A stretch of 64,000 nt of DNA, from positions 372,001 to 436,000 of the forward strand of contig JAFEDS010000009.1 in the NCBI GenBank assembly GCA_018241505.1, written 5' to 3'. Numbering within the stretch: position 1 is the stretch's first letter; every line of letters starts with the position of its first letter. The notes beneath the pieces are model-generated. The model was not told the origin of the DNA. It was given only the letters and a program-made list of their open reading frames with translations, and made no database searches. Made by a program: the position numbers and the translations under genes. The DNA comes from Pseudomonadota bacterium (GTDB taxonomy: Bacteria; Pseudomonadota; Gammaproteobacteria; Steroidobacterales; Steroidobacteraceae). Shown in pieces: positions 1 through 64,000 of this stretch.

Positions 1-1
1 T

Positions 2-64
2 ACAACCTATCAGCCACCGCGCACCTACGGCTTGACCGTCCGCTGGCGCTTTACGGGCGAGTGA
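2..64 (+). CDS. C-terminal end of a TonB-dependent receptor (partial)
   Basis: The window opens inside a reading frame that ends at TGA 62-64. Its last residues (RTYGLTVRWRFTGE) have the pattern that closes TonB-dependent outer-membrane receptor barrels: an R-T-[YF]-G-[LV] strand leading to alternating hydrophobic and aromatic residues. The three complete receptors in this window end in comparable strands. Only about 20 residues are visible, so the family call rests on this C-terminal signature and on location just ahead of a secreted protein and an MFS transporter. Confidence 0.65.
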   Translation, partial: TTYQPPRTYGLTVRWRFTGE

Positions 65-110
65 AGAATACCTGGGCAAGCCGGCTATCACGCGATTGTT
101 GGAGGTAATC

Positions 111-1808
111 ATGAGGGACTCTATGTTGGTACGCGGGACGTCCATTGTGACTGCTGCCATGGTTCTGGGGTTGATGCAGGCACCGTGTGCGTCCGCGCAG
201 GCGCCGCGCAGCGGGCTCAACCTGCACGCGCCCGACCTGCCGCCTCCGGCCAATGAGCCCAGAGTCTATCTGCCGGGCGAGCCGCAGCCACCCGATCCGG
301 GCACCTTCGGCTATGACCCGGCGACCGGCCGCTACAAAGACCCGGCCATGACACCGGATGCCTTTGGGACTCACCCGTTCGCAGGCAGCCTCCCGTATCT
401 CGATCTGAATACATATTCGAGCAACGTCAAGGTCGAAGCGTTCAATCCACATCTGCCGGGAGCCGGCCACACCTGGCAGACCTCCCTGGACTGGAAGGGC
501 AGACGGTATCTGTATGACTACTACAGGACAACCTACACCGTCTTCGACATTACCGATCCGCACGCCATCAAGGAGATCGCTCACAAGGAGTTCAAGATCA
601 CGGATGGCGACTTCGGGCCGTTCACCGTCAAATACAATAAAAAACTCAACAAGCTGCTGGCAGTGCAGTGCTATGAGACGCCCCGCTACGGCATCATCCA
701 GAACAAGTACCTGCACCCGGAGCAGGTACAGATCATCCGTCAAATGAAGATGTTGCGGGGTTTTCGCTTCTATGAAGTGACCGGGCCGGTATTCACGGAC
801 TGGAAGGTGCTGTCAGAAACCTCCCTCGACCCATACCACTCGCCACAGACTCAACCCCAACAGGGCTCCGGCTGCCTGGATATTCCGGTCTACAACGGCG
901 ACAAGTACCTCTTTGTCGCCGGCGCCCCGGACGATACTTTTGCCAATACGGAGTACAAGACGTACCTGTATGCCGGCGGACAGCTAGCCTATGACGTGTC
1001 CGATCCGGTGCACCCGAAGTTGTTGTCGATGTGGTGGGCTCCGGGGTCGCGTCTCGATGAAGCGGCGGAGTATCGGAAGAATCCGCGCGCGGGTAACAAG
1101 ACCTCCTGGATGGGGGCGCGCATGCCGCTGTTTATTCCCAAGCCCGCCGAGCAGGGCGGTAAGTACGGCTACGCGGCGATGGGCGGCTTCGGCTTCTTTG
1201 TTGTCGACATCTCCGACCCGGCGCAAATGCATGCGGTTGCTCATCTGGACATGCCGGTCAGTGTGACCGGCACCGAGGGTGACAATATCGATGTCTCCAA
1301 GGTCGAAACGACCGGAATGGTTTACTACAGCGGCTACCCGATGTCCGAAGACTGTTACGAGCCGTACAAGGACATCTACACGATTGATGTGCACGATCCG
1401 CTGCATCCCAAGATCGTGAATACGCTACCGCGTCCCCGGCCTCCAGCCGATGCACCGTTTACTGACTTCTGCCAGCGTCGCGGCAGCTTCGGTCCCAAGC
1501 GCAGCGGCTACGCGATGATCAACACCGGCGCACCTAGTCAGCGTTACATGCCGTATTCGTTCTATAACGCCGGTATGCAGATCTTCGACGTCAGCAATGC
1601 CGAAAAGCCAACCATCGCAGGTTACTTCGTACCCCCCATGACGGGTCCCAATGTCGCGCCTTACTCGGATCACGTGCGCGCCGTGGCCAACCCGGTTCAT
1701 AGCATCTACGTTGAGTGGGACCGCAATCTCATCTGGGTCTTCACCAACCACGGATTCTACGTTCTCTCGAGCACGCTGCTGGGACCCCCCAGGTTCTCCA
1801 TTCACTGA
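111..1808 (+). CDS. Secreted LVIVD-repeat beta-propeller protein (copy 1)
   Basis: This 565-residue protein starts at ATG 111, five bases after GGAGG (101-105). The upstream TTG at 96 lacks a ribosome site. A signal peptide ends near residue 29 (CASA/QA), so the product is exported. Several LVIVD-type blade motifs, each an aliphatic strand followed by D-[VI]-[ST/H]-D-P, lie near residues 143, 292, 363, 422 and 488, as in periplasmic or surface beta-propellers of unknown function. The segment TDFCQRRGSFGPKR is also found in the second copy at 3197-4954, so the two are paralogs. It is followed 8 bases later by an MFS gene, so probably co-transcribed. No catalytic motif is recognised. A role in binding or processing the substrate of this island is inference. 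Confidence 0.85.
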   Translation: MRDSMLVRGTSIVTAAMVLGLMQAPCASAQAPRSGLNLHAPDLPPPANEPRVYLPGEPQPPDPGTFGYDPATGRYKDPAMTPDAFGTHPFAGSLPYLDLNTYSSNVKVEAFNPHLPGAGHTWQTSLDWKGRRYLYDYYRTTYTVFDITDPHAIKEIAHKEFKITDGDFGPFTVKYNKKLNKLLAVQCYETPRYGIIQNKYLHPEQVQIIRQMKMLRGFRFYEVTGPVFTDWKVLSETSLDPYHSPQTQPQQGSGCLDIPVYNGDKYLFVAGAPDDTFANTEYKTYLYAGGQLAYDVSDPVHPKLLSMWWAPGSRLDEAAEYRKNPRAGNKTSWMGARMPLFIPKPAEQGGKYGYAAMGGFGFFVVDISDPAQMHAVAHLDMPVSVTGTEGDNIDVSKVETTGMVYYSGYPMSEDCYEPYKDIYTIDVHDPLHPKIVNTLPRPRPPADAPFTDFCQRRGSFGPKRSGYAMINTGAPSQRYMPYSFYNAGMQIFDVSNAEKPTIAGYFVPPMTGPNVAPYSDHVRAVANPVHSIYVEWDRNLIWVFTNHGFYVLSSTLLGPPRFSIH

Positions 1809-1816
1809 GAGCCTCA

Positions 1817-3115
1817 GTGAACAACTCAGGGCGAGCATGGTATGTCGTCGGCGTGCTCATGCTCGCCTATACGCTGTCATTCATTGATCGTCAGATCCTG
1901 AGTCTGCTGGTACAGCCGATCAAGGCAGAGCTCGCTGTCTCGGACACCCAGATAGGATTGCTCCAGGGTCTGGCGTTTGCACTCTTCTATACGGTGCTGG
2001 GCCTGCCGATGGGCTGGGTCGTCGATCGTTTCAGCCGGCGCAACCTGATAGTCGCTGGTGTTGCGTTGTGGAGTGTGATGACCGCCGTTTGCGGAGTCGC
2101 GCGCGGCTTCAGCGCGTTGTTTCTGGCGCGCGTTGGAGTAGGGGTAGGCGAGGCGACATTGTCGCCTGCTGCGTTGTCGATGATCAGTGACTCCTTCCCG
2201 AGAGAGCGCCTCGCTACCGCAATCAGCGTGTATTCCATGGGCGTTTTTGTGGGCTCGGGACTTGCCTTCCTCGTGGGAGGTCTGGTCATCACAGCCGTCA
2301 GCCATCACTCGCCAGTCGCGATTCCGCTGTTGGGGCCAATAGCGCCCTGGCGGCTCACGTTCATAGTCGTTGGAGCCCTGGGCCTTGGAGCCGTTGTGTT
2401 GGTTGCAACTTTGCAGGAGCCGTCTCGCACAAGCGTCCTGTTAGGGGTGGACGAGCGTCCGGCCGCCCTCACGATCAGGCAGTCGCTGCATGAAATCCGC
2501 CTGCGTTGGCGTCCCATCGCGGCAATCGCGGCCGGGATGGCCTGCCATGCGATCTGCATGTACGGCCTGTTCGCGTGGCTGCCGACATTCTTCGTGCGGC
2601 GTTATGCGTGGACGGCGGGTGAGGCCGGCCCCGCGCTGGGCCTGATTGTTCTGGTGTTCGGATGTGCAGGGATGTACGCAGGCGGGCGGCTATGCGATCG
2701 CTGGTATGGCCGAGGCATTTACTTTGCGCCCCTGCGAGTTGGAGTCGTGGGTATGGTCGTTGCCGGAATCGCACTCGTGACGAGCGTCATGCTCCGGCAA
2801 CCGTTGCTCTCACTCGCGCTGGTGGTGCCGGCCATGTTTGGTTTGGCAGCTCCGATCGGCAGCCTGTTCGCAGCCCTGCAGATGATTCTGCCGAATCAGG
2901 TGCGGGGCCAGGTGTCGGCGCTCTACCTGTTTACCATCAGTCTGGTCGGCATCAGCCTGGGGCCCCTTTTGCCCGCGCTCTTGAGTGACCACGTCTTCCA
3001 GGACCCGGCTCGTATCGGCGATGCCCTCTCGATCACGGTAGCAGTCGCCTCCTTGTGCGCAGCTCTGGTGTTCCGATGGAGCTACCCGCTACTGGAAGCG
3101 CGCCCAGGCCCATAA
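1817..3115 (+). CDS. MFS transporter, spinster-like family
   Basis: A 12-helix major facilitator of about 432 residues. The N-terminal FIDRQILSLLVQPIK stretch in helix 1 and the loop DRFSRRN after helix 2 are typical of the spinster-like MFS group common in proteobacterial catabolic islands. I place the start at GTG 1817, 8 bases after the LVIVD stop. The open frame extends upstream to 1715, but that part lies inside the previous gene. The protein sits in the cytoplasmic membrane and probably moves a small organic acid or a breakdown product; the substrate cannot be read from sequence. A relative of the same broad type occurs at 34505-35788. Confidence 0.88.
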   Translation: MNNSGRAWYVVGVLMLAYTLSFIDRQILSLLVQPIKAELAVSDTQIGLLQGLAFALFYTVLGLPMGWVVDRFSRRNLIVAGVALWSVMTAVCGVARGFSALFLARVGVGVGEATLSPAALSMISDSFPRERLATAISVYSMGVFVGSGLAFLVGGLVITAVSHHSPVAIPLLGPIAPWRLTFIVVGALGLGAVVLVATLQEPSRTSVLLGVDERPAALTIRQSLHEIRLRWRPIAAIAAGMACHAICMYGLFAWLPTFFVRRYAWTAGEAGPALGLIVLVFGCAGMYAGGRLCDRWYGRGIYFAPLRVGVVGMVVAGIALVTSVMLRQPLLSLALVVPAMFGLAAPIGSLFAALQMILPNQVRGQVSALYLFTISLVGISLGPLLPALLSDHVFQDPARIGDALSITVAVASLCAALVFRWSYPLLEARPGP

Positions 3116-3151
3116 AGTGCACCATATAAATAATAAGAGCACATTATTACC

Positions 3152-3167
3152 AATATGTATACAATAT
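3152..3167. promoter_or_regulatory. TGTATACA operator (site A) before the second LVIVD gene
   Basis: The perfect palindrome TGTATACA (3156-3163) lies in AT-rich DNA 33 bases before the ATG at 3197. It fits the general GntR-family consensus yGTMKACr and matches the sites at 13648, 20472 and, with one change, 20391, 20452 and 21365. An in-frame ATG at 3155 lies inside it and is not the start, because a strong ribosome site precedes ATG 3197. The gntR gene at 19646-20338 is the natural candidate regulator. Confidence 0.6.
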
Positions 3168-3196
3168 GGGCACTGACCCTGGAGGGAGCGACATCA

Positions 3197-4954
3197 ATGC
3201 TCAGATCACGTGCAGCGGGAGCTCGTAAAGCAACCGGTATATGGATTTTCGCCCTGCTGGGCTTCGGTACGGCCGCGGCACAGTCCCCGAAGTTCGCTCC
3301 CGCCGGCGTCAATATCAAGGACGCCTACCTGACCGAGTGGCTCAACCTGACACCCGATCTGAAACCCCGGGATCTCGTTCCAGGTCAGGACTACGGCATG
3401 GACTCCGCTACCGGAAAATTCGTGTGGCCGAAGGCGAGCCCGGAAGTTCATGACGGCCGGAAGTTTCCCGGTGAGCTCAAAGAGTGGGACAAACATAGCT
3501 ATGCCAAGAACGTCGATGTCGTGGGTTTCTATCCCGGTGTCGGCTCGCCTTTCCATGCGTGGGCCAACGTGGCCGATTTCAACGGCCATCGCTACCTTTA
3601 CATCCACGACCGCGATTACCTGAGGATTCTGGATACGACAGATCCGCGTCATGCGCGCACCGTCTATTCAAAAGGGGCTGTCTGGGGGCCCAAAGGGCCG
3701 AGCGAGCCCTTCGACCCCAACACCGTACAAGACTACCTGGGAGGCGCTACGATCGCCTGGAGCCCGGTGCTGCATAAGCTGGTCCTGGTCGCATCCTACG
3801 AGATCGGCCGCTACGGCTTGATGACCGACAAGACGGTTCAACCCGACAAGGTTGCCGCCCAACGCCACTACAACTCCCTCAAAGGGTTCAAAGTGTTCGC
3901 CATGGACGGGCCGTTACCCAATCAATGGAAGCTGCTCGCGACCCGTACCACCGACTACCAACACCCGGACGCGCCGATCGGCCAACAGCAAGGCTCGGGC
4001 TCGCTGGATTCGCCCGCCTATTCCGGCGGCAAGTTCATGTTTCTGTCGTCAGCGCCGAATGACTCCTATGCCCTGACCGAATACCCGAACTACTTATATT
4101 CACCCGGCTACCAGGCGTGGGATATGTCCAACCCCGCCGACCCGAAGTTCCTCGCCCAAATCAGCGTGCCGGGCCAGATCATCGGCAACGAAGCGGATGA
4201 AACCGCCTATCTGATGAATCCGCGCGCCGGCAACCGGACCTCCTGGATGGGATCGCGCATGCCGCTGTTTCTGCCGAAGCCGGTGGAACAGGGCGGCAAG
4301 CTCGGCTTTGGCGCCCTCGGCGGTCTGGGACTGTATGTGTTTGATGTGTCCGATCCCACCCGGCCGCGCACGTTGGGCCATGTCAACACGCCGCCGCATT
4401 TCGCCGGCACGGAGTTCGACAATGCCGACGTGAGTCAATACGAGCGCACCGGTTACGTGTTCGCGAACGGTTATCCGATGAATCGCGACTGCTACGAGCC
4501 TTACAAGGACATTTTCATCATTGATGCGCGCGATCCCACCCAGCCAAAAGTCGTTGGGAGGTTTCCCCAGCCCACCCCACCGGCGGACGCCGGGTTTACC
4601 GACTTTTGCCAGCGCGGCGGCAACTTCGGGCCCAAGCGCTCCAACCAGATAGGGCAGCCGCAAGACTGGCGTCAGGGGATCGTTCCTTACGCGTTCTATA
4701 ACGCCGGCGTCCAGATCTTCGACGTGACGGATCCGGCACATCCCAAGATCACCGGCTACTACGTGCCCCGTCTCGCCGATACCAGCGAGTTGCCCAATTA
4801 CACGCTCGGCAAGGGTGTGTTAGCCATATTTACCGAATATGACCGCAACATCATCTGGGCATTCACCGAGAACGGCGCCTACGCGTTGTCCAGCTCCCTC
4901 CTGGGACCGCCGCAACTGGGTAAACCCACCCACCCTTGGCCGGCGCGAGAATGA
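3197..4954 (+). CDS. Secreted LVIVD-repeat beta-propeller protein (copy 2)
   Basis: 585 residues. ATG 3197 is preceded by GGAGGGAG (3181-3188), which decides the start against the ATG at 3155 that lies inside an operator. A signal peptide ends near residue 28 (TAAA/QS). Blade-like motifs (aliphatic run, D, then DP or NP) occur near residues 143, 305, 379, 438 and 504. It shares long conserved blocks with the copy at 111-1808 (for example CYEPYKDI, TDFCQR, MGSRMPLF). The stop overlaps the next gene's ATG (ATGA), so it leads an operon with the dehydrogenase, aldolase-fold and solute-binding genes downstream. Biochemical role unknown; being exported and under the same putative operator as kynU suggests it contacts the substrate outside the cytoplasm. 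Confidence 0.85.
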   Translation: MLRSRAAGARKATGIWIFALLGFGTAAAQSPKFAPAGVNIKDAYLTEWLNLTPDLKPRDLVPGQDYGMDSATGKFVWPKASPEVHDGRKFPGELKEWDKHSYAKNVDVVGFYPGVGSPFHAWANVADFNGHRYLYIHDRDYLRILDTTDPRHARTVYSKGAVWGPKGPSEPFDPNTVQDYLGGATIAWSPVLHKLVLVASYEIGRYGLMTDKTVQPDKVAAQRHYNSLKGFKVFAMDGPLPNQWKLLATRTTDYQHPDAPIGQQQGSGSLDSPAYSGGKFMFLSSAPNDSYALTEYPNYLYSPGYQAWDMSNPADPKFLAQISVPGQIIGNEADETAYLMNPRAGNRTSWMGSRMPLFLPKPVEQGGKLGFGALGGLGLYVFDVSDPTRPRTLGHVNTPPHFAGTEFDNADVSQYERTGYVFANGYPMNRDCYEPYKDIFIIDARDPTQPKVVGRFPQPTPPADAGFTDFCQRGGNFGPKRSNQIGQPQDWRQGIVPYAFYNAGVQIFDVTDPAHPKITGYYVPRLADTSELPNYTLGKGVLAIFTEYDRNIIWAFTENGAYALSSSLLGPPQLGKPTHPWPARE

Positions 4955-5883
4955 CGGTTCTGCTGTATGCCTGCTACGGCGTCGATTCCGCAGCGTGGCT
5001 CACCGCGCTGCGCAACGAGCTGCCGGAGATCGAGATTCGCGAGTCACTCGATCGAGGCTCGCCCAGCGAAATCGATTTCGCCTTCGTGTGGAAGTACCCA
5101 CCGGGTCTGCTGCGGCGCCTACCGAATTTGCGCGCGCTCTTCACTCTGGGTGCCGGTGTTGAATCGATCCTTGCGGATCCTGACTTGCCCGAGGACGTGC
5201 CGCTGGTGCGCATGGTCGATCCCGGACTGGCGATCGGCATGAACGAATTCGTTCTCATGCGGGTTCTGCACTACCACCGCGACATGCCCGAACACGAGCG
5301 CAGCCAGAGCGCCCGTCAGTGGGTGCGTCGCGTGCCGCCGCTGCCGCAGGACAGGCGCGTCGGCATCCTGGGTCTCGGAAAGCTGGGTGCCCTGTGCGCG
5401 CGCACTCTCGCGAACCTGGGATTTGATGTGGCGGGTTGGAGTCGGACACACAAGTCCCTTGATGGCATTGCAACGTTTACCGGCGCCGAGCAACTACCGG
5501 CACTGCTGAAGCGCAGCGAGATCCTCGTTTGTTTGCTTCCTCTAACACCCGACACGGACGGCATCATCAACCGCGAAACGCTGGCGCAGTTGCCTCGGGG
5601 CGCATTTGTCATCAACGTCGCGCGCGGACAGCATGTCGTCGATACCGATCTGATCGAAGCGCTCGACAGCGGTCAGATTGCGGGGGCGACTCTGGATGCA
5701 TTTCGAGTCGAGCCCCTGCCGGCCGAGCATCCCTTCTGGGCCCATCCGCGCATCACGGTCCTGCCTCATGTCGCAGCGATTACACAAGTGCAGACGGCCG
5801 CCCGAACCCTGGCAACCAACATCCGCTCGATTCTCGCCGGCCAGCCCGCGAATCACATTGTCGATCTCACTCGAGGCTATTGA
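4951..5883 (+). CDS. D-2-hydroxyacid dehydrogenase, GhrA-like (glyoxylate/hydroxypyruvate reductase type)
   Basis: 310 residues, the usual GhrA length. The NAD(P)-binding fold carries GILGLGKLG near residue 138. The conserved INVARG (catalytic Arg region, about residue 221), the DAF-x-VEPLP segment and LPHVAA with the catalytic His near residue 270 are all present. ATG 4951 overlaps the preceding stop (ATGA), implying translational coupling. The enzyme should reduce a 2-oxo acid, or oxidise the corresponding D-2-hydroxy acid, in the cytoplasm. In this island it could act on a 2-oxo acid released by one of the aldolase-fold enzymes next door, which is inference. Substrate not determined. Confidence 0.9.
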   Translation: MTVLLYACYGVDSAAWLTALRNELPEIEIRESLDRGSPSEIDFAFVWKYPPGLLRRLPNLRALFTLGAGVESILADPDLPEDVPLVRMVDPGLAIGMNEFVLMRVLHYHRDMPEHERSQSARQWVRRVPPLPQDRRVGILGLGKLGALCARTLANLGFDVAGWSRTHKSLDGIATFTGAEQLPALLKRSEILVCLLPLTPDTDGIINRETLAQLPRGAFVINVARGQHVVDTDLIEALDSGQIAGATLDAFRVEPLPAEHPFWAHPRITVLPHVAAITQVQTAARTLATNIRSILAGQPANHIVDLTRGY

Positions 5884-5884
5884 G

Positions 5885-6799
5885 ATGTCCAGCCCCTCAC
5901 AGCTTCACGGTGTCATTCCCGCGATGGTGACGCCGTTCGATGCGAACGAACGCATCGACTATGCCGCTCTCGAGGAGCACATCGAGTCCTACGTGGCGGC
6001 CGGTGTGCACGGCATTTCGGTCGCCGGCAGTCAGGGGGAGTTCTTTGCGCTCGAGCACGCCGAGCGGATCGACCTGGTGCGCCGGACGGTGCAGGCAGTT
6101 CGCGGTCGAGTCCCCGTTTATGCGGGAACTGGCGCGGTCACGACCCGGGAGTCCATCTCGCTGACGAAGGCCGCTGAGGCGGATGGCGCAGCGGTCGCGA
6201 TGATCATTACCCCGTACTTCGTTTCACCGAGCGCCGAGGAACTGATCGCACACTACACGGCGATTGCCAGAGCCACGAGCCTACCGGTCCTGCTGTACAA
6301 CAACCCACCTCGCACCGGTGGACTGAATGTCTTGCCGGCCACCCTGGCCGCGCTTTCGGCACAAACCAACATTGTCGGCATCAAGGACTCGAGCGGCGAT
6401 TTGAGTCAGATGGTGGATTATTTGACGGGGAGCGAGCAGCGTGCCCGCGTCTTCATCGGCCGTGACACACTCATTCTCGCCGGACTGCTGCATGGCGCCG
6501 CGGGTCCCATCTCGCCGGCCGCCAATGTCTTCCCACGAACCGTGGTCCGTCTGTACGAGGCGGTCAAAGCCAACCGACTGGACGAGGCGCGCCGGCTGTC
6601 CGATCTGCTGGCGCCTTTGCGGGCCGCCTGGGCCTGGGGCTCGTTTCCGGTGGTCATCAAGGAAGCGATGGAGCTGGTGGGGCGAAGAGCCGGGCCCACG
6701 AGGGCGCCGGTGCGAGCACTGTCAGCGGAAGTGCGTGCGCGCCTGCGGTGCATCGTGGAACAAATTCAAGTCGAAGAGACGGCGCACCGGGTGTCATGA
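5885..6799 (+). CDS. DHDPS/NAL-family class I aldolase or lyase (copy 1, canonical active site)
   Basis: 304 residues with a (beta/alpha)8 barrel of the dihydrodipicolinate synthase/N-acetylneuraminate lyase family. The Schiff-base lysine lies in VGIKDSSGD near residue 165 and the catalytic tyrosine in LLYNNPPRTG near residue 137, both canonical. The start ATG is one base after the previous stop (TGAGATG). Island location argues for a catabolic aldolase or hydratase-aldolase acting on a pyruvate-type adduct, not for lysine biosynthesis. The two other family members in this window (9675-10607 and 22957-23916) keep the lysine but not the tyrosine. Exact substrate unknown. Confidence 0.88.
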   Translation: MSSPSQLHGVIPAMVTPFDANERIDYAALEEHIESYVAAGVHGISVAGSQGEFFALEHAERIDLVRRTVQAVRGRVPVYAGTGAVTTRESISLTKAAEADGAAVAMIITPYFVSPSAEELIAHYTAIARATSLPVLLYNNPPRTGGLNVLPATLAALSAQTNIVGIKDSSGDLSQMVDYLTGSEQRARVFIGRDTLILAGLLHGAAGPISPAANVFPRTVVRLYEAVKANRLDEARRLSDLLAPLRAAWAWGSFPVVIKEAMELVGRRAGPTRAPVRALSAEVRARLRCIVEQIQVEETAHRVS

Positions 6800-7785
6800 G
6801 AGCGTTCATAGTCGCAGCTTTGCTCTTTGCAGGATTCGTCCCCGCGATAGCGCCGGCGGCCGCCTCCGCCGCGCTGCAGCCCGTTCGATACAACATGGGA
6901 TGGCTTCCACAAGGCAGTCAAGCCGGCGTCTTCATGGCCTGGAAAAACGGGCTATACGCCAAAGCCGGCCTCGACGTTTCCATCACCCGCGGCTATGGCG
7001 GGCTGCGCACAGTGAACGAAGTCGACCAGGGAATGTTTGATATCGGTTATGGAGACGCGCTCGCAGTGCTATTGAATCACCGGCGCGGCGGTCATGCGCG
7101 CTTGGTCGGCGTGCTCAACCAAACGCATCCAGGGGGATTGTGTTTCATCGCGGACCGGCACCGGATACGCCGTCCGCAGGATCTTGTCGGTCTCACTGTC
7201 GCCGGCGGTATCAGCTCACCGGTGCAGGTCATGTTACCGGCGTGGCTGGCAGGCAACGGCGTCGCGGCAGGCAAAGTGCGGTTGATTCAAATGGATCCAA
7301 CCGTCGTCGACGCTGCGCTGTTGACTGGAAAGGCGGATGCCGTCGAGTGCTGGCGGGGGAGCAACAAGTCTTTGCTCGCGGCTCGAGCCCGTAGCACTGG
7401 CCTCACCCTCGGCTGGCTCCAATATCAGCAATTCGGCGCCGACGTCTACGGCAACGGTTTTGTAGCCTCGCAAGACTTCATCCGCCAGCGGCCCGCGCTG
7501 CTGCGCTCGTTCCTGGCCGCGACGGCAGTCGGGTATCAGCTTGCGAGCCGGGACCCGTCAGGGGCCGCCGCAGTGATTCACGAGCGCTCCCCAGAGGCAG
7601 ACCCTGCGGTGCTCGAGGAGCAGGTACGCGACATCGTGACCCTCCTGCCACCGGGCGATCCAGTGCCGAACATCGGCCGAGTTGACCCCGCGCGTATCCA
7701 ACGAACACGCGATTTCTACGTGCATGCGCTGGGCCTTTCCGAGGCGCCTGCAGCGCAAGATCTCTACACAAATAACGGTGACTGA
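6796..7785 (+). CDS. ABC transporter substrate-binding protein, NMT1/THI5-like (copy 1)
   Basis: 329 residues. ATG 6796 overlaps the preceding stop (ATGA). A signal peptide ends near residue 26 (AAASA/AL), so it is a soluble periplasmic protein. WLPQGSQAGVF followed by GGLRTVNEVDQGMFDIGYGD is the N-lobe signature of NMT1/TauA-like binding proteins. It is a clear paralog of the lipoprotein at 16632-17675, with which it shares NEVDQGMF and the AECWR/VECWR segment. No permease or ATPase lies beside it; the only such pair is at 14531-16083, so both binding proteins may feed one importer. The likely ligand is an aromatic or heterocyclic amine, by context only. Confidence 0.87.
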   Translation: MRAFIVAALLFAGFVPAIAPAAASAALQPVRYNMGWLPQGSQAGVFMAWKNGLYAKAGLDVSITRGYGGLRTVNEVDQGMFDIGYGDALAVLLNHRRGGHARLVGVLNQTHPGGLCFIADRHRIRRPQDLVGLTVAGGISSPVQVMLPAWLAGNGVAAGKVRLIQMDPTVVDAALLTGKADAVECWRGSNKSLLAARARSTGLTLGWLQYQQFGADVYGNGFVASQDFIRQRPALLRSFLAATAVGYQLASRDPSGAAAVIHERSPEADPAVLEEQVRDIVTLLPPGDPVPNIGRVDPARIQRTRDFYVHALGLSEAPAAQDLYTNNGD

Positions 7786-8186
7786 TGCCAAAACTGCGAC
7801 ATATCGCGCTATCCGTTCCCGATCCGGACAAGGCCGCGGCCTTCTACCAAAAGGCGTTCGGTCTGCGGCGAGTCGGTAGCACCAACTCGCCGCTCGCCAC
7901 CGGGGTCTATTTGTCCGACGGTGTGATCAACATTGCGCTGCTCAAATACAAGACCGACGAGGCGGCAGGCAAAGAACGTGGCAAAAGTTACGTCGGCGTG
8001 CATCACTTCGGGTTTGTTGTGGAGGACCTGGAGGCCACGAGCAAGCTCGTGGAGGCCTGCGGCGGCCAGTTCTTTCTGGATTTGCCTGCTTCGCGAGATA
8101 CACTCTACTACGAGCGCAAATATCGCGACCCTGATGGGATCATCTTTGACATCTCGCACCACGGTTGGGGGGTCGGCGAGGAATGA
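7785..8186 (+). CDS. VOC-family protein (glyoxalase/extradiol dioxygenase fold), copy 1
   Basis: 133 residues, starting in a TGATG overlap with the binding-protein gene. One vicinal-oxygen-chelate module: LRHIALSVPDPDKAAAFY at the N terminus, VGVHHFGFVVEDLEAT in the middle and DPDGIIFDIS at the end. The histidine in LRHIAL and the one in VHHFGF are candidate metal ligands. The third ligand position reads D rather than the usual E. The nearest relative in the window is the VOC gene at 17700-18131, which also shares YLSDGVIN. Both sit beside an NMT1-type binding protein. The reaction could be isomerisation, ring opening or lyase chemistry; the sequence does not decide. Confidence 0.85.
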   Translation: MPKLRHIALSVPDPDKAAAFYQKAFGLRRVGSTNSPLATGVYLSDGVINIALLKYKTDEAAGKERGKSYVGVHHFGFVVEDLEATSKLVEACGGQFFLDLPASRDTLYYERKYRDPDGIIFDISHHGWGVGEE

Positions 8187-9694
8187 ACTGGCGCGTCAAG
8201 CGCGTCGAGGACTTGCTGGCGAGCTCCACCCGCAGCTCGCTACCGCGCGCGCTGGGCGCTACGCAGCTCGTGTTGTTAGGCGTCGGCATCATGATCGGTA
8301 CCGGCATCTTCGTGCTTGCCGCGCAGGCCGCGCAGAAAGCCGGTCCGGGCATGATGGTCTCATTTGTGATCGCTGGGCTCGTCAGCGCGGTTACCGCGTT
8401 GTGCTACGCGGAACTGGCGGCGATGGTTCCGGTCGCGGGTTCCGCCTACACCTACTCCTACGCAGTATTCGGAGAGCTCCTCGCCTGGCTCGTCGGCTGG
8501 GCTTTGATCGGCGAGTACGCCGTGGCGGCCAGTGCAGTGGCGGTGGGCTGGTCCCATTACTTTGTGGGATTCGTCCAAAACTTTCTGCACATGCGCCTGC
8601 CGACCGCGCTCGCAGGAGGGCCGATGGATGGTGGCATCGTCAATTTGCCCGCGTTTCTTGTCGTGTTGCTTGTGACCGGACTGCTATATGTGGGGACGCG
8701 GGAGAGTGCGCGTGTGAACGCGGTGCTCGTCGCCATAAAGATCATCGCGCTGACCACCTTCATTGTACTGACATTGCCAGTGATCAAGAGCGGTCACTTC
8801 GTGCCTTTTGCGCCGCTTGGCTTGTCGGGAATCGGTGGCGCCGCGGCATCGATCTTCTTCGCGTACGTGGGCTTCGATGCCCTGGCCACCGCCGCTGAAG
8901 AGGCCCGTGACCCTCAGCGCAACCTGCCGATCGGCCTCATAGGCAGTCTTGTCATCTGCACGATCTTTTATCTGCTGGTGTCCGCTGGAGCCATCGGTGC
9001 CATCGGCGCACAGCCCATCAAGGACCCGGCTACAGGCCATGCTCTTGCAACGGGCAGCGTTGCGTTAGCGGCTGCATGCAATCTCGATGCAAATCTCAAC
9101 GCTCTCGCCTGCAGCGGTGAGGCGCTCGCGCATGTGCTGCGGCAGATTCAGTGGCCGAAGATTGCGGCGATGTTGGGTGTGGCCGCCTTCGTTGCCTTGC
9201 CATCTGTCGTCTTGATCTGCATTTTTGCACAGACTCGGATTGCGTTTGTGATGTCGCGTGACCGCTTGTTGCCTGCTTCACTGTCATCAGTGCACCCACG
9301 CTTCAAGACACCTCACGTCATGACGGTTGTGACGGGCCTCATAGTGGCTTGCGCTGCAGCGCTGTTTCCGGTCGGACAGCTTGCCGATGTGGCGAACGCC
9401 GGAACCCTTTTCGCATTCATGATGGCGGCCGCAGGCGTGATGTGGCTGCGGCGCTCGCAGCCACATCGGCATAGACCATTTCGGACTCCCGCCCTTGGCG
9501 TTGTAGGTCCGCTCGCGATTGCCGGCTGCGTATATCTTTTCTACTCGCTCGGAGCGTTTACACAAATCGTTTTCGTTACGTGGTGCGGTGTCGGCGGGGT
9601 TGTTTATCTGACGTACGGCCGCACCCGCAGCCCCCTGGCGCAACCTTCCGAGTGCACCGATATGCGAGCTCGCCATGCCGATGCTGACCGCTAA
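8183..9694 (+). CDS. APC-family amino-acid permease (cationic amino-acid transporter-like)
   Basis: 503 residues with about twelve hydrophobic helices. GVGIMIGTGIFVLAAQAA in helix 1 is the substrate-binding signature of APC permeases, and the run through YAELAAMVPVAGSAYTYSY in the next helices is typical of the CAT/YfnA subgroup. ATG 8183 overlaps the preceding stop (AATGA). This is a cytoplasmic-membrane importer, probably for an amino acid. In an island with kynureninase, an amino-acid-like aromatic (kynurenine type) is an attractive but unproven substrate. Confidence 0.9.
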   Translation: MNWRVKRVEDLLASSTRSSLPRALGATQLVLLGVGIMIGTGIFVLAAQAAQKAGPGMMVSFVIAGLVSAVTALCYAELAAMVPVAGSAYTYSYAVFGELLAWLVGWALIGEYAVAASAVAVGWSHYFVGFVQNFLHMRLPTALAGGPMDGGIVNLPAFLVVLLVTGLLYVGTRESARVNAVLVAIKIIALTTFIVLTLPVIKSGHFVPFAPLGLSGIGGAAASIFFAYVGFDALATAAEEARDPQRNLPIGLIGSLVICTIFYLLVSAGAIGAIGAQPIKDPATGHALATGSVALAAACNLDANLNALACSGEALAHVLRQIQWPKIAAMLGVAAFVALPSVVLICIFAQTRIAFVMSRDRLLPASLSSVHPRFKTPHVMTVVTGLIVACAAALFPVGQLADVANAGTLFAFMMAAAGVMWLRRSQPHRHRPFRTPALGVVGPLAIAGCVYLFYSLGAFTQIVFVTWCGVGGVVYLTYGRTRSPLAQPSECTDMRARHADADR

Positions 9695-10607
9695 TACCTG
9701 CGGCGTTTTCCCTGTCGCCGTTACGCCTTTCCATACGGACGGACGGGTGGACCTCGAGTCTGTTGATCGCCTCGTGGACTTCTACATCGAGCGCGGTGCA
9801 GCCGGTCTGACAATATTGGGTATCCTCGGTGAGGCGCCCAAGTTGGAACAGACAGAAGCGATTACGCTCATTCGCCGATTCGTCCGCCGTGCGGGAACGC
9901 GGTCGGTGATTGTTGGCGTCTCCAGCACCGGCTTCGCGTCGATGCGAGCGCTGGTCGACGTGGCTATGGACGCGGGCGCCGCGGGCGTCATGATCGCGCC
10001 ACCGAGCAGCTTGCGAACCGATGAGCAGATTGTTGGCTACTACCGGCAGGCAACGGACGCGATCGGCCCCGACGTGCCTGTCGTTGTGCAGGATCATCCG
10101 CTCGCCGTGCAGGTGATCATGAGCGCGCAGGTGATTCGTCGCATCGTTCAGGAGCTTCCTTCGTGCGTCATGCTCAAACACGAAGACTGGCCTGGATTGG
10201 ACAAGCTCGCCACACTACGGGGTTTCGAGCGCGATGGCTCGATGCGCCGCATTTCAATCCTGTGCGGCAATGGGGGCCTATTCCTCGATTTCGAGCTGGC
10301 CCGCGGGGCCGACGGTGCAATGACCGGCTACGCGTTCCCCGAGATGTTAGTGGAGCTGTACGAGCTGCACGCGGCGGGCAGGCGCGATGAGGCTCAGGAT
10401 CTGTTCGACCTGCACCTGCCACTTCTGCGCTATGAGCACCAGACGGGTGTCGGTCTAGCCGTGCGCAAATATGTCCTGATGCGCCGGGGAGCGATTGCAT
10501 TCGATGCGCAACGCCGGCCGGGAAGTCAACTGAGCCCACAGACACGCAAGGAGGTTGACTATCTCCTGATGCGACTGGGGTCAAAGAATCCACGTTTCAA
10601 AGTCTGA
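9675..10607 (+). CDS. DHDPS/NAL-family protein (copy 2, atypical active site)
   Basis: 310 residues, ATG 9675, overlapping the permease 3' end by 20 bases. It has the barrel of the dihydrodipicolinate-synthase family with the Schiff-base lysine in [10 protein letters not shown] near residue 166. The position of the catalytic tyrosine reads VVQDHPL (about residue 138), so Tyr is replaced by Gln. This indicates a lyase or aldolase that does not use the classic Tyr proton shuttle, or a different substrate. It is transcribed with the permease and with the SDR that follows. Function beyond fold not assignable. Confidence 0.84.
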
Positions 10608-10617
10608 AGGAATACGG

Positions 10618-11403
10618 ATGGACTGCGGAATTCAAGGGCGAACAGCTCTGGTGTTGGGAGGCGGCGGTGGTTTGGGAGCCGCAATTGCACTGTCGCTGGC
10701 GCGTGAGGGCGCGAAAGTGGCGCTGGCGGATGTCAACGAGGCGGCCGCGCAAGCGGCTGCTGCGACCGTGGCCGCCGCAGGCGGCATCGCACGTGCCCTA
10801 CAATGGGATATGTCCGACTCATCCGTCATTGACGCGCGGGTCTCTGAGATCGAAGCACACTTGGGACCCATCGACATCCTGGTCAACATCACCGGAGGGC
10901 CCCCGCCGACACCGGTAATGGGTCAGAGTCCTGATCTGTGGCGCAAGCAGTTTGAATCAATGGTGGCTTCCGTCATCGCCATCACGGATCGGGTGTTGCC
11001 CGGCATGCGTGCGCGCCGCTGGGGACGTATTCTCACGAGCACATCCTCGGGCGTCATCACTCCAATCCCGAACCTGGGAATTTCCAATGCCCTGCGTTCC
11101 GCGCTCGTAGGGTGGTCAAAGACTCTATCAAGAGAGGTCGGTCGCGACGGCATCACGTGCAACATACTCGTTCCGGGCCGCATAGCGACGCCGCGAATTC
11201 GAATGCTCGATGAGGCGCGTGCGAAGCGAGAGGGCCGGCCTGTCGCTGACGTAACGGCGGAGAGCCTCGCTTCGATTCCCTTGGGAAGGTATGGAGAGCC
11301 GGAGGAATACGCTGCTGCGGTTGCCTTCCTCGCTAGTGCCCGAGCGTCATATATCACCGGTACGGTGATGCGCATCGACGGCGGACTGATCCCCAGCGTC
11401 TGA
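10618..11403 (+). CDS. SDR-family oxidoreductase lacking the canonical YxxxK
   Basis: 261 residues, ATG 10618 preceded by GAAGGA. The Rossmann glycine motif [11 protein letters not shown] is at residues 13-23 and the serine segment (STSSG) near 142. At the catalytic position the sequence reads [17 protein letters not shown] (about 153-169), so the usual Y-x-x-x-K is replaced by S-x-x-x-R. I recall a subgroup of bacterial SDRs with an SNALR-type segment here. The C-terminal GTVMRIDGG is normal for the family. It ends the first plus-strand operon and overlaps the convergent symporter gene by 57 bases. Substrate unknown. Confidence 0.85.
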
Positions 11404-12363
11404 TTCTGCGTATCGCTGCGCAATGTACGCACACACCATGAGCTGAAGCTGGTGAAATACCAACACCGGAAGAATGACGAGGCCGACCGAGGTCGCAGGA
11501 AATAGAATGTTGGCCATCGGTAGTCCGGTCGCCAGCGACTTCTTTGAACCGCAAAACACAATGGCGATCTCATCCTCGCGCTCGAAGCAGGCGGTGCGAC
11601 TCGCCAGACGGGTGAAGCAGAGCACCAGAGCCAGCAGCAACGTGCTCAATGCAAGCATACTCGCGAGCTGCTGCCAGGGCAGATCGCTCCAGGCACCGGC
11701 GAGCACGGCTGCACTGCAAGCGGCATAAACTACCAGCAGAATCGAGGCGCGATCCGTGGTCGCCACGAGAGCGGGATGTCTCGTGGCCCAGGGCAGCAGC
11801 CATCGGCTCAGGAGTTGGCCGGCCACGAGTGGCAGGACAAGCTGTTTCACGATAGCTTCAATCTGCTCTGGCGCAGAAGCGCTGGCGTGCAGGTTCAAAA
11901 GGAGCGTGACCAGTAGCGGCGTGATCGCGATGCCGAGCAGATTCGAAACAGTGGCGGCACACACGGCCGCCGGCACGTTACCTTTCGCAATCGAGGTGAA
12001 TGCGATCGAAGACTGCACCGTGGAGGGCAGAGCGCACAAATACAACATACCCAGCCAGAGGGACTCGTTGAGAACCCCGGGGACGAGTGCATGCAAGGCG
12101 AAGCCGAGTAGGGGAAAGACGACGAAGGTCGACGCCAGTGTCAGTGACTGCAGCCGCCAGTGCATCATCCCGGCGATGAGTGCCGCCCGCTGCAGGCGTA
12201 CTCCCTGCAGAAAGAACAGCAGCCCGATAGCCGCCGCCTTGACGTAGCCGAGGGCTGCCGCTGCGATCCCACTTGCCGGCGCCAGAATGCCGATCGCCGC
12301 TGCTACGAACAGCGAGACGATGAAAGGATCCGGGCGGCGTCTCCTGGCAATGATGGCGTTCAC
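11347..12363 (-). CDS. Bile-acid:Na+ symporter-like (SBF-like/YfeH-type) membrane carrier
   Basis: 338 residues, about ten transmembrane helices. Segments such as [10 protein letters not shown], the polar [18 protein letters not shown] loop and [14 protein letters not shown] are characteristic of the SBF-like (DUF4137/YfeH) group related to BASS sodium symporters. GTG at 12363 is the start, 13 bases after the kynureninase stop, so the two form a short operon. It probably carries an organic anion across the inner membrane; coupling to kynU suggests an anthranilate-type acid, which is inference. The last 57 bases overlap the convergent SDR gene. Confidence 0.87.
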
Positions 12364-12376
12364 GTCTTGCGAAGAA

Positions 12377-13645
12377 TCAGGCGAGAATCGCCGCCAGATT
12401 CTTCACGAGCTCGCATACATCGGAATAGTTGTTGTAGAGCGGAACAGGGGCTGCGCGGATGATGTCCGGCTCGCGCCAGTCGCAGATCACGCCTGCCGCC
12501 TCGAGACGCTCGAAGGTTTCACGCCCACGCTGGCGACCTTCCTTGACTCGCAGGGAGAGCTGGCATCCGCGCTGCTGTGGGTCGCGTGGCGTAACCACTT
12601 CCACCGCATGTGCTACCTCGCGCGTCAGCAACCCCTCGAGGAATCCTGTCAGGCGGATGGATTTTGCCCTGAGGCGGGCGACGGTCGCACGCTCGAACAG
12701 CTCATAGGCTGCCAGCAAGGGGGCCAGGCCGAGAACCGGTGGATTGCTCAACTGCCAACCTTCAGCGCCGGGCATGGGTACGAATTGCGCATCCATCAAA
12801 AAACGCGAGTCCTTGTCGTGGCCCCACCAACCACCCAGGCGCGGTCGCGCGAAGTCGCGCGCGTGACGTTCGTGCACATAACATCCAGCCACCGCGCCGG
12901 GTCCGCCGTTCAGATACTTGTAACTGCACCAGACCGCGAAGTCAGGGCCCCAGTCATGCATCCGCAGCGGAATGTTGCCAACCGCGTGAGCCAGGTCGAA
13001 TCCAACAATGCAGCCGCGCTCGTGTGCCGCGGCCGTGATGGCCGGCATATCGAATACCTGCCCGGTCGCGTACTGCACGCCGGAGAACAACACCAAGGCG
13101 ATCTCCGAACCCTGGCGGGCAATGACATCGAGGATGTCCTCATTGCGAAGCACGCTCTCGCCCGCCCGCGGCGCGCATTCAAGCAGCGCCGCGGATTCGG
13201 TGAGTCCGTGCCAGCCCAAATGCGAAGTGACGGCATAACGGTCCGATGGAAAGGAGCCCTTTTCCATCAGGATGCGAAACCGCTTGGAGGTCGGCCGGTA
13301 GAAGCTCGCCATCATCAGATGGAGATTCACGGTCGTGGAGTTCATGTGCACGACTTCTGCAGGCAGTGACCCGGTCAGTTGCGCGCCGACCTCTGTCAGA
13401 AACTCGTGGTATTTCACCCATGGGCGGCGTGCGGCGTGGTGGCCGAGGACTCCCAGACGGCGCCAATCGGTCAGTTCCTCCTCCACCCTTTCGGCAGCCG
13501 CTTTGGGCTGAAGGCCGAGTGAGTTTCCCGCGAAATAGGCTACCGGCCGGCCCTTCGGCCCGATGGGGAGATGAAACTCGTTGCGAAAAGCCGCGAGCTC
13601 ATCGGCCTCGTCCAGCGTGCGCGCAGAAATCAGGGGTGTGTCCAT
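12377..13645 (-). CDS. kynU: Kynureninase
   Basis: 422 residues, a fold-type I PLP enzyme that cleaves kynurenine or 3-hydroxykynurenine into (3-hydroxy)anthranilate and alanine. YFAGNSLGLQPK near the N terminus, GFDLAHAVGN (PLP-binding Asp, about residue 216) and CSYKYLNGGPG with the PLP lysine near residue 243 match kynureninases closely, and the length is normal. I use ATG 13645; there is no ribosome site in front of it, and a TGTATACA operator ends 3 bases upstream, so a leaderless or very short leader is possible. It sits divergent from an alpha/beta hydrolase and ahead of the symporter gene. Confidence 0.94.
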   Translation of the reverse strand: MDTPLISARTLDEADELAAFRNEFHLPIGPKGRPVAYFAGNSLGLQPKAAAERVEEELTDWRRLGVLGHHAARRPWVKYHEFLTEVGAQLTGSLPAEVVHMNSTTVNLHLMMASFYRPTSKRFRILMEKGSFPSDRYAVTSHLGWHGLTESAALLECAPRAGESVLRNEDILDVIARQGSEIALVLFSGVQYATGQVFDMPAITAAAHERGCIVGFDLAHAVGNIPLRMHDWGPDFAVWCSYKYLNGGPGAVAGCYVHERHARDFARPRLGGWWGHDKDSRFLMDAQFVPMPGAEGWQLSNPPVLGLAPLLAAYELFERATVARLRAKSIRLTGFLEGLLTREVAHAVEVVTPRDPQQRGCQLSLRVKEGRQRGRETFERLEAAGVICDWREPDIIRAAPVPLYNNYSDVCELVKNLAAILA

Positions 13646-13695
13646 ATTGTATACATGATAGGATAAATGCGTGCAAATTACCAATATAGTGTACG
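13644..13695. promoter_or_regulatory. Divergent promoter region with TGTATACA operator (site B) and degenerate repeats
   Basis: TGTATACA is at 13648-13655 and directly abuts the kynU start codon. Degenerate versions lie at exact 20-base steps: TGCGTGCA at 13668 and AGTGTACG at 13688, the last just before the hydrolase ATG at 13699. AT-rich elements resembling promoter boxes (TTGGTA, TATCAT on the minus strand, 18-base spacer) surround the site. The arrangement suggests that a GntR-type repressor controls both divergent genes. Confidence 0.5.
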
Positions 13696-13698
13696 TCA

Positions 13699-14526
13699 AT
13701 GCCGTTCATCAGTCGCGCTGAGGCGCAGCTCTACTACGAGGTCCACGGTGAGGGGCCCGCCGTTGTTCTGGCGCACGGAGTCGGTGGCAACCATGCCACC
13801 TGGTTCCAACAGGTTGGAGTCTTTGCGCGCAGCTATCGGGTGGTGACCTTCGATCATCGCGGGTTTGGCAATTCGACCGATTCGCAGGGACTGGGCCGCG
13901 ACGCATTCGTCGACGACCTGTGCGCTCTTTTGGACCATTTGCAGCTCGAGCGCGCTGCCTTGATCGGCCAATCGATGGGTGGCGGTACGTGCGTAGGTTT
14001 CGCGAACCGGCGTCCGGAACGCGTCACCGCACTCGTGCTTGCGGACACACTCCATGGGCTGACAGAAGTTGACGCAAACGGCCATTTGATGGCCCAGGCG
14101 CGCGCGGCCACCGACGGACTGAGCCAACTCGACAGAGTGCTCGGTCAGGACTTCCGCACGCGCGAGCCGACATTGAGTCTGCTTTACGCACAGCTTGCGA
14201 GTTTCAACGCGACCGACCGCCGCAACCTGCGGGGCGCATTCGCTCCGTTGGTGAGCCCTCAGATGTTGGCGTCTGCTCGAATACCGGCCCTGTTCATCGC
14301 CGGGCAGCACGACCTGTTGTTTCCACCCGCCGCAATCCAGGCTGTGCAGCGTGAAGTGCCGGGCTCCTTTTATGTTGAGGTGTCTGGTGCGGGCCACTCC
14401 GCCTATTTCGAGCGTCCGACCGAGTTCAACGACACTGTGTTGAGTTTTTTTCAGGCGATCCGCTATCCCGGAATTCGCCGGCCGGCGCACAGCAACACTG
14501 CGGGTTATACCCCTGCAACAGAATGA
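13699..14526 (+). CDS. Alpha/beta-hydrolase (ester or C-C/lactone hydrolase type)
   Basis: 275 residues with the classical hydrolase triad: nucleophile Ser in GQSMGG (residue 92), acidic residue in AGQHDLLFPP and His in GAGHSAYFERP. The oxyanion region is LAHGVGGNHATW. The closest general type is MhpC/3-oxoadipate enol-lactonase, that is, ring-fission or lactone hydrolases of aromatic degradation. ATG 13699 lacks a clear ribosome site and is immediately preceded by operator-like DNA. The stop is 4 bases from the convergent ABC ATPase gene. Its place across from kynU suggests action on a pathway intermediate; substrate unknown. Confidence 0.87.
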   Translation: MPFISRAEAQLYYEVHGEGPAVVLAHGVGGNHATWFQQVGVFARSYRVVTFDHRGFGNSTDSQGLGRDAFVDDLCALLDHLQLERAALIGQSMGGGTCVGFANRRPERVTALVLADTLHGLTEVDANGHLMAQARAATDGLSQLDRVLGQDFRTREPTLSLLYAQLASFNATDRRNLRGAFAPLVSPQMLASARIPALFIAGQHDLLFPPAAIQAVQREVPGSFYVEVSGAGHSAYFERPTEFNDTVLSFFQAIRYPGIRRPAHSNTAGYTPATE

Positions 14527-14530
14527 TGGG

Positions 14531-15319
14531 CTAGACGATCCCCATCAGCTCGCTGAGTTGCACGACATAGCGTCCAAACTCCGGGTGCTGCCGGGTGGTG
14601 CGTGGGTCCCTTGGGCGCGGCAGGTCGATGCGAATATCTTCAATGATCCGACCGGGACGCGCCGACATTACCAGCGCGCGGTCGGATAGAAAGATGGCCT
14701 CCGAAATGCTGTGCGTAACCATCACGACGGTTTTGCGCTCAGCCTGCCAGATACGCAGCAGCTCCACGTTCAGGTGATCGCGTGTCAGCGCATCGAGCGC
14801 CCCGAAGGGTTCATCCATGAGCAGCACTCGCGGATTCGCCATGAGTGCCTGGCCGATTGCAACCCGCTGCTTCATGCCGCCCGAGAGCTCGTGCGGATAG
14901 CGTGCGCCGAAGCCCTCCAGTCCGAGTTTCGCCAGCATGGCGTTAGTGCGCTCCGGCAGGTCAGGTGTTTTGTGACCCCGCAGCTCGACGGCCAGGCTCA
15001 GATTCGCGGCCACCGTCCGCCAGGGCAACAGGTTGGCTGTTTGAAACACAATTCCCAGCTCGGCGGGCGGTCCGGCGATGGCCTGTCCGAAGACGCTGGC
15101 CTCGTCGGCTTCGAAGGAGGTCAATCCTGAGATGATCCTCAGCAGCGTGCTCTTGCCGCAACCGGAGGGGCCGATGAGCGATACAAACTCGCGATCCCGA
15201 ATCTGCGTCGAGATCCGATCGAGCGCCAGTACACCCCGCTCGCCGCCATACTGCTTTTGGACATTGCTCAGCGTGATTGCGGGCTGAGGCGCCGCCTGGA
15301 TCACCGGGACTGCCACCAT
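14531..15319 (-). CDS. ABC transporter ATP-binding protein (TauB/SsuB/ThiZ type)
   Basis: 262 residues. Walker A GPSGCGKST (about 50-58), Q-loop FQTANLLPW, signature LSGGMKQR, Walker B VLLMDEPFGALD and the switch histidine in VMVTHS are all intact. Proteins of this type energise nitrate/taurine/sulfonate/HMP-type importers. It overlaps the permease gene upstream by 19 bases and belongs to a minus-strand operon that also holds an extradiol-like VOC, a lipoprotein binding protein, another VOC, an aspartate-dehydrogenase-like gene, a nitroreductase and gntR. It should power uptake of the ligand bound by the NMT1-type proteins. Confidence 0.94.
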   Translation of the reverse strand: MVAVPVIQAAPQPAITLSNVQKQYGGERGVLALDRISTQIRDREFVSLIGPSGCGKSTLLRIISGLTSFEADEASVFGQAIAGPPAELGIVFQTANLLPWRTVAANLSLAVELRGHKTPDLPERTNAMLAKLGLEGFGARYPHELSGGMKQRVAIGQALMANPRVLLMDEPFGALDALTRDHLNVELLRIWQAERKTVVMVTHSISEAIFLSDRALVMSARPGRIIEDIRIDLPRPRDPRTTRQHPEFGRYVVQLSELMGIV

Positions 15320-16083
15320 ATCAACCTTCCCAACGCTTCGATGACATAAAACAATACCAACGACAGTAGTGTGACCGCACCCAACGCAGCGAACGTCAGG
15401 CCGGTGTTGGATGCCCCGCTGGCGAGCATGATGAGGTTCCCCAGCCCTTCATAGGAGCCGATGAATTCCCCTACGACCGCGCCGATGACCGCAAGGGGCA
15501 TTGCGACTTTGCAGCCATCGACGAAATGAGGCAGGGCGCTCGGGATACGCAAGCGCCACAGCGTCTGCCAGGTAGTGGCGCGCAACGCCGTGAAATGCTC
15601 CACGAGCGATTCCGGCGTACTGCTGAAACCGCCCAACGTCGCAATCAAGATGGGGAAGAGGGCAAACAACATCGTCATCAGCACTTTGGAGGACAGCCCG
15701 TAGCCGAGCCAGACGACGACGATCGGGGCAAGACCGACCTTCGGAATGCTCTGCAGCGCAATCAGTAGTGGGTACAGTGTCCGGCGGAAAATCGGGATGA
15801 AGAAGATCGCGGCGGCTGCGGCGACTCCCAACACAGTCGCGAGAACGAACCCGAGGACGACTTCCTCGAATGTAACCCACGTGTGATGGGCTAGCGTCGC
15901 GCGAGCGTCCCAGGCGGCACGCACAATTTCGCTCGGCGCGGGTAGCAGATAGGATTTTACCGCGAACCCTCGGACGCCCAATTCCCATAGCCCCAGGAGC
16001 AGCACGAAAAACACGATCGGGTCTATCAGAGCCCGATTCCCGAACCCGCGGGGCGCGTTGGTCGTGCTGGCGCTCGTTGACAT
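15301..16083 (-). CDS. ABC transporter permease (TauC/SsuC type)
   Basis: 260 residues with about six helices. The EAA-like loop reads EHFTALRATTWQTLWRLRIP, followed by the P and G expected at the ATPase contact. I start at ATG 16083, five bases after the stop of the preceding VOC gene; the longer frame to 16152 runs back into that gene. It forms the membrane channel of the importer with the ATPase immediately downstream and the binding lipoprotein two genes upstream. Confidence 0.92.
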   Translation of the reverse strand: MSTSASTTNAPRGFGNRALIDPIVFFVLLLGLWELGVRGFAVKSYLLPAPSEIVRAAWDARATLAHHTWVTFEEVVLGFVLATVLGVAAAAAIFFIPIFRRTLYPLLIALQSIPKVGLAPIVVVWLGYGLSSKVLMTMLFALFPILIATLGGFSSTPESLVEHFTALRATTWQTLWRLRIPSALPHFVDGCKVAMPLAVIGAVVGEFIGSYEGLGNLIMLASGASNTGLTFAALGAVTLLSLVLFYVIEALGRLIWWQSR

Positions 16084-16088
16084 CGCCA

Positions 16089-16616
16089 CTACACACCGTA
16101 CTTCTTGCGCAAGGCCGCCGGGGGCTCGACTGCCCACTTGCTGAAGTGCCACTGATCGAGCGAGTCAATTGAGTCCTTCCAGACCTTGGCCTCGTGCGGA
16201 TGCTCCGCGTCAATCTGCACCATGTCGGAATAGAACTCGACGTTGTTGCCGTCCGGGTCCTTGAAGACCAGGAAGGTGTTCTCACCGGGCCCGTGCTTGC
16301 CGGGCCCGCGCACGATCGGAATGCCGCGCTCTTTCAGTAGCTGCGCCATCGCCTCGATTTCGGTGAAGTCCGGCACAAAATACGAGAAGTGCTCGAGCCC
16401 GGGCCGCTCGGCGTTATCGCTCGCGGCAGCCTCCGGGGGCAGTTGGGCCAGGGCGAGGTCGTGATGATCCTGTCCGGCGCGCAGGAACACCATCCGATTC
16501 TCGATCCAGTCGGAGACCTGCAAACCGACGATCTCCGTATAAAACTGCGTCGAGCGCTCCAGGTCGCGGACCTTGAGTACCAGGTGTCCCAAACGGCGTG
16601 GGCGCGCTTTGAACAT
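16089..16616 (-). CDS. VOC-family extradiol-dioxygenase-like protein
   Basis: 175 residues from ATG 16616, which is spaced 7 bases from AGGAG; the ATG two codons upstream lies too close to that site. Candidate metal ligands of a type I extradiol/VOC site are the His in RLGHLVLKV, the His in GLEHFSYFV and the Glu in NNVEFYSDM. The DPDGNN loop is typical of catechol 2,3-dioxygenase relatives. The length suggests a single-domain enzyme. It lies between the binding protein and permease genes of the importer. It might cleave an aromatic ring independently of the 3-hydroxyanthranilate dioxygenase at 22399-22950, or be an isomerase or lyase. Confidence 0.87.
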   Translation of the reverse strand: MFKARPRRLGHLVLKVRDLERSTQFYTEIVGLQVSDWIENRMVFLRAGQDHHDLALAQLPPEAAASDNAERPGLEHFSYFVPDFTEIEAMAQLLKERGIPIVRGPGKHGPGENTFLVFKDPDGNNVEFYSDMVQIDAEHPHEAKVWKDSIDSLDQWHFSKWAVEPPAALRKKYGV

Positions 16617-16631
16617 GGCCATTCTCCTTTA

Positions 16632-17675
16632 TTAGCGGTGAGCAGCGGCGGCGACGAACGTGCGGGTGTACAAGTCATCGGCCGATACCTTGCCTTGCAA
16701 CGGATAGCCGGAGGCAATGAACTCGAACGTACGGGTCATTTTGCTCGGATCCAACTCGCCGGCGGACGTATCGCTGGCCGGCATGAGCTGCGCGAGCTCG
16801 CGGATCTGTTCGGCCGTCACGCCCGCATCGAGCAGGGGATAGCGTTTGAGCATGATCGCGAGGGCCTCCTGCTGATGCTGCAACGCGTACCGGTACCCCC
16901 GGTAGGTGGCGGCGATGAAGTGTTTGACGAGATCGGGATTTTTGCGAATCAGGCGATCGCTCGTCATCAGGCCGCTGCCGTAGATATCGAGATTGAACTG
17001 CTCATACTCGAGCCAATCGAGCGTCTTGCCGGCGCGGCGTGCCTGCTCTTCGAACAACGGGCGGCTGTTGGCGCGCCAGCACTCGGCGGCGTCAATCTTG
17101 CCTTGGACCAGCGAAGCGACAATGACCGTGGGATTCAACTGCAGGATCTGCACTGACGACGGGTCGACACCGTTGCGCTCGAGCCAAACGGGTAACAGCA
17201 CCTGCACCGCCGACGTCTGGCCGCCACCGACTTTCAGTCCCACCAGGTCCGCGGGCCGAGTCAATACATGTTGCTCCCTGAGGAAGCACAAGCCGCCCGG
17301 CCAGCGCTCATTGATCGCGCCAATCAGGCGAGCCGTGCCGCCATTCGCGCGATTCAACGCGATTGAGACGGGATCGCCGTAGCCGAACTCGAACATCCCC
17401 TGGTCGACCTCGTTGGCGGTGCGAATGCCGCCGAAGCCGCGCACGGCTTCGACTTCTAGACCGGCATCGCGGTAGAACCCCTTGTCGATGGCGACGATCA
17501 CTCCAACCTGGCTGCCCTGAGGCAACCACGCCATGTTGAATCGGACCTTGTTGGCCGCAGGGGCTGCGCCCGAGCAGCCGGACAGGAGCGCGGCCGCCAC
17601 AAGCAGCAATATGAGGCCGGCGACCGCGAGGATTGCGCGTTGCGCGCAGCGGGCAGTGGCAGCGAAAGCAGGCAT
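16632..17675 (-). CDS. ABC transporter substrate-binding lipoprotein, NMT1/THI5-like (copy 2)
   Basis: 347 residues. A lipobox (ALLSGC) follows an N-terminal hydrophobic helix, so the mature protein is a lipoprotein. The binding-protein signature WLPQGSQVGV and GGIRTANEVDQGMFEFGYGD matches copy 1 at 6796-7785 nearly residue for residue, and the second lobe shares AECWR and the YGSGLM/YGNGFV segment. It is next to the permease and ATPase genes, so this is the importer's own receptor. The ATG at 17675 is preceded by GGAG. Ligand unknown; context suggests a nitrogen-containing aromatic. Confidence 0.91.
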   Translation of the reverse strand: MPAFAATARCAQRAILAVAGLILLLVAAALLSGCSGAAPAANKVRFNMAWLPQGSQVGVIVAIDKGFYRDAGLEVEAVRGFGGIRTANEVDQGMFEFGYGDPVSIALNRANGGTARLIGAINERWPGGLCFLREQHVLTRPADLVGLKVGGGQTSAVQVLLPVWLERNGVDPSSVQILQLNPTVIVASLVQGKIDAAECWRANSRPLFEEQARRAGKTLDWLEYEQFNLDIYGSGLMTSDRLIRKNPDLVKHFIAATYRGYRYALQHQQEALAIMLKRYPLLDAGVTAEQIRELAQLMPASDTSAGELDPSKMTRTFEFIASGYPLQGKVSADDLYTRTFVAAAAHR

Positions 17676-17699
17676 CAGATCGCTCCGGTCGATGGTGAG

Positions 17700-18131
17700 T
17701 TACTCCGGCTGGTTGCCCTTGGGGGTGGACCCGACCCAACCGCGTTGTGAGACATCGATCATCATGCCTTCCGGGCCGCGCAGCTTGAATTCGGCGTTGT
17801 CCTTGTGTGGATTCGCCCCCAGGCCCTGCGCGATGTTGACATCGTGGCGCGGCTCGCATCCCGCGGCGATGCTGCGCTCGATCGTCTTCTCAATGTCGTC
17901 GACTTCGAAGCCGATATGATGCAATCCGACGAAGTCGAGTGCGCACCCCGCGGCCGGCGCATTCTTGAATTGCAGAATCGCCAGGTTGATCACCCCATCC
18001 GAGAGGTAATAGCCGCGTGCGTTGCGGCTGTCAATCTTGCCGCAGATCTGCATCTCAAAGACGTCAGCGAAATAATGGGCGGTTCCTTCCGGATCCTGGC
18101 TGGCAATGGCGATGTGTCGCAGTCGAGTCAT
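17700..18131 (-). CDS. VOC-family protein, copy 2 (paralog of 7785-8186)
   Basis: 143 residues, one VOC module with LRHIAIASQDPEGTAHYF, YLSDGVINLAIL and VGLHHIGFEVDDIEKT, all close to the VOC protein at 7785-8186. Candidate metal-binding histidines are in LRHIA and LHHIGF. A C-terminal GPEGMMIDVS has D where many relatives have E. As with the first copy, an NMT1-type binding-protein gene is the direct neighbour, so the pair looks like a duplicated binding-protein/VOC module, in opposite gene order. Reaction unknown. Confidence 0.85.
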   Translation of the reverse strand: MTRLRHIAIASQDPEGTAHYFADVFEMQICGKIDSRNARGYYLSDGVINLAILQFKNAPAAGCALDFVGLHHIGFEVDDIEKTIERSIAAGCEPRHDVNIAQGLGANPHKDNAEFKLRGPEGMMIDVSQRGWVGSTPKGNQPE

Positions 18132-18139
18132 GGTCGCTC

Positions 18140-18976
18140 TCAGGTACCGACTTTCAAAGGGGCGACCAGCGAGCGCAAACAGGCGATGACACTGAGCGCG
18201 GTGATCTTGCCCGTCCCCGGATGCTCCTCGCTGGGGACATTTTCAATGGTCATTTCGAATCGCGCGCTGTCGGCTTCGACCGAAATGGTGTGTGTGTTGC
18301 GTTGGAACGCCGGGTCGGCCCAGATTTCCAACTGCGTGCGATCCGGGCCAACACCCGCCAGGCCGAGCGCGGCTGCGACGTTTACGTTGGCTGGAAACAG
18401 CTTCGCGCCTTCGCGAGCGGTCCCGCGGAAGAGGCACATTGGCGCCGTGAGGCGCTCGAGGTCGATTCCCTGCGCACGCACCCATGCGGCATCTGCGAGT
18501 GAGCGTGGCGGTTTGCGGGTGACCATCCTGACGCTTTGGATCTCGCCTTCGGCGGCGGCTCTCATCGCGTCGAGGCCGAGCAGAGCTCCTGTGGCGAGGA
18601 TGATGCGGCTGCCGCTGTCACGGGCGCGCTTTTCCAACTCCGGACTCTCCAGCATCGCAGCGCCGCTGACGGTGACAAGGGTCTTCCGATGTGCGATAGC
18701 GGCGTCCGTGATCGTGCGAAACGCAGCCGCCGGAGCACAGTCAACCAACACGTCCGCGCAGCGCGCCAGCTCATCGACCGTGACGATGGGCACAGTGCTC
18801 TGTGACGGCGGCCCTCCGCTCAGCTCCGCAAGGAACACCTGGGCCTTGGCCGGCGTCCGGGTGCTGACACCGCATAGCTCGAGGCCCGGCACGCCGCCCC
18901 GATGCAGGACCGAGGCCACCTTGCGCCCGATGGTCCCGAGACCGAATACACCAACACGCTCAGGTCTATCAGGCAA
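18140..18976 (-). CDS. Aspartate dehydrogenase-like NAD(P)-dependent oxidoreductase (NadX family)
   Basis: 278 residues from TTG 18976, which has GAGG nine bases upstream and overlaps the nitroreductase stop by 8 bases. Methionines further upstream lie inside the nitroreductase gene. VGVFGLGTIGRKVA is the Rossmann motif; the FPANVNVAAALGLAGVG and EEHPGTGKITALSVIACLRSL blocks are the conserved C-terminal segments of L-aspartate dehydrogenases (DUF108). Members oxidise aspartate to iminoaspartate or work reductively. Inside a catabolic operon the protein probably handles an amino or imino acid from ring degradation, for example removing nitrogen; this is inference. Confidence 0.86.
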   Translation of the reverse strand: MPDRPERVGVFGLGTIGRKVASVLHRGGVPGLELCGVSTRTPAKAQVFLAELSGGPPSQSTVPIVTVDELARCADVLVDCAPAAAFRTITDAAIAHRKTLVTVSGAAMLESPELEKRARDSGSRIILATGALLGLDAMRAAAEGEIQSVRMVTRKPPRSLADAAWVRAQGIDLERLTAPMCLFRGTAREGAKLFPANVNVAAALGLAGVGPDRTQLEIWADPAFQRNTHTISVEADSARFEMTIENVPSEEHPGTGKITALSVIACLRSLVAPLKVGT

Positions 18977-19601
18977 GTGTGCATACCTCGGAAAATTCAA
19001 AACGCGGCAGTTTGGGGAACAGGAGCTGCGGGTCGCCATGGCCGAGACAACACAGGAAGTTGGCTCGAATCCGCGTGCCGGCGAAGAACTCGCCGGTGAC
19101 ATACTCCGCATCGAAGCCCGACAGGGGGCCGCAGTCGAGCCCGAGTGAGCGCGCGGCGAGCATCAGGTAGGCACCTTGAAGCGTACCGTTGCGGAATGCA
19201 GTTTCCTGCGCGAGCGCGGGGTTATTCTGGAACGGTCGTGCTGCCTCGGGCCGATGTTGGAACAGGCGTGGCAGATGTGCATGGAAGTCCAAGTCGTAGC
19301 CGATGATGGCAACCACGGGCGCCCCCATCACCTTGGCGACATTTGCGGGTGCCAGGGCGCCGCGCAGACGCTCTTTGTTGGCCGGTGTACGAATGAAGAT
19401 GAATCGCGCCGGACAACAGTTGAGGCTCGTCGGCCCCATCTTGACCAGGTCGTACAGCCTGAGCAGCAGCTCATCGTCAACCGGGCGCGTCAGCCAACCG
19501 TTGTGGCTGCGCGCTGTGCTGAAAAGTTGGTTGAGCACTCGCTCATCGAGCGCTCGAGGCAGCTCGCGTGGCTCTCCCATGGCTTGCGGACTCGGTGTCA
19601 T
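18969..19601 (-). CDS. Nitroreductase-family protein (RutE/HadB-like)
   Basis: 210 residues from ATG 19601. The open frame continues far upstream, but that part is the antisense shadow of gntR. FMN-binding features of the malonic-semialdehyde-reductase/nitroreductase subgroup are visible: RSHNGW, MGPTSLNCCPARF, and SLGLDCGPLSGFD in the second half, with CLGHGD near the end. RutE reduces malonic semialdehyde to 3-hydroxypropionate, and other members reduce nitroaromatics or quinones. It lies between gntR and the aspartate-dehydrogenase-like gene in one operon. A nitro- or quinone-imine-reducing role would fit an aminophenol pathway, but nothing in the sequence proves it. Confidence 0.88.
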   Translation of the reverse strand: MTPSPQAMGEPRELPRALDERVLNQLFSTARSHNGWLTRPVDDELLLRLYDLVKMGPTSLNCCPARFIFIRTPANKERLRGALAPANVAKVMGAPVVAIIGYDLDFHAHLPRLFQHRPEAARPFQNNPALAQETAFRNGTLQGAYLMLAARSLGLDCGPLSGFDAEYVTGEFFAGTRIRANFLCCLGHGDPQLLFPKLPRFEFSEVCTLA

Positions 19602-19617
19602 CGGGGTGCTCAACCTC

Positions 19618-19642
19618 GCGCGCCCCGTTTTGCGGTGCGCGC
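19618..19642 (-). terminator. GC-rich hairpin between gntR and the nitroreductase gene
   Basis: Arms GCGCGCCCCG (19618-19627) and CGGTGCGCGC (19633-19642) pair with one mismatch around a 5-base loop. On the minus strand no T-run follows, so this is not a clear intrinsic terminator. It may attenuate or separate gntR from the downstream catabolic genes. Confidence 0.3.
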
Positions 19643-19645
19643 TCT

Positions 19646-20338
19646 TCAGGTCATCATGGCGGCTCGGGATCTCGATCCGCCCTGTGTCTGTTGTTCCCTT
19701 TGGCGCAGGAAGGTGATCACTCGCAGATTCGAGGTCGCGACGTGATTGCGCATGGCCTGATAGGCGCGCACCTCGTCCCCGGCCAGAATGGCATCGAGCA
19801 CGTCGCGATGCTCGGCGGGTGCCGTTTCCAGGCGGCTGCCCAAGGAAAACACAAAGGCCCGGAACGGCAGCAGCCGGCTGCGAAAGTTCTCGGTGATCTG
19901 CTGGATGCTGCGATTGTGGGCACCGGCGCACAATGAAGTGTGGAACTCGTCGTTGAGCTGCCAATAGGTGGGCTCGTCGCCGCGCTTCACCGAATCGAGC
20001 TGTTGTTGATAGAGCACTTCGAGGTGCTTGCGTTCGACCGCCGTCATGCGGCGGGCGGCGAATCTCGTGCACAGGGCCTCGAGCTCCTCCAACGTTTCCA
20101 GCATCTCGCTGAGTTGGTCGAGGTCCAGGTCCGTGACCGTGGCACCGTGATGCGGTTTGAAGTTGATAAACCCGCTGCCGGCCAATTGGCGCAGTGCATC
20201 GCGCACGGGCGTGCGCGATACCCCAAACTGGGAGGCGATCGCCTGCTCCTCGATGCGCTGCCCCGGTTTGAGTTGTCCCGTAATGATCTGGTCGATCAAA
20301 CCCTGATAGATCCGCTCGCTGATGGTCGAGGCGCTCAT
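19646..20338 (-). CDS. GntR-family transcriptional regulator, FCD subgroup
   Basis: 230 residues. The N-terminal winged helix-turn-helix contains GLIDQIITGQLKPGQRI, then QFGVSRTPVRDALRQLAGSGF, which is the GntR recognition helix. The C-terminal all-helical ligand domain has the FCD metal-site pattern with D in LNDEFHTSLC, H in HNRSIQQI and the distal EHRDVLDAI and NHV segments. I choose ATG 20338; GTG 20365 is an alternative. TGTATACA-type sites at 20391, 20452 and 20472 lie just upstream, suggesting autoregulation, and the same motif occurs at the other promoters of the island. The inducer is probably a carboxylate or aromatic intermediate. Confidence 0.93.
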   Translation of the reverse strand: MSASTISERIYQGLIDQIITGQLKPGQRIEEQAIASQFGVSRTPVRDALRQLAGSGFINFKPHHGATVTDLDLDQLSEMLETLEELEALCTRFAARRMTAVERKHLEVLYQQQLDSVKRGDEPTYWQLNDEFHTSLCAGAHNRSIQQITENFRSRLLPFRAFVFSLGSRLETAPAEHRDVLDAILAGDEVRAYQAMRNHVATSNLRVITFLRQREQQTQGGSRSRAAMMT

Positions 20339-20388
20339 GCCCGCATTCCGTTGGTCCCCCGCCACTTTGGCGGCTGTATTGACGCGGG

Positions 20389-20400
20389 ATTGTACACATA
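20389..20400. promoter_or_regulatory. TGTACACA operator-like site (site E) upstream of gntR
   Basis: ATTGTACACATA with core TGTACACA at 20391-20398 differs by one base from the TGTATACA motif of this island. It is 53 bases from the gntR start codon. The same 12-base string recurs at 21363-21374. Confidence 0.5.
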
Positions 20401-20447
20401 AGTCGTCACATTAAAGCGATAGATTCAATACGTGCAGATATCATGGC

Positions 20448-20483
20448 ATATTGGATACATAATAGTCAATATGTATACAATAA
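20448..20483. promoter_or_regulatory. Tandem TGTATACA-type operators (sites D1, D2) between gntR and the AFMID-like hydrolase gene
   Basis: TGGATACA (20452-20459) and TGTATACA (20472-20479) are exactly 20 bases apart, so on the same face of the helix. They lie 114-141 bases upstream of gntR and directly beyond the hydrolase stop codon. The spacing is repeated at 21365/21385. They are likely GntR binding sites. Confidence 0.6.
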
Positions 20484-20488
20484 GACAC

Positions 20489-21340
20489 TCACAGCGGACG
20501 TTGTGCAGCCAGCATCTCCAGCACTTTGGTGAACAGGAAGCCGCCTGGTTGTGCCAGCGCTTCGAGAACTGAATAGTGGTGGGCGCCCGGAACGATGCCG
20601 ACCTCGATGTTGGGCACGGATCTCGACCACACCGCGGCGCAGTCTTCCGACTGCCGCTGCAGCTCCGGCAGCTCGCGATCGCCATAACTCAACACCAACG
20701 GCCATGTGCCGTTCGGGACTAGCCGAATGGGGCTCAGCTCCTCAATGTCCCGGTCGGTCAGATCCAGGGCCGCGTTGAGATAGGAGCGCTGCACGGGTGC
20801 GAGGTCATAGATGCCGCTGATCAGCACGGCGCCGCGTAGACGCGGGTGATGGCGCTGTGTCGCTGAGAGATGGTGGAGCTGCGTGGCCGCGAGGTGTGCT
20901 CCGGCCGACCAACCCGCCAGTACCCAATCGTAACCGGCTCCGAAGGGCTCCAACGACTCGGACACTGAGCGGCATGCGGCTGCGATCTCGCCAACAATCT
21001 CGCTCAAGCGCTTGCTCGGAGCCAACGAGTAGCCCAGCAGCGCCACGTTGATCTCACTCTGCAGCAGCCCCTCGGCAACAAAGGCGAATTCCTCCTTCGA
21101 GTTGAATTGCCAGTATCCCCCGTGAATGAAAAACACGGTCGGGCGACCTGGCTTCGATGCAGGCAGCCAATCGAAAAGCATCCGCGGAGCAGGGCCGTAT
21201 CGGCAGTCCAAACGGGCAGTGGGGCGTGCTCGGATTCGCATACTTCGCGCACACCACGCGTCGAAATGGGACTGGAAACCGGGCACAGCCGCTCGGTTAT
21301 TCAAAGCAGCGTCCCAATACCCCGCACCGGCCGATCGCAA
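20489..21340 (-). CDS. Alpha/beta-hydrolase of the arylformamidase (kynurenine formamidase, AFMID-type) group
   Basis: About 283 residues from TTG 21340, which has GGAG seven bases upstream; the ATG at 21373 lies inside an operator. FFIHGGYWQFNSKEEF carries the HGGYW oxyanion motif typical of AFMID-type kynurenine formamidases, GWSAGAHLAA the nucleophilic serine, and PGAHHYSVLEAL the catalytic histidine; LSYGDRELPEL is the acid region. YWDAALNNRAAVPGF near the N terminus is also characteristic. The expected reaction is N-formylkynurenine (or another arylformamide) to kynurenine plus formate. With kynureninase and 3-hydroxyanthranilate dioxygenase in the same island the call is strong in context, though related hydrolases act on other esters. 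Confidence 0.82.
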   Translation of the reverse strand: MRSAGAGYWDAALNNRAAVPGFQSHFDAWCARSMRIRARPTARLDCRYGPAPRMLFDWLPASKPGRPTVFFIHGGYWQFNSKEEFAFVAEGLLQSEINVALLGYSLAPSKRLSEIVGEIAAACRSVSESLEPFGAGYDWVLAGWSAGAHLAATQLHHLSATQRHHPRLRGAVLISGIYDLAPVQRSYLNAALDLTDRDIEELSPIRLVPNGTWPLVLSYGDRELPELQRQSEDCAAVWSRSVPNIEVGIVPGAHHYSVLEALAQPGGFLFTKVLEMLAAQRPL

Positions 21341-21361
21341 ATTTGCACTCCGATTGCTTGT

Positions 21362-21392
21362 AATTGTACACATATTATCTATAATGTATTCT
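21362..21392. promoter_or_regulatory. Divergent operator (site F) between the AFMID-like hydrolase and the FAH-family gene
   Basis: Core TGTACACA at 21365-21372 plus a degenerate TGTATTCT at 21385-21392, again exactly 20 bases apart. The ATG of the longer hydrolase frame (21373) sits inside it, so the real start is probably the TTG at 21340. The site could serve both divergent genes. Confidence 0.5.
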
Positions 21393-21438
21393 TATAGGCA
21401 ATAAAGAATACTGTCGGCCTGGAAGTCGGAGATCGACC

Positions 21439-22374
21439 ATGAGCTACGCCATCGGAAGCTATCGACGTGATAACAACGCCTATCCCGCGCTGGTGCTGGC
21501 GGGGCGCATCTACGACTTGGCAGAGACCTGGCGAGCTTGTGGAGAGTCCGCCGCCGCGCGCGGGTGGATCGAGCGTGGCGTGGCAGCGATGCTCGCGAGT
21601 TGGTCCCAGGTCGCGCCTGTCCTGGACGAGTTGGCCGCGTCTGCGCAACAGCGGCTCGACGACGGCAAGCTCGGCGTGCAAGAGGTCGATGCGGCCGCAA
21701 TTGCCGCGCCCTTTGTCCCCGCTCGCATCTTTTGCGCCGCTTCCAACTACGTCGAGCACGCAAATGAGATGGGTACCGTGCTCGCCGCGAAGACCGACAG
21801 CCGGCCCTACATGTTCCTGAAAACCGCCTCGAGCGTAATAGGACCGAACGAGACCGTACGGATTCCGCCTGAAACGCTCCAGCCTGACTGGGAAGTGGAA
21901 CTGGCGGTCGTGATCGGGCAGCGCGCGCGCCGCATCAAACCCGAGCACGCACTCGAGCATGTCGCCGGCTACACCATCGTCAATGATGTCAGCGCGCGAG
22001 ATCTCAACAAGCGCTCCGACTATCCTTTCAAACACGACTGGTTTCAGGGCAAGAACCACGACACGTTCTGCCCCATCGGTCCGTGGATCGTACCGGCCCG
22101 CTTCATCCGCGATCCACAGCGTATCAAGTTGCAGTTGACCGTGAATGAGGCACTCATGCAGGACGGCACCACGGCCGAGATGATCTGGACCGTACGCGAG
22201 CAGATTGCCTACCTGTCAACCATCGTGACCCTGAAGCCCGGCGATGTGATCGCCACCGGCACTCCCACCGGTGTTGGCATGGGGCGCGGCATTTTCCTGA
22301 AACCCGGCGATGTCATGACGGCATCGGTGGAAGGAATAGGGCTATTGCGCAATCCGGTCGCCGCGGAGAAGTAA
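21439..22374 (+). CDS. Fumarylacetoacetate-hydrolase-family protein
   Basis: 311 residues, ATG 21439 preceded by GGAG. The FAH fold is marked by FCAASNYVEHANEM, the metal-site segment DWEVELAVVIG, VNDVSARDLN, and the terminal IATGTPTGVGMGRG and LKPGDVMTASVEGIG blocks. The family includes HHDD isomerases, fumarylpyruvate and acylpyruvate hydrolases and 2-oxo acid decarboxylases, which break or isomerise ring-cleavage products. It is the sole gene of a plus-strand unit flanked by the AFMID-like hydrolase and nbaC, so it probably acts on a product of 3-hydroxyanthranilate cleavage or of the VOC enzymes. Exact reaction open. Confidence 0.9.
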   Translation: MSYAIGSYRRDNNAYPALVLAGRIYDLAETWRACGESAAARGWIERGVAAMLASWSQVAPVLDELAASAQQRLDDGKLGVQEVDAAAIAAPFVPARIFCAASNYVEHANEMGTVLAAKTDSRPYMFLKTASSVIGPNETVRIPPETLQPDWEVELAVVIGQRARRIKPEHALEHVAGYTIVNDVSARDLNKRSDYPFKHDWFQGKNHDTFCPIGPWIVPARFIRDPQRIKLQLTVNEALMQDGTTAEMIWTVREQIAYLSTIVTLKPGDVIATGTPTGVGMGRGIFLKPGDVMTASVEGIGLLRNPVAAEK

Positions 22375-22398
22375 AACGCTCCGCGGCCGCCGTGCCGC

Positions 22399-22953
<555 letters not shown>

Positions 22954-22956
22954 TCA

Positions 22957-23916
22957 TCACCCTAGGCGCAGGCCGCAAGCTTGAAACGCCGCGCGGGCCG
23001 CGTGCTTCTCATTCTCGGTGAGCTCCAGGAGAGGTGGGCGGACTCGGCCACCGACCTGGCCCAGCAGCTCCTGCCAGTATTTTTGATGAGCGTGCGGTTT
23101 CTCAGGGGGGCGTGTTCGATGCAACGCCTCGCGCACGGGATTGAGGCTGTCACGAACCGTACGCGCTTGCTTCGCGTGCCCGCTGAACGCCAGATCGGTG
23201 TACTCGCGCATCCGCCGATCAAACTTCGTCTGCAGCAGGTAAGGGGGCGATGAGCACAGGTAGACCTGCCAGTGAAGCTCGAGGATGTTGTCGAGCCACT
23301 CATCCTCGGATGAGGTGCTGACGAGGATCCGGTCTCCCGCCAGACGCGTGAGCTCGGTATACATCGGACGCGGTACGCTGTACTTGATTGCGACCACATT
23401 CTCGATGTCGGCCAGGCGGTTGCAAAGTTGCGGCGACAGCAGATAGCCACTGTCCGGGTGGCTCCACAGGGCGATTCCGATGTCTACCTGCCGGGCAATC
23501 GTGCTGTAGTATTCGAAGACGGTTTCATCCTGCGCCTGGAAGAAATGCAGGATCGGTGCATGCACCACAATGAAGTCGGCACCCGCCTCTTGCGCATGCC
23601 GTGCGAGCTCGATAACAACATCCAGGTTCTGGTCCGAGCACGACATGATCGTATGATGGCCGCTCGGCGTGGCCGCGACCGCCAGGTCGAAGGTGCGTTT
23701 GCGCTCCGGCACCGACATGGAGAAGAACTCGCCTTGTTTGCCGGAAATGAACAGTCCGTCGATGCCCAGGTCCCGGGTCCAATGGTGGATGTTCTGACGG
23801 AATCCATCCTCATCCAGCTCGAGGTTGGGACCGAACGGGGTGAGCGCGGCCGCCCAGATCCCTTTCAGGTGAGCGCGTGCGTACGCCTTCGCGTCCTTTC
23901 TGCTGTATTTGCTCAA
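22957..23916 (-). CDS. DHDPS/NAL-family protein (copy 3, atypical active site)
   Basis: 319 residues with a DHDPS-type barrel. The Schiff-base lysine is in VVAIKYSVPRP. The usual tyrosine position reads IALWSHPDSGY, so Tyr is replaced by Trp. The N-terminal TPFGPNLELDEDGFRQNI and SGKQGEFFSM segments are typical. It lies between the aldehyde dehydrogenase and nbaC with gaps of 22 and 6 bases, so it is probably a step in the same pathway. A hydratase-aldolase or decarboxylase-like role on the product of nbaC is a guess. Confidence 0.84.
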   Translation of the reverse strand: MSKYSRKDAKAYARAHLKGIWAAALTPFGPNLELDEDGFRQNIHHWTRDLGIDGLFISGKQGEFFSMSVPERKRTFDLAVAATPSGHHTIMSCSDQNLDVVIELARHAQEAGADFIVVHAPILHFFQAQDETVFEYYSTIARQVDIGIALWSHPDSGYLLSPQLCNRLADIENVVAIKYSVPRPMYTELTRLAGDRILVSTSSEDEWLDNILELHWQVYLCSSPPYLLQTKFDRRMREYTDLAFSGHAKQARTVRDSLNPVREALHRTRPPEKPHAHQKYWQELLGQVGGRVRPPLLELTENEKHAARAAFQACGLRLG

Positions 23917-23938
23917 ACGGGCTGCCTCCGCCGCTCAG

Positions 23939-25372
23939 TCAGATGGTCATGCTGTGTGAAATGTTCTTCACAACAGTGTAGTTGAACAGCCCTTCAGTCC
24001 CGCCCTCGCGGCCGTAGCCGCTCTCCTTGACGCCGCCGAAGGGCGTCTCCGCAACCGAGGCCTCCAGGGTATTGATGGAGATGTTTCCGGCCTCGATGCC
24101 TTCGGTCAGTTGATTTGCCCGGCTGGCCGAGTGAGTGAATGCGTAGGCGGCCAGACCGAACGGCAACGCGTTCGCCTTTTGGATGGCCTCATCTATGGAA
24201 GACACCGGATTGATGACCGCCAGTGGCCCAAACGGCTCCTCCCGCATCACCCGTGCGGATTCCGGCACGTCGGCCAGAACGGTGACCGGGAAGAAATACC
24301 CGGGTTGCTTCAGCCGCTCTCCGCCGGTCAGAACGCGCGCACCGCACTGTTTGGCATCGGCGACCAGCGCCTCCATGGCCTCGATGCGGCGATGATTGGC
24401 GAGAGGCCCCATCTGGGTGTTGGAATTGAAGCCGTCTCCCACCACAACAGTGCGGGCCGTCTCGGCAAATACCCTGACAAAGGTCTCGAAAATGGCCTCC
24501 TGCACAAAGAAGCGGGTTGGCGAAGTGCACACCTGTCCGGCATTGCGGGCTTTGCGGACGGCCGAGGTCACGGCGGCAGCGGCCGGATCGACATCGTCGC
24601 AAACGATGACCGGCGCATGGCCACCGAGCTCCATGAGAACGGGTTTCATATGATCCGCCGCGAGCTTGGTGAGATGTTTGCCGACTACGGTGGAGCCGGT
24701 GAAAGCGATGAGCCGAGTCTGCTTCTGCGGAATGAGATACTCGGATATTACCGCCGGCATCCCAAACACGAGGTTGAACACACCGGGAGGCAGCCCCGCA
24801 TCATGCAACGCGCGCGCGATATGCACCGCGCCGGCGGGTGTCTCTTCCGATGCTTTCAGGATGATTGAGCAACCCGCGGCCAACGCGCCGGCTACCTTGC
24901 GCGAAGGCTGGCTCAACGGAAAATTCCAGGGCGAGAAGGCGGCGACCATGCCAATGGGCTGGTGGTGCACTGTGTATTTGATGCCAGGCTCGCTCGGGAT
25001 CACCCGCCCGTAGATTCGCTGCCCCTCGGCGGCATCCCATTCGAAGAACTCGCAGCCCCGGATGACTTCCAACTTCGCCTGATTGAACGGCTTGCCGTGC
25101 TCGAGGGTGATGGCCCGGGCAATCTCTTCCGAGCGCTCGCGCATCAGCGTAGCGGCCTTGACCATGATTTCGGCGCGCTTTCGCGGCGAGAACGCGCTCC
25201 AGACTTTGAAGCCCTGCTCTGCCGCCTCGAGCGCCTCGTCGAGCTCCGCGCGAGTGGCGACGGGAACCCGTCCGATGACCTGCTCGGTAGCTGGATTGAG
25301 GACCGGCTGCGCATAGGCGGTTTTTTTCCAGGCACCGCCGATGTACAGATTGACTTCAGGGTAGTTCGTCAC
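23939..25372 (-). CDS. NAD(P)-dependent aldehyde dehydrogenase (SSADH/semialdehyde type)
   Basis: 477 residues from GTG 25372, which has GAGG six bases upstream. Landmarks are FSPWNFPLSQ, the NAD site FTGSTVVGK, the general base in MELGGHAP and the nucleophile Cys in NAGQVCTSPTRFF, then EEPFGPLAV and the C-terminal GGVKESGYGREGG. Overall similarity is to GabD-like succinate/ketoglutarate-semialdehyde dehydrogenases. In this operon (aldehyde dehydrogenase, DHDPS-like, nbaC) a natural candidate reaction is oxidation of 2-aminomuconate-6-semialdehyde or a related muconic semialdehyde; sequence alone does not discriminate. Confidence 0.9.
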   Translation of the reverse strand: MTNYPEVNLYIGGAWKKTAYAQPVLNPATEQVIGRVPVATRAELDEALEAAEQGFKVWSAFSPRKRAEIMVKAATLMRERSEEIARAITLEHGKPFNQAKLEVIRGCEFFEWDAAEGQRIYGRVIPSEPGIKYTVHHQPIGMVAAFSPWNFPLSQPSRKVAGALAAGCSIILKASEETPAGAVHIARALHDAGLPPGVFNLVFGMPAVISEYLIPQKQTRLIAFTGSTVVGKHLTKLAADHMKPVLMELGGHAPVIVCDDVDPAAAAVTSAVRKARNAGQVCTSPTRFFVQEAIFETFVRVFAETARTVVVGDGFNSNTQMGPLANHRRIEAMEALVADAKQCGARVLTGGERLKQPGYFFPVTVLADVPESARVMREEPFGPLAVINPVSSIDEAIQKANALPFGLAAYAFTHSASRANQLTEGIEAGNISINTLEASVAETPFGGVKESGYGREGGTEGLFNYTVVKNISHSMTI

Positions 25373-25429
25373 GAATGACCTCAGCCGCAGACTGAACAAC
25401 TGCCATTGGAGCAGGAGCCGATATATAAT

Positions 25430-25448
25430 TCAATCAACTTTATATTGA
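25430..25448. promoter_or_regulatory. LysR-type inverted repeat (TCAAT-N9-ATTGA)
   Basis: TCAAT (25430-25434) and ATTGA (25444-25448) flank nine bases in the AT-rich intergenic DNA between the divergent aldehyde dehydrogenase and LysR genes. This is the classic position and spacing of a LysR regulatory box and could control both genes. Confidence 0.5.
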
Positions 25449-25467
25449 TAATTCAGTGGGTTTTTTT

Positions 25468-26355
25468 ATGAATCTCACACTGCGGCAGATGCGAGCGTTC
25501 GTGGAGGTCACCCGCCAGGGCAGCTTTACCGGTGCGGCCCGTGAATTGAGCCTGACGCAGTCGGCCGTCAGCGCGTTGGTTCGCGATCTCGAGGCCCAAT
25601 TGGGGCTCGTGGTGCTCGATCGAACCACCCGCCGGGTAACCCTCACGGACGCGGGTACTCATTTGTTGCAATTGGCGGAGCGCGTGCTGCGCGACGTCGA
25701 GACCGCGGTGACCGAGGCGAAGGGGCTGCTGGACAAGAGCATAGGGCGGGTGGTGATCGCTGCTTCCCCGCTGGCGGCAGCGACTCTTTTGCCGCAAATG
25801 ATCAGCCTGTTTTCCAAGCATCACCCCAAGGTGATCGTCGAGCTCCACGATGTCCTGACCGATGACATCCTGCAAAGTGTGCGTGGGGGTACGGCCGATA
25901 TGGGTGTGGGTACTTTTGAGAGATCCACGACCGAGTTGGAATTGAGCACTCTGTACGAGGACGTGTTGGGTGCCGTGTTGCCGTGCTCGTCACCGCTCGC
26001 TACCCGTAAGGTCCTGCGCTGGCGCGACCTGGAGGGAGAGGCAATGATCGGCCTGTCGAGATCCAGTGCCTTCCGCCCACTCATTGACTCGGTATTGGCC
26101 AGCCAGGGCATCGCGCTCGGCCAGCGTCGGTTCGAGGTGGGTTATATGGGTACCGCTGTTGCTCTGGTGGAGGCGGGCCTCGGGATCAGTGTTCTGCCGG
26201 AACGTGCGGCGGCGCTCATCAAGTCACCGGACACCTGCTTCAAGCGTCTCACGGCACCCGTGGTCACCAGGCCTGTGACACTCGTAACCCGTGCCGGCCG
26301 TACGCTATCGCCCGCGGCGGTGGCCTTTGTCGAGTATCTTTCACAGCATCGCTGA
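25468..26355 (+). CDS. LysR-family transcriptional regulator
   Basis: 295 residues from ATG 25468; GTG 25456 is a possible alternative. The helix-turn-helix reads LTLRQMRAFVEVTRQGSFTG then AARELSLTQSAVSALVRDLE, followed by a periplasmic-binding-like effector domain with VEAGLGISVLPERAA near the end, all of CynR/CbbR type. It is divergent from the aldehyde dehydrogenase-nbaC operon with 95 bases between starts and an inverted repeat in the gap, so it is a good candidate to activate that operon in response to an aromatic intermediate. Confidence 0.92.
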   Translation: MNLTLRQMRAFVEVTRQGSFTGAARELSLTQSAVSALVRDLEAQLGLVVLDRTTRRVTLTDAGTHLLQLAERVLRDVETAVTEAKGLLDKSIGRVVIAASPLAAATLLPQMISLFSKHHPKVIVELHDVLTDDILQSVRGGTADMGVGTFERSTTELELSTLYEDVLGAVLPCSSPLATRKVLRWRDLEGEAMIGLSRSSAFRPLIDSVLASQGIALGQRRFEVGYMGTAVALVEAGLGISVLPERAAALIKSPDTCFKRLTAPVVTRPVTLVTRAGRTLSPAAVAFVEYLSQHR

Positions 26356-26357
26356 AG

Positions 26358-27860
26358 CTATCGAGGCGCGGGATGGGTCAACACGGCCGTGTAGGTTGCG
26401 ATTCCCTCCCACAGATTCCCGAGCTGCAGGTTTTCATTTGCCGCATGCTGATTGTCATCGTAGTTCGCGATCGGCACCACAATGGCGCCCGTACCGAGGG
26501 CCGCCTGGACGATCGATAATGGCAGGCTGCCTCCCGAGGTAGGAAGCTCGATGATCTCATCCCGGGTCGACGCACGCACCGCGGCGGCAATCGCGTGAGC
26601 GAGCGGCTGATCCATGGGCGTGCGCGCGGCAGCGTAGAGTCCGGGCCTGAGTCTGACGTTTGCAATCAGAGGATGTTGCAGGCGCTCGTCGGCTGTCGGC
26701 TCGCGATCGATGACGAAATATCCCTGGCTGCGAATGAACGCCAGCACCTTTTCAAACTGACGCCGGGGATCATTGCCGAGCACCAGGCGCACATCGAGCA
26801 CGGCCGTCGCGCTCGCCGGAATCACATTCGCTGCCTGCTCCGCCACGTTCGCACTGCGCATGCCATTGATGTTGAGTGAGGGCTCGGTCCAGGAACCGGC
26901 CAATGAAGTATCCGATTCCGTAGCAGCGAGGCCCAGATCGCGACGAACGGGCTCATCGTAAGCGGTCGCCGCCGCGATTGCCTTTTTCTCCAGGCTGCCG
27001 AGCGGCGCAGTGTCGTCATACCAGCCGGGAATTGCCACGCGCCCCGAGTCATTCTTCATTGCCGCGAGCAAGCGCGCCAGCCGCAGCCCGGGATTCGGTG
27101 CCCAATTCCCGTAGTGGCCGCTGTGCAGCGCTCGGTTGGGACCGTAGACTGTCAGGTCGATGTTGATATCGCCGCGCGCTCCATAGATCACCTCCTTGCG
27201 TCCGGTTGGATGCACGGGTCCATCGCAGATGACCCAAAGATCGGACTCGAACAACTTCCGCTGCTCGCTGAGCAATTGCCCGAGATGGGGCGAGCCTGCC
27301 TCCTCTTCGCCTTCGAAAACAATCTTGAGATTGTCCGTCGGCGTACGGTGCGCCTGCCGCAATTGGTCGATCGCGCTCAAAATGACGATGACACCCGCTT
27401 TATCGTCTCCGGTGCCGCGTGCATACAGGCGAGTCTTTGCATCGATAGAGTCGGCGGCAATTGTTGAACCGCCTGCTTCGAGCGGGGCCGAACGCAGCGT
27501 CGGCTCCCACGGAGCGGTGGTCCACTCGGCGGGATTTACCGGCTGCCCATCGTAGTGAGCGTAGAGCACTATCGTTCGCTTCGCGTTGGGAACTTTCCAT
27601 TCACCGTACACGATGGGTGGAGCGTCGCTGCTGCGGCTGGACTCAACCAGCCGCGGAGCAAGCCCGCGGCTCTGCATCATGGCAATGATTGCATCGGCGT
27701 TGTGCCGGATGTTGGTTGAGTCCTGGGCTACATTGGGGATTTTCAACAGGTGCATGAATTCACTGAGGATCGCCCGCTTCTGGACATCGGGTAATTCCGT
27801 GGCGAGGCTGGCCGACGTGGCGACAGCCCACGCAATGACAGCGAAAGCGGCCGTTCTCAT
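26358..27860 (-). CDS. Secreted M20-family metallopeptidase (dipeptidase/carboxypeptidase)
   Basis: 500 residues. ATG 27860 overlaps the S9 stop (TGATG). A signal peptide ends near residue 20 (SLA/TE). Metal-site landmarks are the His in LYAHYDGQPV, the Asp in RGTGDDKAGV and the Glu pair in FEGEEEAGSPHL. A dimerisation domain lies between, and TSGGSLPL is in the C-terminal part. It should be periplasmic and release amino acids from small peptides. Coupled to the S9 peptidase gene upstream, it forms a two-gene peptide-degrading operon divergent from a LysR gene. Confidence 0.9.
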   Translation of the reverse strand: MRTAAFAVIAWAVATSASLATELPDVQKRAILSEFMHLLKIPNVAQDSTNIRHNADAIIAMMQSRGLAPRLVESSRSSDAPPIVYGEWKVPNAKRTIVLYAHYDGQPVNPAEWTTAPWEPTLRSAPLEAGGSTIAADSIDAKTRLYARGTGDDKAGVIVILSAIDQLRQAHRTPTDNLKIVFEGEEEAGSPHLGQLLSEQRKLFESDLWVICDGPVHPTGRKEVIYGARGDINIDLTVYGPNRALHSGHYGNWAPNPGLRLARLLAAMKNDSGRVAIPGWYDDTAPLGSLEKKAIAAATAYDEPVRRDLGLAATESDTSLAGSWTEPSLNINGMRSANVAEQAANVIPASATAVLDVRLVLGNDPRRQFEKVLAFIRSQGYFVIDREPTADERLQHPLIANVRLRPGLYAAARTPMDQPLAHAIAAAVRASTRDEIIELPTSGGSLPLSIVQAALGTGAIVVPIANYDDNQHAANENLQLGNLWEGIATYTAVLTHPAPR

Positions 27861-29914
27861 CACTTGATTTCCACCCGGGCACCCGGTTGGGGACTGAAGG
27901 CTTGTGCCCGCCCGTTCAGGTTTCGCGCCAGAAACACTTCCACCCGTCCAAAGAAGTCCATGTTGTTTTCGGGCCGGGCAAAGCCGTGCCCTTCGTCCAG
28001 GTAGACCAGTTGCTCAACTGCAATGCCCGCGTGGCGCAAGCGCCCGACTATCCGGTCGGCATGTTGCGGATTCACCCGGGGATCGTGCGCGCCCATCGCG
28101 ATCAGAAAGGCTGAGCCTGGCAGTGGCCCATCGAACTGGGGCGAGAGCTTTCGATTGAGGGCCTCATCGTGCTCAGCGTCGCCGATGCGCCTCACCCATC
28201 GGGACTTGATTGCCTGCCAGTTGTTCGGCATGGATTCGAGCAGGAATTTCACGTCAGTAGGGCCTACAACATCGACCGTCGCGTGGAACAGATCCGGCCG
28301 GGCTTCGGTTACGCGCAAGGCCAGGTAGCCACCCCCCGATTCGCCATAGACCGCAATGCGGGCCGGATCGGCAATACCGGTTTGAACGGTCCATTCGACC
28401 GCGTCGATCAGATCGTCGCGCATCTTCAGGCCGAACTCGTGATTGCCCGCGTTGAGGTAGGCCTTGCCAAAGCCGACAGAGCCGCGATATTCCACCTGCA
28501 GAACGGCATAGCCCCGATTAGCCAGAAACTGAACGAAGGGATCGTACACGTCATGGTCACGATCCCAGGGACCGCCATGGGGATACAACACCAGGGGTAC
28601 ACGAGAGCTCTTTTCAGGTGCGGCGGCCGAATTGTCGACAATCGGGCGCGTGAGATACACAGGGAGCTTCGAGCCGTCACGGGCCGTGAGTGTCAATGCC
28701 TGTGGCTTCGCAAGGTGCTGCCCCGATAGCAAGGGGTGCTCGGAAAACAGCGGTTGCAGCTTTTTCTCTCGTCGATCGAAGAGACTATATTCCGGCGGCC
28801 GATCGCCGGCCCAAGTCGCAACCACCCACAGGGCATCGTCCCGGCTGCGGCTGGTGATGTAGGAGAATCCGGGTAGATGTGAGCGCAGGAAAGTCAGATC
28901 GCCGCGCACGGCAGGGTTGATCGCTTGCCAGGTCCGTTCAGCACACTCGAACGCCACAGCGTCGATTTCGCCCGTCCCAGGATTTTTCAACAGCAAGGGG
29001 CGCAGATCGTAGTCGACCCCGGGGTAGCCTGAATCACCCGAAACATCGCAAGCGGCGCTTGCGATCGGCCGCCAGTGCCCCGTGGCCGTCTCGACCTTCA
29101 CCAGTCGAGACTGGTCGGCGCCGGTGGCTGAAATCGCATACAAGGATTTTCCATCCGCCGTGAAGCCTGCGACGATGCTTCCGCCGTTGATCTGGCCCTC
29201 AAACAGGCTTTCCTCGAATGACCAGGTCAGCAGATCCCGCCAGGGGCCGTCCCGCTGCTCGCGCACTCTCAACACGGTTGCCCCGCTCGTGGGAACAAAG
29301 GCGGTGGCGGCGCGGATGTTGAATTCGCGGTCCGCGGTCCAACTGATGACATCACCGGGATTGGTTGCCTCGAGTCGCATCGAGCCGTCTTCGATGTTGA
29401 TGCGATACATGTCAAATGCGGTCGGGATGCGCTTGTTCAGGCCTACGAGCACCTCGTGGGGGTGATGTTCATCCGTGAGGAGATTCTGGATTTTTACGTT
29501 TGGAAATGGAGTCAGATCCTTAGAACGTCCCGTGCCTATATCCACTGAATACAGGTGCCAGACCTCGTCTCCCGCGTTGTCCGTCCAGTACAGTATGTGG
29601 GTGTTATCTTCGGCCCAGCGGTAGCCATCGACACCTTTGCCGTTCGCGCGAGTCAGCGGTTGTCCGGCTGCAGGAGTTGCAGTGTCAGTTACCCAGACGT
29701 TGAATGCGCCGACTTCGGTCGGCGCAAGATATGCGAGCTTGTGCCCGTCGGGGGATATGCGCGCCTTCGCACGAGCAACTGGCCCGAAGATCTGCTCGCG
29801 GGGAATGATCGCCACCTGCGCGACGCAAGACCACGCAGAAAATCCGGCTAGCAGCGTTGCCAGAAGCGAAACTCTTGGAGCCAATCTCACGAAACCCTCC
29901 AGCGTGCGGCTCAT
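27860..29914 (-). CDS. Secreted S9-family prolyl oligopeptidase/acylaminoacyl peptidase
   Basis: 684 residues from ATG 29914; the frame is open to 29980, but a start there would leave no room for the divergent promoter. A signal peptide ends near residue 32 (SCVAQ). The N-terminal half is a WD40/TolB-like propeller (ISPDGHKLAYLAP, GYRWAEDNTHILYW). The C-terminal hydrolase has the nucleophile in GESGGGYLALR, the Asp in GAHDPRVNPQHADR and the His in DEGHGFARPE. It cleaves short peptides in the periplasm and feeds the M20 enzyme downstream. Confidence 0.9.
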   Translation of the reverse strand: MSRTLEGFVRLAPRVSLLATLLAGFSAWSCVAQVAIIPREQIFGPVARAKARISPDGHKLAYLAPTEVGAFNVWVTDTATPAAGQPLTRANGKGVDGYRWAEDNTHILYWTDNAGDEVWHLYSVDIGTGRSKDLTPFPNVKIQNLLTDEHHPHEVLVGLNKRIPTAFDMYRINIEDGSMRLEATNPGDVISWTADREFNIRAATAFVPTSGATVLRVREQRDGPWRDLLTWSFEESLFEGQINGGSIVAGFTADGKSLYAISATGADQSRLVKVETATGHWRPIASAACDVSGDSGYPGVDYDLRPLLLKNPGTGEIDAVAFECAERTWQAINPAVRGDLTFLRSHLPGFSYITSRSRDDALWVVATWAGDRPPEYSLFDRREKKLQPLFSEHPLLSGQHLAKPQALTLTARDGSKLPVYLTRPIVDNSAAAPEKSSRVPLVLYPHGGPWDRDHDVYDPFVQFLANRGYAVLQVEYRGSVGFGKAYLNAGNHEFGLKMRDDLIDAVEWTVQTGIADPARIAVYGESGGGYLALRVTEARPDLFHATVDVVGPTDVKFLLESMPNNWQAIKSRWVRRIGDAEHDEALNRKLSPQFDGPLPGSAFLIAMGAHDPRVNPQHADRIVGRLRHAGIAVEQLVYLDEGHGFARPENNMDFFGRVEVFLARNLNGRAQAFSPQPGARVEIK

Positions 29915-29986
29915 GGCAGCACAGGAACCAGGTGCAAGCGTAGCGGGGCGTCCGGCATAAGAAAAATTCATTTTGATCATGGGGTA

Positions 29987-30005
29987 TCATTCATTACATG
30001 AATGA
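29987..30005. promoter_or_regulatory. Perfect inverted repeat spanning the LysR start codon
   Basis: TCATTCAT (29987-29994) and ATGAATGA (29998-30005) are perfect 8-base arms separated by TAC. The right arm contains the ATG of the LysR gene. It may be an autoregulatory operator or an mRNA hairpin hiding the start codon. Confidence 0.4.
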
Positions 30006-30915
30006 CTACGACATCGACCTCAATCTCCTGACGGTCTTCGAGGTGTTGCTGGCTGAGCGCAGTGTCACGCGCGCCGCGCGGCGGCTCGGAGTTACGCAGC
30101 CTGCGATGAGTAACTCGCTGCGCCGGTTGCGTAAGCTCCTGGACGATCCCGTCTTTGTGCGAACGTCCGAGGGGATGTCGCCAACGCCTCGCGCACTGAC
30201 AATCGGTCCGCAGATCATTGCGGCGCTCAAGGGCGTCCGCGAGAGTATCAATGCCAGCGGATTCGACCCGACGCGTTCGGCGGCCCATTTCGCAGTCGGA
30301 ACCCTGGACTACCTGGAGGCTCTGTACCTGCCGGCGCTTTTAAAGCAGATTGCCGGCAGCGGTCCTGACATCCAATTGCGGGTGCAGCGCCTGCCGACTT
30401 TGTTCGAGGTGCCGCAACCGGCGCTCGAGAGCGGCACACTCGATTGCGCCATTGGACTGTTTCCACAACCCATGACCCCACAGTCCTCATTGCATTCCCG
30501 GGTTCTCGCACACGATGACTGGGTCTGCGTCGCCAGGCGCGGGCACTCAGCGTTCCGGCGCCGATTGTCTTTGCAGGAATACGCGGCACTGCGGCACGTG
30601 GCGATCATCTATCCGGAAGCCAACACCGGGGCAGGCATGGTCGACCGCTATTTGAGTGCCCAGGGCCTCACCCGGAACTGCCCGTTGGCCCTGGGTCATT
30701 TCATGACTGCTCCCTTTCATGTGGCGCAAACGGACTGCGTTACGACGGTGCCGCGGCGGGTCGCTGACTATTTCCGCAGGATCCTGCCGCTCCAGGTCGC
30801 CGAAGTGCCGATCGCGTTGCCGCCAATCAACGTCGGGCTCGTCTGGCATGAGCGCGTCGAGGGAGACTCGGCGCACCGTTGGCTGCGGGCGATGATCAAA
30901 GAGGTGGTGCAATAG
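29998..30915 (+). CDS. LysR-family transcriptional regulator (NodD/LeuO-like subgroup)
   Basis: 305 residues, ATG 29998. The DNA-binding domain has DLNLLTVFEVLLAERSVTRA then AARRLGVTQPAMSNSLRRLR, followed by FVRTSEGMSPTPRA, the pattern of the NodD/PcpR/LeuO branch. The effector domain has the usual two alpha/beta lobes. It is divergent from the S9-M20 peptidase operon, so that operon is its probable target. The start codon sits inside a perfect inverted repeat. Confidence 0.92.
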   Translation: MNDYDIDLNLLTVFEVLLAERSVTRAARRLGVTQPAMSNSLRRLRKLLDDPVFVRTSEGMSPTPRALTIGPQIIAALKGVRESINASGFDPTRSAAHFAVGTLDYLEALYLPALLKQIAGSGPDIQLRVQRLPTLFEVPQPALESGTLDCAIGLFPQPMTPQSSLHSRVLAHDDWVCVARRGHSAFRRRLSLQEYAALRHVAIIYPEANTGAGMVDRYLSAQGLTRNCPLALGHFMTAPFHVAQTDCVTTVPRRVADYFRRILPLQVAEVPIALPPINVGLVWHERVEGDSAHRWLRAMIKEVVQ

Positions 30916-30937
30916 AGGAGAAGAAGCGGGCCTCGTT

Positions 30938-31156
30938 TCACGGGGCGCCAGATTCGCGCTCAAAGTACAGCAGGTCACCCGGCTGGCAATCGAGGTAGTC
31001 GCACATCTTCAGCAGCGTATCAAAGCGAACACCTTTCACGTGCCCTTGCTTGAGCAGCGAAAGATTAGCCTCGGTAATGCCGATGTGCGCGGCAAGGTCT
31101 TTGCTCTTGACCTTGCGTCGCGCCAACATGACGTCAAGAGTCACTACGATCTGCAT
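30938..31156 (-). CDS. Small Cro/CI-type HTH regulator, YozG-like
   Basis: 72 residues from ATG 31156 (an ATG at 31174 would add six residues). The whole protein is one helix-turn-helix: MLARRKVKSKDLAAHIGITE, then ANLSLLKQGHVKGVRFDTL and a C-terminal CDYLDCQPGDLL. This is the pattern of the YozG family, typically paired with a DUF2975 membrane protein as here, where the stop of the DUF2975 gene overlaps the alternative start. It probably represses its own operon through the inverted repeat at 31774-31790. Confidence 0.9.
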   Translation of the reverse strand: MQIVVTLDVMLARRKVKSKDLAAHIGITEANLSLLKQGHVKGVRFDTLLKMCDYLDCQPGDLLYFERESGAP

Positions 31157-31173
31157 CCACTTTCCGCCCGACA

Positions 31174-31761
31174 TCAGATGAATTGCGCGTTTTCGCTCGC
31201 GAGCCTGCCGTTCTCTTCTTTGAGGGCCGTGTTTTGCTTTTCCATGGCGTTGGCGAGCGCCAGAACATGGACAACCAGCCACACGACTCCGGACACCAAC
31301 AGGCTCGTCAGGCTCCCGGTGCCGATATTCACTGCGAGCTCCAATCCGCTTTTCGCTCCGTAGGTCACGACAAGGGCGATCACAGGAACGCTGACCATTG
31401 CGGTCAGTACGGACAGCGTCGAAGCGGCGGCGAAATCACGCAGCCGCGCGATCGCGCGCGGTGTGAACGACTCTCCACTGGCGAAACCAGCGAATGCGCC
31501 ACTCAGTCGCATCAATCCCCATGCGTTGATCGTACTTGGGATCAGCGCAATCAGCAGGCAGGCGAGCCGGCGTGCAGGGGTGAGCAGCACCTGCTGAACG
31601 TCGAGCCACAGGCGCAAGTGCGGCTCATCCAGGGTGATCCATTGCTGCGCCGTTCGAACAACAAACAACATCGCTACGAGAATGCAGGCGCAGCTCATCA
31701 GCCGGCTCCAACGTCGCAAATTCTGAATCGAGCGCAACAGGGTCAAAGGCCTCTCCAGCAT
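31174..31761 (-). CDS. DUF2975-type membrane protein
   Basis: 195 residues with about four hydrophobic segments (around 22-38, 65-85, 108-135 and 145-170) and a short charged tail that may form a coiled coil (NAMEKQNTALKEENGRLASEN). Length, topology and coupling to a YozG-like regulator match DUF2975 proteins, whose function is not known. ATG 31761 is just downstream of a perfect inverted repeat and divergent from a beta-barrel gene. It may sense envelope state for its partner regulator; this is inference. Confidence 0.8.
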   Translation of the reverse strand: MLERPLTLLRSIQNLRRWSRLMSCACILVAMLFVVRTAQQWITLDEPHLRLWLDVQQVLLTPARRLACLLIALIPSTINAWGLMRLSGAFAGFASGESFTPRAIARLRDFAAASTLSVLTAMVSVPVIALVVTYGAKSGLELAVNIGTGSLTSLLVSGVVWLVVHVLALANAMEKQNTALKEENGRLASENAQFI

Positions 31762-31773
31762 TTGGCTATAAAT

Positions 31774-31790
31774 TTTCTGTAAAACAGAAA
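31774..31790. promoter_or_regulatory. Perfect inverted repeat TTTCTGT-AAA-ACAGAAA
   Basis: Seven-base perfect arms at 31774-31780 and 31784-31790, placed 13 bases from the DUF2975 start and within the divergent promoter of the beta-barrel gene. It is a likely operator for the YozG-like regulator or another Cro/CI-type protein. Confidence 0.5.
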
Positions 31791-31824
31791 GATAATAATG
31801 ATATACAATAATTTGTGTAGATGC

Positions 31825-31839
31825 ACGGCATGGTGCCGT
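31825..31839 (+). promoter_or_regulatory. Small leader hairpin before the beta-barrel gene
   Basis: ACGGCA (31825-31830) and TGCCGT (31834-31839) form a perfect 6-base stem with a 3-base loop, a few bases ahead of the GGAG ribosome site. It may tune translation or mRNA stability. Confidence 0.3.
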
Positions 31840-31859
31840 TCTCCTTTGGAGTTTTCCGA

Positions 31860-32489
31860 ATGAAGTTTTCCCTTGCCCTCCTGACGCTCGCCCTGGTTCC
31901 CATTGCCCCTCTCGCCCATGCGCAGAGCGGCGCCGACACCCAGGTGGCCGGTGCGCCTGGTTTCGCGGGCCTCAAAATCGGCGCCGCCTGGGACTATCAG
32001 ATAAACCAGGTACGGCGCTCAGTCCCCGAGCTTGTCGCCGAGGTCGACAAGCGGCAACACGGGGTTGGATACCTGGGCTATGCAGGCTTTGACGTGGCGT
32101 TCGGACCGCAATTTTTGGCCGGCGTTGAGCTCAGTGCCGGTCGCGGTGGCAAGACTTTGCGACAGACCCTCGCCGGAGGAAGTTTCAGTTCGGAGCCGGG
32201 TTTGTCGTTTGACATTACGGGTCGCGCAGGCGTGGTGGTGGGCAACAACGTGTTGCTCTACGGCCGCGCTGGTTATGCGCGGCAAAAGGTTACCGACACC
32301 ACCAGCTTCACTGCCCCCGGCGCGGCGCCGGTGAAGGATAAGCGCACCGACGGAGGAGTTGTCTATGGCGTTGGAGCCGAGCTCGCTGTGAGCGACCGGA
32401 TCGCACTGCGTGCCGAATTCGACCAGGCCTACTTCAGCAAGCGCTTCATTTGCGATCGTCTGCTCCTGGGAGTCGTAGTGCGTCTATAA
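31860..32489 (+). CDS. Outer-membrane beta-barrel protein (OmpA/porin-like, 8-stranded type)
   Basis: 209 residues from ATG 31860, with GGAG eight bases before; the earlier ATG at 31821 lies in a leader hairpin. A signal peptide ends at about residue 22 (LAHAQ). The mature part alternates polar and hydrophobic residues with Gly-rich turns (VGYLGYAGFDVAFGPQFLAGVELSAG), as in small OMP_b-brl barrels, and the last strand ends GVVVRL. Function unknown; probably a structural, adhesion-like or small-channel barrel. Confidence 0.82.
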   Translation: MKFSLALLTLALVPIAPLAHAQSGADTQVAGAPGFAGLKIGAAWDYQINQVRRSVPELVAEVDKRQHGVGYLGYAGFDVAFGPQFLAGVELSAGRGGKTLRQTLAGGSFSSEPGLSFDITGRAGVVVGNNVLLYGRAGYARQKVTDTTSFTAPGAAPVKDKRTDGGVVYGVGAELAVSDRIALRAEFDQAYFSKRFICDRLLLGVVVRL

Positions 32490-32512
32490 AATTGACATTG
32501 ACGTCGATATTA
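32490..32512. promoter_or_regulatory. AATTGACATTGACGTCGATATT operator (TetR-type site 1)
   Basis: A -35-like TTGACA (32492-32497) merges into the imperfect palindrome ATTGACGTCGAT (32497-32508). The same string recurs at 36968 and 43277. It is 55 bases before the serine hydrolase gene and directly after the barrel gene stop. The likely regulator is the TetR protein encoded at 43791-44600. Confidence 0.6.
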
Positions 32513-32534
32513 ATAATAGCAAGATAAGCGTACC

Positions 32535-32548
32535 GACCGTCAACGGTC
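32535..32548 (+). promoter_or_regulatory. Small leader hairpin before the serine hydrolase gene
   Basis: GACCGT (32535-32540) and ACGGTC (32543-32548) form perfect 6-base arms around CA, 18 bases before the ATG and ahead of the GAGGGGG ribosome site. Confidence 0.3.
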
Positions 32549-32566
32549 TCGAGATGAGGGGGCGCC

Positions 32567-34525
32567 ATGGTGAATCGCTTTGTGGTTGAGTTGGCGAGGG
32601 TCCTGGCGTGTCTCGGGATCGTGATGTCGGCAGGCGCGGCCTCGCAGGACTTGGGCGGGCCGCTGCCGCCGGCGCTCGAAGCGAATGATGCGGGAGTGTT
32701 CTTCGACGGCCTGATTCCCTACGCGCTGGATCAGGCGGGGATGGTCGGTGCTGCGGTCAGCGTGGTGAAGGATGGCCAGATCCTGTTCGCAAAAGGCTAC
32801 GGCTATGCGGATCTGGCCGCGGGTCGCCGCGTTGACGCGGATCAGACGATATTCCGGCATGGGTCTGTGTCCAAACTTTTCGCGTGGACGGCTGTCATGC
32901 AACTCGTCGAACGCGGCAAGCTGCAGCTCGATGTGGATGTGAACCGGTATCTCGATTTCGAGATCCCGAGCCAATTCGATCGGCCGATCACGTTGCGGAA
33001 TTTACTGACGCACACGGCCGGGTTCGAGGATATCTCTCGAGGTGTATACGCCGATCGCGCCGCGGACCTGCTTCCCCTTGCGCAAGGTTTGAAGAGGATG
33101 CCCATACCCGCCCGAATCTTCGCACCGGGTGCGCGCACTGCTTATTCAAATTATGGCGCGGCACTGGCCGGCTACATTGTCGAACGGGTCTCGGGCGAGT
33201 CGTTCGAGCACTACGTCGAACATCACATATTCGCGCCGCTGGACATGCGTAACAGCACGTTTCGCCAGCCGGTTCCTCAGGCCATGCGTGCCAATCTGGC
33301 TGTGGGCTACCGTGCGGTTTCAGATCCCACGCCTGAACCCTTCGCGTTCGTTCAGGCTATTCCGGCTGGTGGGCTGTCCGCAACAGTCACGGATATGGCC
33401 CGCTTTCTCATTGCGCACATCCAACTCGGCGGTGTTGGCGAGCGCCGGATTCTGTCGCCGCGGACCGCAGAGCTCATGCACGCTCCGCAGTTTCGTCCAG
33501 CGCCCAATCGCAATGCCGCCTGCTTCGGCTTCTTTGAAGCCAATCGCAACGGTTGGCGCATCATCGGACACATCGGCGATGTCGGGACTTTCCATGCGGG
33601 CGTGTTCTTCGTGCCCGAAACCGGTTACGGCATTGTCCTGGCTCTCAATTCATCGGGCGAGCGCGACCGCAAAGTCGGCTCGGATGTCGTGCGCAACGCA
33701 ATCTTCGAGCGCTTCTTCGATCGTTATCTGCCCAATCGGCTGACCTCCGAGCCGACAGTGGCGAGCGCGCGAGCTGACTCCGAGCGCGTTGCCGGTTACT
33801 ACGGAACCACCCGCCGCAACGATTCTTCGTGGCGTTTCATGGCGGCACTCGAGGGCGACGACGAGGTTCGCGCACTACCCGACGCAACCATTGAAGTCTC
33901 GTCCCGACTCCTGCCGAGCGGTGTGCCCAAGCGCTGGCGTGAAGTCGCACCGCTCGTCTATCGCGACGTCGGTGGACAAGCGCATCTGTCGTTCGTGTCG
34001 AATGCGGACGGTACCATCGCGTACTTTATCAGCGATGATTATCCGCCGGTCATTCTGTTTGAGCGGCTGACTGGATTGCGGGGGCTGGGATTGCTGCAGC
34101 CGTTGTTGTATACAGCCTTTTGTTCGAGCCTCGTGGCATCGCTGACATGGTGTTGGATGGTGATCCGAAGACGGCGGCTCGCGCCGATCGAAAGCGCGGG
34201 AAGCGCCCGCCGCTGGTGGATCATGGCGCGTATCGCCTACGGCACACAGTGTTGCGTGTTGGTGGGTTGGCTCGTCTTTGTGATCTCAGGCCTGCCCGCC
34301 CTCAGGCTGGGTGGTTCTCTCCTACCTCTCACCCTGCTCAGGATCCTCAGCATTCTCGTCGTGGCGGCCGTGTTGCCGGCGGCGGCCAACCTGATTGCCA
34401 TCCTGCGTAGCCCGGCAGTGAGTGCAAAGGCACGCGTGATCGAAGCTGCATTGGCGGCCGGAGCGATGTTCCTCGCCTGGTTCGCGCTCACCTACTCAAT
34501 GGTGTCATTCAGCGCGAGCCTGTAG
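32567..34525 (+). CDS. Membrane-anchored serine beta-lactamase-fold hydrolase (ClbP/AmpC-like peptidase)
   Basis: 652 residues with a signal peptide (about 1-26). The class C-type active site is complete: S-x-x-K in HGSVSKLFAW (about residues 103-106), Y-x-N in YSNYGAALAG and H-x-G in GHIGDVGTFHAG. After the periplasmic domain (to about residue 490) come four predicted transmembrane segments, starting at LLQPLLYTAFCSSLV and ending in MFLAWFALTY. A periplasmic hydrolase with a C-terminal helical bundle is the architecture of ClbP, which removes an N-acyl-D-Asn prodrug group; other members are D-aminopeptidases and esterases. It is preceded by the operator at 32490. Its 3' end overlaps the convergent MFS gene by 21 bases. 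Confidence 0.86.
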   Translation: MVNRFVVELARVLACLGIVMSAGAASQDLGGPLPPALEANDAGVFFDGLIPYALDQAGMVGAAVSVVKDGQILFAKGYGYADLAAGRRVDADQTIFRHGSVSKLFAWTAVMQLVERGKLQLDVDVNRYLDFEIPSQFDRPITLRNLLTHTAGFEDISRGVYADRAADLLPLAQGLKRMPIPARIFAPGARTAYSNYGAALAGYIVERVSGESFEHYVEHHIFAPLDMRNSTFRQPVPQAMRANLAVGYRAVSDPTPEPFAFVQAIPAGGLSATVTDMARFLIAHIQLGGVGERRILSPRTAELMHAPQFRPAPNRNAACFGFFEANRNGWRIIGHIGDVGTFHAGVFFVPETGYGIVLALNSSGERDRKVGSDVVRNAIFERFFDRYLPNRLTSEPTVASARADSERVAGYYGTTRRNDSSWRFMAALEGDDEVRALPDATIEVSSRLLPSGVPKRWREVAPLVYRDVGGQAHLSFVSNADGTIAYFISDDYPPVILFERLTGLRGLGLLQPLLYTAFCSSLVASLTWCWMVIRRRRLAPIESAGSARRWWIMARIAYGTQCCVLVGWLVFVISGLPALRLGGSLLPLTLLRILSILVVAAVLPAAANLIAILRSPAVSAKARVIEAALAAGAMFLAWFALTYSMVSFSASL

Positions 34526-35788
34526 GGTGCGGGCCGCGGCCATGTAATGCCACACCCCCCAGAATCCCGTGAAAGCACCGCCGACGAGCACCCAACGCAG
34601 CGAGTCTTTCGGCTGCGCGAGCAGCGGGCCGATCACATCGGACATTGACCCCAGAAGCTGGGGCGCGATCACGAGATTTGCGACATTGGCAGTGAACAGG
34701 AATATCGCTACTGCCTGGCCGCGCATGGCTGCGGGAAGCAACGATTGAAACAACGCGAGGGTAGGGCCGATGTAAACAAACGTGGCCGGCGCGAATACCC
34801 AGAGTGCTCCAATGACGACAGGCCGGGAGGATGACCAGAAGCCGACGATGCCGGCGAGCGCCATGATGCACGAGGCCGCTGCCACGAACCACAGTTGCCA
34901 CCGCAGATCGCGCGGCGTCAGCCGAGCCATGGCCCAGCCCGTGCCGATCATGACGAACGGGCCGGCGATTCCCATCATCGCACCAACGAGGCCGCCGGCC
35001 TGGCCCACGGAAAAGCCGTGTGAGCGAGTCAGAAATGCAGGCGCCCACCAGAGCAGGCCGCCGCCGGCAAAGGTGAGGATGGTGCCCCCGATCAACAAGT
35101 GGAATATCGACTTGTTTGAGTACATGTACGCCAGGGTTTCGGCGATACCGAAGCGTGGGGTGTTCGAGGCCGAGCCCGATTCGTCCGCCGCGCCGCGTAC
35201 CTGCTCGCGCAGCGTCATCCTGACGAGCAACACGAGGGGAATGCCGAGAGCACCGAAAATGATCAGAGTGTGGCGCCAGCCAAAGTGCTCGGCGAGTACG
35301 CCACCGCCCGCAATCGCAATGGCCGCGCCGAGGACCGAGCCGATCGAAAAGACTGACATCGCCGCACCGCGATCGACACTGCGAAACTCATCCGCGAGCA
35401 AGGATTGTGAAGGCGGCGTGCCGCCCGCCTCGCCGATCCCAACACCGATCCGTCCTATCAGCAACTGCCAGTATTGGGCGGCGAAGCCGCACGCCACCGT
35501 GAGCAGCGACCAGATCGCAAGCGCCCAAGCGATCATGTTGCGCCGGTTGGTGCGATCGGCAAATGCGCCGAGCGGAATGCCGGCCGCAACATAGAAGATG
35601 GCCAGCGAAGAGCCGGTCAGAAATGCGACGCCGCCGTCGGAGAGCGCGAATTCCGCCTTGATGGGCTCGATCAAAGTGGCAAAAATGAAACGATCGGCAA
35701 TGTTGAGTGCGTAGACTATCGTCAAGATGAGGAGGGTGTAGGCGCTACGGCTGAGCCAGACAGAGCGGCTCTCGCGAGGTGTGCTCAC
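34505..35788 (-). CDS. MFS transporter, spinster-like family (copy 2)
   Basis: 427 residues from GTG 35788, which overlaps the DUF2817 stop (GTGA). The longer frame to 36124 is antisense noise inside that gene. About twelve helices. NIADRFIFATLIEPIKAEF in helix 1, ADRTNRRN after helix 2 and GRIGVGIGEAGGTPPSQSL are the landmarks of the spinster-like group, as in the transporter at 1817-3115. Co-translated with the DUF2817 peptidase, so it probably takes the liberated acid or peptide across the inner membrane. Confidence 0.9.
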   Translation of the reverse strand: MSTPRESRSVWLSRSAYTLLILTIVYALNIADRFIFATLIEPIKAEFALSDGGVAFLTGSSLAIFYVAAGIPLGAFADRTNRRNMIAWALAIWSLLTVACGFAAQYWQLLIGRIGVGIGEAGGTPPSQSLLADEFRSVDRGAAMSVFSIGSVLGAAIAIAGGGVLAEHFGWRHTLIIFGALGIPLVLLVRMTLREQVRGAADESGSASNTPRFGIAETLAYMYSNKSIFHLLIGGTILTFAGGGLLWWAPAFLTRSHGFSVGQAGGLVGAMMGIAGPFVMIGTGWAMARLTPRDLRWQLWFVAAASCIMALAGIVGFWSSSRPVVIGALWVFAPATFVYIGPTLALFQSLLPAAMRGQAVAIFLFTANVANLVIAPQLLGSMSDVIGPLLAQPKDSLRWVLVGGAFTGFWGVWHYMAAARTLQARAE

Positions 35789-36909
35789 GTCTGTCGCACC
35801 GACAGGCCCTGGAGGGCACGCTGGATCGCTTGCCGGCCGCTCGCCAACGCCGCCGTTCGCCAGGTGTCGTCGCGCGGTGCCAGGCACGCATGCATCTCGG
35901 CCTCGATGCTCAAAACGACCTCCGCCGGCACTGCCCCTGCGTTGCTCAGCCAAAAGCGATTCCGTAGGGCAGCAAAAACCCGCTCGGGAGGCTCGGTTCC
36001 AATCTCCAAGGCCGCCGCCGTCATTTGCTGTTTCGAGTCGAGGTGCCAGGCTGAGCCTACAAAAGTACCGCGCGGCGCGAATGGAAACGCGGCAGATGGG
36101 ACAACGAGCGTGTCGGGCCACCACGATTGAGCTCGCTCCGCCGCTGCTTCATCCGGCGGCTCTATGCACAGCATGGCGCTCGCGCCGCGATCGCCAAGCC
36201 CGGTATGCACGTCGATGAGCCCGATGTGAGTCGCGGATGGCGTGAACTGCTTCAACAGAGCGCGCAGCGTCAGGTTTGACCAGGTCGGCCGGGCACCGCC
36301 GAAGTTGAAGCGCCCTGGCCGATGATATTGACCATCGCACACGGCGCGCACCAGCCGCTCGAGTCCATACGTGTCAACGTAGGATGTCATCTGCGCATCC
36401 GCGACATTGCGCAACGGTCCCACCAGCTCCGGGCAACATACGAATTCATCGACTTCGTCGTAGAGGGCGTTTGCCGCAAGCGGCTCCCGGAAGCTGACGA
36501 AGTTTCTATTCAGGTCGACGTTGTCCTCGTTGTTGCTGCCACTCCACGCGACGCCGAACGGGTTGACGAAATGCACGAGCAACAACGCCACATCCTGCGC
36601 CTGCCAAGGTGCATTCAGTGCGTCGAGTTGAATCGCCGACCCCGCGTAGCCTTCCACGCCGTGGATGCCGGATGTCACGACCAGTAGCTTGCGTGCGTCC
36701 GCCGGGCCGACGTAGGCCGCGTCGATCGTCAGCGCTTCGCCACGAGGTCCGGTCGCGGGGCACGTGAGGCTCTCGAGTCGCGCGTGGGCCGCGGCGGCAG
36801 CTTGCAAGAACGCCGCCTTGGCTGGGGCAAATTCGTGATGAAAGCAGCGCCGAATGGCCTGCGCCAGGCCGCGTTCGTCGGTAGCTGATGTCGTGTCGGA
36901 AACGGGCAT
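35785..36909 (-). CDS. M14-like metallopeptidase, DUF2817 family
   Basis: 374 residues from ATG 36909, preceded by GGAG at eight bases; upstream ATGs fall inside or next to the operator at 36968. Zinc-site landmarks of the carboxypeptidase-like fold are SGIHGVEGYAGSA (His and Glu, about residues 80-92), NPFGVAWSGSNNEDNVDLNRNF and LIDVHTGLGDRG. No signal peptide is visible, so it is probably cytoplasmic. It shares the operator region with the divergent TonB receptor and is coupled to an MFS gene, which suggests peptide or amide hydrolysis of the imported compound. Confidence 0.88.
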   Translation of the reverse strand: MPVSDTTSATDERGLAQAIRRCFHHEFAPAKAAFLQAAAAAHARLESLTCPATGPRGEALTIDAAYVGPADARKLLVVTSGIHGVEGYAGSAIQLDALNAPWQAQDVALLLVHFVNPFGVAWSGSNNEDNVDLNRNFVSFREPLAANALYDEVDEFVCCPELVGPLRNVADAQMTSYVDTYGLERLVRAVCDGQYHRPGRFNFGGARPTWSNLTLRALLKQFTPSATHIGLIDVHTGLGDRGASAMLCIEPPDEAAAERAQSWWPDTLVVPSAAFPFAPRGTFVGSAWHLDSKQQMTAAALEIGTEPPERVFAALRNRFWLSNAGAVPAEVVLSIEAEMHACLAPRDDTWRTAALASGRQAIQRALQGLSVRQT

Positions 36910-36967
36910 TGCAGTGACTCCAACCGGTTCAGGGCAGTCTTGCGGACGATCCATGCAGGCTAGCAGA

Positions 36968-36990
36968 ATTGACATTGACGTCAATATTAT
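36968..36990. promoter_or_regulatory. AATTGACATTGACGTCAATATT operator (TetR-type site 2)
   Basis: The perfect 12-base palindrome ATTGACGTCAAT is at 36974-36985 and overlaps a consensus -35 TTGACA (36969-36974). It lies between the divergent DUF2817 and TonB-receptor genes. Confidence 0.65.
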
Positions 36991-37039
36991 TCAGATTGGC
37001 GTTACCGCACTGTGTCGGAACAAAACTAGGGGAGGGGTT

Positions 37040-39217
37040 ATGAACGGGATCTCGCAAGCCTGGCGGCTGAGCATCGCAGTCGCGATCTGCCTGCCGCCGC
37101 TCGGATCGGCCAGTGCCCAGTCGCCGCAGCCGGCGGTGGCTGACGGCTGCGCCCTCGAGGAGGTCGTTGTGACGGCCGAGAGGCGCGAAGAGCGCATCCA
37201 GAACGTGCCCATGAGCATCACTGCCCTCGGGGCGGCGCAGCTCGAAGCCGATGGGATCCGAAATTTCCAGAACTACGCCGTCCTGGTCCCCAACCTGTCG
37301 TTTGCCTACACCTCCTCGGCGGCGCCGCTCGGACAATCCATCTCGCTCCGAGGCATTTTCGGCAGCAACACCACGGGTGTCTATCTCGATGAGACGCCGG
37401 TGCCCGGCAGCATTGATCCGCAAGTCATCGACCTCGAGCGAATCGAAGTCTTGCGGGGCCCGCAGGGGACTCTCTACGGCGCCCGCTCAATGGGTGGAAC
37501 CGTCCGCCTGATCACTTCCCAACCGGATCCACGCAATTTGAGCGGCAGCCTGCATTCGATCGGATCATACACCGAGCACGGTGGTGCCAACGGGACCGTC
37601 GACGGCGTCGTCAACCTGCCGGTCATTGCGGACAAGTTGGCCGTCCGCGCGTTTGGTTTCTGGGATGATCAATCGGGTCTGTTCAGGCGCTCGGCCTCGC
37701 CGGACTCTCCGGCGCCGTTCGCCGATCGCAACGGGATCGGCTCCTCGCGTCGTTACGGCGGTTCGGTTTCGGCACGCGCGCTGTTGCTCGACGACGCGCT
37801 CGTTCTCACGCCGCGTGTAGTCCTGCAACGTACGCAATCGGACGGGCGTCCGTATGCCGATATTTCGCCAACCAATTTTGTGCAAAGCCGGCTCTTCGAC
37901 TTCAATGAGCGCGGTAGTGACCATTGGAATCTCTACAGCTTCACTGCGCACTACACCGCGCCACTCGGCAAGCTCACGTCGGTCACCTCGGAGTTCGACC
38001 GGGACTACAGCGACAGTGAGGACGCCTCCGAGCCGATTTCGCAACTGCTCGGATTCACTGTGCCGTCCCTGTTTCAGGTGATCGGCAGCACTCGATCCTT
38101 TGTGCAGGAATTTCGGTTCACGTCTGATTTCTCCGGTCCACTGCAGGTGACTATCGGCACGATTTATCAGAGCGCCAAGGACAAACTGCGGGTTCCGCCG
38201 AACCTCATTGCAGACCTGGGGGATATCTACAGCACGCAGATCGAAACCGACACGCGGGAGAAGGCGGTCTATGGCGAAGCGACACTCGCTGTCACTTCGA
38301 AACTGCAACTGACAACCGGTCTGCGCTACTTCCGCAGCAACGTGGATTTCCAGACCACTCAGTCCGGCTTCGCGGTCAGTCCCGGGACTTTTGGGGGCGC
38401 GCAGCACGAAACCAGTGTCAACCCCAAATTCAACGCCAAATACAGCTTCAATGACGAGGTGAATGTATTTGCGACCGCGGCGAAGGGCTTTCGCGTCGGC
38501 GGCGTGAATGCCTATTCCACCTCGCTGTGCGCTGCCGATCGGGACGCGCTGGGGATCAGCGAAGCGGCTGCCGCCTCGTACAAGTCCGATTCGCTCTGGA
38601 GTTATGAGGTCGGAATGAAGTCCGGCTGGCTCGACAAGCGCCTGATCGCGAACGCGACGGTGTTCTACATAGACTGGTCCGATATCCAACAGAGTGTGCC
38701 GCTGGCCTGCGGCTTTTCAATCACTCAGAACGCCGGCAAGGCCCGAAGTCAGGGTTTCGAGCTGGAGTTTCAGGCAACGCCGATGCGCAATCTGACCGTG
38801 GGAGGCGGAGTGGGCCGGACTGATGCGAAGATTACGGACGGGGGTGCGCTCAAAACGCTGCCGAGTGGGCAGCCCATCCAGCAAGTGCCGGACTGGACGT
38901 TCACCACTTCGACTGACTACCGGTTCATGATCGGCACCTTGCCACTCACCGCGCATGCCGGTTACTCGTACGTGGGTAGCAGTATCAGCAGGCTCAACCT
39001 GGTTGACGGTCGCCGGAGGCCATCCTATGCACTGGTGAACGCACGCTTGGCGGCGGATGTCGGCCGCGCTGCTATCAGCCTGTTCATTGACAACGCCTTC
39101 AACAAGGTTGCCAATCTATCGGATGTGCCGCCACTGTCGCTCGAAGATCCGCAGCGTCCGCGGATCGCGATCAGTCGTCCGCGCACGGTCGGACTCGACG
39201 TCCGCATGAAATTCTGA
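37040..39217 (+). CDS. TonB-dependent outer-membrane receptor
   Basis: 725 residues from ATG 37040 with a strong GGGGAGGGG ribosome site. The signal peptide ends near residue 27 (SASAQ). The TonB box lies in EEVVVTAERREERIQNVP (about residues 42-59), followed by the plug with LERIEVLRGPQGTLYGARSMGG, then the 22-strand barrel ending RTVGLDVRMKF. It imports a large or scarce compound using proton-motive force. Its operator and the adjoining S9 peptidase, DUF2817 peptidase and serine hydrolase suggest a peptide-like or lipopeptide-like ligand. Confidence 0.95.
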   Translation: MNGISQAWRLSIAVAICLPPLGSASAQSPQPAVADGCALEEVVVTAERREERIQNVPMSITALGAAQLEADGIRNFQNYAVLVPNLSFAYTSSAAPLGQSISLRGIFGSNTTGVYLDETPVPGSIDPQVIDLERIEVLRGPQGTLYGARSMGGTVRLITSQPDPRNLSGSLHSIGSYTEHGGANGTVDGVVNLPVIADKLAVRAFGFWDDQSGLFRRSASPDSPAPFADRNGIGSSRRYGGSVSARALLLDDALVLTPRVVLQRTQSDGRPYADISPTNFVQSRLFDFNERGSDHWNLYSFTAHYTAPLGKLTSVTSEFDRDYSDSEDASEPISQLLGFTVPSLFQVIGSTRSFVQEFRFTSDFSGPLQVTIGTIYQSAKDKLRVPPNLIADLGDIYSTQIETDTREKAVYGEATLAVTSKLQLTTGLRYFRSNVDFQTTQSGFAVSPGTFGGAQHETSVNPKFNAKYSFNDEVNVFATAAKGFRVGGVNAYSTSLCAADRDALGISEAAAASYKSDSLWSYEVGMKSGWLDKRLIANATVFYIDWSDIQQSVPLACGFSITQNAGKARSQGFELEFQATPMRNLTVGGGVGRTDAKITDGGALKTLPSGQPIQQVPDWTFTTSTDYRFMIGTLPLTAHAGYSYVGSSISRLNLVDGRRRPSYALVNARLAADVGRAAISLFIDNAFNKVANLSDVPPLSLEDPQRPRIAISRPRTVGLDVRMKF

Positions 39218-39250
39218 GCAAGCGCTTGCGTTTCGAGGAGCAGGAACACA

Positions 39251-41656
39251 ATGGCTGAGAAATCCCGAAAGACCTGCGCGGCACTGCTGTCAGTGACGTG
39301 CGCGGCCGTACTGAGCGCGTGGATGGTGCCGAGGACTGTTTGGGCTGCAAGTGACTCCGCTGCCGCGACCGAAGCACGCCTGAGCGCCGCAAAGCCTTTC
39401 ATGAGCAAAGCGCTCGCGGCAAAGGTCCTCAACGGTTCGGTGACGGTAAGGTGGATCGGCACATCTGATCGCTTTTGGTTCAGACGACAAACCGTCTCAG
39501 GACGGGAGTATGTCATTGTCGATGCGGCGCACGGTAAGGTCGCGCCCGCATTTGACTCTGCAGCCATGGCGGATGCGTTGGGCAATGCGATTGGCAAGCC
39601 GCTCGACCCGCGGAAGTTGCCTATCGCCGACCTTGATTTGTCGGATCTGAAAAAGCCGCTTGTGACGGTCGACGATGCGCTCTTTGCGTGTGATCTGCCC
39701 GCACGGCGCTGTGAACCGCGCACAGTATCCTCTTCTGACGCTGAAATTGTCTCCCCCAGCGCCGATAGCGCGGTCTTTCGTCGTGACAACAATCTTTGGC
39801 TGCGGACATTGCGGACCGGCCAGGAGCGGCAACTGACGAGCGACGGTGTCGAGCATTTCGGATTCGGCGACATTGACGCCTATGTCGATGAAACGAAAGT
39901 GATGCGCCGGCGTGCCGGTGCGCCCGATCCTTTGCTTGGCGTGCACTGGTCACCGGATGGTCGTTATGTTCTGGCTGTTCGGCAGGACTTGCGCAAAGTC
40001 CCTGCGCGCCTGGCGGTGGCCGAATTTCTGCCGCCCGAAGAAGGGCCGCCAGTTCTGTACATCCGCCACGAGAGTGTGCCGGCCGATCCGAAGCGCGCGG
40101 ACAGTTACCTCGATCTGATTGAGGTGGCCACCGGTACCCGGCGCTCGATTTCAATCGATCCGCAATTCCTCAACGATTGGGCGCTGGCCTATTTCATGAC
40201 CGGGACCGCACTGCGCTGGAACATGCGCGGCAATGAGCTGTTTGTTATTGGAGCGAATCGAGGGGGCACGCGCTATACCTTGAATCGAATCGACCTTGCT
40301 ACCGGTCAGGCGCGGGAAGTGATCACTGAATCATCACGCTTCAATGTGCGCCTGAATCCCTACGATTACGCCCGACCGGACGTGCGTGTTTCATCGGATG
40401 GGCGCGAAGCAATCTGGTATTCGGAGCGCGACGGCTGGGGGCATCTGTATCTCTACGATTTGCCGAGCGGGAAGCTCAAACGACAGATTACGCATGGTGA
40501 CTGGGTCGTCGCCGATCTCGTGCGGGTCGACGAGGCCGCCCGGTTGGTTTACTTCACTGCGGTCGGTCGCGAGAAAGGCCGCAATCCTTACTTCCGTCAT
40601 CTCTATCGGGTCAGTCTGGACGGCGGTGAACCGCAACTGCTGACTCCCGAGAACGCGGACCACGAATTCAACGACGGTTACGAATTCTGGGAAGGCAATG
40701 AGCCGCGCCCCGGATCGAGTGTCGCACCGAGCGGGCACTACATCGTCGATAGCTTTTCCACAGCGCAGCGGCCGGTCCAGATCGTCGTGCGCGCGCAGTC
40801 CGGCAAGCTCGTAATCAATCTTCTGCAGGCGGACGATTCACAACTGCGGCAGACGGGATGGCAGGCGCCCGAGGAATTCCTGGTGAAAGCGGCCGATGGT
40901 CGCACCGATCTGTATGGCGTGTTGTACAAGCCAACTCACTTCGATCCGAAGCTCAAATATCCGGTCATTGAACAAACTTATCCGGGACCGCAGGCACGAT
41001 CGACGCCACTGGGCCTGCGCGAGCATTTCAACTACCTGAACTCCCAGGCATTCGCCGAGCTCGGATATATCGTTGTGTTTCTCGATGGCCGGGGCACGGC
41101 GTATCGATCCCGGTCGTTTCGCGATACGTTTCTGGGTACGGAGGACCCGTTTGGATCCGCCGATCACGTAGCTGCACTGCGCAATCTGGCGCAGACGCGG
41201 AACTACATGGACCTCGACCGGGTCGGTGTGACCGGCCAATCCTTCGGAGGTTACGGTTCCCTGCGAGCGACGCTGTTGCATCCGGACTTCTACAAGGTTA
41301 CGGTCTCGAGCGTGGGACCAGGTGACTGGATGCAGTTCGCCGGCGACACCAGTGTCGAGCGATTCTTTGGCGTGCCGGCGAGCTCCGCGAGCGCACGCGA
41401 ATACTATGACCTGATCGACAACCGGCGCCTGGCGGGCCGTTTGAGCGGCAGTTTGCTGCTCATCTACGGCGGGATCGATGAAGTGGTGTCACTTCAGTCG
41501 TCCTACCGGTTGTTCAAGGCGTTCATTGACGCTGACAAGCACTTCGACACGCTGATTGTTCCGGATTCGCCACACCACGCGGGTGCCGAGCCTTATGGCG
41601 TCGAGATGTCGATGCGTTATTTCATGGAGCATCTGGGCGGGCCGACGCCTCAGTAA
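39251..41656 (+). CDS. Secreted S9-family dipeptidyl-peptidase IV-like protease
   Basis: 801 residues. The N-terminal hydrophobic stretch ends near residue 37 (TVWA/AS). The propeller domain has WSPDGRYVLAVRQD and DGREAIWYSERDGWGHLYLYDLPSGK, typical of DPP IV N-domains. The hydrolase domain has the nucleophile in GQSFGGYGSLRATL, the Asp in YGGIDEVVSLQSS and the His in PDSPHHAGAEPYG. It starts 33 bases after the TonB-receptor stop, so the two are one operon under the 36968 operator. It probably trims peptides that the receptor brings into the periplasm. Its tail overlaps the convergent ligase gene by 35 bases. Confidence 0.92.
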   Translation: MAEKSRKTCAALLSVTCAAVLSAWMVPRTVWAASDSAAATEARLSAAKPFMSKALAAKVLNGSVTVRWIGTSDRFWFRRQTVSGREYVIVDAAHGKVAPAFDSAAMADALGNAIGKPLDPRKLPIADLDLSDLKKPLVTVDDALFACDLPARRCEPRTVSSSDAEIVSPSADSAVFRRDNNLWLRTLRTGQERQLTSDGVEHFGFGDIDAYVDETKVMRRRAGAPDPLLGVHWSPDGRYVLAVRQDLRKVPARLAVAEFLPPEEGPPVLYIRHESVPADPKRADSYLDLIEVATGTRRSISIDPQFLNDWALAYFMTGTALRWNMRGNELFVIGANRGGTRYTLNRIDLATGQAREVITESSRFNVRLNPYDYARPDVRVSSDGREAIWYSERDGWGHLYLYDLPSGKLKRQITHGDWVVADLVRVDEAARLVYFTAVGREKGRNPYFRHLYRVSLDGGEPQLLTPENADHEFNDGYEFWEGNEPRPGSSVAPSGHYIVDSFSTAQRPVQIVVRAQSGKLVINLLQADDSQLRQTGWQAPEEFLVKAADGRTDLYGVLYKPTHFDPKLKYPVIEQTYPGPQARSTPLGLREHFNYLNSQAFAELGYIVVFLDGRGTAYRSRSFRDTFLGTEDPFGSADHVAALRNLAQTRNYMDLDRVGVTGQSFGGYGSLRATLLHPDFYKVTVSSVGPGDWMQFAGDTSVERFFGVPASSASAREYYDLIDNRRLAGRLSGSLLLIYGGIDEVVSLQSSYRLFKAFIDADKHFDTLIVPDSPHHAGAEPYGVEMSMRYFMEHLGGPTPQ

Positions 41657-43199
41657 CGCTAGCTCGTTGCTGGAGTTGTTGTTTGTCGATTTTGCCGATC
41701 GGCAGCAGCGGTAGCGCCGGGTCGATCACTATTCGTTTGGGAATCTTATAATTCGCGAGTCGCTCGCGGCACCACGCGCGGATTTCCTCCGGCGTGACCG
41801 GTGCGCGGGGCACGATGAATGCAACACCCACCTCCTGCCAAACGGGATCGGGAACACTGACAACCGCGGCGATTGCAACCGCGGGGTGGGTTTCGAGCAG
41901 CGCCTCGACTTCGCGCGGATAGACATTGTAGCCGCCCGATTTGAACATCTCTTTCAGTCGACCGACAATTCGATAGCTACCGTCGCCGCGTTTCTGCGCG
42001 AGATCACCCGTGCGGAAGTAGCCATCCGCTGTCATTGCCGCGGCGGTTGCGTCAGGTTGGCGCCAATAGCCCAGGAGCGTGTAACGTGACCGCACCTGTA
42101 CTTCACCAACTTCGCCGCTCCCGACACCATTTCCGTTGGCGTCGACGAGCCGGACGTCGACGCCGGCAAACGGTACGCCCGCAGAGCCGATCAGACATTC
42201 TGACTCCCTCGTCATGGGTGTCGCGGTAATCTGCAGTGTTTCCGTCATGCCATAGGCCGTGGCAAGCGGGGGTCCGAGCTGCAGCAGCCGCTCGATCATG
42301 GCGTCCGGCATTGTTGCGCCTTCCCAGACAATGAGCCGCACCGCCGACAGATCGTAGGACTCAAACTGTGGTAATGCCATCTGCAGCTCGAAGACGGTCG
42401 GAACCGAGCACCACAGCGTGATCTTTTCGCGCTCCATGATGTCGAGAGAGTCCGCGGGAGTGAATTGCTCCAGGAAGACCATGCATCCACCGGCGGCGAT
42501 GCAGGGGATTGTCAGATCGACGACGCAGCCAATGTGGTTGATGGGAAAATAATTGAGAATTCGCAGCGGCTCGACGGGCCACAGGCGGTTTTGTTCGGTC
42601 GCGAAGGCCGCGATGGCTTCGTGATGCAGCAGCGCGCCCTTCGGTTTGCCGGTAGAGCCGGAGGTGTAGACAATCAAGCAGGCATCCTTGCCCCCACAGG
42701 CTTTCCGACGGGTCTGGAGGTAGTCCGTTGTTACGATCTGGCCGCTTTCGAGAAAGCCGGCCATGCTTCTGCATCCGGGCGGGACCGGGTCGCCATCGAA
42801 GACGATGACCTGCTGCAATGACTCAACTGTCTTGCGCAGCTCTGCCAGCTCCTGGGTATACATCCGACTTCCGATCGCTGTCCGCGTTATCAGCAGCTTC
42901 GGCTCAGCGTCGCTGACGACATGTTGCAGTTCTTCCAGTCTATAGCGACTATTCAGGCCTACCCAGATAGCGCCGATCGAGGTGGCAGCCAACAGGGCGA
43001 TGACGTAATCAGGATGCGGCGTCTGCAAAGTAGCAATCCGATCACCTTTGACCACACCGGCAGCGAGCATCGCTCGGGCGAGGTGATCCACTGATGCGCG
43101 CAAATCGCGGTAGCTCATTCGGCTGTCGCTAGCCACCAGCGCATCGGCCAGCGGTGTGCGCTCAGCCCACAGGTCCAGAAAATCGCTGATGCGAATCAT
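41622..43199 (-). CDS. AMP-forming acyl/aryl-CoA ligase
   Basis: About 525 residues from ATG 43199; ATG 43226 would add nine. The motif set is complete: P-loop YTSGSTGKPKGALL, AYGMTETLQIT, GYFRTGDLAQKRGDG, KEMFKSGGYNVYPREVE and the catalytic lysine in LPIGKIDKQQL. It activates a carboxylic acid to a CoA thioester through an acyl-adenylate in the cytoplasm. Divergent from a MaoC hydratase across an operator, it suggests degradation of a released acyl or aroyl group. Chain length and aromatic preference cannot be read. Confidence 0.92.
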   Translation of the reverse strand: MIRISDFLDLWAERTPLADALVASDSRMSYRDLRASVDHLARAMLAAGVVKGDRIATLQTPHPDYVIALLAATSIGAIWVGLNSRYRLEELQHVVSDAEPKLLITRTAIGSRMYTQELAELRKTVESLQQVIVFDGDPVPPGCRSMAGFLESGQIVTTDYLQTRRKACGGKDACLIVYTSGSTGKPKGALLHHEAIAAFATEQNRLWPVEPLRILNYFPINHIGCVVDLTIPCIAAGGCMVFLEQFTPADSLDIMEREKITLWCSVPTVFELQMALPQFESYDLSAVRLIVWEGATMPDAMIERLLQLGPPLATAYGMTETLQITATPMTRESECLIGSAGVPFAGVDVRLVDANGNGVGSGEVGEVQVRSRYTLLGYWRQPDATAAAMTADGYFRTGDLAQKRGDGSYRIVGRLKEMFKSGGYNVYPREVEALLETHPAVAIAAVVSVPDPVWQEVGVAFIVPRAPVTPEEIRAWCRERLANYKIPKRIVIDPALPLLPIGKIDKQQLQQRASVTEASARPDAP

Positions 43200-43276
43200 T
43201 CCGAGTCGGACTCCCAAGCTTGCCATACCGGCGTCAAGGTACAGGGAACCGCTTTCTGAGGCGATTTCCCAGTATA

Positions 43277-43299
43277 ATTGACATTGATATCAATATTTG
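43277..43299. promoter_or_regulatory. AATTGACATTGATATCAATATT operator (TetR-type site 3)
   Basis: The perfect palindrome ATTGATATCAAT is at 43283-43294, again merged with TTGACA (43278-43283). It lies in the divergent promoter between the CoA ligase and MaoC genes and within 1.4 kb of the TetR gene. Confidence 0.65.
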
Positions 43300-43337
43300 C
43301 AATACACTGGCACCTTGTCAATGAGTGAGGCGGGGGC

Positions 43338-43814
43338 ATGAAATTTCGGACCTTTGAAGAGCTGGCGGCACACGTGGATGAAGAGATCGCCGTTTCCGAC
43401 TGGCTGCTGATCACGCAGGCGCGCGTGAATGATTTCGCACGCACCACAGATGATCCGGACTGGATGCACGTGGATGAAGAGCGTGCGAAAAACGGCCCGG
43501 TGGGTCAGACGATTGCGCAAGGGTTTCTGACGCTCGCGCTGCTTCTACCGTTCACGCATCAATGCGGTTACTTGCCGCAGCCAATCGACTATGCGTTCAA
43601 CTACGGGCTGAATCGCGTGCGTTGGCTCACGCCGGTGAAGGTGGGGTCCCGGATTCGTAACCATACGGTTTTGAAGTCGGTTACGCCGCGGGCACCGGGC
43701 GAGTTCCTGGTGACTACCGTCAATACTGTGGAAATTGAAAAGGAGGCACGCCCGGCCATGGTGGCCGAGTGGATTGGCTTGGTGAAGTGTTCAGCGCCGC
43801 CCGGGCGGACCTGA
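43338..43814 (+). CDS. MaoC-family (R)-specific enoyl-CoA hydratase-like protein (NodN type)
   Basis: 158 residues with a single hot-dog fold. FARTTDDPDWMHVDEERAKN holds the D-x5-H hydratase motif, followed by GPVGQTIAQGFLTLALL as in NodN/MaoC dehydratases. ATG 43338 is preceded by GAGGCGGGGG. It should hydrate a 2-enoyl-CoA or a related thioester. It works naturally with the divergent CoA ligase. The last 24 bases overlap the convergent TetR gene. Confidence 0.9.
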   Translation: MKFRTFEELAAHVDEEIAVSDWLLITQARVNDFARTTDDPDWMHVDEERAKNGPVGQTIAQGFLTLALLLPFTHQCGYLPQPIDYAFNYGLNRVRWLTPVKVGSRIRNHTVLKSVTPRAPGEFLVTTVNTVEIEKEARPAMVAEWIGLVKCSAPPGRT

Positions 43815-44600
43815 ACGTACTTTGCCCGGGTCCGGCAGACGGCGTGCCGCACTCATCTGCGCTTCAGTCGGATCCCGCCCGTAGGCGGCCCTGAACCAGA
43901 TGACGCTGATGACTTCAGTCAGGCGGCGCATGTCTGTCACCAGCTTCTTCAGGTGCGGGCTCTGTTGCATGTAAAGCTGCTGGCACAACTGGTCAATCAT
44001 GCCGCCCAACGCATAGGCGAACAGGTTGGCGGAGCCAACCACCAGGTCATTCTTTTCCTGGTGCACCACGAGCGATTTCGCAATTCGCGTGTGCCAGCGA
44101 TGCAGGGTGTCGTTCCAGAAATCGCGAAAGGAGGGTAGTTCGTCCGAGAGCGGCAGCATCGCCCGCATGAGTCCGGCGTTACGCCGCGAGACATCCAGGT
44201 AGTAGAGATTGGAGCGGTAGATTGCGTCGTAAGCGTCACTCGTGTGATGGATGTTGAGATAACGATGCTCGCATTCCGCAAGGTACTCGGTGACCACCGT
44301 TACCGTGATCTGCTGCTTGTCATTGAAGTAGTGGTAAAAGAGTCCGTGCGAGACGTCGGCATTCTTGACGATGTCGGCGATGCGCAGCGTCTGATAGGGA
44401 ATGTGCTCCAGCGCCTTGGCGCATCCGGCCTTCAGCCGCAGGAGTGTTCGCGTTGCCTTGGAGATGTCCTTGGCAGCCGCGGCGTCCATCAGGATCGTCG
44501 CCCAATCAAACGGTTCCTGGCGCGAGGGCTCCAACCCGCGGCTCAAATCCGTCTCCACGGCCGTTTCGCTGGGGGTCGCCTTCTGGACTGGCTTTCTCAC
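43791..44600 (-). CDS. TetR-family transcriptional regulator
   Basis: Up to 269 residues if GTG 44600 is used; the true start may be later, since the helix-turn-helix begins only near residue 52 (TLLRLKAGCAKALEHIPYQT). IADIVKNADVSHGLFYHYFNDKQQ is the TetR recognition segment (G-L-F-Y-H-Y-F). The long C-terminal helical domain binds an inducer, plausibly an acyl-CoA or the free acid activated by the neighbouring ligase. Three palindromic operators with identical flanks at 32490, 36968 and 43277 are its probable targets. The protein is longer than usual for TetR regulators at the N terminus. Confidence 0.88.
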   Translation of the reverse strand: MRKPVQKATPSETAVETDLSRGLEPSRQEPFDWATILMDAAAAKDISKATRTLLRLKAGCAKALEHIPYQTLRIADIVKNADVSHGLFYHYFNDKQQITVTVVTEYLAECEHRYLNIHHTSDAYDAIYRSNLYYLDVSRRNAGLMRAMLPLSDELPSFRDFWNDTLHRWHTRIAKSLVVHQEKNDLVVGSANLFAYALGGMIDQLCQQLYMQQSPHLKKLVTDMRRLTEVISVIWFRAAYGRDPTEAQMSAARRLPDPGKVRSGPPGRR

Positions 44601-44646
44601 GATTCACGGGTCCCTTGCGCCAAGAACAACGCGGCAAGGCCATAGT

Positions 44647-44688
44647 ACCACGAACGCGATTAGCTGCGTTCATGGTGTGGATTAGGAA
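44647..44688. promoter_or_regulatory. Inverted repeat and GTGGATTAG element upstream of the tricorn-like operon
   Basis: ACCACGAACGC (44647-44657) and GCGTTCATGGT (44666-44676) form 11-base arms with one mismatch and an 8-base spacer. The right arm runs into TTCATGGTGTGGATTAGGAA (44669-44688), which resembles elements at 57082 and 53409. It lies 81-122 bases before ATG 44769 in an otherwise featureless 168-base gap. Confidence 0.45.
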
Positions 44689-44768
44689 TCCTCACGTGAA
44701 ACAGTCAACACAACACCCTAGAGTCGTCGCGGAACGGAGGCTATGTCGCCTAAATCATTTCAGGGTGA

Positions 44769-47700
44769 ATGCGCGTGCACAGAGGGGTAGCGGCGCGGGT
44801 GACCGCGGGCAGTGTGTGGATGGTAGCGTGGTGCCTGGTCGGGCTCGGCATCTCGCAGGTCGCGCGGGGCGCAGCGGAGCAAGTTGGCTTCCGATCCTAT
44901 CCGGACTTGGAAGCCGGACGCATCGTCTTCCTCTATCAGAACGATCTCTGGGTCGTTTCGTCGTCCGGTGGCGTCGCACGAAGACTGACTGCCGACGGTC
45001 ACCCGAAGACCGATGTAAGACTCTCGCGTGATGGGAGTAGAGCCGCGTACACCATGACCGTCGAGGGCAACCCCGACGTGTACATCGTAGGCGTAGACAC
45101 GGGGGCCGCGCTGCGACTCACGCACCATCCATCGTTCGATCGTGCCCTCGGTTGGTATCCAGACAACAGCGCCTTGTTGATTGCAAGCCGGATGGCTAGT
45201 CCGCACCTCGGCGTGAACCAACTGTTTCGTGTGCCGGCGGACGGGGGTCTGCCGGAGCCCATCCCACTTGCTTACGGAGAAACGGCGGCTTTCTCGCCTG
45301 ACGGCCATCAGCTCATCTACACATCCTATCGGGATTTTCAGGATGAGTCCTGGAAGCGCTATCGCGGCGGACGCGCCCCGCACCTGCGGTTGTTCGACAT
45401 CGGCACAGGCACGTCGAGATTGTTGACCGAGGGCGAGTTCTCGGACACGAGCCCCGTATGGATAGGCGATACCGTGTACTTTCTGTCGGAACGAGGCCCG
45501 GAGCATCGAAGCAATCTCTGGTCGCTGTCGATGCCGGATGGGGCGCTGGAACAGCTCACTCATTACGATGATTTCGACGTTCGCCATCCTGCCGGATCCA
45601 GTGACGGCCTCGTTTTCGAGCATGGCGGCCAACTGGGACTGTTCGATCCGCGTTCCCACCGAGTCCGGGAGTTGAGTATCGAGACGCCCACGCAGTTGTG
45701 GGGCGGGGCATTGCGGCGAGAATCCGTTGCCGCGGAGCGGGAATCGGCGCTCTGGGTCCCGAAGAGCGAACAGACGCTCATTGCGGCTCATGGCGAGTTG
45801 TTTCTGGTCGGAGCGGGTGGCGCACCGGCTGTGAATGTGACCCGGAGCTGTGACGCAGCCGAACGTTACCCTGGCGTCAGCGACGATGGCCGGCGGTTGG
45901 CATATTTCTCGGACGCCACCGGCGAGTACCAGTTGTATGTTCGCGACTTGCCGGCTGGCACTGCGATGCAGATCACCCACTTTGCGAGTGGTCTGCGTTT
46001 CCAGCCCCAATGGTCACCCGACAGCCGGCACTTGGCCTTCATCGACAGCGCGCATGACATCTCGATTGTCGACACGCGTACGTCGAAGGTCGCCGTTGTC
46101 GATCATGACCTGACCCGCGATCCAGATGGCCTGCGAAGATTCCGAGTCTCGTGGTCACCCGATGGGCGTTGGCTGGCCTACTCGCGCGTGGTCGATACGG
46201 GCAACTCCGCTGTGTTTTTGTACGACACACAATCGGGGCAGCGGACCCAGGTCACTTCCGGGGAAATCAATGAACAGGAGCCGGTATTCGACGCGGCCGG
46301 CCGCACGTTGTTCTTCTTTGCCGCTCAGGCTCTCAAACCTACGTTCGGCGACATAGATTCGACGTGGACGTTCGCGGAGTCGATGCGGATTGTAGGGTTA
46401 TCGCTCAATTCCGGCGCCCCGGCGCAATATGAGCTTCCGGTCCCCCGCGGCGTCCTGGCGGAGCTGCGGGCTCTGCCCGGTAGATTGGTCTATCGGCGAA
46501 TAGCTGACGCGGTCGAGGGCCAGGGTGTTGGTGTAGTAGAGACTCTGGATCTGGTCAGCGGACTCGTGCGGCCGCTCGTGCAACAGGCAGATGAGTTGCT
46601 CGATGCAGATGCGACCCGAGGCGTACTGGTGGCGCGTCAGGGAGGAGGTCTCGTTGCGCGCTCCTACGCCGCGGATGCGCAGGAGCAGGACCTGGCCACG
46701 AGTCACTTGTTCTTGACTAGAGACCGCCCAGTGGAGAATGAGCAGCAATTGCGGGATGCATGGCGTTACGCGCGCGATTTCTTCTACGATAGCAACATCC
46801 ACGGGGTCGACTGGCCCGCAATTCTCAGGCGCTATCTACCCCTTGCCCGCCGAGCTCAAACGGATGAGGACATGAGCTTTGTGTTGCGGGAGGTAGCGGG
46901 AGAGTTGGGCGCCGGACATACATGGGCATACTCCGGGCATGGTCATCCACCGGGATGGTCGGATGCCTGTGTGGGTCTTCTCGGAGTGGATTTCACGGTA
47001 ACCGGGGGTGCTTACCGAATCGGTCGCATTTACGACGGCGGTGCCCTGCAGCCGCAGTTACGCTCGCCTTTGAGCGACCCTGCGTTGGGAATTCACGCCG
47101 GCACCTTCGTTCTCGCTGTGAATGGTCAACCGCTCAGCGTAACGCGCGATCCCTGGGCCGCTTTTGAAGGTGAATGTGACAGCCTGGTCGAGTTGACCCT
47201 CAACGATGTTCCAAAGCTCGAGGGTGCCCATACGGTGAGTGTACGCACGCTTCGAAGCGAGACAAAATTGCGGGAAGCTGATTGGGTGCGCGTCAACCGG
47301 GAGCGGGTACACGAAATCAGCGGCGGCCAACTTGGCTACATCTATGTACCCGACACGTCGACGAACGGTATAACTGAGCTTGTGCGCCAATACCGGGCCG
47401 AGTTCCGTAAACCAGGCCTCGTCATTGACGAACGTTTCAATCGCGGAGGTGCTTTCGGCGACCGGCTCGTTGAGCTGTTGAACCGGCCGCAACTCGCCTT
47501 CTTCGCCACGCGCGATGCTCGAAGCGTGCCGCTACCCGAGCTGGCGAATGCAGGTCCCAAAGCGTTGCTCATCAATGGCTGGAGTTACTCGGGCGGCGAT
47601 GGTTTCCCGTTCCTTTTTCACGCCGCGCGGGCTGGAACGATAGTTGGGACCCAGACTGCCGGGGGATTCATCGGGCCCGGAGATCCCCTGCAACTCACCA

Positions 47701-47939
47701 GCGGGGGCGTGATTTCGGTGCCGGTACAACGCGCGTTCAGTGTTGATGGACACTGGGCCGGGGCCGGTCGCGGTATGCGCCCGGATATCGAGGTTGATGA
47801 TGATCCGGCGGACATGGCCCGGGGACGGGATCACCAACTAGAACAAGCAGTGAAGGTTCTTCTCGCGCGGCTGACAGCACATCCGGTGACTGGGATTCCC
47901 CTGCCGCCTCCCGTGGAGAGCATGGAGAAGAGCCGATGA
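44769..47939 (+). CDS. Secreted tricorn-like S41 serine protease
   Basis: 1056 residues. A signal sequence ends near residue 35 (VARGAA). Two six/seven-bladed propeller regions follow (LEAGRIVFLYQNDLWVVSSSGG; FQPQWSPDSRHLAFIDSAHD; SWSPDGRWLAYSRV). A PDZ-like module surrounds GVDFTVTGGAYRIGRIYDGGAL, and the C-terminal catalytic domain contains ELGAGHTWAY, VIDERFNRGG and LINGWSYSGGDGFPF. In archaeal tricorn the dyad region is Ser-His and the nucleophile motif Ser-Asp; here the former reads Gly-His and the latter Ser-Gly, so the active-site details differ. It starts an operon with the prolidase-like gene (ATGA overlap), consistent with complete periplasmic peptide breakdown. Confidence 0.87.
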   Translation: MRVHRGVAARVTAGSVWMVAWCLVGLGISQVARGAAEQVGFRSYPDLEAGRIVFLYQNDLWVVSSSGGVARRLTADGHPKTDVRLSRDGSRAAYTMTVEGNPDVYIVGVDTGAALRLTHHPSFDRALGWYPDNSALLIASRMASPHLGVNQLFRVPADGGLPEPIPLAYGETAAFSPDGHQLIYTSYRDFQDESWKRYRGGRAPHLRLFDIGTGTSRLLTEGEFSDTSPVWIGDTVYFLSERGPEHRSNLWSLSMPDGALEQLTHYDDFDVRHPAGSSDGLVFEHGGQLGLFDPRSHRVRELSIETPTQLWGGALRRESVAAERESALWVPKSEQTLIAAHGELFLVGAGGAPAVNVTRSCDAAERYPGVSDDGRRLAYFSDATGEYQLYVRDLPAGTAMQITHFASGLRFQPQWSPDSRHLAFIDSAHDISIVDTRTSKVAVVDHDLTRDPDGLRRFRVSWSPDGRWLAYSRVVDTGNSAVFLYDTQSGQRTQVTSGEINEQEPVFDAAGRTLFFFAAQALKPTFGDIDSTWTFAESMRIVGLSLNSGAPAQYELPVPRGVLAELRALPGRLVYRRIADAVEGQGVGVVETLDLVSGLVRPLVQQADELLDADATRGVLVARQGGGLVARSYAADAQEQDLATSHLFLTRDRPVENEQQLRDAWRYARDFFYDSNIHGVDWPAILRRYLPLARRAQTDEDMSFVLREVAGELGAGHTWAYSGHGHPPGWSDACVGLLGVDFTVTGGAYRIGRIYDGGALQPQLRSPLSDPALGIHAGTFVLAVNGQPLSVTRDPWAAFEGECDSLVELTLNDVPKLEGAHTVSVRTLRSETKLREADWVRVNRERVHEISGGQLGYIYVPDTSTNGITELVRQYRAEFRKPGLVIDERFNRGGAFGDRLVELLNRPQLAFFATRDARSVPLPELANAGPKALLINGWSYSGGDGFPFLFHAARAGTIVGTQTAGGFIGPGDPLQLTSGGVISVPVQRAFSVDGHWAGAGRGMRPDIEVDDDPADMARGRDHQLEQAVKVLLARLTAHPVTGIPLPPPVESMEKSR

Positions 47940-49261
47940 GCATCAGCCGCAACCTGCGACTGCTCACCTGCGCAGCGCTCCTGGCCCAGTGCTTTGGTGT
48001 AAAGGCCGCGGTAGCCCCACGGACCGCGCAGCCGAGTGACACGTCGTTGATCGTTATTCACGCGGGCACTCTGATTGCCATCCCGGGTCACTTACCCATG
48101 CGGCAGGCGTCCATTGTCGTGCGCGGAGGTCGTATTGAGTCGGTTCGGGAGGGGTACGCCCAGATCGCGGGGGCGCGAGTCATCGATCTGAAGCAAAAGA
48201 CTGTGCTGCCAGGGCTCATTGATTGCCATGTGCATCTGACAACGCCAACTCTTCGCAAGGATGCTGAGCATGATCCGGCGAAGCTGAGTGCGGCTGACTA
48301 CGCGCTGGCGGGAGTCGTACACTCGAGGCAGACGCTCGATGCGGGCTTCACAACAGTCCGTGACGTAGGCGCGGACACCGAGGCCATTTTCGCTCTACGC
48401 AATGCAATTCAACAGGGTCAGGTTGTAGGTCCGCGCATTTTCGCTGCGGGTCGCCTCATTGCCGCAACCGGGGGACATGGTGATGTGCGCGGCTATCCCG
48501 ACGCGATTCGCGACGAGTTGGTGGGTGCGTCGACTTGTGACGGCCCATTCGATTGCCGCCGGGCGGTTCGTCTGCAGGTCGCACACGGAGCCGACGTGAT
48601 CAAGATCGCCACGACAGGTGGGGGTGGCGATTCTGGCGGCAATGAGGACGCACCCGCCGAAATGGAGGCGGACGAAGTGCGAGCGATTGTTGAAGTCGCG
48701 CACTCACTGGGCCGGAAAGTGGCCGCGCATGCCCACGGAGTTGCCGGCATTCTGCTTGCCTTGCGATCCGGAGTCGACTCAATTGAGCATGGTAGCTTTA
48801 TCAACAGCGAAGCCATCTCATTGTTGCGCTCACAGGACGCAACTCTCGTTCCGACATTGTCAGTACTGGATCGAGTGGCCAAGGAGTTGCCGGATGCCGA
48901 TCCCAAGGACCAGCCGCGAATGCGCGCATTCCTGAGTGAAATGCCTGGCAACATTGGCGCGGCGCATCGGGCCGGTGTGCGAATTGCGTTTGGAACGGAT
49001 GCCGGAGTCATCGAGCATGGAACCAATGCCGGGGAGTTCGGCTGGTACGTCCGCATCGGCATGACCCCTGTAGCCGCGCTTCAGACTGCTACGGTGAACG
49101 CCGCGCACTTGCTCGGCCAGGACAAGGACATTGGGACGCTCGAAGCAGGGAAGCTCGCCGATGTCATTGCCACCGACGGCGATCCGCTCAACAACGTCGC
49201 TGCTCTCGGGAAGATTGTCTTTGTCATGAAGCAGGGCACTGTCTATCGAAGTGCTCCTTAG
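47936..49261 (+). CDS. Secreted prolidase-like amidohydrolase (metal-dependent Xaa-Pro/acyl dipeptidase type)
   Basis: 441 residues with a signal peptide ending near residue 25 (VKAA). The binuclear amidohydrolase site is complete: HVH in LPGLIDCHVHLTTP, the bridging lysine in ADVIKIATTGGGGD, histidines in VAAHAHG and DSIEHGSF, and the aspartate in IAFGTDAGVIEHG. The closest type is the Xaa-Pro dipeptidase-like amidohydrolases that act on N-acyl or carboxy-terminal Pro/Arg dipeptides. ATG 47936 overlaps the tricorn stop, so it probably finishes peptides made by that protease. Confidence 0.9.
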   Translation: MSISRNLRLLTCAALLAQCFGVKAAVAPRTAQPSDTSLIVIHAGTLIAIPGHLPMRQASIVVRGGRIESVREGYAQIAGARVIDLKQKTVLPGLIDCHVHLTTPTLRKDAEHDPAKLSAADYALAGVVHSRQTLDAGFTTVRDVGADTEAIFALRNAIQQGQVVGPRIFAAGRLIAATGGHGDVRGYPDAIRDELVGASTCDGPFDCRRAVRLQVAHGADVIKIATTGGGGDSGGNEDAPAEMEADEVRAIVEVAHSLGRKVAAHAHGVAGILLALRSGVDSIEHGSFINSEAISLLRSQDATLVPTLSVLDRVAKELPDADPKDQPRMRAFLSEMPGNIGAAHRAGVRIAFGTDAGVIEHGTNAGEFGWYVRIGMTPVAALQTATVNAAHLLGQDKDIGTLEAGKLADVIATDGDPLNNVAALGKIVFVMKQGTVYRSAP

Positions 49262-49277
49262 AAAACGAGGTAGTCCG

Positions 49278-49688
49278 ATGCCGAAGCTGGCGCATGTTTG
49301 TATCGAGTCCGCTGACCTGGAAGCGACCGCGCGCTTCTACGCGTGTCTGGGACTTCGGCAGCGGTTCGAGTTCCGCAATCCGGCCGGGTTGCTGATTGGA
49401 TACTATCTGCAGTTTGACAATCTCACATTCCTGGAAGTAGTGCGTGTGCGTCACGTCAGGAGTGAAGGCGGGTTTCGCCATTTCGCCATCGAGACGGATA
49501 ACCTCGACGATCTTCGTAACAAGCTGCTGCAGGCCGGCTATGCGCCCGAACCGAAGTGTTTGGGCGAGGACAACACGTGGCTGGTGAAGTGCCACGACCC
49601 GAGCGGGGTGATGATCGAGCTGCAGCAATATGGCTGCAAAAGCATGCAGCTCGAAGGGGGCGTGTGCGTCGTCGACTACACGCCGTGA
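49278..49688 (+). CDS. VOC-family (glyoxalase I-like) protein
   Basis: 136 residues from ATG 49278 with GAGG seven bases before. KLAHVCIESADLEATARFYA, FRHFAIETDNLDDLRNKL and DPSGVMIELQQY form a single glyoxalase-like module; H in LAHVC, H in FRHFA and E in MIELQ are plausible metal ligands. It follows the amidohydrolase by 16 bases and may be translated from the same mRNA. It converges on the SDR gene with a 13-base overlap. Substrate unknown. Confidence 0.84.
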   Translation: MPKLAHVCIESADLEATARFYACLGLRQRFEFRNPAGLLIGYYLQFDNLTFLEVVRVRHVRSEGGFRHFAIETDNLDDLRNKLLQAGYAPEPKCLGEDNTWLVKCHDPSGVMIELQQYGCKSMQLEGGVCVVDYTP

Positions 49689-50518
49689 GGATCCGTCGCT
49701 TGCCCATCAATCCACCAGGCTAGACCGGATGCGTTGCGTATCAGTGTTTCGCGATCGGACTGGGGCTCGAGCTTCAAGACATCGAAGACCATCCGGGCGG
49801 TATCGTCGAGCGGGTATCGCAACGGTCCCTGTGGGGTATCCAACGCTGTGACAATGTCTGCAGCGGCCTTTCTCGAATCTCCAGAGCCTCCTTCAGTGCG
49901 CGTGAGTGCGCCCTGGATCAGCCCCTCGTACGGCCCGTCTGCATTCGCCGGTCGCCATGCTTTGCGCATGAGGTTCGTCGCATAGCCACCCGGATTGAAG
50001 ATGGACACTTTGATGTTCCAACGTCGCACCTCGTACGACAGGCTCTCCGCAAAGGCCTCCAGGGCGAACTTGCTGGCCGCATAGACGCCATCCGCGGGCA
50101 ATCCGACGAGCCCGGACAGGGAGGAAACCATCACGATCTGGCCGCGTTGTCCGCGTCGCATCATTGGCAGGAATGCCCGTGTCAGCTCGACAGCACCGAA
50201 GAAGTTGACGTCGAAGACATTCCGGACGATCTCAGGCGGTACCGTCTCCCACGGCCCGACAGCGTTAATCCCTGCATTGTTGATCAATACATCGAGGTGG
50301 CCGCATTCCGATTCTATGGTTTGCAATGCAGACTGAATCTGCTCCGTGCGCGTCACATCCAGTTGCAGCGGGCGGACGTTGGCCGGCAGGCGCGTTGCGT
50401 CCCCCAGGTTACGTAATCCCGCATACACGCGGACGTTCTGGTGTGCGAGTCGCTCGACGAGGGCCAGACCGAGGCCACTCGAGCATCCGGAGACAAGAAT
50501 CGACCGTTGATTTGTCAT
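49676..50518 (-). CDS. Classical SDR oxidoreductase
   Basis: 280 residues. SGCSSGLGLALVERL is the cofactor glycine motif, INNAGIN the structural motif, SSLSG the serine site and YAASK the catalytic YxxxK. The fold and the PGGYATN segment after it suggest the retinol/17-beta-hydroxysteroid dehydrogenase-like branch that oxidises or reduces secondary alcohols. It is divergent from the GcvA-like LysR gene, with AT-rich putative operators between. Confidence 0.9.
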   Translation of the reverse strand: MTNQRSILVSGCSSGLGLALVERLAHQNVRVYAGLRNLGDATRLPANVRPLQLDVTRTEQIQSALQTIESECGHLDVLINNAGINAVGPWETVPPEIVRNVFDVNFFGAVELTRAFLPMMRRGQRGQIVMVSSLSGLVGLPADGVYAASKFALEAFAESLSYEVRRWNIKVSIFNPGGYATNLMRKAWRPANADGPYEGLIQGALTRTEGGSGDSRKAAADIVTALDTPQGPLRYPLDDTARMVFDVLKLEPQSDRETLIRNASGLAWWIDGQATDPHGV

Positions 50519-50520
50519 GA

Positions 50521-50579
50521 GCTTTATTTATGACTCCAATAAGAATAAATATCTCAGCCGCGCAGCGACGATGTACATC
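50521..50579. promoter_or_regulatory. AT-rich divergent promoter with inverted repeats (SDR / LysR)
   Basis: TTATT (50524-50528) and AATAA (50538-50542) are nine bases apart, a second AATAAA follows, and GATGTACATC (50570-50579) is a perfect palindrome 8 bases from the LysR start. AGAATAAAT here is repeated in the palindrome at 53455-53475. Likely binding sites of the LysR protein. Confidence 0.4.
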
Positions 50580-50587
50580 ATTATCGG

Positions 50588-51571
50588 ATGGCTCGCCGCT
50601 TACCTCCACTGAACCCCCTGGTTTTTTTTGAAGCCGCCGGCCGGCATTTGAGCTTTACCCGAGCCTCGGAAGAGTTGCACGTGACGCAGGCCGCCGTCAG
50701 CCATCAGATCAAGTCTCTTGAAGAGCATCTCGGGATCGTGCTCTTTCATCGTCTGGGACGGGGTCAAGGATTGACGTTGACGGAATCGGGTCGCAAGTAC
50801 CTGCCGGCGGTGACTACCGCGCTCGACATCATCCGTACCCACACGGAGGCGCTGTCGCGTGAATTGCGTAAGCGTGTCCTGAACATCCTGAGCCTCGATT
50901 CCTTCGGATCCCTCTGGCTGTTGTCCAGATTGGGACGATTCATGCGTGGGCATCCGGATACGGACGTGCGCATCACCTCCGCCGAAATTGAAGGCGATGC
51001 CTTGGCAAAGGGGCGTGCCGATATTGAGATTCGCTACGGCCTGGGTAACTGGACGGATGTGCATGCGGTGCGCTTTCTCACCGAGACCGTTTTCCCCGTC
51101 TGCAGCCCGCAACTTCTGGAAGGGCGTCATCCGTTGCGAGAGCCGGAGGACCTGCGCCACCACACACTGCTTCATGATGTCATGGCTACCGGTTGGCGCG
51201 AGTGGTTGGAGGCTGCGGCTGTGCGCTGTGTCGATGCCGATCGAGGTCCTGGCTTCAACCATTCGAACCTGGTCATTCAGGCAGCTCAGATGGGGGAAGG
51301 GGTCGCGCTCGGCAGGGGGGCGCTCGTGCTCGATGCCCTGGCGAAAGGCACGCTCGTCAAACCGTTCGCACTGGTACAACCCTCTCCTTATGCATACTTC
51401 GTTGCCACGAGCACGAAAGCCAACACCGATCCGATTGTGAGGTCTTTCAGAGATTGGCTCATCCAGGAGGGCGCGGTGAGCCAACAGGAGTTGGATCGGA
51501 TCGCGGAAGCGGACGGTCACGCACAGGTGCGTCAGACGGCCGCTGACCCGGCAGTATCTTCGCCGGGGTAG
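50588..51571 (+). CDS. LysR-family regulator, GcvA-like
   Basis: 327 residues. LPPLNPLVFFEAAGRHLSFT then RASEELHVTQAAVSHQIKSLEEHLG is the GcvA-type DNA-binding domain. The effector domain contains DIEIRYGLGNWTDVHAVRF and GEGVALGRGALVLDALAKG, both conserved in GcvA and AmpR-type regulators. It is divergent from an SDR gene and converges on the Gfo/Idh gene. A palindrome before the TonB receptor at 53546 shares sequence with the intergenic DNA here, so that receptor may be a target. Confidence 0.92.
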   Translation: MARRLPPLNPLVFFEAAGRHLSFTRASEELHVTQAAVSHQIKSLEEHLGIVLFHRLGRGQGLTLTESGRKYLPAVTTALDIIRTHTEALSRELRKRVLNILSLDSFGSLWLLSRLGRFMRGHPDTDVRITSAEIEGDALAKGRADIEIRYGLGNWTDVHAVRFLTETVFPVCSPQLLEGRHPLREPEDLRHHTLLHDVMATGWREWLEAAAVRCVDADRGPGFNHSNLVIQAAQMGEGVALGRGALVLDALAKGTLVKPFALVQPSPYAYFVATSTKANTDPIVRSFRDWLIQEGAVSQQELDRIAEADGHAQVRQTAADPAVSSPG

Positions 51572-52542
51572 CGGAAGCCGCTCTGGCGGCGCGCCTCGTC
51601 CAGGGTCTCCATGATGGAGAGGGTCTCGGCAAGAGGCATGATTGCACACTCGGTCTGTCCGTTCCTGAGAGCATCCGCTGCGGCGAGGAGTTGATATCCA
51701 TAGCCGCTGCCGTTGATGACGAACTCGCGTGTCTCTTGTGATCCGCAGTGAGTGATCAGCGTCAACAGGGATGGCTTGAAAACCGGCGCACCCACGAGAA
51801 TTCGCCCTTGGGTACCCACTATCTCCATGTCGGGCGCCCGGCGGGATCGCATCGAGACGTACAACAAGGCTTTTGCGCCGCTGTCATGCTCGAGCATCAG
51901 CGCATCCTGCTCGTCGACACCCCCGCTGCCCAGGTCCAGCGCCGCGTGAACCCGGCTGGGCGCTCCGAGAAGCATTGAGCTGAGCGACACCAGGTAGACG
52001 CCGGCATCGAGCAGGGCGCCGCCACCGAGAGCGGCATTCAGCAGATAGTATGAAGGCGGGCAATCGGGCACGAAGGCGCCGCCCGAGATGATGAGGTTGA
52101 TTGTTCCGAGAGTGCCGCGGCTGATCAGACCGCGCAGGTCGGTGATGGCAGGGAGGAACCGGGTCCACATGGCTTCCATCAGAAACAGTTTGTTCGCGCG
52201 GGCCGTCTCGATCACAAGACGGGCTTGTCGCGCACTCAACGTGAACGGTTTCTCGCACAGCACTGCCTTGTGATTCTGCAGACACAGCATCATGTGGTCT
52301 GCATGTTCGGATGGCGGAGTGGCCACGTAAACGATGTCGATGCCTGGATCCTCGGCGAGCTCGGGATAGGCGCCATACGAGCTCGGAATGCCGTGCCGGG
52401 ACGCGAAGTCTGTCGCCGCTCGAGCGCTTCGCGAGGCCACGGCTCGCAATTGGATGCCCTGCGCGCGCAGATTCTGTAGCTCTACCGCCATCGCCGCGGC
52501 CATCCGGCCGGTCCCTAGAATTCCCCATCGAACGGGTCTCAA
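51532..52542 (-). CDS. Gfo/Idh/MocA-family oxidoreductase (dihydrodiol dehydrogenase-like)
   Basis: 336 residues. The start is TTG 52542, which overlaps the stop of the upstream SDR (TTGA). WGILGTGRMAAAMA is the nucleotide motif and LCEKPFTLSARQA holds the conserved EKP lysine. GGALLDAGVYLVSL with its D/Y is in the catalytic face, as in trans-dihydrodiol and glucose-fructose oxidoreductase relatives. It oxidises a hydroxyl of a sugar, polyol or cyclic diol with NAD(P). Its 3' end overlaps the convergent LysR gene by 40 bases. Confidence 0.88.
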   Translation of the reverse strand: MRPVRWGILGTGRMAAAMAVELQNLRAQGIQLRAVASRSARAATDFASRHGIPSSYGAYPELAEDPGIDIVYVATPPSEHADHMMLCLQNHKAVLCEKPFTLSARQARLVIETARANKLFLMEAMWTRFLPAITDLRGLISRGTLGTINLIISGGAFVPDCPPSYYLLNAALGGGALLDAGVYLVSLSSMLLGAPSRVHAALDLGSGGVDEQDALMLEHDSGAKALLYVSMRSRRAPDMEIVGTQGRILVGAPVFKPSLLTLITHCGSQETREFVINGSGYGYQLLAAADALRNGQTECAIMPLAETLSIMETLDEARRQSGFRYPGEDTAGSAAV

Positions 52543-53330
52543 TCAGCGCCTCCTGATGAGCGTTTGGCGGCGACGGAGTAGCCGCCGTCGGCCACTATCG
52601 CCTGCCCCGTGATGAACGAAGCCTGGTCGCTCGCAAGAAAGGCAACAATGTTGGCGATCTCTCGCGGCTCCCCCGCGCGGCCGATGAGACCATATCCGCG
52701 AGTGCTTGCGCGCAGGCCAGTCGCATCCATGCCCCGAGCTTCGGCATTGCGGATGTGGAAATCGGTTACCGTCGCACCCGGGCAGAGCGCATTGGCACGG
52801 ACCCCGGATCGGCCGTGTTCCACCGCAATGTGGCGCATCAAGGCGATGAGGCCGGCCTTGGCGGCGTCATAGCCGGCCATATCAGGAAAGCCGAGCACAG
52901 CGTTGATTGAGGAAATGGCGACGATCGCTCCGCCGCCGTGTTCGATCATCACCGGCAGGGCTGCCCTGCACGTGCGCGCCGCCCCCAGCAGGTTGACATC
53001 GAGCACAGCCTTCAGATCGTCGTCGCTGCTGTCAATCAACTTGCCGTGTGCCTGTAGACCGGCGTTTGCCACAACGATATCCACGCGCCCCCATTGATCG
53101 ACAGCGGCCTTTACAGCGGCTTCGTTGTGGGCGCGCTCACGGACATTGCCCGCAACGAAGCTCAATGGCCCGCGTCCTTTGAGATCGCCGAGTGTCCTGT
53201 CACCGTCGCTGTAGTTGATATCGGTATACAGAACCGCAAGCCCATCGTCGAGGAACCGTTCGACACAGGCCCGGCCGATCCCGGTGGCGCCCCCCGTGAC
53301 GAGCGCGACCCGGCGCGTTGAAACAGTCAT
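52539..53330 (-). CDS. Classical SDR oxidoreductase (sugar/polyol dehydrogenase type)
   Basis: 263 residues. TGGATGIGRACVERF, VANAGLQ, the serine site AISSINAV and catalytic YDAAK are canonical, as is the closing ITGQAIVADGGYSV. The overall pattern is of FabG-like sugar or polyol dehydrogenases. It is translationally coupled to the Gfo/Idh gene, so the two oxidoreductases probably act in series. With the KDG kinase-like gene at 56029 this hints at uronate or polyol catabolism, as inference. Confidence 0.9.
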   Translation of the reverse strand: MTVSTRRVALVTGGATGIGRACVERFLDDGLAVLYTDINYSDGDRTLGDLKGRGPLSFVAGNVRERAHNEAAVKAAVDQWGRVDIVVANAGLQAHGKLIDSSDDDLKAVLDVNLLGAARTCRAALPVMIEHGGGAIVAISSINAVLGFPDMAGYDAAKAGLIALMRHIAVEHGRSGVRANALCPGATVTDFHIRNAEARGMDATGLRASTRGYGLIGRAGEPREIANIVAFLASDQASFITGQAIVADGGYSVAAKRSSGGAD

Positions 53331-53406
53331 CAGCAGGGATTCTCAATGTCGTTGCAGTGAAGCGGCAGCGTATGTTGTGGCGGAGCCGGCGCCAAATGAG
53401 AGATTG

Positions 53407-53434
53407 TGATGAGCGGGATTAGAAAAGCTCATCA
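53407..53434. promoter_or_regulatory. Inverted repeat TGATGAGC-N12-GCTCATCA with a GGATTAGAAAA core
   Basis: Perfect 8-base arms at 53407-53414 and 53427-53434. The spacer contains GGATTAGAAAA, and ATGAGCGGGATTAGAAAA (53409-53426) matches 57085-57102 at 16 of 18 bases. It lies 112 bases before the TonB-receptor gene in a 215-base gap. Confidence 0.45.
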
Positions 53435-53454
53435 TGCTGCCGCATTAGTCGTGC

Positions 53455-53475
53455 TTATTCTGATCATGAGAATAA
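53455..53475. promoter_or_regulatory. Perfect palindrome TTATTCT-N7-AGAATAA before the TonB receptor
   Basis: Seven-base perfect arms at 53455-53461 and 53469-53475 around GATCATG. The spacing resembles LysR T-N11-A boxes. AGAATAAAT is shared with the divergent promoter of the GcvA-like gene at 50521-50579. Confidence 0.5.
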
Positions 53476-53545
53476 ATCGGATGCAGCGCAACGACCGCAC
53501 CCCCTAGAGTCCGCCGGATCACAACAACCGGGGGGAATCACGCCG

Positions 53546-56023
53546 ATGCGCAAGATAATGGCAGGAGTTGGAGCGACGCTGGTTGCGCTGACTTCACACG
53601 CTGAGAACACGCCGTCCAGTCAGAAAGCCGACAGCGGCCAGCTCGAGGAAATCACGGTAACGGCGGAGCGTCGCGTGGAGTCAGTCGCAGATGTTCCGAT
53701 CAGTGTGACGGTCTTCAATGCGGCGACGATCGAGAAGCTGCACTTCCAGGATGCGCAGGACTTCATGTCCCAGACACCCAACGTGTCATTCCAGCAGACC
53801 GGGCTCAACGGTGCGCGGCAGATCATCGTCACCATGCGCGGTATTTCGGATATCAAGAGTGGCGAGAAGATCGACACGGTGAGCGCCTTCTCCACGTATG
53901 TGGATGAATTTGGTCTCGGCACGCAGGCCAGCGGCCAGGCGAACCCTTCCGCCTATGATGTCCAGTCCATTGAAGTGCTGCTCGGTCCTCAAGGCACGTT
54001 CTTCGGCCGCAATTCCGAAGGCGGCGCCATCAACATCACCACACGCCGTCCGGACAAGGACTTCTACGGCCAGATCGATGTCGGTGGCGGAAACTTCGGC
54101 ACTTATGAGCTCGACGGCATCGTGAACATTCCCGTCACCGATACGCTGTTCGTGCGCGAAACCATCGAGACATCCAAGACGCAGGGATTCGTCCGCAACC
54201 GCAACCCGACGGGCGGCGGCTCCCAAGCCCGATTCCTCAACTCGCGTACGCAACTGCGCTGGCAGCCGACGGAGGCGACGACGGTCGACCTGTCGCTCAC
54301 CCGTACGGTCGACGACCAGGACTATCCGAACATGGTGCCCACGTGCATCAAACCGTCATTTGGCAACAATCCCATCAAAAACCCGGCGGTGCTCGGCGGC
54401 ATCGGTTGCTACGACCCGAACGATTCGATCGAGACGCTGCTGAAGAGCGCCGCATCCGACCCGAGTCTCGCCAGGTACCTGCCCAAGGGGCTCGCTCCGG
54501 GATTCACGAAGAACAGCGGTGACTCGATCTACCAGAACAGCGCGGCCTACACGAACAACTCGAGCACCCTGGCAGTCGCGAAGCTCGAGCAGGACTTCTC
54601 CAACTTCTCGGTGACCTCGATTACCGGTCAGATTCAGTCCTACCAGTCCGCCTACCAGGACCTCGACCAGTCCGGTATCGACTCCATTGACCGCAAGAAC
54701 GGCTACTCGGCGCGGGACTGGAGCGAAGAGCTGCGGATTGCCTCACTGGGGCATCGTACGGTCGACTGGACACTCGGGGCGCTTTACTACAACGACAAGT
54801 TCTACGCAGGCAATGCCATCATCATCAAGGATTTCGCGGGCTCGTGGATCCGTGGCGACAATGCGAACGAGAACAACATCTTCGCAGGACGCAGTGGTTA
54901 CGGAGTCTTCGGCAACGCAACCTGGAACGTGACTCCGGAATGGGCCTTGATCCTTGGCGGACGTTACGGACACGACAAATCAGAACAACAGTGGTCGAAT
55001 GTCTATGCGGCATGCGATTCAATCATGCTGGGTCAGCCACGACAGCCCGGCTGCGAGCTTCGACCGGATCAAGTGGCTCTGACCCCCGTGCAGCAGGCAC
55101 CGGATGGCACGTTGTGGACAACGGGAGGGCGCCAAGCGCAGACACTTGGCACATACGCAAGCAACCAGTCCAGCGTGTTCACGCCCCGCGTGGCCTTGCG
55201 TTGGAAGCCCAGTGACGCCTGGTCGGCCTACCTGACGTGGTCGGAAGGGTATAAGCCGGCCGGTGCCGAGGCCAATCCAGACTCGGGTTACAATCACATC
55301 AGCAATTTCGGCCCTGAAAAGATGCGCAACTATGAAGTGGGCTTCAATGGGCGACTGTGGGACAACAGGGTGTCCGTGGATGGAGCCATCTTCCGCATGG
55401 ATTGGACCAACATGCAGGTAGAGGTGGACCAGAGTTACTGCCTCGTCGGCGGCGTTCTCGTGCCTACCGAGGACTTCCAAAGCACGACATGCAAGATCAT
55501 ACCGTTGAACGGCGTCCAGAATGCCAGGAAGGCGCGCTCACAGGGCATGGAGCTTGCGTCACAGGCGTTGGTTGGGAGCCATTGGCACTTCGGCGCCAGC
55601 GCGGGCTTACTGGATGCCAAGTTTATCGAGTACGTTCAAGATAACGCCGGCACACTCGTCGATTTCGCAGGGCGCAGGCTGCCCAACGCGCCGCGGTGGA
55701 CTGTCTCCGGATTCGGTGAATACAACATGCCGATTGGAGCTTCCGCCGACGCATTCCTCCGGGCGGATGTCAACTACCGTGGCTCAGTGTCGGTAGACAC
55801 GGCATCGGCGGTCGTGGCGCCATGGCCCGCCGAGATCCCCGGGTACACGATCGCGAATCTCACGCTTGGGTTGAACTATGCCAACCAATCCGTGAGCTTT
55901 CAGGTCAAGAACCTGTTCGACCGGCAGTACTACACGGGAACGGAAGGGTTCAGCTACGGAGGCACGGTAGTGGACGTGAATCCGAGGACCTTCTTCGTGA
56001 GGTGGACCTGGAAGACTCGCTGA
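53546..56023 (+). CDS. TonB-dependent outer-membrane receptor
   Basis: 825 residues, ATG 53546 with GGGGGA before it. The signal peptide is short, ending about residue 19 (SHA/EN). The TonB box is LEEITVTAERRVESVADVP (about 31-49), the plug has VQSIEVLLGPQGTFFGRNSEGGA and the barrel closes with RTFFVRWTWKTR. It is preceded by two inverted repeats and flanked by sugar-type oxidoreductases on one side and a KDG-kinase-like gene on the other, so a glycoside or other carbohydrate-containing ligand is plausible but unproven. Confidence 0.95.
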   Translation: MRKIMAGVGATLVALTSHAENTPSSQKADSGQLEEITVTAERRVESVADVPISVTVFNAATIEKLHFQDAQDFMSQTPNVSFQQTGLNGARQIIVTMRGISDIKSGEKIDTVSAFSTYVDEFGLGTQASGQANPSAYDVQSIEVLLGPQGTFFGRNSEGGAINITTRRPDKDFYGQIDVGGGNFGTYELDGIVNIPVTDTLFVRETIETSKTQGFVRNRNPTGGGSQARFLNSRTQLRWQPTEATTVDLSLTRTVDDQDYPNMVPTCIKPSFGNNPIKNPAVLGGIGCYDPNDSIETLLKSAASDPSLARYLPKGLAPGFTKNSGDSIYQNSAAYTNNSSTLAVAKLEQDFSNFSVTSITGQIQSYQSAYQDLDQSGIDSIDRKNGYSARDWSEELRIASLGHRTVDWTLGALYYNDKFYAGNAIIIKDFAGSWIRGDNANENNIFAGRSGYGVFGNATWNVTPEWALILGGRYGHDKSEQQWSNVYAACDSIMLGQPRQPGCELRPDQVALTPVQQAPDGTLWTTGGRQAQTLGTYASNQSSVFTPRVALRWKPSDAWSAYLTWSEGYKPAGAEANPDSGYNHISNFGPEKMRNYEVGFNGRLWDNRVSVDGAIFRMDWTNMQVEVDQSYCLVGGVLVPTEDFQSTTCKIIPLNGVQNARKARSQGMELASQALVGSHWHFGASAGLLDAKFIEYVQDNAGTLVDFAGRRLPNAPRWTVSGFGEYNMPIGASADAFLRADVNYRGSVSVDTASAVVAPWPAEIPGYTIANLTLGLNYANQSVSFQVKNLFDRQYYTGTEGFSYGGTVVDVNPRTFFVRWTWKTR

Positions 56024-56028
56024 CGGTA

Positions 56029-57054
56029 TCAGCGCACTAATCGGCCACCTTCGCGGCCCGCGAGGGTGGCCTCGATCTCTTCGAGTGACGCGCGGTTCAC
56101 ATCGCCGGGAATCGTATGCTTCAACGCGCTGGCTGCAACACCGAAATCCAAGGCGGCCAATGTCGGGGCACCGTTGAGCTTTTGATGTAAGTAACCGGCC
56201 ACGAAGGCATCGCCGGCCCCGACTCTATCAACTACATTTCGCAGCTTCAGGGTGCGCGCCGTCACGGTGCCCTCCGAGCGGGTCTGGGCAACAGCCGAGA
56301 TTTCATGCTCGGTAGCGCCGGCTGCGCGCCGGATCGTGCTCACGATCGCCTCGGCCTGTGGATAGTGTTCGAGAACCTGCCGCTGGAACGCCGGACAGTC
56401 AGTCGGGTCAATGTCCGTGGCCTGCGCGTCGCCCAAACAAACATGGCGGTCGTCCAGCCCGGCGAAAATGATCGTGGCGCCACCGAGTACATTTCGCAGT
56501 GCCTCGCGTGCGGACCGTTGAGATGCGGCCCATAGAGAGGGCCTGGTGTTCACGTCGAGTGAGACCGTTACACCGAGGCGTTTTGCGGTCCGCGTTGCCG
56601 TTACAAGCGACGCCCACGGATGAGCGCCGAGCGCCGCGGTGATTCCTGTGATGTGCAGCCAGCGGGCCTGCGCCAGTATCACATCCCAGTCAAACCATTC
56701 GCGCTCGAGCTGCGCAAACGCGCTGCCCGCGCGATCGTAGACGATCCGCCCCGGCCGCAGATCCGCCCCGGCCTCGAGAAAATAGAGGCCGAGACGCTCA
56801 TTCTGGCGACGGATGTAGCGCGTTCCGACACCAAAGCGCAACACCTCCTCGAGCGCTGCCGTGCCCAGCGGTCCCTCCGGTAATACCGTCACGAGCTGCG
56901 TGTCGGTGCCGAAGCGGGCCAACGAAGCCAGAACGTTGAATTCCGCCCCGCCGAAGCTGGCTTCGAGCTGTGGTGTTTGCAGTAGTCGCGCGCTTCCCGG
57001 TGCCTTCAGGCGCAGCAGCACCTCACCGAATGCGATGACAGGGTATGCGCTCAA
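56029..57054 (-). CDS. PfkB-family sugar kinase (2-keto-3-deoxygluconate kinase-like)
   Basis: 341 residues. FGEVLLRLKAPG and FGGAEFNVLASLARFG at the N terminus, SLDVNTRPSLW in the middle and DRVGAGDAFVAGYLH near residue 270, carrying the catalytic base Asp and the anion hole, are the pattern of KdgK-like kinases. The start is uncertain: TTG 57054 is the only reasonable codon and has no clear ribosome site. It phosphorylates a 2-keto-3-deoxy or related sugar acid in the cytoplasm. It converges on the TonB receptor and is divergent from ubiX. Confidence 0.87.
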   Translation of the reverse strand: MSAYPVIAFGEVLLRLKAPGSARLLQTPQLEASFGGAEFNVLASLARFGTDTQLVTVLPEGPLGTAALEEVLRFGVGTRYIRRQNERLGLYFLEAGADLRPGRIVYDRAGSAFAQLEREWFDWDVILAQARWLHITGITAALGAHPWASLVTATRTAKRLGVTVSLDVNTRPSLWAASQRSAREALRNVLGGATIIFAGLDDRHVCLGDAQATDIDPTDCPAFQRQVLEHYPQAEAIVSTIRRAAGATEHEISAVAQTRSEGTVTARTLKLRNVVDRVGAGDAFVAGYLHQKLNGAPTLAALDFGVAASALKHTIPGDVNRASLEEIEATLAGREGGRLVR

Positions 57055-57081
57055 TGGGAATGCCGTGAAGAATGAGAAATT

Positions 57082-57102
57082 TTCATGAGGTGGATTAGAA
57101 AA
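57082..57102. promoter_or_regulatory. TTCATGAGGTGGATTAGAAAA element upstream of ubiX
   Basis: It shares 16 of 18 bases with 53409-53426 and, at its left end, TTCATG-N2-GTGGATTAG with 44669-44685. Partly palindromic TGAGAAATTTTCA (57073-57085) precedes it. It lies in the 185-base gap between divergent PfkB and ubiX genes. Confidence 0.4.
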
Positions 57103-57205
57103 AATGCCGTGTGGTGTCGCGTTGCATGATCACACTGAGTATGGGCCGGGGCTGCGAAAATATTCAACCGCGCCTTGAAAGTTACGGAGCGCGACCGCCG
57201 GCATC

Positions 57206-57222
57206 GCTCAGCTACTCTGAGC
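57206..57222 (+). promoter_or_regulatory. Leader hairpin before ubiX
   Basis: GCTCAG (57206-57211) and CTGAGC (57217-57222) form perfect 6-base arms around a 5-base loop, seven bases ahead of the GGAGGGGG ribosome site. Confidence 0.3.
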
Positions 57223-57239
57223 AAACTTGGAGGGGGCGC

Positions 57240-57899
57240 ATGAATCGAGCTGTACACCAGCCATCGAATACCGTGGCGTTGGCGCTGACAGGCGCCTCGG
57301 GAATGCAATACGGCCTGCGCCTGCTGCAATGCCTGTTGGCCGCTGGGACCGATGTATACCTGATGGTTTCCAAGGCGGCGCGCGCGGTGCTCGCGTGGGA
57401 GCTCGACATGCAGTTGCCGGGCGGGGGACGGGCTGCTGCTGATTTCTTGCTGCAACGTTGTGGCACAGCGCGCGGGAGCTTGCAGATCTTCGCCGCGGAG
57501 GAATGGACCGCGCCGCTGGCGAGCGGCTCGAGTGTTCCTCGGGCCATGGTTGTCTGCCCGTGCAGCATGGGAACGCTGTCGGCGATCGCAGTGGGTAGTA
57601 GTGAGAACCTGGTCGCTCGTGCCGCCGATGTCATCATCAAGGAGCGGCGCCAGCTCATTCTGGTGCCGCGCGAGACACCCTTCTCTGCGATTCACCTGCG
57701 ACACATGACGACGCTCGCCGAGTTGGGATCGGTCATTCTCGCGGCATGCCCCGGCTTCTACCATCGGCCACGTACAGTCGAGGACGTTGTTGATTTTATC
57801 GTAGCCCGAATTCTCGATCATTTGCAGGTCCCGCATGAAATCGGGATGCGTTGGGGACAGATTGATCAAACTCATAACAGATCAGAGGGGGAACAATGA
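57240..57899 (+). CDS. ubiX: Flavin prenyltransferase UbiX
   Basis: 219 residues from ATG 57240, which has GGAGGGGGCGC in front; the frame open to 57111 lacks any ribosome site. ALTGASGMQYGLRLL (FMN-binding loop), VVCPCSMGTLSAIAVGSSENLVARAADVIIKE, and LVPRETPFSAIHLRHM are the family blocks. UbiX joins dimethylallyl phosphate to FMN to make prFMN, the cofactor of UbiD decarboxylases; a ubiD-family gene ends this same gene string at 63026. It is translationally coupled (ATGA) to the TonB receptor that follows. Confidence 0.94.
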   Translation: MNRAVHQPSNTVALALTGASGMQYGLRLLQCLLAAGTDVYLMVSKAARAVLAWELDMQLPGGGRAAADFLLQRCGTARGSLQIFAAEEWTAPLASGSSVPRAMVVCPCSMGTLSAIAVGSSENLVARAADVIIKERRQLILVPRETPFSAIHLRHMTTLAELGSVILAACPGFYHRPRTVEDVVDFIVARILDHLQVPHEIGMRWGQIDQTHNRSEGEQ

Positions 57900-60190
57900 G
57901 CAAAGTGGTTCTGGGCGCTTCTACAGGCATGGTGCTGGTATCGGCGGCGGCCGCGAGCGCATATGCCGCTGACGCGATGGAGCGCGCAGATACACTACAG
58001 GAGATCGTGGTTACCGCTGAACGTCGCACCGAGACACTGCAAAATCTTCCGGTGAGCGCCTCCGTCTTCGACTCATCGGCCCTCGAGAAGGCCAAGGTGA
58101 TGGAAGCCAAGGACTACCTGCAGTTCACGCCGAACATTACGTTCACCGAGGATGGGCAGGTGGGTCCGCGTGGTATCCAGATCGCAATCCGGGGCGTCGG
58201 CAATATCAACATCAGCGACAATCCGCAACAGGCTTCGATCGGCTATTACATCGATGACCTGAACGTCGGTGCGGTCGCAGGGGGGACCATCAATCCCCAG
58301 CTCCAGGACGTTGAGCGCGTCGAGGTATTGCGGGGGCCGCAGGGAACCTATTTCGGGCGCAATGCGCTGGGCGGTGCCATCAATATCGCGACCAAGAAGC
58401 CGGATGCAAAACCTTATTTCGAAGTGGGTGCCGGTTACGGCAGCTTTGATACTTATGACCTGCGGGGAGTTGCCAACTTACCGATCCTCGACAACCTGTT
58501 CCTGCGCGTCGTCGCCGCATATGAGGACAGTGCCGGGATCATCAAGAACGTCAATCCCAGCGGCGCGCGCAACAGTGGTTACACGGACAAGCACGTACGC
58601 GTGGCGCTTCGCTATGTACCGACGGACCGCCTGACCATCGATCTGAGTACGACCTATACCAAGGAGGACGCGGGCCTCGATGCGACCGTCCCATCCGGAG
58701 TTGTAGATCTGGATACCAAGCAGACTCTGGGTCAACCGGATATGCAGGGATTCTCGCAAGGGCTGGATTTCTATCCGCAGAATCAGCGTTGGGTCAATCA
58801 CAACTCCCCGGAGTACAACCGCAACAAAGTCGAGATTACCAACGGCAGGATCAACTACGCCGGTGATGGCTTCGCGGTGACGTCGATTACCGGTTACCTG
58901 TACAGCGAGAACGGCCGCTTGTTCGACCAGGACCTGTTGTCGGCGGATCTGTTCCGGCGCATCAACAACTGGCACACGAGCTCATTCAGTGAAGAGCTGC
59001 GCGTGCAGTCCAACGGCACGAGCCCGTTCCAATGGACTATTGGCGGGATCTACGCACGGGACTATTACTACCAGTTCAACGACATCTTCGTAGGCAACGA
59101 TATTGCCTACACCGATCCGGCCACGGGGGTGACCACGCAGTTTCTGCCGCCATTCGTGCACTTTGGATTTCCGCTGAATGAGAACAACACCGAGCTCACG
59201 ACTCGAAGCACAGCCGGCTTCGCGGAGGGCTCGTACGACTTTACCGACAAGTGGACCGTGACGCTGGGCGCTCGCTTCACCCGGGATCAGGTGTCGAACC
59301 GGAACTTCGGGGTTCTCGCCTTCAATCATCCGGTACCGGATGCTTCCGGAGCCCGTGACTTCACCGATTTCGCTCCGCGGCTGGTGCTCAAGTACCGTGT
59401 GACACCCAACGTGTCCACGTATGCAACCGTGTCTACGGGCTACCGGGCGGGGGGCGTGGATATCAACAACGGCGTGACGACGGCCTTCCAGCCGGAGAAG
59501 CTGCGCAACTACGAGATTGGAGTAAAATCCAACCTGGCAGACAATCACTTGCGGATCAATGCGTCGCTGTTCTACCTGGATTGGAAGGACTTGCAGGTGC
59601 AGACGGATTATCTTTCCAACCCGAACGACATCAGCTCGAGTGTGCAGAAGACACTCAATGCGTCCTCGGCGGACAGTAAGGGCATCGAGCTCGAGGTGCA
59701 GGCCCTACCGGTGCGGGGACTGGAGCTGGGATTCGGCGGCGGGTACCTGGATGCGCACTTCAAGTCATTTCGCGATGCGGTAGTGCACGGAGGCGCTTCG
59801 GCTGACCTGTCAGGGCAGCCGCTGCCCAAGGCTGCCAAATGGAGTCTGAGCAGCAATGGGCAGTACACCATGCCTCTGACCGCGAGCGCGAGCGTGCAGG
59901 GATTTGTGCGCCTGGAGGGGGTGTATCGCAGCTCAGTTGCGGGCAACCTGGATGCGACCGCGGCACCGCTGATCGGCTTACCTTCGTTTCCGTATCAGGA
60001 ACCGTCCTACGCAGTGTTCAATCTGCGGCTTGGAACCACGACGGATCATTTGCGGATCGAGGCTTACGCCGAGAATCTCTTCGACCGCAGCTATTACAAC
60101 GGGACGTTCGATCACTTCGGACTCGGTGGTATCCGGCTGCGACCGCATCCTCGGGTATTCGGCGCGCGCTTCACTTACAAGAGCATGTGA
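57896..60190 (+). CDS. TonB-dependent outer-membrane receptor
   Basis: 764 residues, ATG 57896 inside the ubiX stop (ATGA) and after AGAGGGGG. The signal peptide ends near residue 24 (AYA/AD). The TonB box is LQEIVVTAERRTETLQNLP (about 35-53), the plug has VERVEVLRGPQGTYFGRNALGGA, and the barrel ends RVFGARFTYKSM. Being co-translated with ubiX and with a tannase/feruloyl-esterase gene suggests a phenolic ester as ligand. Confidence 0.95.
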   Translation: MSKVVLGASTGMVLVSAAAASAYAADAMERADTLQEIVVTAERRTETLQNLPVSASVFDSSALEKAKVMEAKDYLQFTPNITFTEDGQVGPRGIQIAIRGVGNINISDNPQQASIGYYIDDLNVGAVAGGTINPQLQDVERVEVLRGPQGTYFGRNALGGAINIATKKPDAKPYFEVGAGYGSFDTYDLRGVANLPILDNLFLRVVAAYEDSAGIIKNVNPSGARNSGYTDKHVRVALRYVPTDRLTIDLSTTYTKEDAGLDATVPSGVVDLDTKQTLGQPDMQGFSQGLDFYPQNQRWVNHNSPEYNRNKVEITNGRINYAGDGFAVTSITGYLYSENGRLFDQDLLSADLFRRINNWHTSSFSEELRVQSNGTSPFQWTIGGIYARDYYYQFNDIFVGNDIAYTDPATGVTTQFLPPFVHFGFPLNENNTELTTRSTAGFAEGSYDFTDKWTVTLGARFTRDQVSNRNFGVLAFNHPVPDASGARDFTDFAPRLVLKYRVTPNVSTYATVSTGYRAGGVDINNGVTTAFQPEKLRNYEIGVKSNLADNHLRINASLFYLDWKDLQVQTDYLSNPNDISSSVQKTLNASSADSKGIELEVQALPVRGLELGFGGGYLDAHFKSFRDAVVHGGASADLSGQPLPKAAKWSLSSNGQYTMPLTASASVQGFVRLEGVYRSSVAGNLDATAAPLIGLPSFPYQEPSYAVFNLRLGTTTDHLRIEAYAENLFDRSYYNGTFDHFGLGGIRLRPHPRVFGARFTYKSM

Positions 60191-61800
60191 TGGTGCTCAT
60201 GCGTGCAGCGCGACTTTGGTGCAGGCGGACCGTGACTGTCCTCGTCTGCCTGCTTCCGAGTTGGCTGTTTGCGCAGTCGAATGGCTCGAGCCTCACTGAC
60301 GCAGCGCAGGTGCCCGGGCTCGTTGGCAGCGAGCGCCAGCCGCCCAAAGCAGATTGCCGTCAGTTGCGAGCGCTCGGCGGAACGTCATTCGCGGTGATCA
60401 GCGCCGATCCGGTCAGCGGATTGTGTCGAGTCCACGCGCTCATTCCGCAGGAGATCCAGTTGATGCTGGAGCTTCCGGACCATTGGAACGGGCGCTTGTA
60501 TGTGCTCGGCAACGGGGGTTACGCCGGGGAGTCCGTTATTGGAGACTACGGCCAGGTCGAGCGCGGCCGCGCGCACGCGCTCGGTTTTGCGACTGTGTTT
60601 TCAAATCTGGGACACGACAACGCGCGCGAGCCCGGCACGAGTTGGGCAAGGAACAGCTTCGCCAAGAAGATTGACTACGGCTTGCGTGCGCTGCACGTTA
60701 CAACCCTCGCGGCGAAGCAGATTGTGCTCGACTACTACGGTACGCAACCGCATCACAGCTACTTCGATGGATGCTCCACTGGGGGAGGGCAGGCGCTCAA
60801 GGCCGCACAGCGCTTTCCTGACGATTACGACGGGATAGTGGGAGGCGCGCCGGTCTTTGATTTCGTCGAGCTGCAATTGTATGGACTGAATAACCAGTTG
60901 GCGGTTGCGCGGACCCCCTTGAGCCGCGAGCTCGTGGCGCGCCTCGGACAGCGCATCATGGAGCTATACGATGCGCGCGATGGCGTGGCGGATGGTGTCA
61001 TCGAAAACCCACTGGCGATTGATTTCGATCCGGCGCGCGATTTGCCGCGCGCCTCGCCGGGTCACCAGGGATTTACGGACGCGGAAGTCTCTGCATTGGC
61101 GCAGATATATGCAGGACTGCGGCTCGATGGGCGGCATCTGGCCCCGGGTGTGCCGGTGGGAGCCGAGCCTGCGGGGCAGATGTATTCGGATTCCCGCTTT
61201 TCCGCCGCTCCGCCGGAGTCAGGTTGGGCGACGCGGTTGATTCCGGACGCGAAGGGCTACATGCAGCAGCGCGAGAATGTCGAGTCATGGCTCAAATATC
61301 TGGCTTTCGAGATCGACGAGCCTGACATGAGCATCTTTCGCTTCGATCCGCGGCGCGACGTGCCCAGGCTCGGTGCCATGTCGACCATCATGGACGCCAC
61401 CAATCCGGATTTGAGTTTGTTCGCGGCGCGTGGCGGCAAGATGCTGATCTATCACGGTTGGGCCGATACCGGCGTGAATCCTTTGACCACGGTTCACTAC
61501 TACGATCGGGTAAGACAGGGAATGGGCGCCGGCGTAGCCGATTTTTTCCGCCTGTTCATGGTGCCGGGCATGTTTCACTGCCGCGGCGGTTTGGGTACGG
61601 ACCGGTTCGATGCCCTGAGCGCCATCATTGCCTGGGTGGAAAGCAACAAAGCTCCTGAGTCGTTGCTGGCGGCCAGAGTGATCGATGGCAAGCAGGTTCG
61701 CACTCGACCGCTGTGCCCGTACCCGCGAGTGGCTCACTATCGAGGCACCGGCAGCACGGACGACGCCCGCAATTTCTCGTGTCAGCAACCGACCTCGTAA
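60190..61800 (+). CDS. Tannase/feruloyl esterase-family hydrolase, exported
   Basis: 536 residues. Start in a TGATG overlap with the receptor. An N-terminal signal sequence runs to about residue 28 (WLFAQ). The serine is in YFDGCSTGGGQAL, the Asp in YHGWADTGVNPLTT, and the His in MVPGMFHCRGGLG. The cysteines beside Ser and His form the CS-D-HC arrangement of this family, in which a disulfide brings Ser and His together. It hydrolyses esters of gallate, ferulate or related phenolic acids in the periplasm. The released aromatic acid would be the substrate for the MFS transporter and the UbiD decarboxylase encoded next. Confidence 0.92.
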   Translation: MVLMRAARLWCRRTVTVLVCLLPSWLFAQSNGSSLTDAAQVPGLVGSERQPPKADCRQLRALGGTSFAVISADPVSGLCRVHALIPQEIQLMLELPDHWNGRLYVLGNGGYAGESVIGDYGQVERGRAHALGFATVFSNLGHDNAREPGTSWARNSFAKKIDYGLRALHVTTLAAKQIVLDYYGTQPHHSYFDGCSTGGGQALKAAQRFPDDYDGIVGGAPVFDFVELQLYGLNNQLAVARTPLSRELVARLGQRIMELYDARDGVADGVIENPLAIDFDPARDLPRASPGHQGFTDAEVSALAQIYAGLRLDGRHLAPGVPVGAEPAGQMYSDSRFSAAPPESGWATRLIPDAKGYMQQRENVESWLKYLAFEIDEPDMSIFRFDPRRDVPRLGAMSTIMDATNPDLSLFAARGGKMLIYHGWADTGVNPLTTVHYYDRVRQGMGAGVADFFRLFMVPGMFHCRGGLGTDRFDALSAIIAWVESNKAPESLLAARVIDGKQVRTRPLCPYPRVAHYRGTGSTDDARNFSCQQPTS

Positions 61801-63029
61801 TCAGGCGCAAAGAACAGGGGTGGTACGGCTGGCAGGTTGTCGTGGCCACGGTCGTGGCCAGTGCATTGAGCCCGGCGACGCTGGTAAACGTACCCTTCAG
61901 TCTGTTCGTGCCCCAGCTTCAGAACGCGTTTGCATGGAGCCGCCCGCAGATTGCCGCCGCGCTGAGCATTCTCCTGGTGCTGCTCGTAGTTGCTCTGCCA
62001 ATAGCGGGGTATCTCGTGGACAGGTTTGGCGCCCGCCGCGTGACCATCCCTTCAATCGCCGCATATGGTCTTGCGTTGGCGTCCTTGTACTTCCTGACAC
62101 CGTCGACAACACACTTCTATGCCGTCTACGGAGCAATTGCGATACTCGGGGCAGGCGCCCAGAGTCCCTCGTACATCCGGGTGATCAGTGCCTGGTTCGA
62201 TCAGCGGCGGGGCCTGATCATCGGTATCTGCATGGCGGGATTTGGGGCGGGTTACATCCTCGTTCCGATGTTGGTGCATGCGACCATAACGACATTGGGC
62301 TGGCGGTCGGCCTACGCGGTTCTGGGGGCGTTGGTAATCGCTGTGCCCTTGCCCGTGATAGCACTGTTGCTGCGCGATGCACCGCCGGGCGAGGCCAGTG
62401 CCACTGGATCTTCGGACAACAGGGTTGGTGCTCCCGGCATTGGTTTGATGAGCGCCATGGGAACACGTGAGTTCTGGCTGCTGGCCACTACGTTTGTCCT
62501 GATGTCGTTTTCGCTAAGTGGCGTGCAATCTCAGCTCGTGTCGTTACTGCAGGATCGCGGCATGAGACCGGCGACGGCAGCCCTCATGTTGTCGGTTGTC
62601 GGCGTTGGATCGCTGCCGGGCCGGCTGCTGGTGGGATTCACCATTGATCGCGTCTTTGCGCCGTGGGTAGCCTTGGCGTGTTACGGGGCGGCGGCACTTG
62701 CGTTGTTGTGGCTCGTCAATGGACAGGCACCGCTCGGCGTGCTGCTGTGCGCGCTGGCAATCGGAGTCAGCTTGGGGGCGGAGAATGACATTCTCGGCTT
62801 CCTGGTGGGTCGCTACTTCGGCCTGAAGCGCTTCGGCCAGATTTATGGCGTCCTGTTGGGCAGCTATCTGTTGGGCGCCGCGGGCGGCGCGTATTTCATG
62901 GCCTGGGTCTACGCTGCCTCGGGCTCGTATCGGCGCGGACTGTTGATTGATGTCGCGGCCATTGTGCTGGCGTGCTGTCTGTTGCTGGGTTTGCGGCGCT
63001 ACGACACTGGAAGGGGATCTACGAAGTGA
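61779..63029 (+). CDS. MFS transporter (oxalate/monocarboxylate-like)
   Basis: 416 residues from GTG 61779, overlapping the tannase end by 22 bases; the frame open further upstream lies within that gene. About twelve helices. GWYGWQVVVATVVASAL in helix 1, DRFGARRV after helix 2 and SPSYIRVISAWFDQRRGLIIGICMAGFGAGY are the landmarks of the OxlT/MCT-like branch, which carries monocarboxylates. Position between the esterase and the decarboxylase suggests import of the phenolic acid. Confidence 0.88.
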   Translation: MSATDLVIRRKEQGWYGWQVVVATVVASALSPATLVNVPFSLFVPQLQNAFAWSRPQIAAALSILLVLLVVALPIAGYLVDRFGARRVTIPSIAAYGLALASLYFLTPSTTHFYAVYGAIAILGAGAQSPSYIRVISAWFDQRRGLIIGICMAGFGAGYILVPMLVHATITTLGWRSAYAVLGALVIAVPLPVIALLLRDAPPGEASATGSSDNRVGAPGIGLMSAMGTREFWLLATTFVLMSFSLSGVQSQLVSLLQDRGMRPATAALMLSVVGVGSLPGRLLVGFTIDRVFAPWVALACYGAAALALLWLVNGQAPLGVLLCALAIGVSLGAENDILGFLVGRYFGLKRFGQIYGVLLGSYLLGAAGGAYFMAWVYAASGSYRRGLLIDVAAIVLACCLLLGLRRYDTGRGSTK

Positions 63030-64000
63030 AGAGACTCATGCAGCAACTGGCTGCGAACGGCGAGCTCCTCGTGGTGCGCAGGCAGGTCGACCCCAGGTAT
63101 GAGCTGGCGGCCGTTACCCGGCAGGTGCAAAGGACAGGCAACGCGGCCGTGTTGTTTGAGAATGTAGCGGGTACCTCGCTGCCGGTGGTGAGCAATTTGT
63201 ACGGCAGCCATGCGCGCCTCTGCCAACTCATTGGAGCACCGGCCGACGGGTTCTGCGGACGTTGGAACGAGCTGCTGCAATCTCCAATGACCCACGACAT
63301 GTACCTGGATGTTGAGGCGGGGAACCTGGTGCAAGCCGCGCTCAGCGAGCTGCCGCTCATTACGTATCATGAAAAGGACGCGGGTCCCTACTTGACCTCC
63401 GCCATTTTTCTGGCGCTCGAACCCGACACCGGTGTTCCGAATCTCTCGTTTCATCGCTCCATGTACGTGAGCGATCGGGAGTTGCGTGTACGTCTGGGCT
63501 CATCGCACGATTTGGCACGGTACCAGAAGAAGGCGGAGGACCGGGGACAGGCACTCGAGGCGGCCATTCTGATCGGCGTCGAGCCTGAGGTGTTCCTTCC
63601 GGCGTGCTATTCGTTGCCCTACGAAGCGAATGAGCTGGAATTGGCGGCGAAGATTCTGGGTCAGGCGCTGCCCATGCGCCGTTGTCAGAGCATCGATTTG
63701 AAGGTGCCTGCCACGACTCAGATTGTGATCGAGGGCCGATTCCTGCCGAACGTGCGGCGGTCCGAGGGACCCTTCGGAGAGTTTCTGGGAGCTTACGTAC
63801 CTGCAGCGGACAACCACGTCTTCGAGGTACTCCGCGTCACAGTTTGCGAGAACGCGTGTTTCCATTCCATTACCTGCGGCACGCCGGAGGACCTGCGGCC
63901 GTTGGAGGCACTCACCGCGGCGAGAGTCTATGAGCATGTGAGTCGCGTCGTCCCGGGGCTGATCGACGTGACGACCCGGCCGAATTGCATGATCTCCATC
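63026..64000 (+). CDS. UbiD-family decarboxylase (partial, cut by window end)
   Basis: 325 codons are open from GTG 63026 (GTGA overlap with the MFS stop) to the last base; the C-terminal part lies outside the window. VSNLYGSHARLC, YLTSAIFLALEPDTGVPNLSFHR, IEGRFLPNVRRSEGPFGEFLGAY and CENACFHSIT follow the UbiD order, with conserved Arg in SFHRSM and the Glu in EGPFGEF that belong to the E-R-E prFMN catalytic set. It reversibly removes or adds a carboxylate on an aromatic or alpha,beta-unsaturated acid. The cofactor is supplied by ubiX five genes upstream in the same operon. Confidence 0.9.
   Translation, partial: MKRLMQQLAANGELLVVRRQVDPRYELAAVTRQVQRTGNAAVLFENVAGTSLPVVSNLYGSHARLCQLIGAPADGFCGRWNELLQSPMTHDMYLDVEAGNLVQAALSELPLITYHEKDAGPYLTSAIFLALEPDTGVPNLSFHRSMYVSDRELRVRLGSSHDLARYQKKAEDRGQALEAAILIGVEPEVFLPACYSLPYEANELELAAKILGQALPMRRCQSIDLKVPATTQIVIEGRFLPNVRRSEGPFGEFLGAYVPAADNHVFEVLRVTVCENACFHSITCGTPEDLRPLEALTAARVYEHVSRVVPGLIDVTTRPNCMISI

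Follow-up and report, generated by a model that had tools for sequence, protein, structure and literature searches.

In the 64-kb stretch of DNA analysed here (the window), a LysR gene and an operon encoding a semialdehyde dehydrogenase (ALDH), a DHDPS-fold Schiff-base enzyme (DHDPS_C) and 3-hydroxyanthranilate 3,4-dioxygenase (HAO) may, with a probability of roughly 0.5, form a mobile module for the catabolism of 3-hydroxyanthranilate (3-HAA), with a lower route that avoids decarboxylation and a neighbouring gene set (module 2) as its feeder. 3-HAA arises as an intermediate when tryptophan or nitrobenzoate is degraded. The observed basis of the proposal is gene content, conservation, an intact HAO site, an invariant Schiff-base lysine and the exchange of the ALDH for a molybdenum enzyme (Mo-enzyme) in other loci. 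Somewhat more tentatively, we propose a widespread, horizontally moving, ACMSD-free and redox-neutral route from 3-HAA to L-aspartate and malonate semialdehyde, in which DHDPS_C would have a new activity and module 2 would be an undescribed, uptake-linked system supplying KynU or HAO with substrate from some environmental compound. If true, a shorter route for 3-HAA operates in many alpha- and gammaproteobacteria and in some actinomycetes, a DHDPS subfamily now annotated just as 'dihydrodipicolinate synthase family protein' gains a function, the 'aspartate dehydrogenase' genes adjoining HAO are explained, and models that treat the breakdown of 3-HAA as incomplete for want of ACMSD need correction.

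Genes of the operon and its surroundings

The operon genes are closely spaced, with 22 bp between ALDH and DHDPS_C and 6 bp between DHDPS_C and HAO (Table 1). HAO also exceeded the TIGR03037 cut-off (251.1 versus 145.95 bits), and 10 of 10 Fe-, substrate- and Zn-site residues were kept when it was aligned to the C. metallidurans CH34 enzyme, with residues numbered and assigned to sites as in that protein. The initial annotation had placed an intact HAO and a kynureninase in one island, which these results bear out, and the FAH-family, NadX/AspDH-like, DHDPS-fold, SSADH-like, extradiol-like VOC and nitroreductase genes that it listed are all present. The nitroreductase call itself stood, but its ORF (18969-20399) is overlong: the match is limited to residues 282-475, and the remainder is occupied in another frame by the GntR regulator. 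Likely starts are a GTG near 25372 for the ALDH and a Met near 13645 for kynureninase.

The best NCBIfam model for the ALDH was SSADH TIGR01780 at 432.4 bits, below the cut-off of 646.35 and hence outside SSADH membership; its nearest solved proteins are of the SSADH and alpha-ketoglutaric semialdehyde dehydrogenase types. DHDPS_C belongs to the DHDPS superfamily by its fold (PF00701 and a predicted structure of mean pLDDT 89) and by its Schiff-base lysine, Lys178, which was invariant in 14 of 14 aligned sequences. Every NCBIfam model fell far below cut-off, with the PRK03620/KdgD models among the best, and the DapA model TIGR00674 reached 76.2 of the 206.15 bits that membership takes. The position aligned with the canonical active-site tyrosine of this family is not Tyr. 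Identity was just 19-26% in the best 50 Foldseek matches, and structure-database comparisons returned no solved relative with a matching reaction. DHDPS_C is proposed to be a hydratase/retro-aldolase.

The aspartate-dehydrogenase-like protein (AspDH) exceeded its family cut-off, and AspDH motif columns are conserved. The window copy represents another subfamily than the AspDH copies beside HAO in other genomes, and its gene sits among those of module 2; we propose that it makes aspartate, and its assignment to the 3-HAA route is tentative. An AFMID-type formamidase had also been annotated. An alpha/beta hydrolase is indeed present, but its best NCBIfam model was a lipase family below cut-off. 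Relatives at 27-36% identity occur in 52 of the 80 named DHDPS_C loci (the best 80 of 501 candidates, which lean to close relatives), and the protein is a candidate N-acyl-/N-formyl-(hydroxy)anthranilate or -kynurenine hydrolase.

Table 1. Features of the operon, module 2 and adjoining genes in the window
Feature	Position	Strand	Evidence and remarks
2-Hydroxyacid dehydrogenase, DHDPS_A, second NMT1 binding protein, VOC_A	4936..8186	+	relatives in L163, L227-L231
Kynureninase	12377..13699	-	TIGR01814 442.6 bits, cut-off 246.4
PcaD-like alpha/beta hydrolase	13699..14526	+	TIGR02427 125 bits, below cut-off; module 2
ABC ATPase	14531..15319	-	PF00005; module 2
ABC permease	15301..16152	-	PF00528; module 2
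Extradiol-like VOC, HpaD/C23O-like, single module	16089..16622	-	PF00903 88.2 bits; module 2
NMT1/THI5-like binding protein	16632..17675	-	PF09084; module 2
VOC protein	17700..18131	-	PF00903; module 2
Aspartate-dehydrogenase-like protein, PRK13302 type	18140..19111	-	NF009825 328.8 bits, cut-off 253; start uncertain
RutE-type nitroreductase ('malonic semialdehyde reductase')	18969..19556	-	NF003768 268.1 bits, cut-off 152; module 2
GntR-family regulator	19646..20365	-	module 2
Alpha/beta hydrolase, AFMID/esterase kind	20489..21373	-	Abhydrolase_3
FAH-family enzyme	21439..22374	+	module 2
HAO, 3-hydroxyanthranilate 3,4-dioxygenase	22399..22950	-	NF009763 269.6 bits, cut-off 220
DHDPS_C, DHDPS-fold Schiff-base enzyme	22957..23916	-	PF00701 100.3 bits
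ALDH, semialdehyde dehydrogenase	23939..25399	-	Aldedh 508.8 bits
LysR-type regulator	25456..26355	+	PF03466, PF00126; divergent from ALDH-DHDPS-HAO operon

Recurrence of the operon and the classical lower pathway

The DHDPS_C subfamily is discrete within the order: of 396 genomes, 39 contain it, at 42 places in all (E<=1e-50), and none of these falls below 57% identity. When gene order was compared across related genomes, ALDH, DHDPS and HAO turned up together again in proteobacteria and in some MAGs of actinomycetes, in most cases accompanied by an AspDH-like gene. Among 79 distinct DHDPS_C loci with full flanks, HAO was present in 73, and an AspDH-like gene and an ALDH in 62 each; 12 carried a Mo-enzyme gene, none an ALDH together with a Mo-enzyme, and 5 neither (Fisher 1.2e-10 for the exclusion, kinship uncorrected). 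Counted over 80 full-flank loci, AspDH was missing from 17 and both oxidising enzymes from 5. A related LysR gene adjoins DHDPS in 58 of the 80 named loci (best 80 of 501). Three kinds of feeder genes were found at DHDPS_C loci (TDO/KMO/KynU, 4-quinolone dioxygenase and 2-nitrobenzoate-type genes), all of which plausibly converge on 3-HAA; in L140 and L204, PnbB- and reductase-type genes adjoin HAO. The operon is horizontally spread.

ALDH and Mo-enzyme were mutually exclusive in 121 of 121 loci, and wherever a Mo-enzyme matched (22/22 loci) its gene lay <300 bp from DHDPS_C on the same strand. Molybdenum hydroxylases, the family to which this ALDH stand-in belongs, often hydroxylate N-heterocycles, so that the oxidising enzyme could act on the cyclised product, converting quinolinate to 6-hydroxyquinolinate, the lactam of 2-amino-3-carboxymuconate. 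This is highly improbable given the strict exclusion, as an ALDH would be unable to hydroxylate a pyridine, and the best model for the Mo-enzyme was the aldehyde-oxidising NF041018 (607 bits, below the cut-off of 790).

The literature covered here describes decarboxylation towards 2-aminomuconate as the sole catabolic fate of the HAO product, and the classical nba/onb order was taken from PMC5817917. None of its marks (ACMSD, or a hydroxymuconic/aminomuconic-type ALDH, RidA, DmpG or acetaldehyde dehydrogenase beside HAO) was found in 126 loci, where queries for ACMSD, RidA, acetaldehyde dehydrogenase and DmpG gave 0 matches, as did AMSDH at >=42% identity. The host genome likewise yielded no ACMSD (nbaD-type) match at E<=1e-20. 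Together with the recurrence of the operon, this supports the initial suggestion that the HAO product is processed by another route. ACMSD-like proteins at 29-36% identity occur in 3 of the 39 DHDPS_C genomes (G362: E 3e-67), and one such genome might have both routes.

DHDPS_C could instead be a Schiff-base substitute for ACMSD and the deaminase, with transimination at C2 and release of NH3 and of the carboxylate at C3; general enzymes would then complete the breakdown of the resulting products, which are at the level of 4-oxalocrotonate. Within the DHDPS family, KdgD carries out dehydration together with decarboxylation, and its models are among the best for DHDPS_C, though far below cut-off. 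We nevertheless regard this substitution as unlikely: the 126 loci held neither acetaldehyde dehydrogenase nor DmpG aldolase, and it leaves AspDH and the MMSDH genes described below without explanation.

TDO, KMO and ACMSD were absent from the scanned ORFs of 11347-26355. The annotated lack of TDO and KMO thus held for the island but not for the genome, which encodes TDO, KMO, KynU, HAO and NadC elsewhere. The TDO (C42:243887-244666) scored 386.9 bits, slightly under the cut-off of 390.7, and a second operon, on the contig of the window but some 250 kb from it, comprises KMO (E 4e-101 to solved KMOs), KynU, a Cyclase-family gene (a candidate formamidase) and HAO. This second HAO groups with the host family's own clade and the window HAO with a clade associated with DHDPS, from which we infer one NAD-making and one catabolic set.

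Could the window operon itself serve NAD synthesis, with AspDH as NadX, HAO leading to quinolinate, and ALDH and DHDPS_C as bystanders or a side-branch? NadB exceeded its cut-off in just 2 of 39 cluster genomes, and NadA did so in 14 of 27 genomes and lies in 5 of the loci. However, 9 of 11 NadA-less cluster genomes keep AspDH in the locus, and among the named genomes, a search of 19 (AspDH in the locus in 18) gave a NadB match in 11, 10 of them over cut-off and all 11 with AspDH. In the host, NadA gave no match at E<=1e-3, contrary to a NadX role, and a separate HAO operon and NadC are present. The chance that this explanation is right seems remote.

Proposed route and probable role of module 2

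In the decarboxylation-free route, HAO would open 3-HAA to 2-amino-3-carboxymuconate semialdehyde, which the ALDH, or elsewhere the Mo-enzyme, would oxidise to 2-amino-3-carboxymuconate. Acting through Lys178, DHDPS_C would then hydrate and retro-aldol-cleave this product to malonate semialdehyde and oxaloacetate or iminosuccinate; such transimination, hydration and retro-aldol chemistry on a ring-fission amino-tricarboxylate would be a novel activity in the superfamily. Aspartate dehydrogenase could convert oxaloacetate or iminosuccinate to L-aspartate, recovering the ring nitrogen, and a CoA-acylating (methyl)malonate-semialdehyde dehydrogenase (MMSDH) could take malonate semialdehyde to acetyl-CoA. 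The computed net reaction, 3-HAA + O2 + 2 H2O = aspartate + malonate semialdehyde, is mass-balanced and redox-neutral.

The same products would arise if DHDPS_C cleaved the aldehyde form to iminosuccinate/oxaloacetate and malondialdehyde, which the ALDH then oxidised to malonate semialdehyde. KdgD likewise precedes alpha-ketoglutaric semialdehyde dehydrogenase, an enzyme among the solved relatives nearest the ALDH. Malondialdehyde is toxic, however, and the HAO product quickly cyclises to quinolinate, so that early oxidation makes sense and cleavage first is distinctly unlikely.

MMSDH (TIGR01722) is encoded directly behind the ALDH in L089 and L095 (676 and 674 bits, cut-off 448.5), two close genomes from one genus at 92% identity; three other neighbouring ALDHs scanned were not MMSDH. 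This adjacency bears only indirectly on the proposed hydration and retro-aldol activity of DHDPS_C. Genome-wide, MMSDH is common, occurring in 24 of 27 cluster genomes versus 5 of 14 controls, and the host has a match of 685 bits.

Module 2 recurs in part elsewhere. FAH relatives lie beside its VOC in L227-L231 (48-54%) and, at 70% over a part, in L163. The GntR regulator was found again in L163, L227, L228, L229 and L230, the nitroreductase in L163, L227, L228 and L230, the binding protein in L163, L227, L229 and L231, and a 58% relative of the PcaD-like hydrolase beside the VOC in L231. By the same token, the genes at 4936..8186 are probable further members. Relatives of the extradiol-like VOC (53-58%) occur on 6 plasmid records, all 6 with HAO, against 77 of 72,556 records overall, which lends support to the earlier idea of the uptake and degradation of some related environmental compound.

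The initial annotation had further assigned FAH, VOC and nitroreductase to breakdown of the HAO product, as parts of a single pathway. Module 2 does repeatedly adjoin HAO/KynU, and the name of the RutE-type enzyme matches the malonate semialdehyde product. But at least 3 of the 6 VOC-bearing plasmid records carry a classical lower pathway with ACMSD, module 2 co-occurs with complete classical pathways in Burkholderia arboris, C. metallidurans and Diaphorobacter, and among the 80 named DHDPS_C loci (best 80 of 501) the VOC query matched L163 alone. This makes a single pathway very unlikely, and the plasmid records suggest that module 2 is probably an uptake-linked feeder to the ALDH-DHDPS-HAO operon.

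Comparison with known pathways

With the nba/onb-type meta-cleavage pathway, the proposed route shares the opening of 3-HAA by HAO, a subsequent aldehyde dehydrogenase and similar feeders (L140, L204). It differs in having a DHDPS-fold enzyme and AspDH in place of ACMSD, RidA, DmpG and acetaldehyde dehydrogenase, and in an ALDH of the SSADH rather than the hydroxymuconic type. In the protocatechuate 4,5-cleavage (lig) pathway the aldehyde is oxidised without decarboxylation, hydrated and aldol-cleaved to oxaloacetate and a C3 unit, as proposed here. In our case the substrate carries an amino group, the aldolase would be of the Schiff-base class I, and the operon contains no identified lig enzyme families, so we claim no membership.

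The hydratase-aldolases NahE and PhdJ, as well as KdgD, have the superfamily fold and Schiff-base lysine of DHDPS_C, which is set apart by its low identity to the best structural matches and its missing Tyr; of the three, KdgD alone appeared among the best matches listed, at 40 bits. The kynurenine pathway to NAD (KMO, KynU, HAO, NadC), for which the host has a set elsewhere, has HAO in common with the proposed route, whereas the window HAO belongs to a different clade and shares its operon with ALDH and DHDPS_C.

The HAO operon and the remaining host genome

The genes named in the initial annotation were all found in the window, which corresponds to C46:372001-436000 of the 7.88-Mb host genome (G000). 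The long nitroreductase reading frame stood in part: the nitroreductase is real, but the rest is a GntR regulator in another frame. Three genes on one strand, for an aldehyde dehydrogenase (ALDH), a Schiff-base enzyme of the DHDPS fold (DHDPS_C) and 3-hydroxyanthranilate 3,4-dioxygenase (HAO), are separated by 22 and 6 bp, respectively, with a divergent LysR gene (module 1). The Fe-, substrate- and Zn-site positions of HAO are intact (10/10).

The reported absence of TDO and KMO holds for the window, but not for the genome. A TDO gene scoring 386.9 bits, slightly below the cut-off, was located on a different contig, and KMO (E 4e-101 to solved KMOs) is part of a KMO-KynU-Cyclase-HAO operon on the window's contig, ∼250 kb away (KynU, kynureninase). 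NadC was found in the host, NadA had no match in its genome and NadB gave only a sub-cut-off match of 339 bits, similar in size to that in most relatives and probably succinate dehydrogenase. Considered together with the lack of a match to ACMSD, the decarboxylase of the classical lower pathway, and with the separate operon, this indicates that the probable function of the second set is quinolinate supply for NAD, with the window set as a paralogue.

Coordinates of features in the window, and of one on another host contig (C12)
Feature	Position	Strand	Remark
Module 2 genes	4936-8186; 13699-22374
Third DHDPS-family protein	9675-10607	+	84.9 bits to PF00701; flanked by amino-acid permease and SDR
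PcaD-like hydrolase	13699-14526	+	between KynU and ABC genes
DHDPS_C	22957-23916	-	module 1
M20 dipeptidase-like, S9 peptidase and serine beta-lactamase/D-aminopeptidase-like genes	26358-29980; 32567-34525		neighbours of the island
Second host aspartate dehydrogenase-like gene	C12:65546 (L225:9547-10287)		cluster type; catabolic-looking surroundings

Recurrence of module 1 and the fate of the HAO product

With the window DHDPS_C as query, 396 genomes of the host's order, Steroidobacterales, yielded 42 places in 39 genomes (E≤1e-50, minimum identity 57%). All 41 neighbourhoods other than the window's own were fetched (40 plus L049), many of them cut by contig ends; they contained HAO (24), ALDH at ≥60% identity (33), the aspartate dehydrogenase-like protein AspDH (25), KynU (22), KMO (22), TDO (14) and NadA (5). 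The best 80 of 501 candidate loci from named genomes were, by their titles, mostly alphaproteobacterial (Bosea, Aminobacter, Mesorhizobium, Nitratireductor, Ensifer, Rhodobacteraceae) with several actinomycete MAGs, and carried HAO in 76, AspDH in 57, ALDH in 53 and an AFMID-like hydrolase in 52 cases. Loci L083 and L123 are one place, in Povalibacter uvarum of the host's family, Steroidobacteraceae; its DNA is identical to that of G044. Here ALDH, DHDPS_C and AspDH lie together, HAO is not nearby and the HAO detected in this genome is on another contig.

On plasmids of Mycetohabitans, Caballeronia and Cupriavidus, HAO is adjoined by a classical set of the nba/onb type, and in Mycetohabitans the amidohydrolase matched 2hbv at E 1.8e-158, which identifies it as ACMSD. 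In contrast, 126 loci (the window, L049, L083-L204, L210 and L211) had no match to ACMSD, RidA, acetaldehyde dehydrogenase or DmpG queries, and none to AMSDH at ≥42%. For the nbaD-type gene noted as missing from the window, the whole host genome gave no ACMSD match at E≤1e-20, its six Amidohydro_2 genes included. Three of the 39 DHDPS_C genomes had ACMSD relatives (29-36% identity), on contigs other than that of the fetched cluster, and the best of these, in G362 (E 3e-67), is possibly a genuine ACMSD. Relatives of 27-37% identity occurred in 9 of 31 other genomes, so that within the order the absence of ACMSD is not peculiar to carriers of the module.

Among 79 distinct loci with ∼8 kb or more on each side, HAO was found in 73, AspDH in 62, ALDH in 62 and a molybdenum-enzyme gene in 12. 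ALDH and the molybdenum enzyme never occurred together: 62 of these loci had ALDH only, 12 the molybdenum enzyme only and 5 neither (Fisher p 1.2e-10, kinship ignored), and for all 121 loci the corresponding numbers were 86, 21 and 14. The replacement is seen in the order (L084, L085) as well as in Alphaproteobacteria. Such an exchange of non-homologous enzymes suggests that they share one step, most simply aldehyde oxidation. In L143, L152, L154, L211 and 17 other loci a lone molybdenum-enzyme large subunit directly precedes DHDPS_C, in the place of ALDH; the annotated stretch of L211 lists no small or FAD subunit nearby.

The different fate first proposed for the HAO product thus agrees with gene order, in which ALDH or the molybdenum enzyme plus DHDPS_C recur beside HAO and ACMSD has no match in the 126 loci. 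We consider an ACMSD-free route for 3-hydroxyanthranilate (3-HAA), consisting of HAO, DHDPS_C and either ALDH or the molybdenum enzyme, to be highly probable (roughly 0.85).

Proposed chemistry and the role of AspDH

In the proposed scheme, ALDH-type oxidation would convert the HAO product to 2-amino-3-carboxymuconate, a tautomer of which would be an alpha-imino, beta,gamma-unsaturated acid. DHDPS_C, acting as a Schiff-base hydratase-aldolase, could split this tautomer into malonate semialdehyde and oxaloacetate; the latter, as imine or keto acid, would be a substrate of aspartate dehydrogenase. The overall reaction balances, and we give this exact retro-aldol scheme even odds. Lys178 of DHDPS_C was kept in 14 of 14 sequences and the usual Tyr was absent; its predicted model is a confident barrel of the DHDPS family, and no solved relative was closer than general NAL/DHDPS-like structures. 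Prompted by the malonate semialdehyde prediction, we scanned five further neighbourhood ALDHs. Two, directly behind ALDH in L089 and L095 (genus g36; 92% identical), were (methyl)malonate-semialdehyde dehydrogenases (TIGR01722), and the remaining three were not. Genome-wide presence of TIGR01722 says little, since controls also had it above the cut-off (5 of 14, against 24 of 27 cluster genomes). Open-licence full texts included none that joined 3-HAA with dihydrodipicolinate synthase or kynurenine and 2-amino-3-carboxymuconate with dihydrodipicolinate, and none on Phaeobacter inhibens with tryptophan and 3-HAA. Further listings of such texts gave no hint of the proposed route.

Five cluster copies of AspDH scored 242-332 bits against PRK13303.1-3 (cut-off 177), and the motif columns were kept in 58 proteins. 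AspDH might instead serve NAD synthesis as NadX. The locus AspDH was retained in 9 of 11 NadA-less cluster genomes, some of them incomplete drafts. In addition, 11 of 19 named genomes searched (out of 21; AspDH in the locus of 18) had a NadB match, 10 over the cut-off, and all 11 had AspDH. Occurrence without NadA and alongside NadB makes a NadX role unlikely, and this function is largely rejected. NadA itself lies inside the kynurenine/DHDPS_C locus in L092, L098, L104, L114 and L119, in some adjoining AspDH, and iminosuccinate from the route could possibly be used for NAD there. The window AspDH belongs to a subfamily other than that of the cluster copies and sits among module 2 genes. The AspDH on C12 adjoins a PcaD-like hydrolase and, by eye, an apparent HpaB-type monooxygenase, perhaps another AspDH-using catabolic route.

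Probable origin of the modules and proposed supply of 3-HAA

The HAO tree comprised 136 rows (excluding those with stops or <145 aligned residues and repeat fetches). In it, the window HAO falls within the DHDPS-associated group (103 of 104 such rows on the fork, support 89/81), nearest to Rhizobium L140, Bosea L146 and plasmid L204, and the host's second HAO groups with its own family. This position, with 78% (ALDH), 78% (DHDPS_C) and 80% (HAO) identity to the counterparts in Bosea sp. BK604, where gene order is unchanged, points to transfer of module 1 from Alphaproteobacteria. In L049, DHDPS_C and AspDH are paired with a long-branch HAO that falls in the ACMSD-type group, so that this association may have arisen independently.

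Module 2 recurs in varying subsets (L163, L227-L231) of GntR, FAH, an NMT1-like binding protein, an extradiol-like VOC, ABC permease and ATPase, a RutE-type nitroreductase and further DHDPS, VOC and 2-hydroxyacid dehydrogenase genes. Its VOC occurred in 1 of 150 genomes of the host family, the host alone, and so probably came from outside. VOC relatives (53-58%) were on six plasmid records, all six also with HAO, which at the threshold used was present on 77 of 72,556 records. HAO lies 9 kb from module 2 in Burkholderia arboris, 7 kb in C. metallidurans CH34 (within 10 kb in two C. metallidurans strains) and ∼27 kb in Diaphorobacter, with KynU beside; in Ensifer PDNC004 and Niveispirillum it is on the same plasmid, >100 kb away. 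That module 2 is an unrelated neighbour was suggested by 16.5 kb stretches of Ensifer and Diaphorobacter lacking HAO, and was rejected when wider stretches contained it. The window FAH had no plasmid match at E≤1e-90, and relatives of 48-54% do exist; the RutE-type gene was on 69 records, many without a listed HAO, and is therefore no marker by itself. Since B. arboris, CH34 and Diaphorobacter have the classical lower pathway, in which HAO is followed by ACMSD or an amidohydrolase, module 2 would accompany kynureninase/HAO whichever lower pathway follows, as a feeder or parallel branch. We lean towards a feeder, which agrees with the earlier suggestion that an environmental derivative is degraded.

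Module 1 itself has three types of feeder. TDO-KMO-KynU is found in order-level loci, L193 and L196. The second is a homologue of 1H-3-hydroxy-4-oxoquinoline 2,4-dioxygenase (E 1.8e-78) with a flavin monooxygenase and AFMID-like hydrolase; the homologue is present in 14 of the best 80 of 501 named loci, including L142, L143, L147 and L163, and the set would perhaps convert an 8-hydroxy-4-quinolone (for example a xanthurenate derivative) to N-formyl-3-hydroxyanthranilate. The third, PnbB with two reductase genes (L140, L204), would serve 2-nitrobenzoate, judging by likeness to OnbA/OnbB (PMC5817917). The three types would converge on 3-HAA, beyond which the classical route requires six or more genes, whereas module 1 has few in their place.
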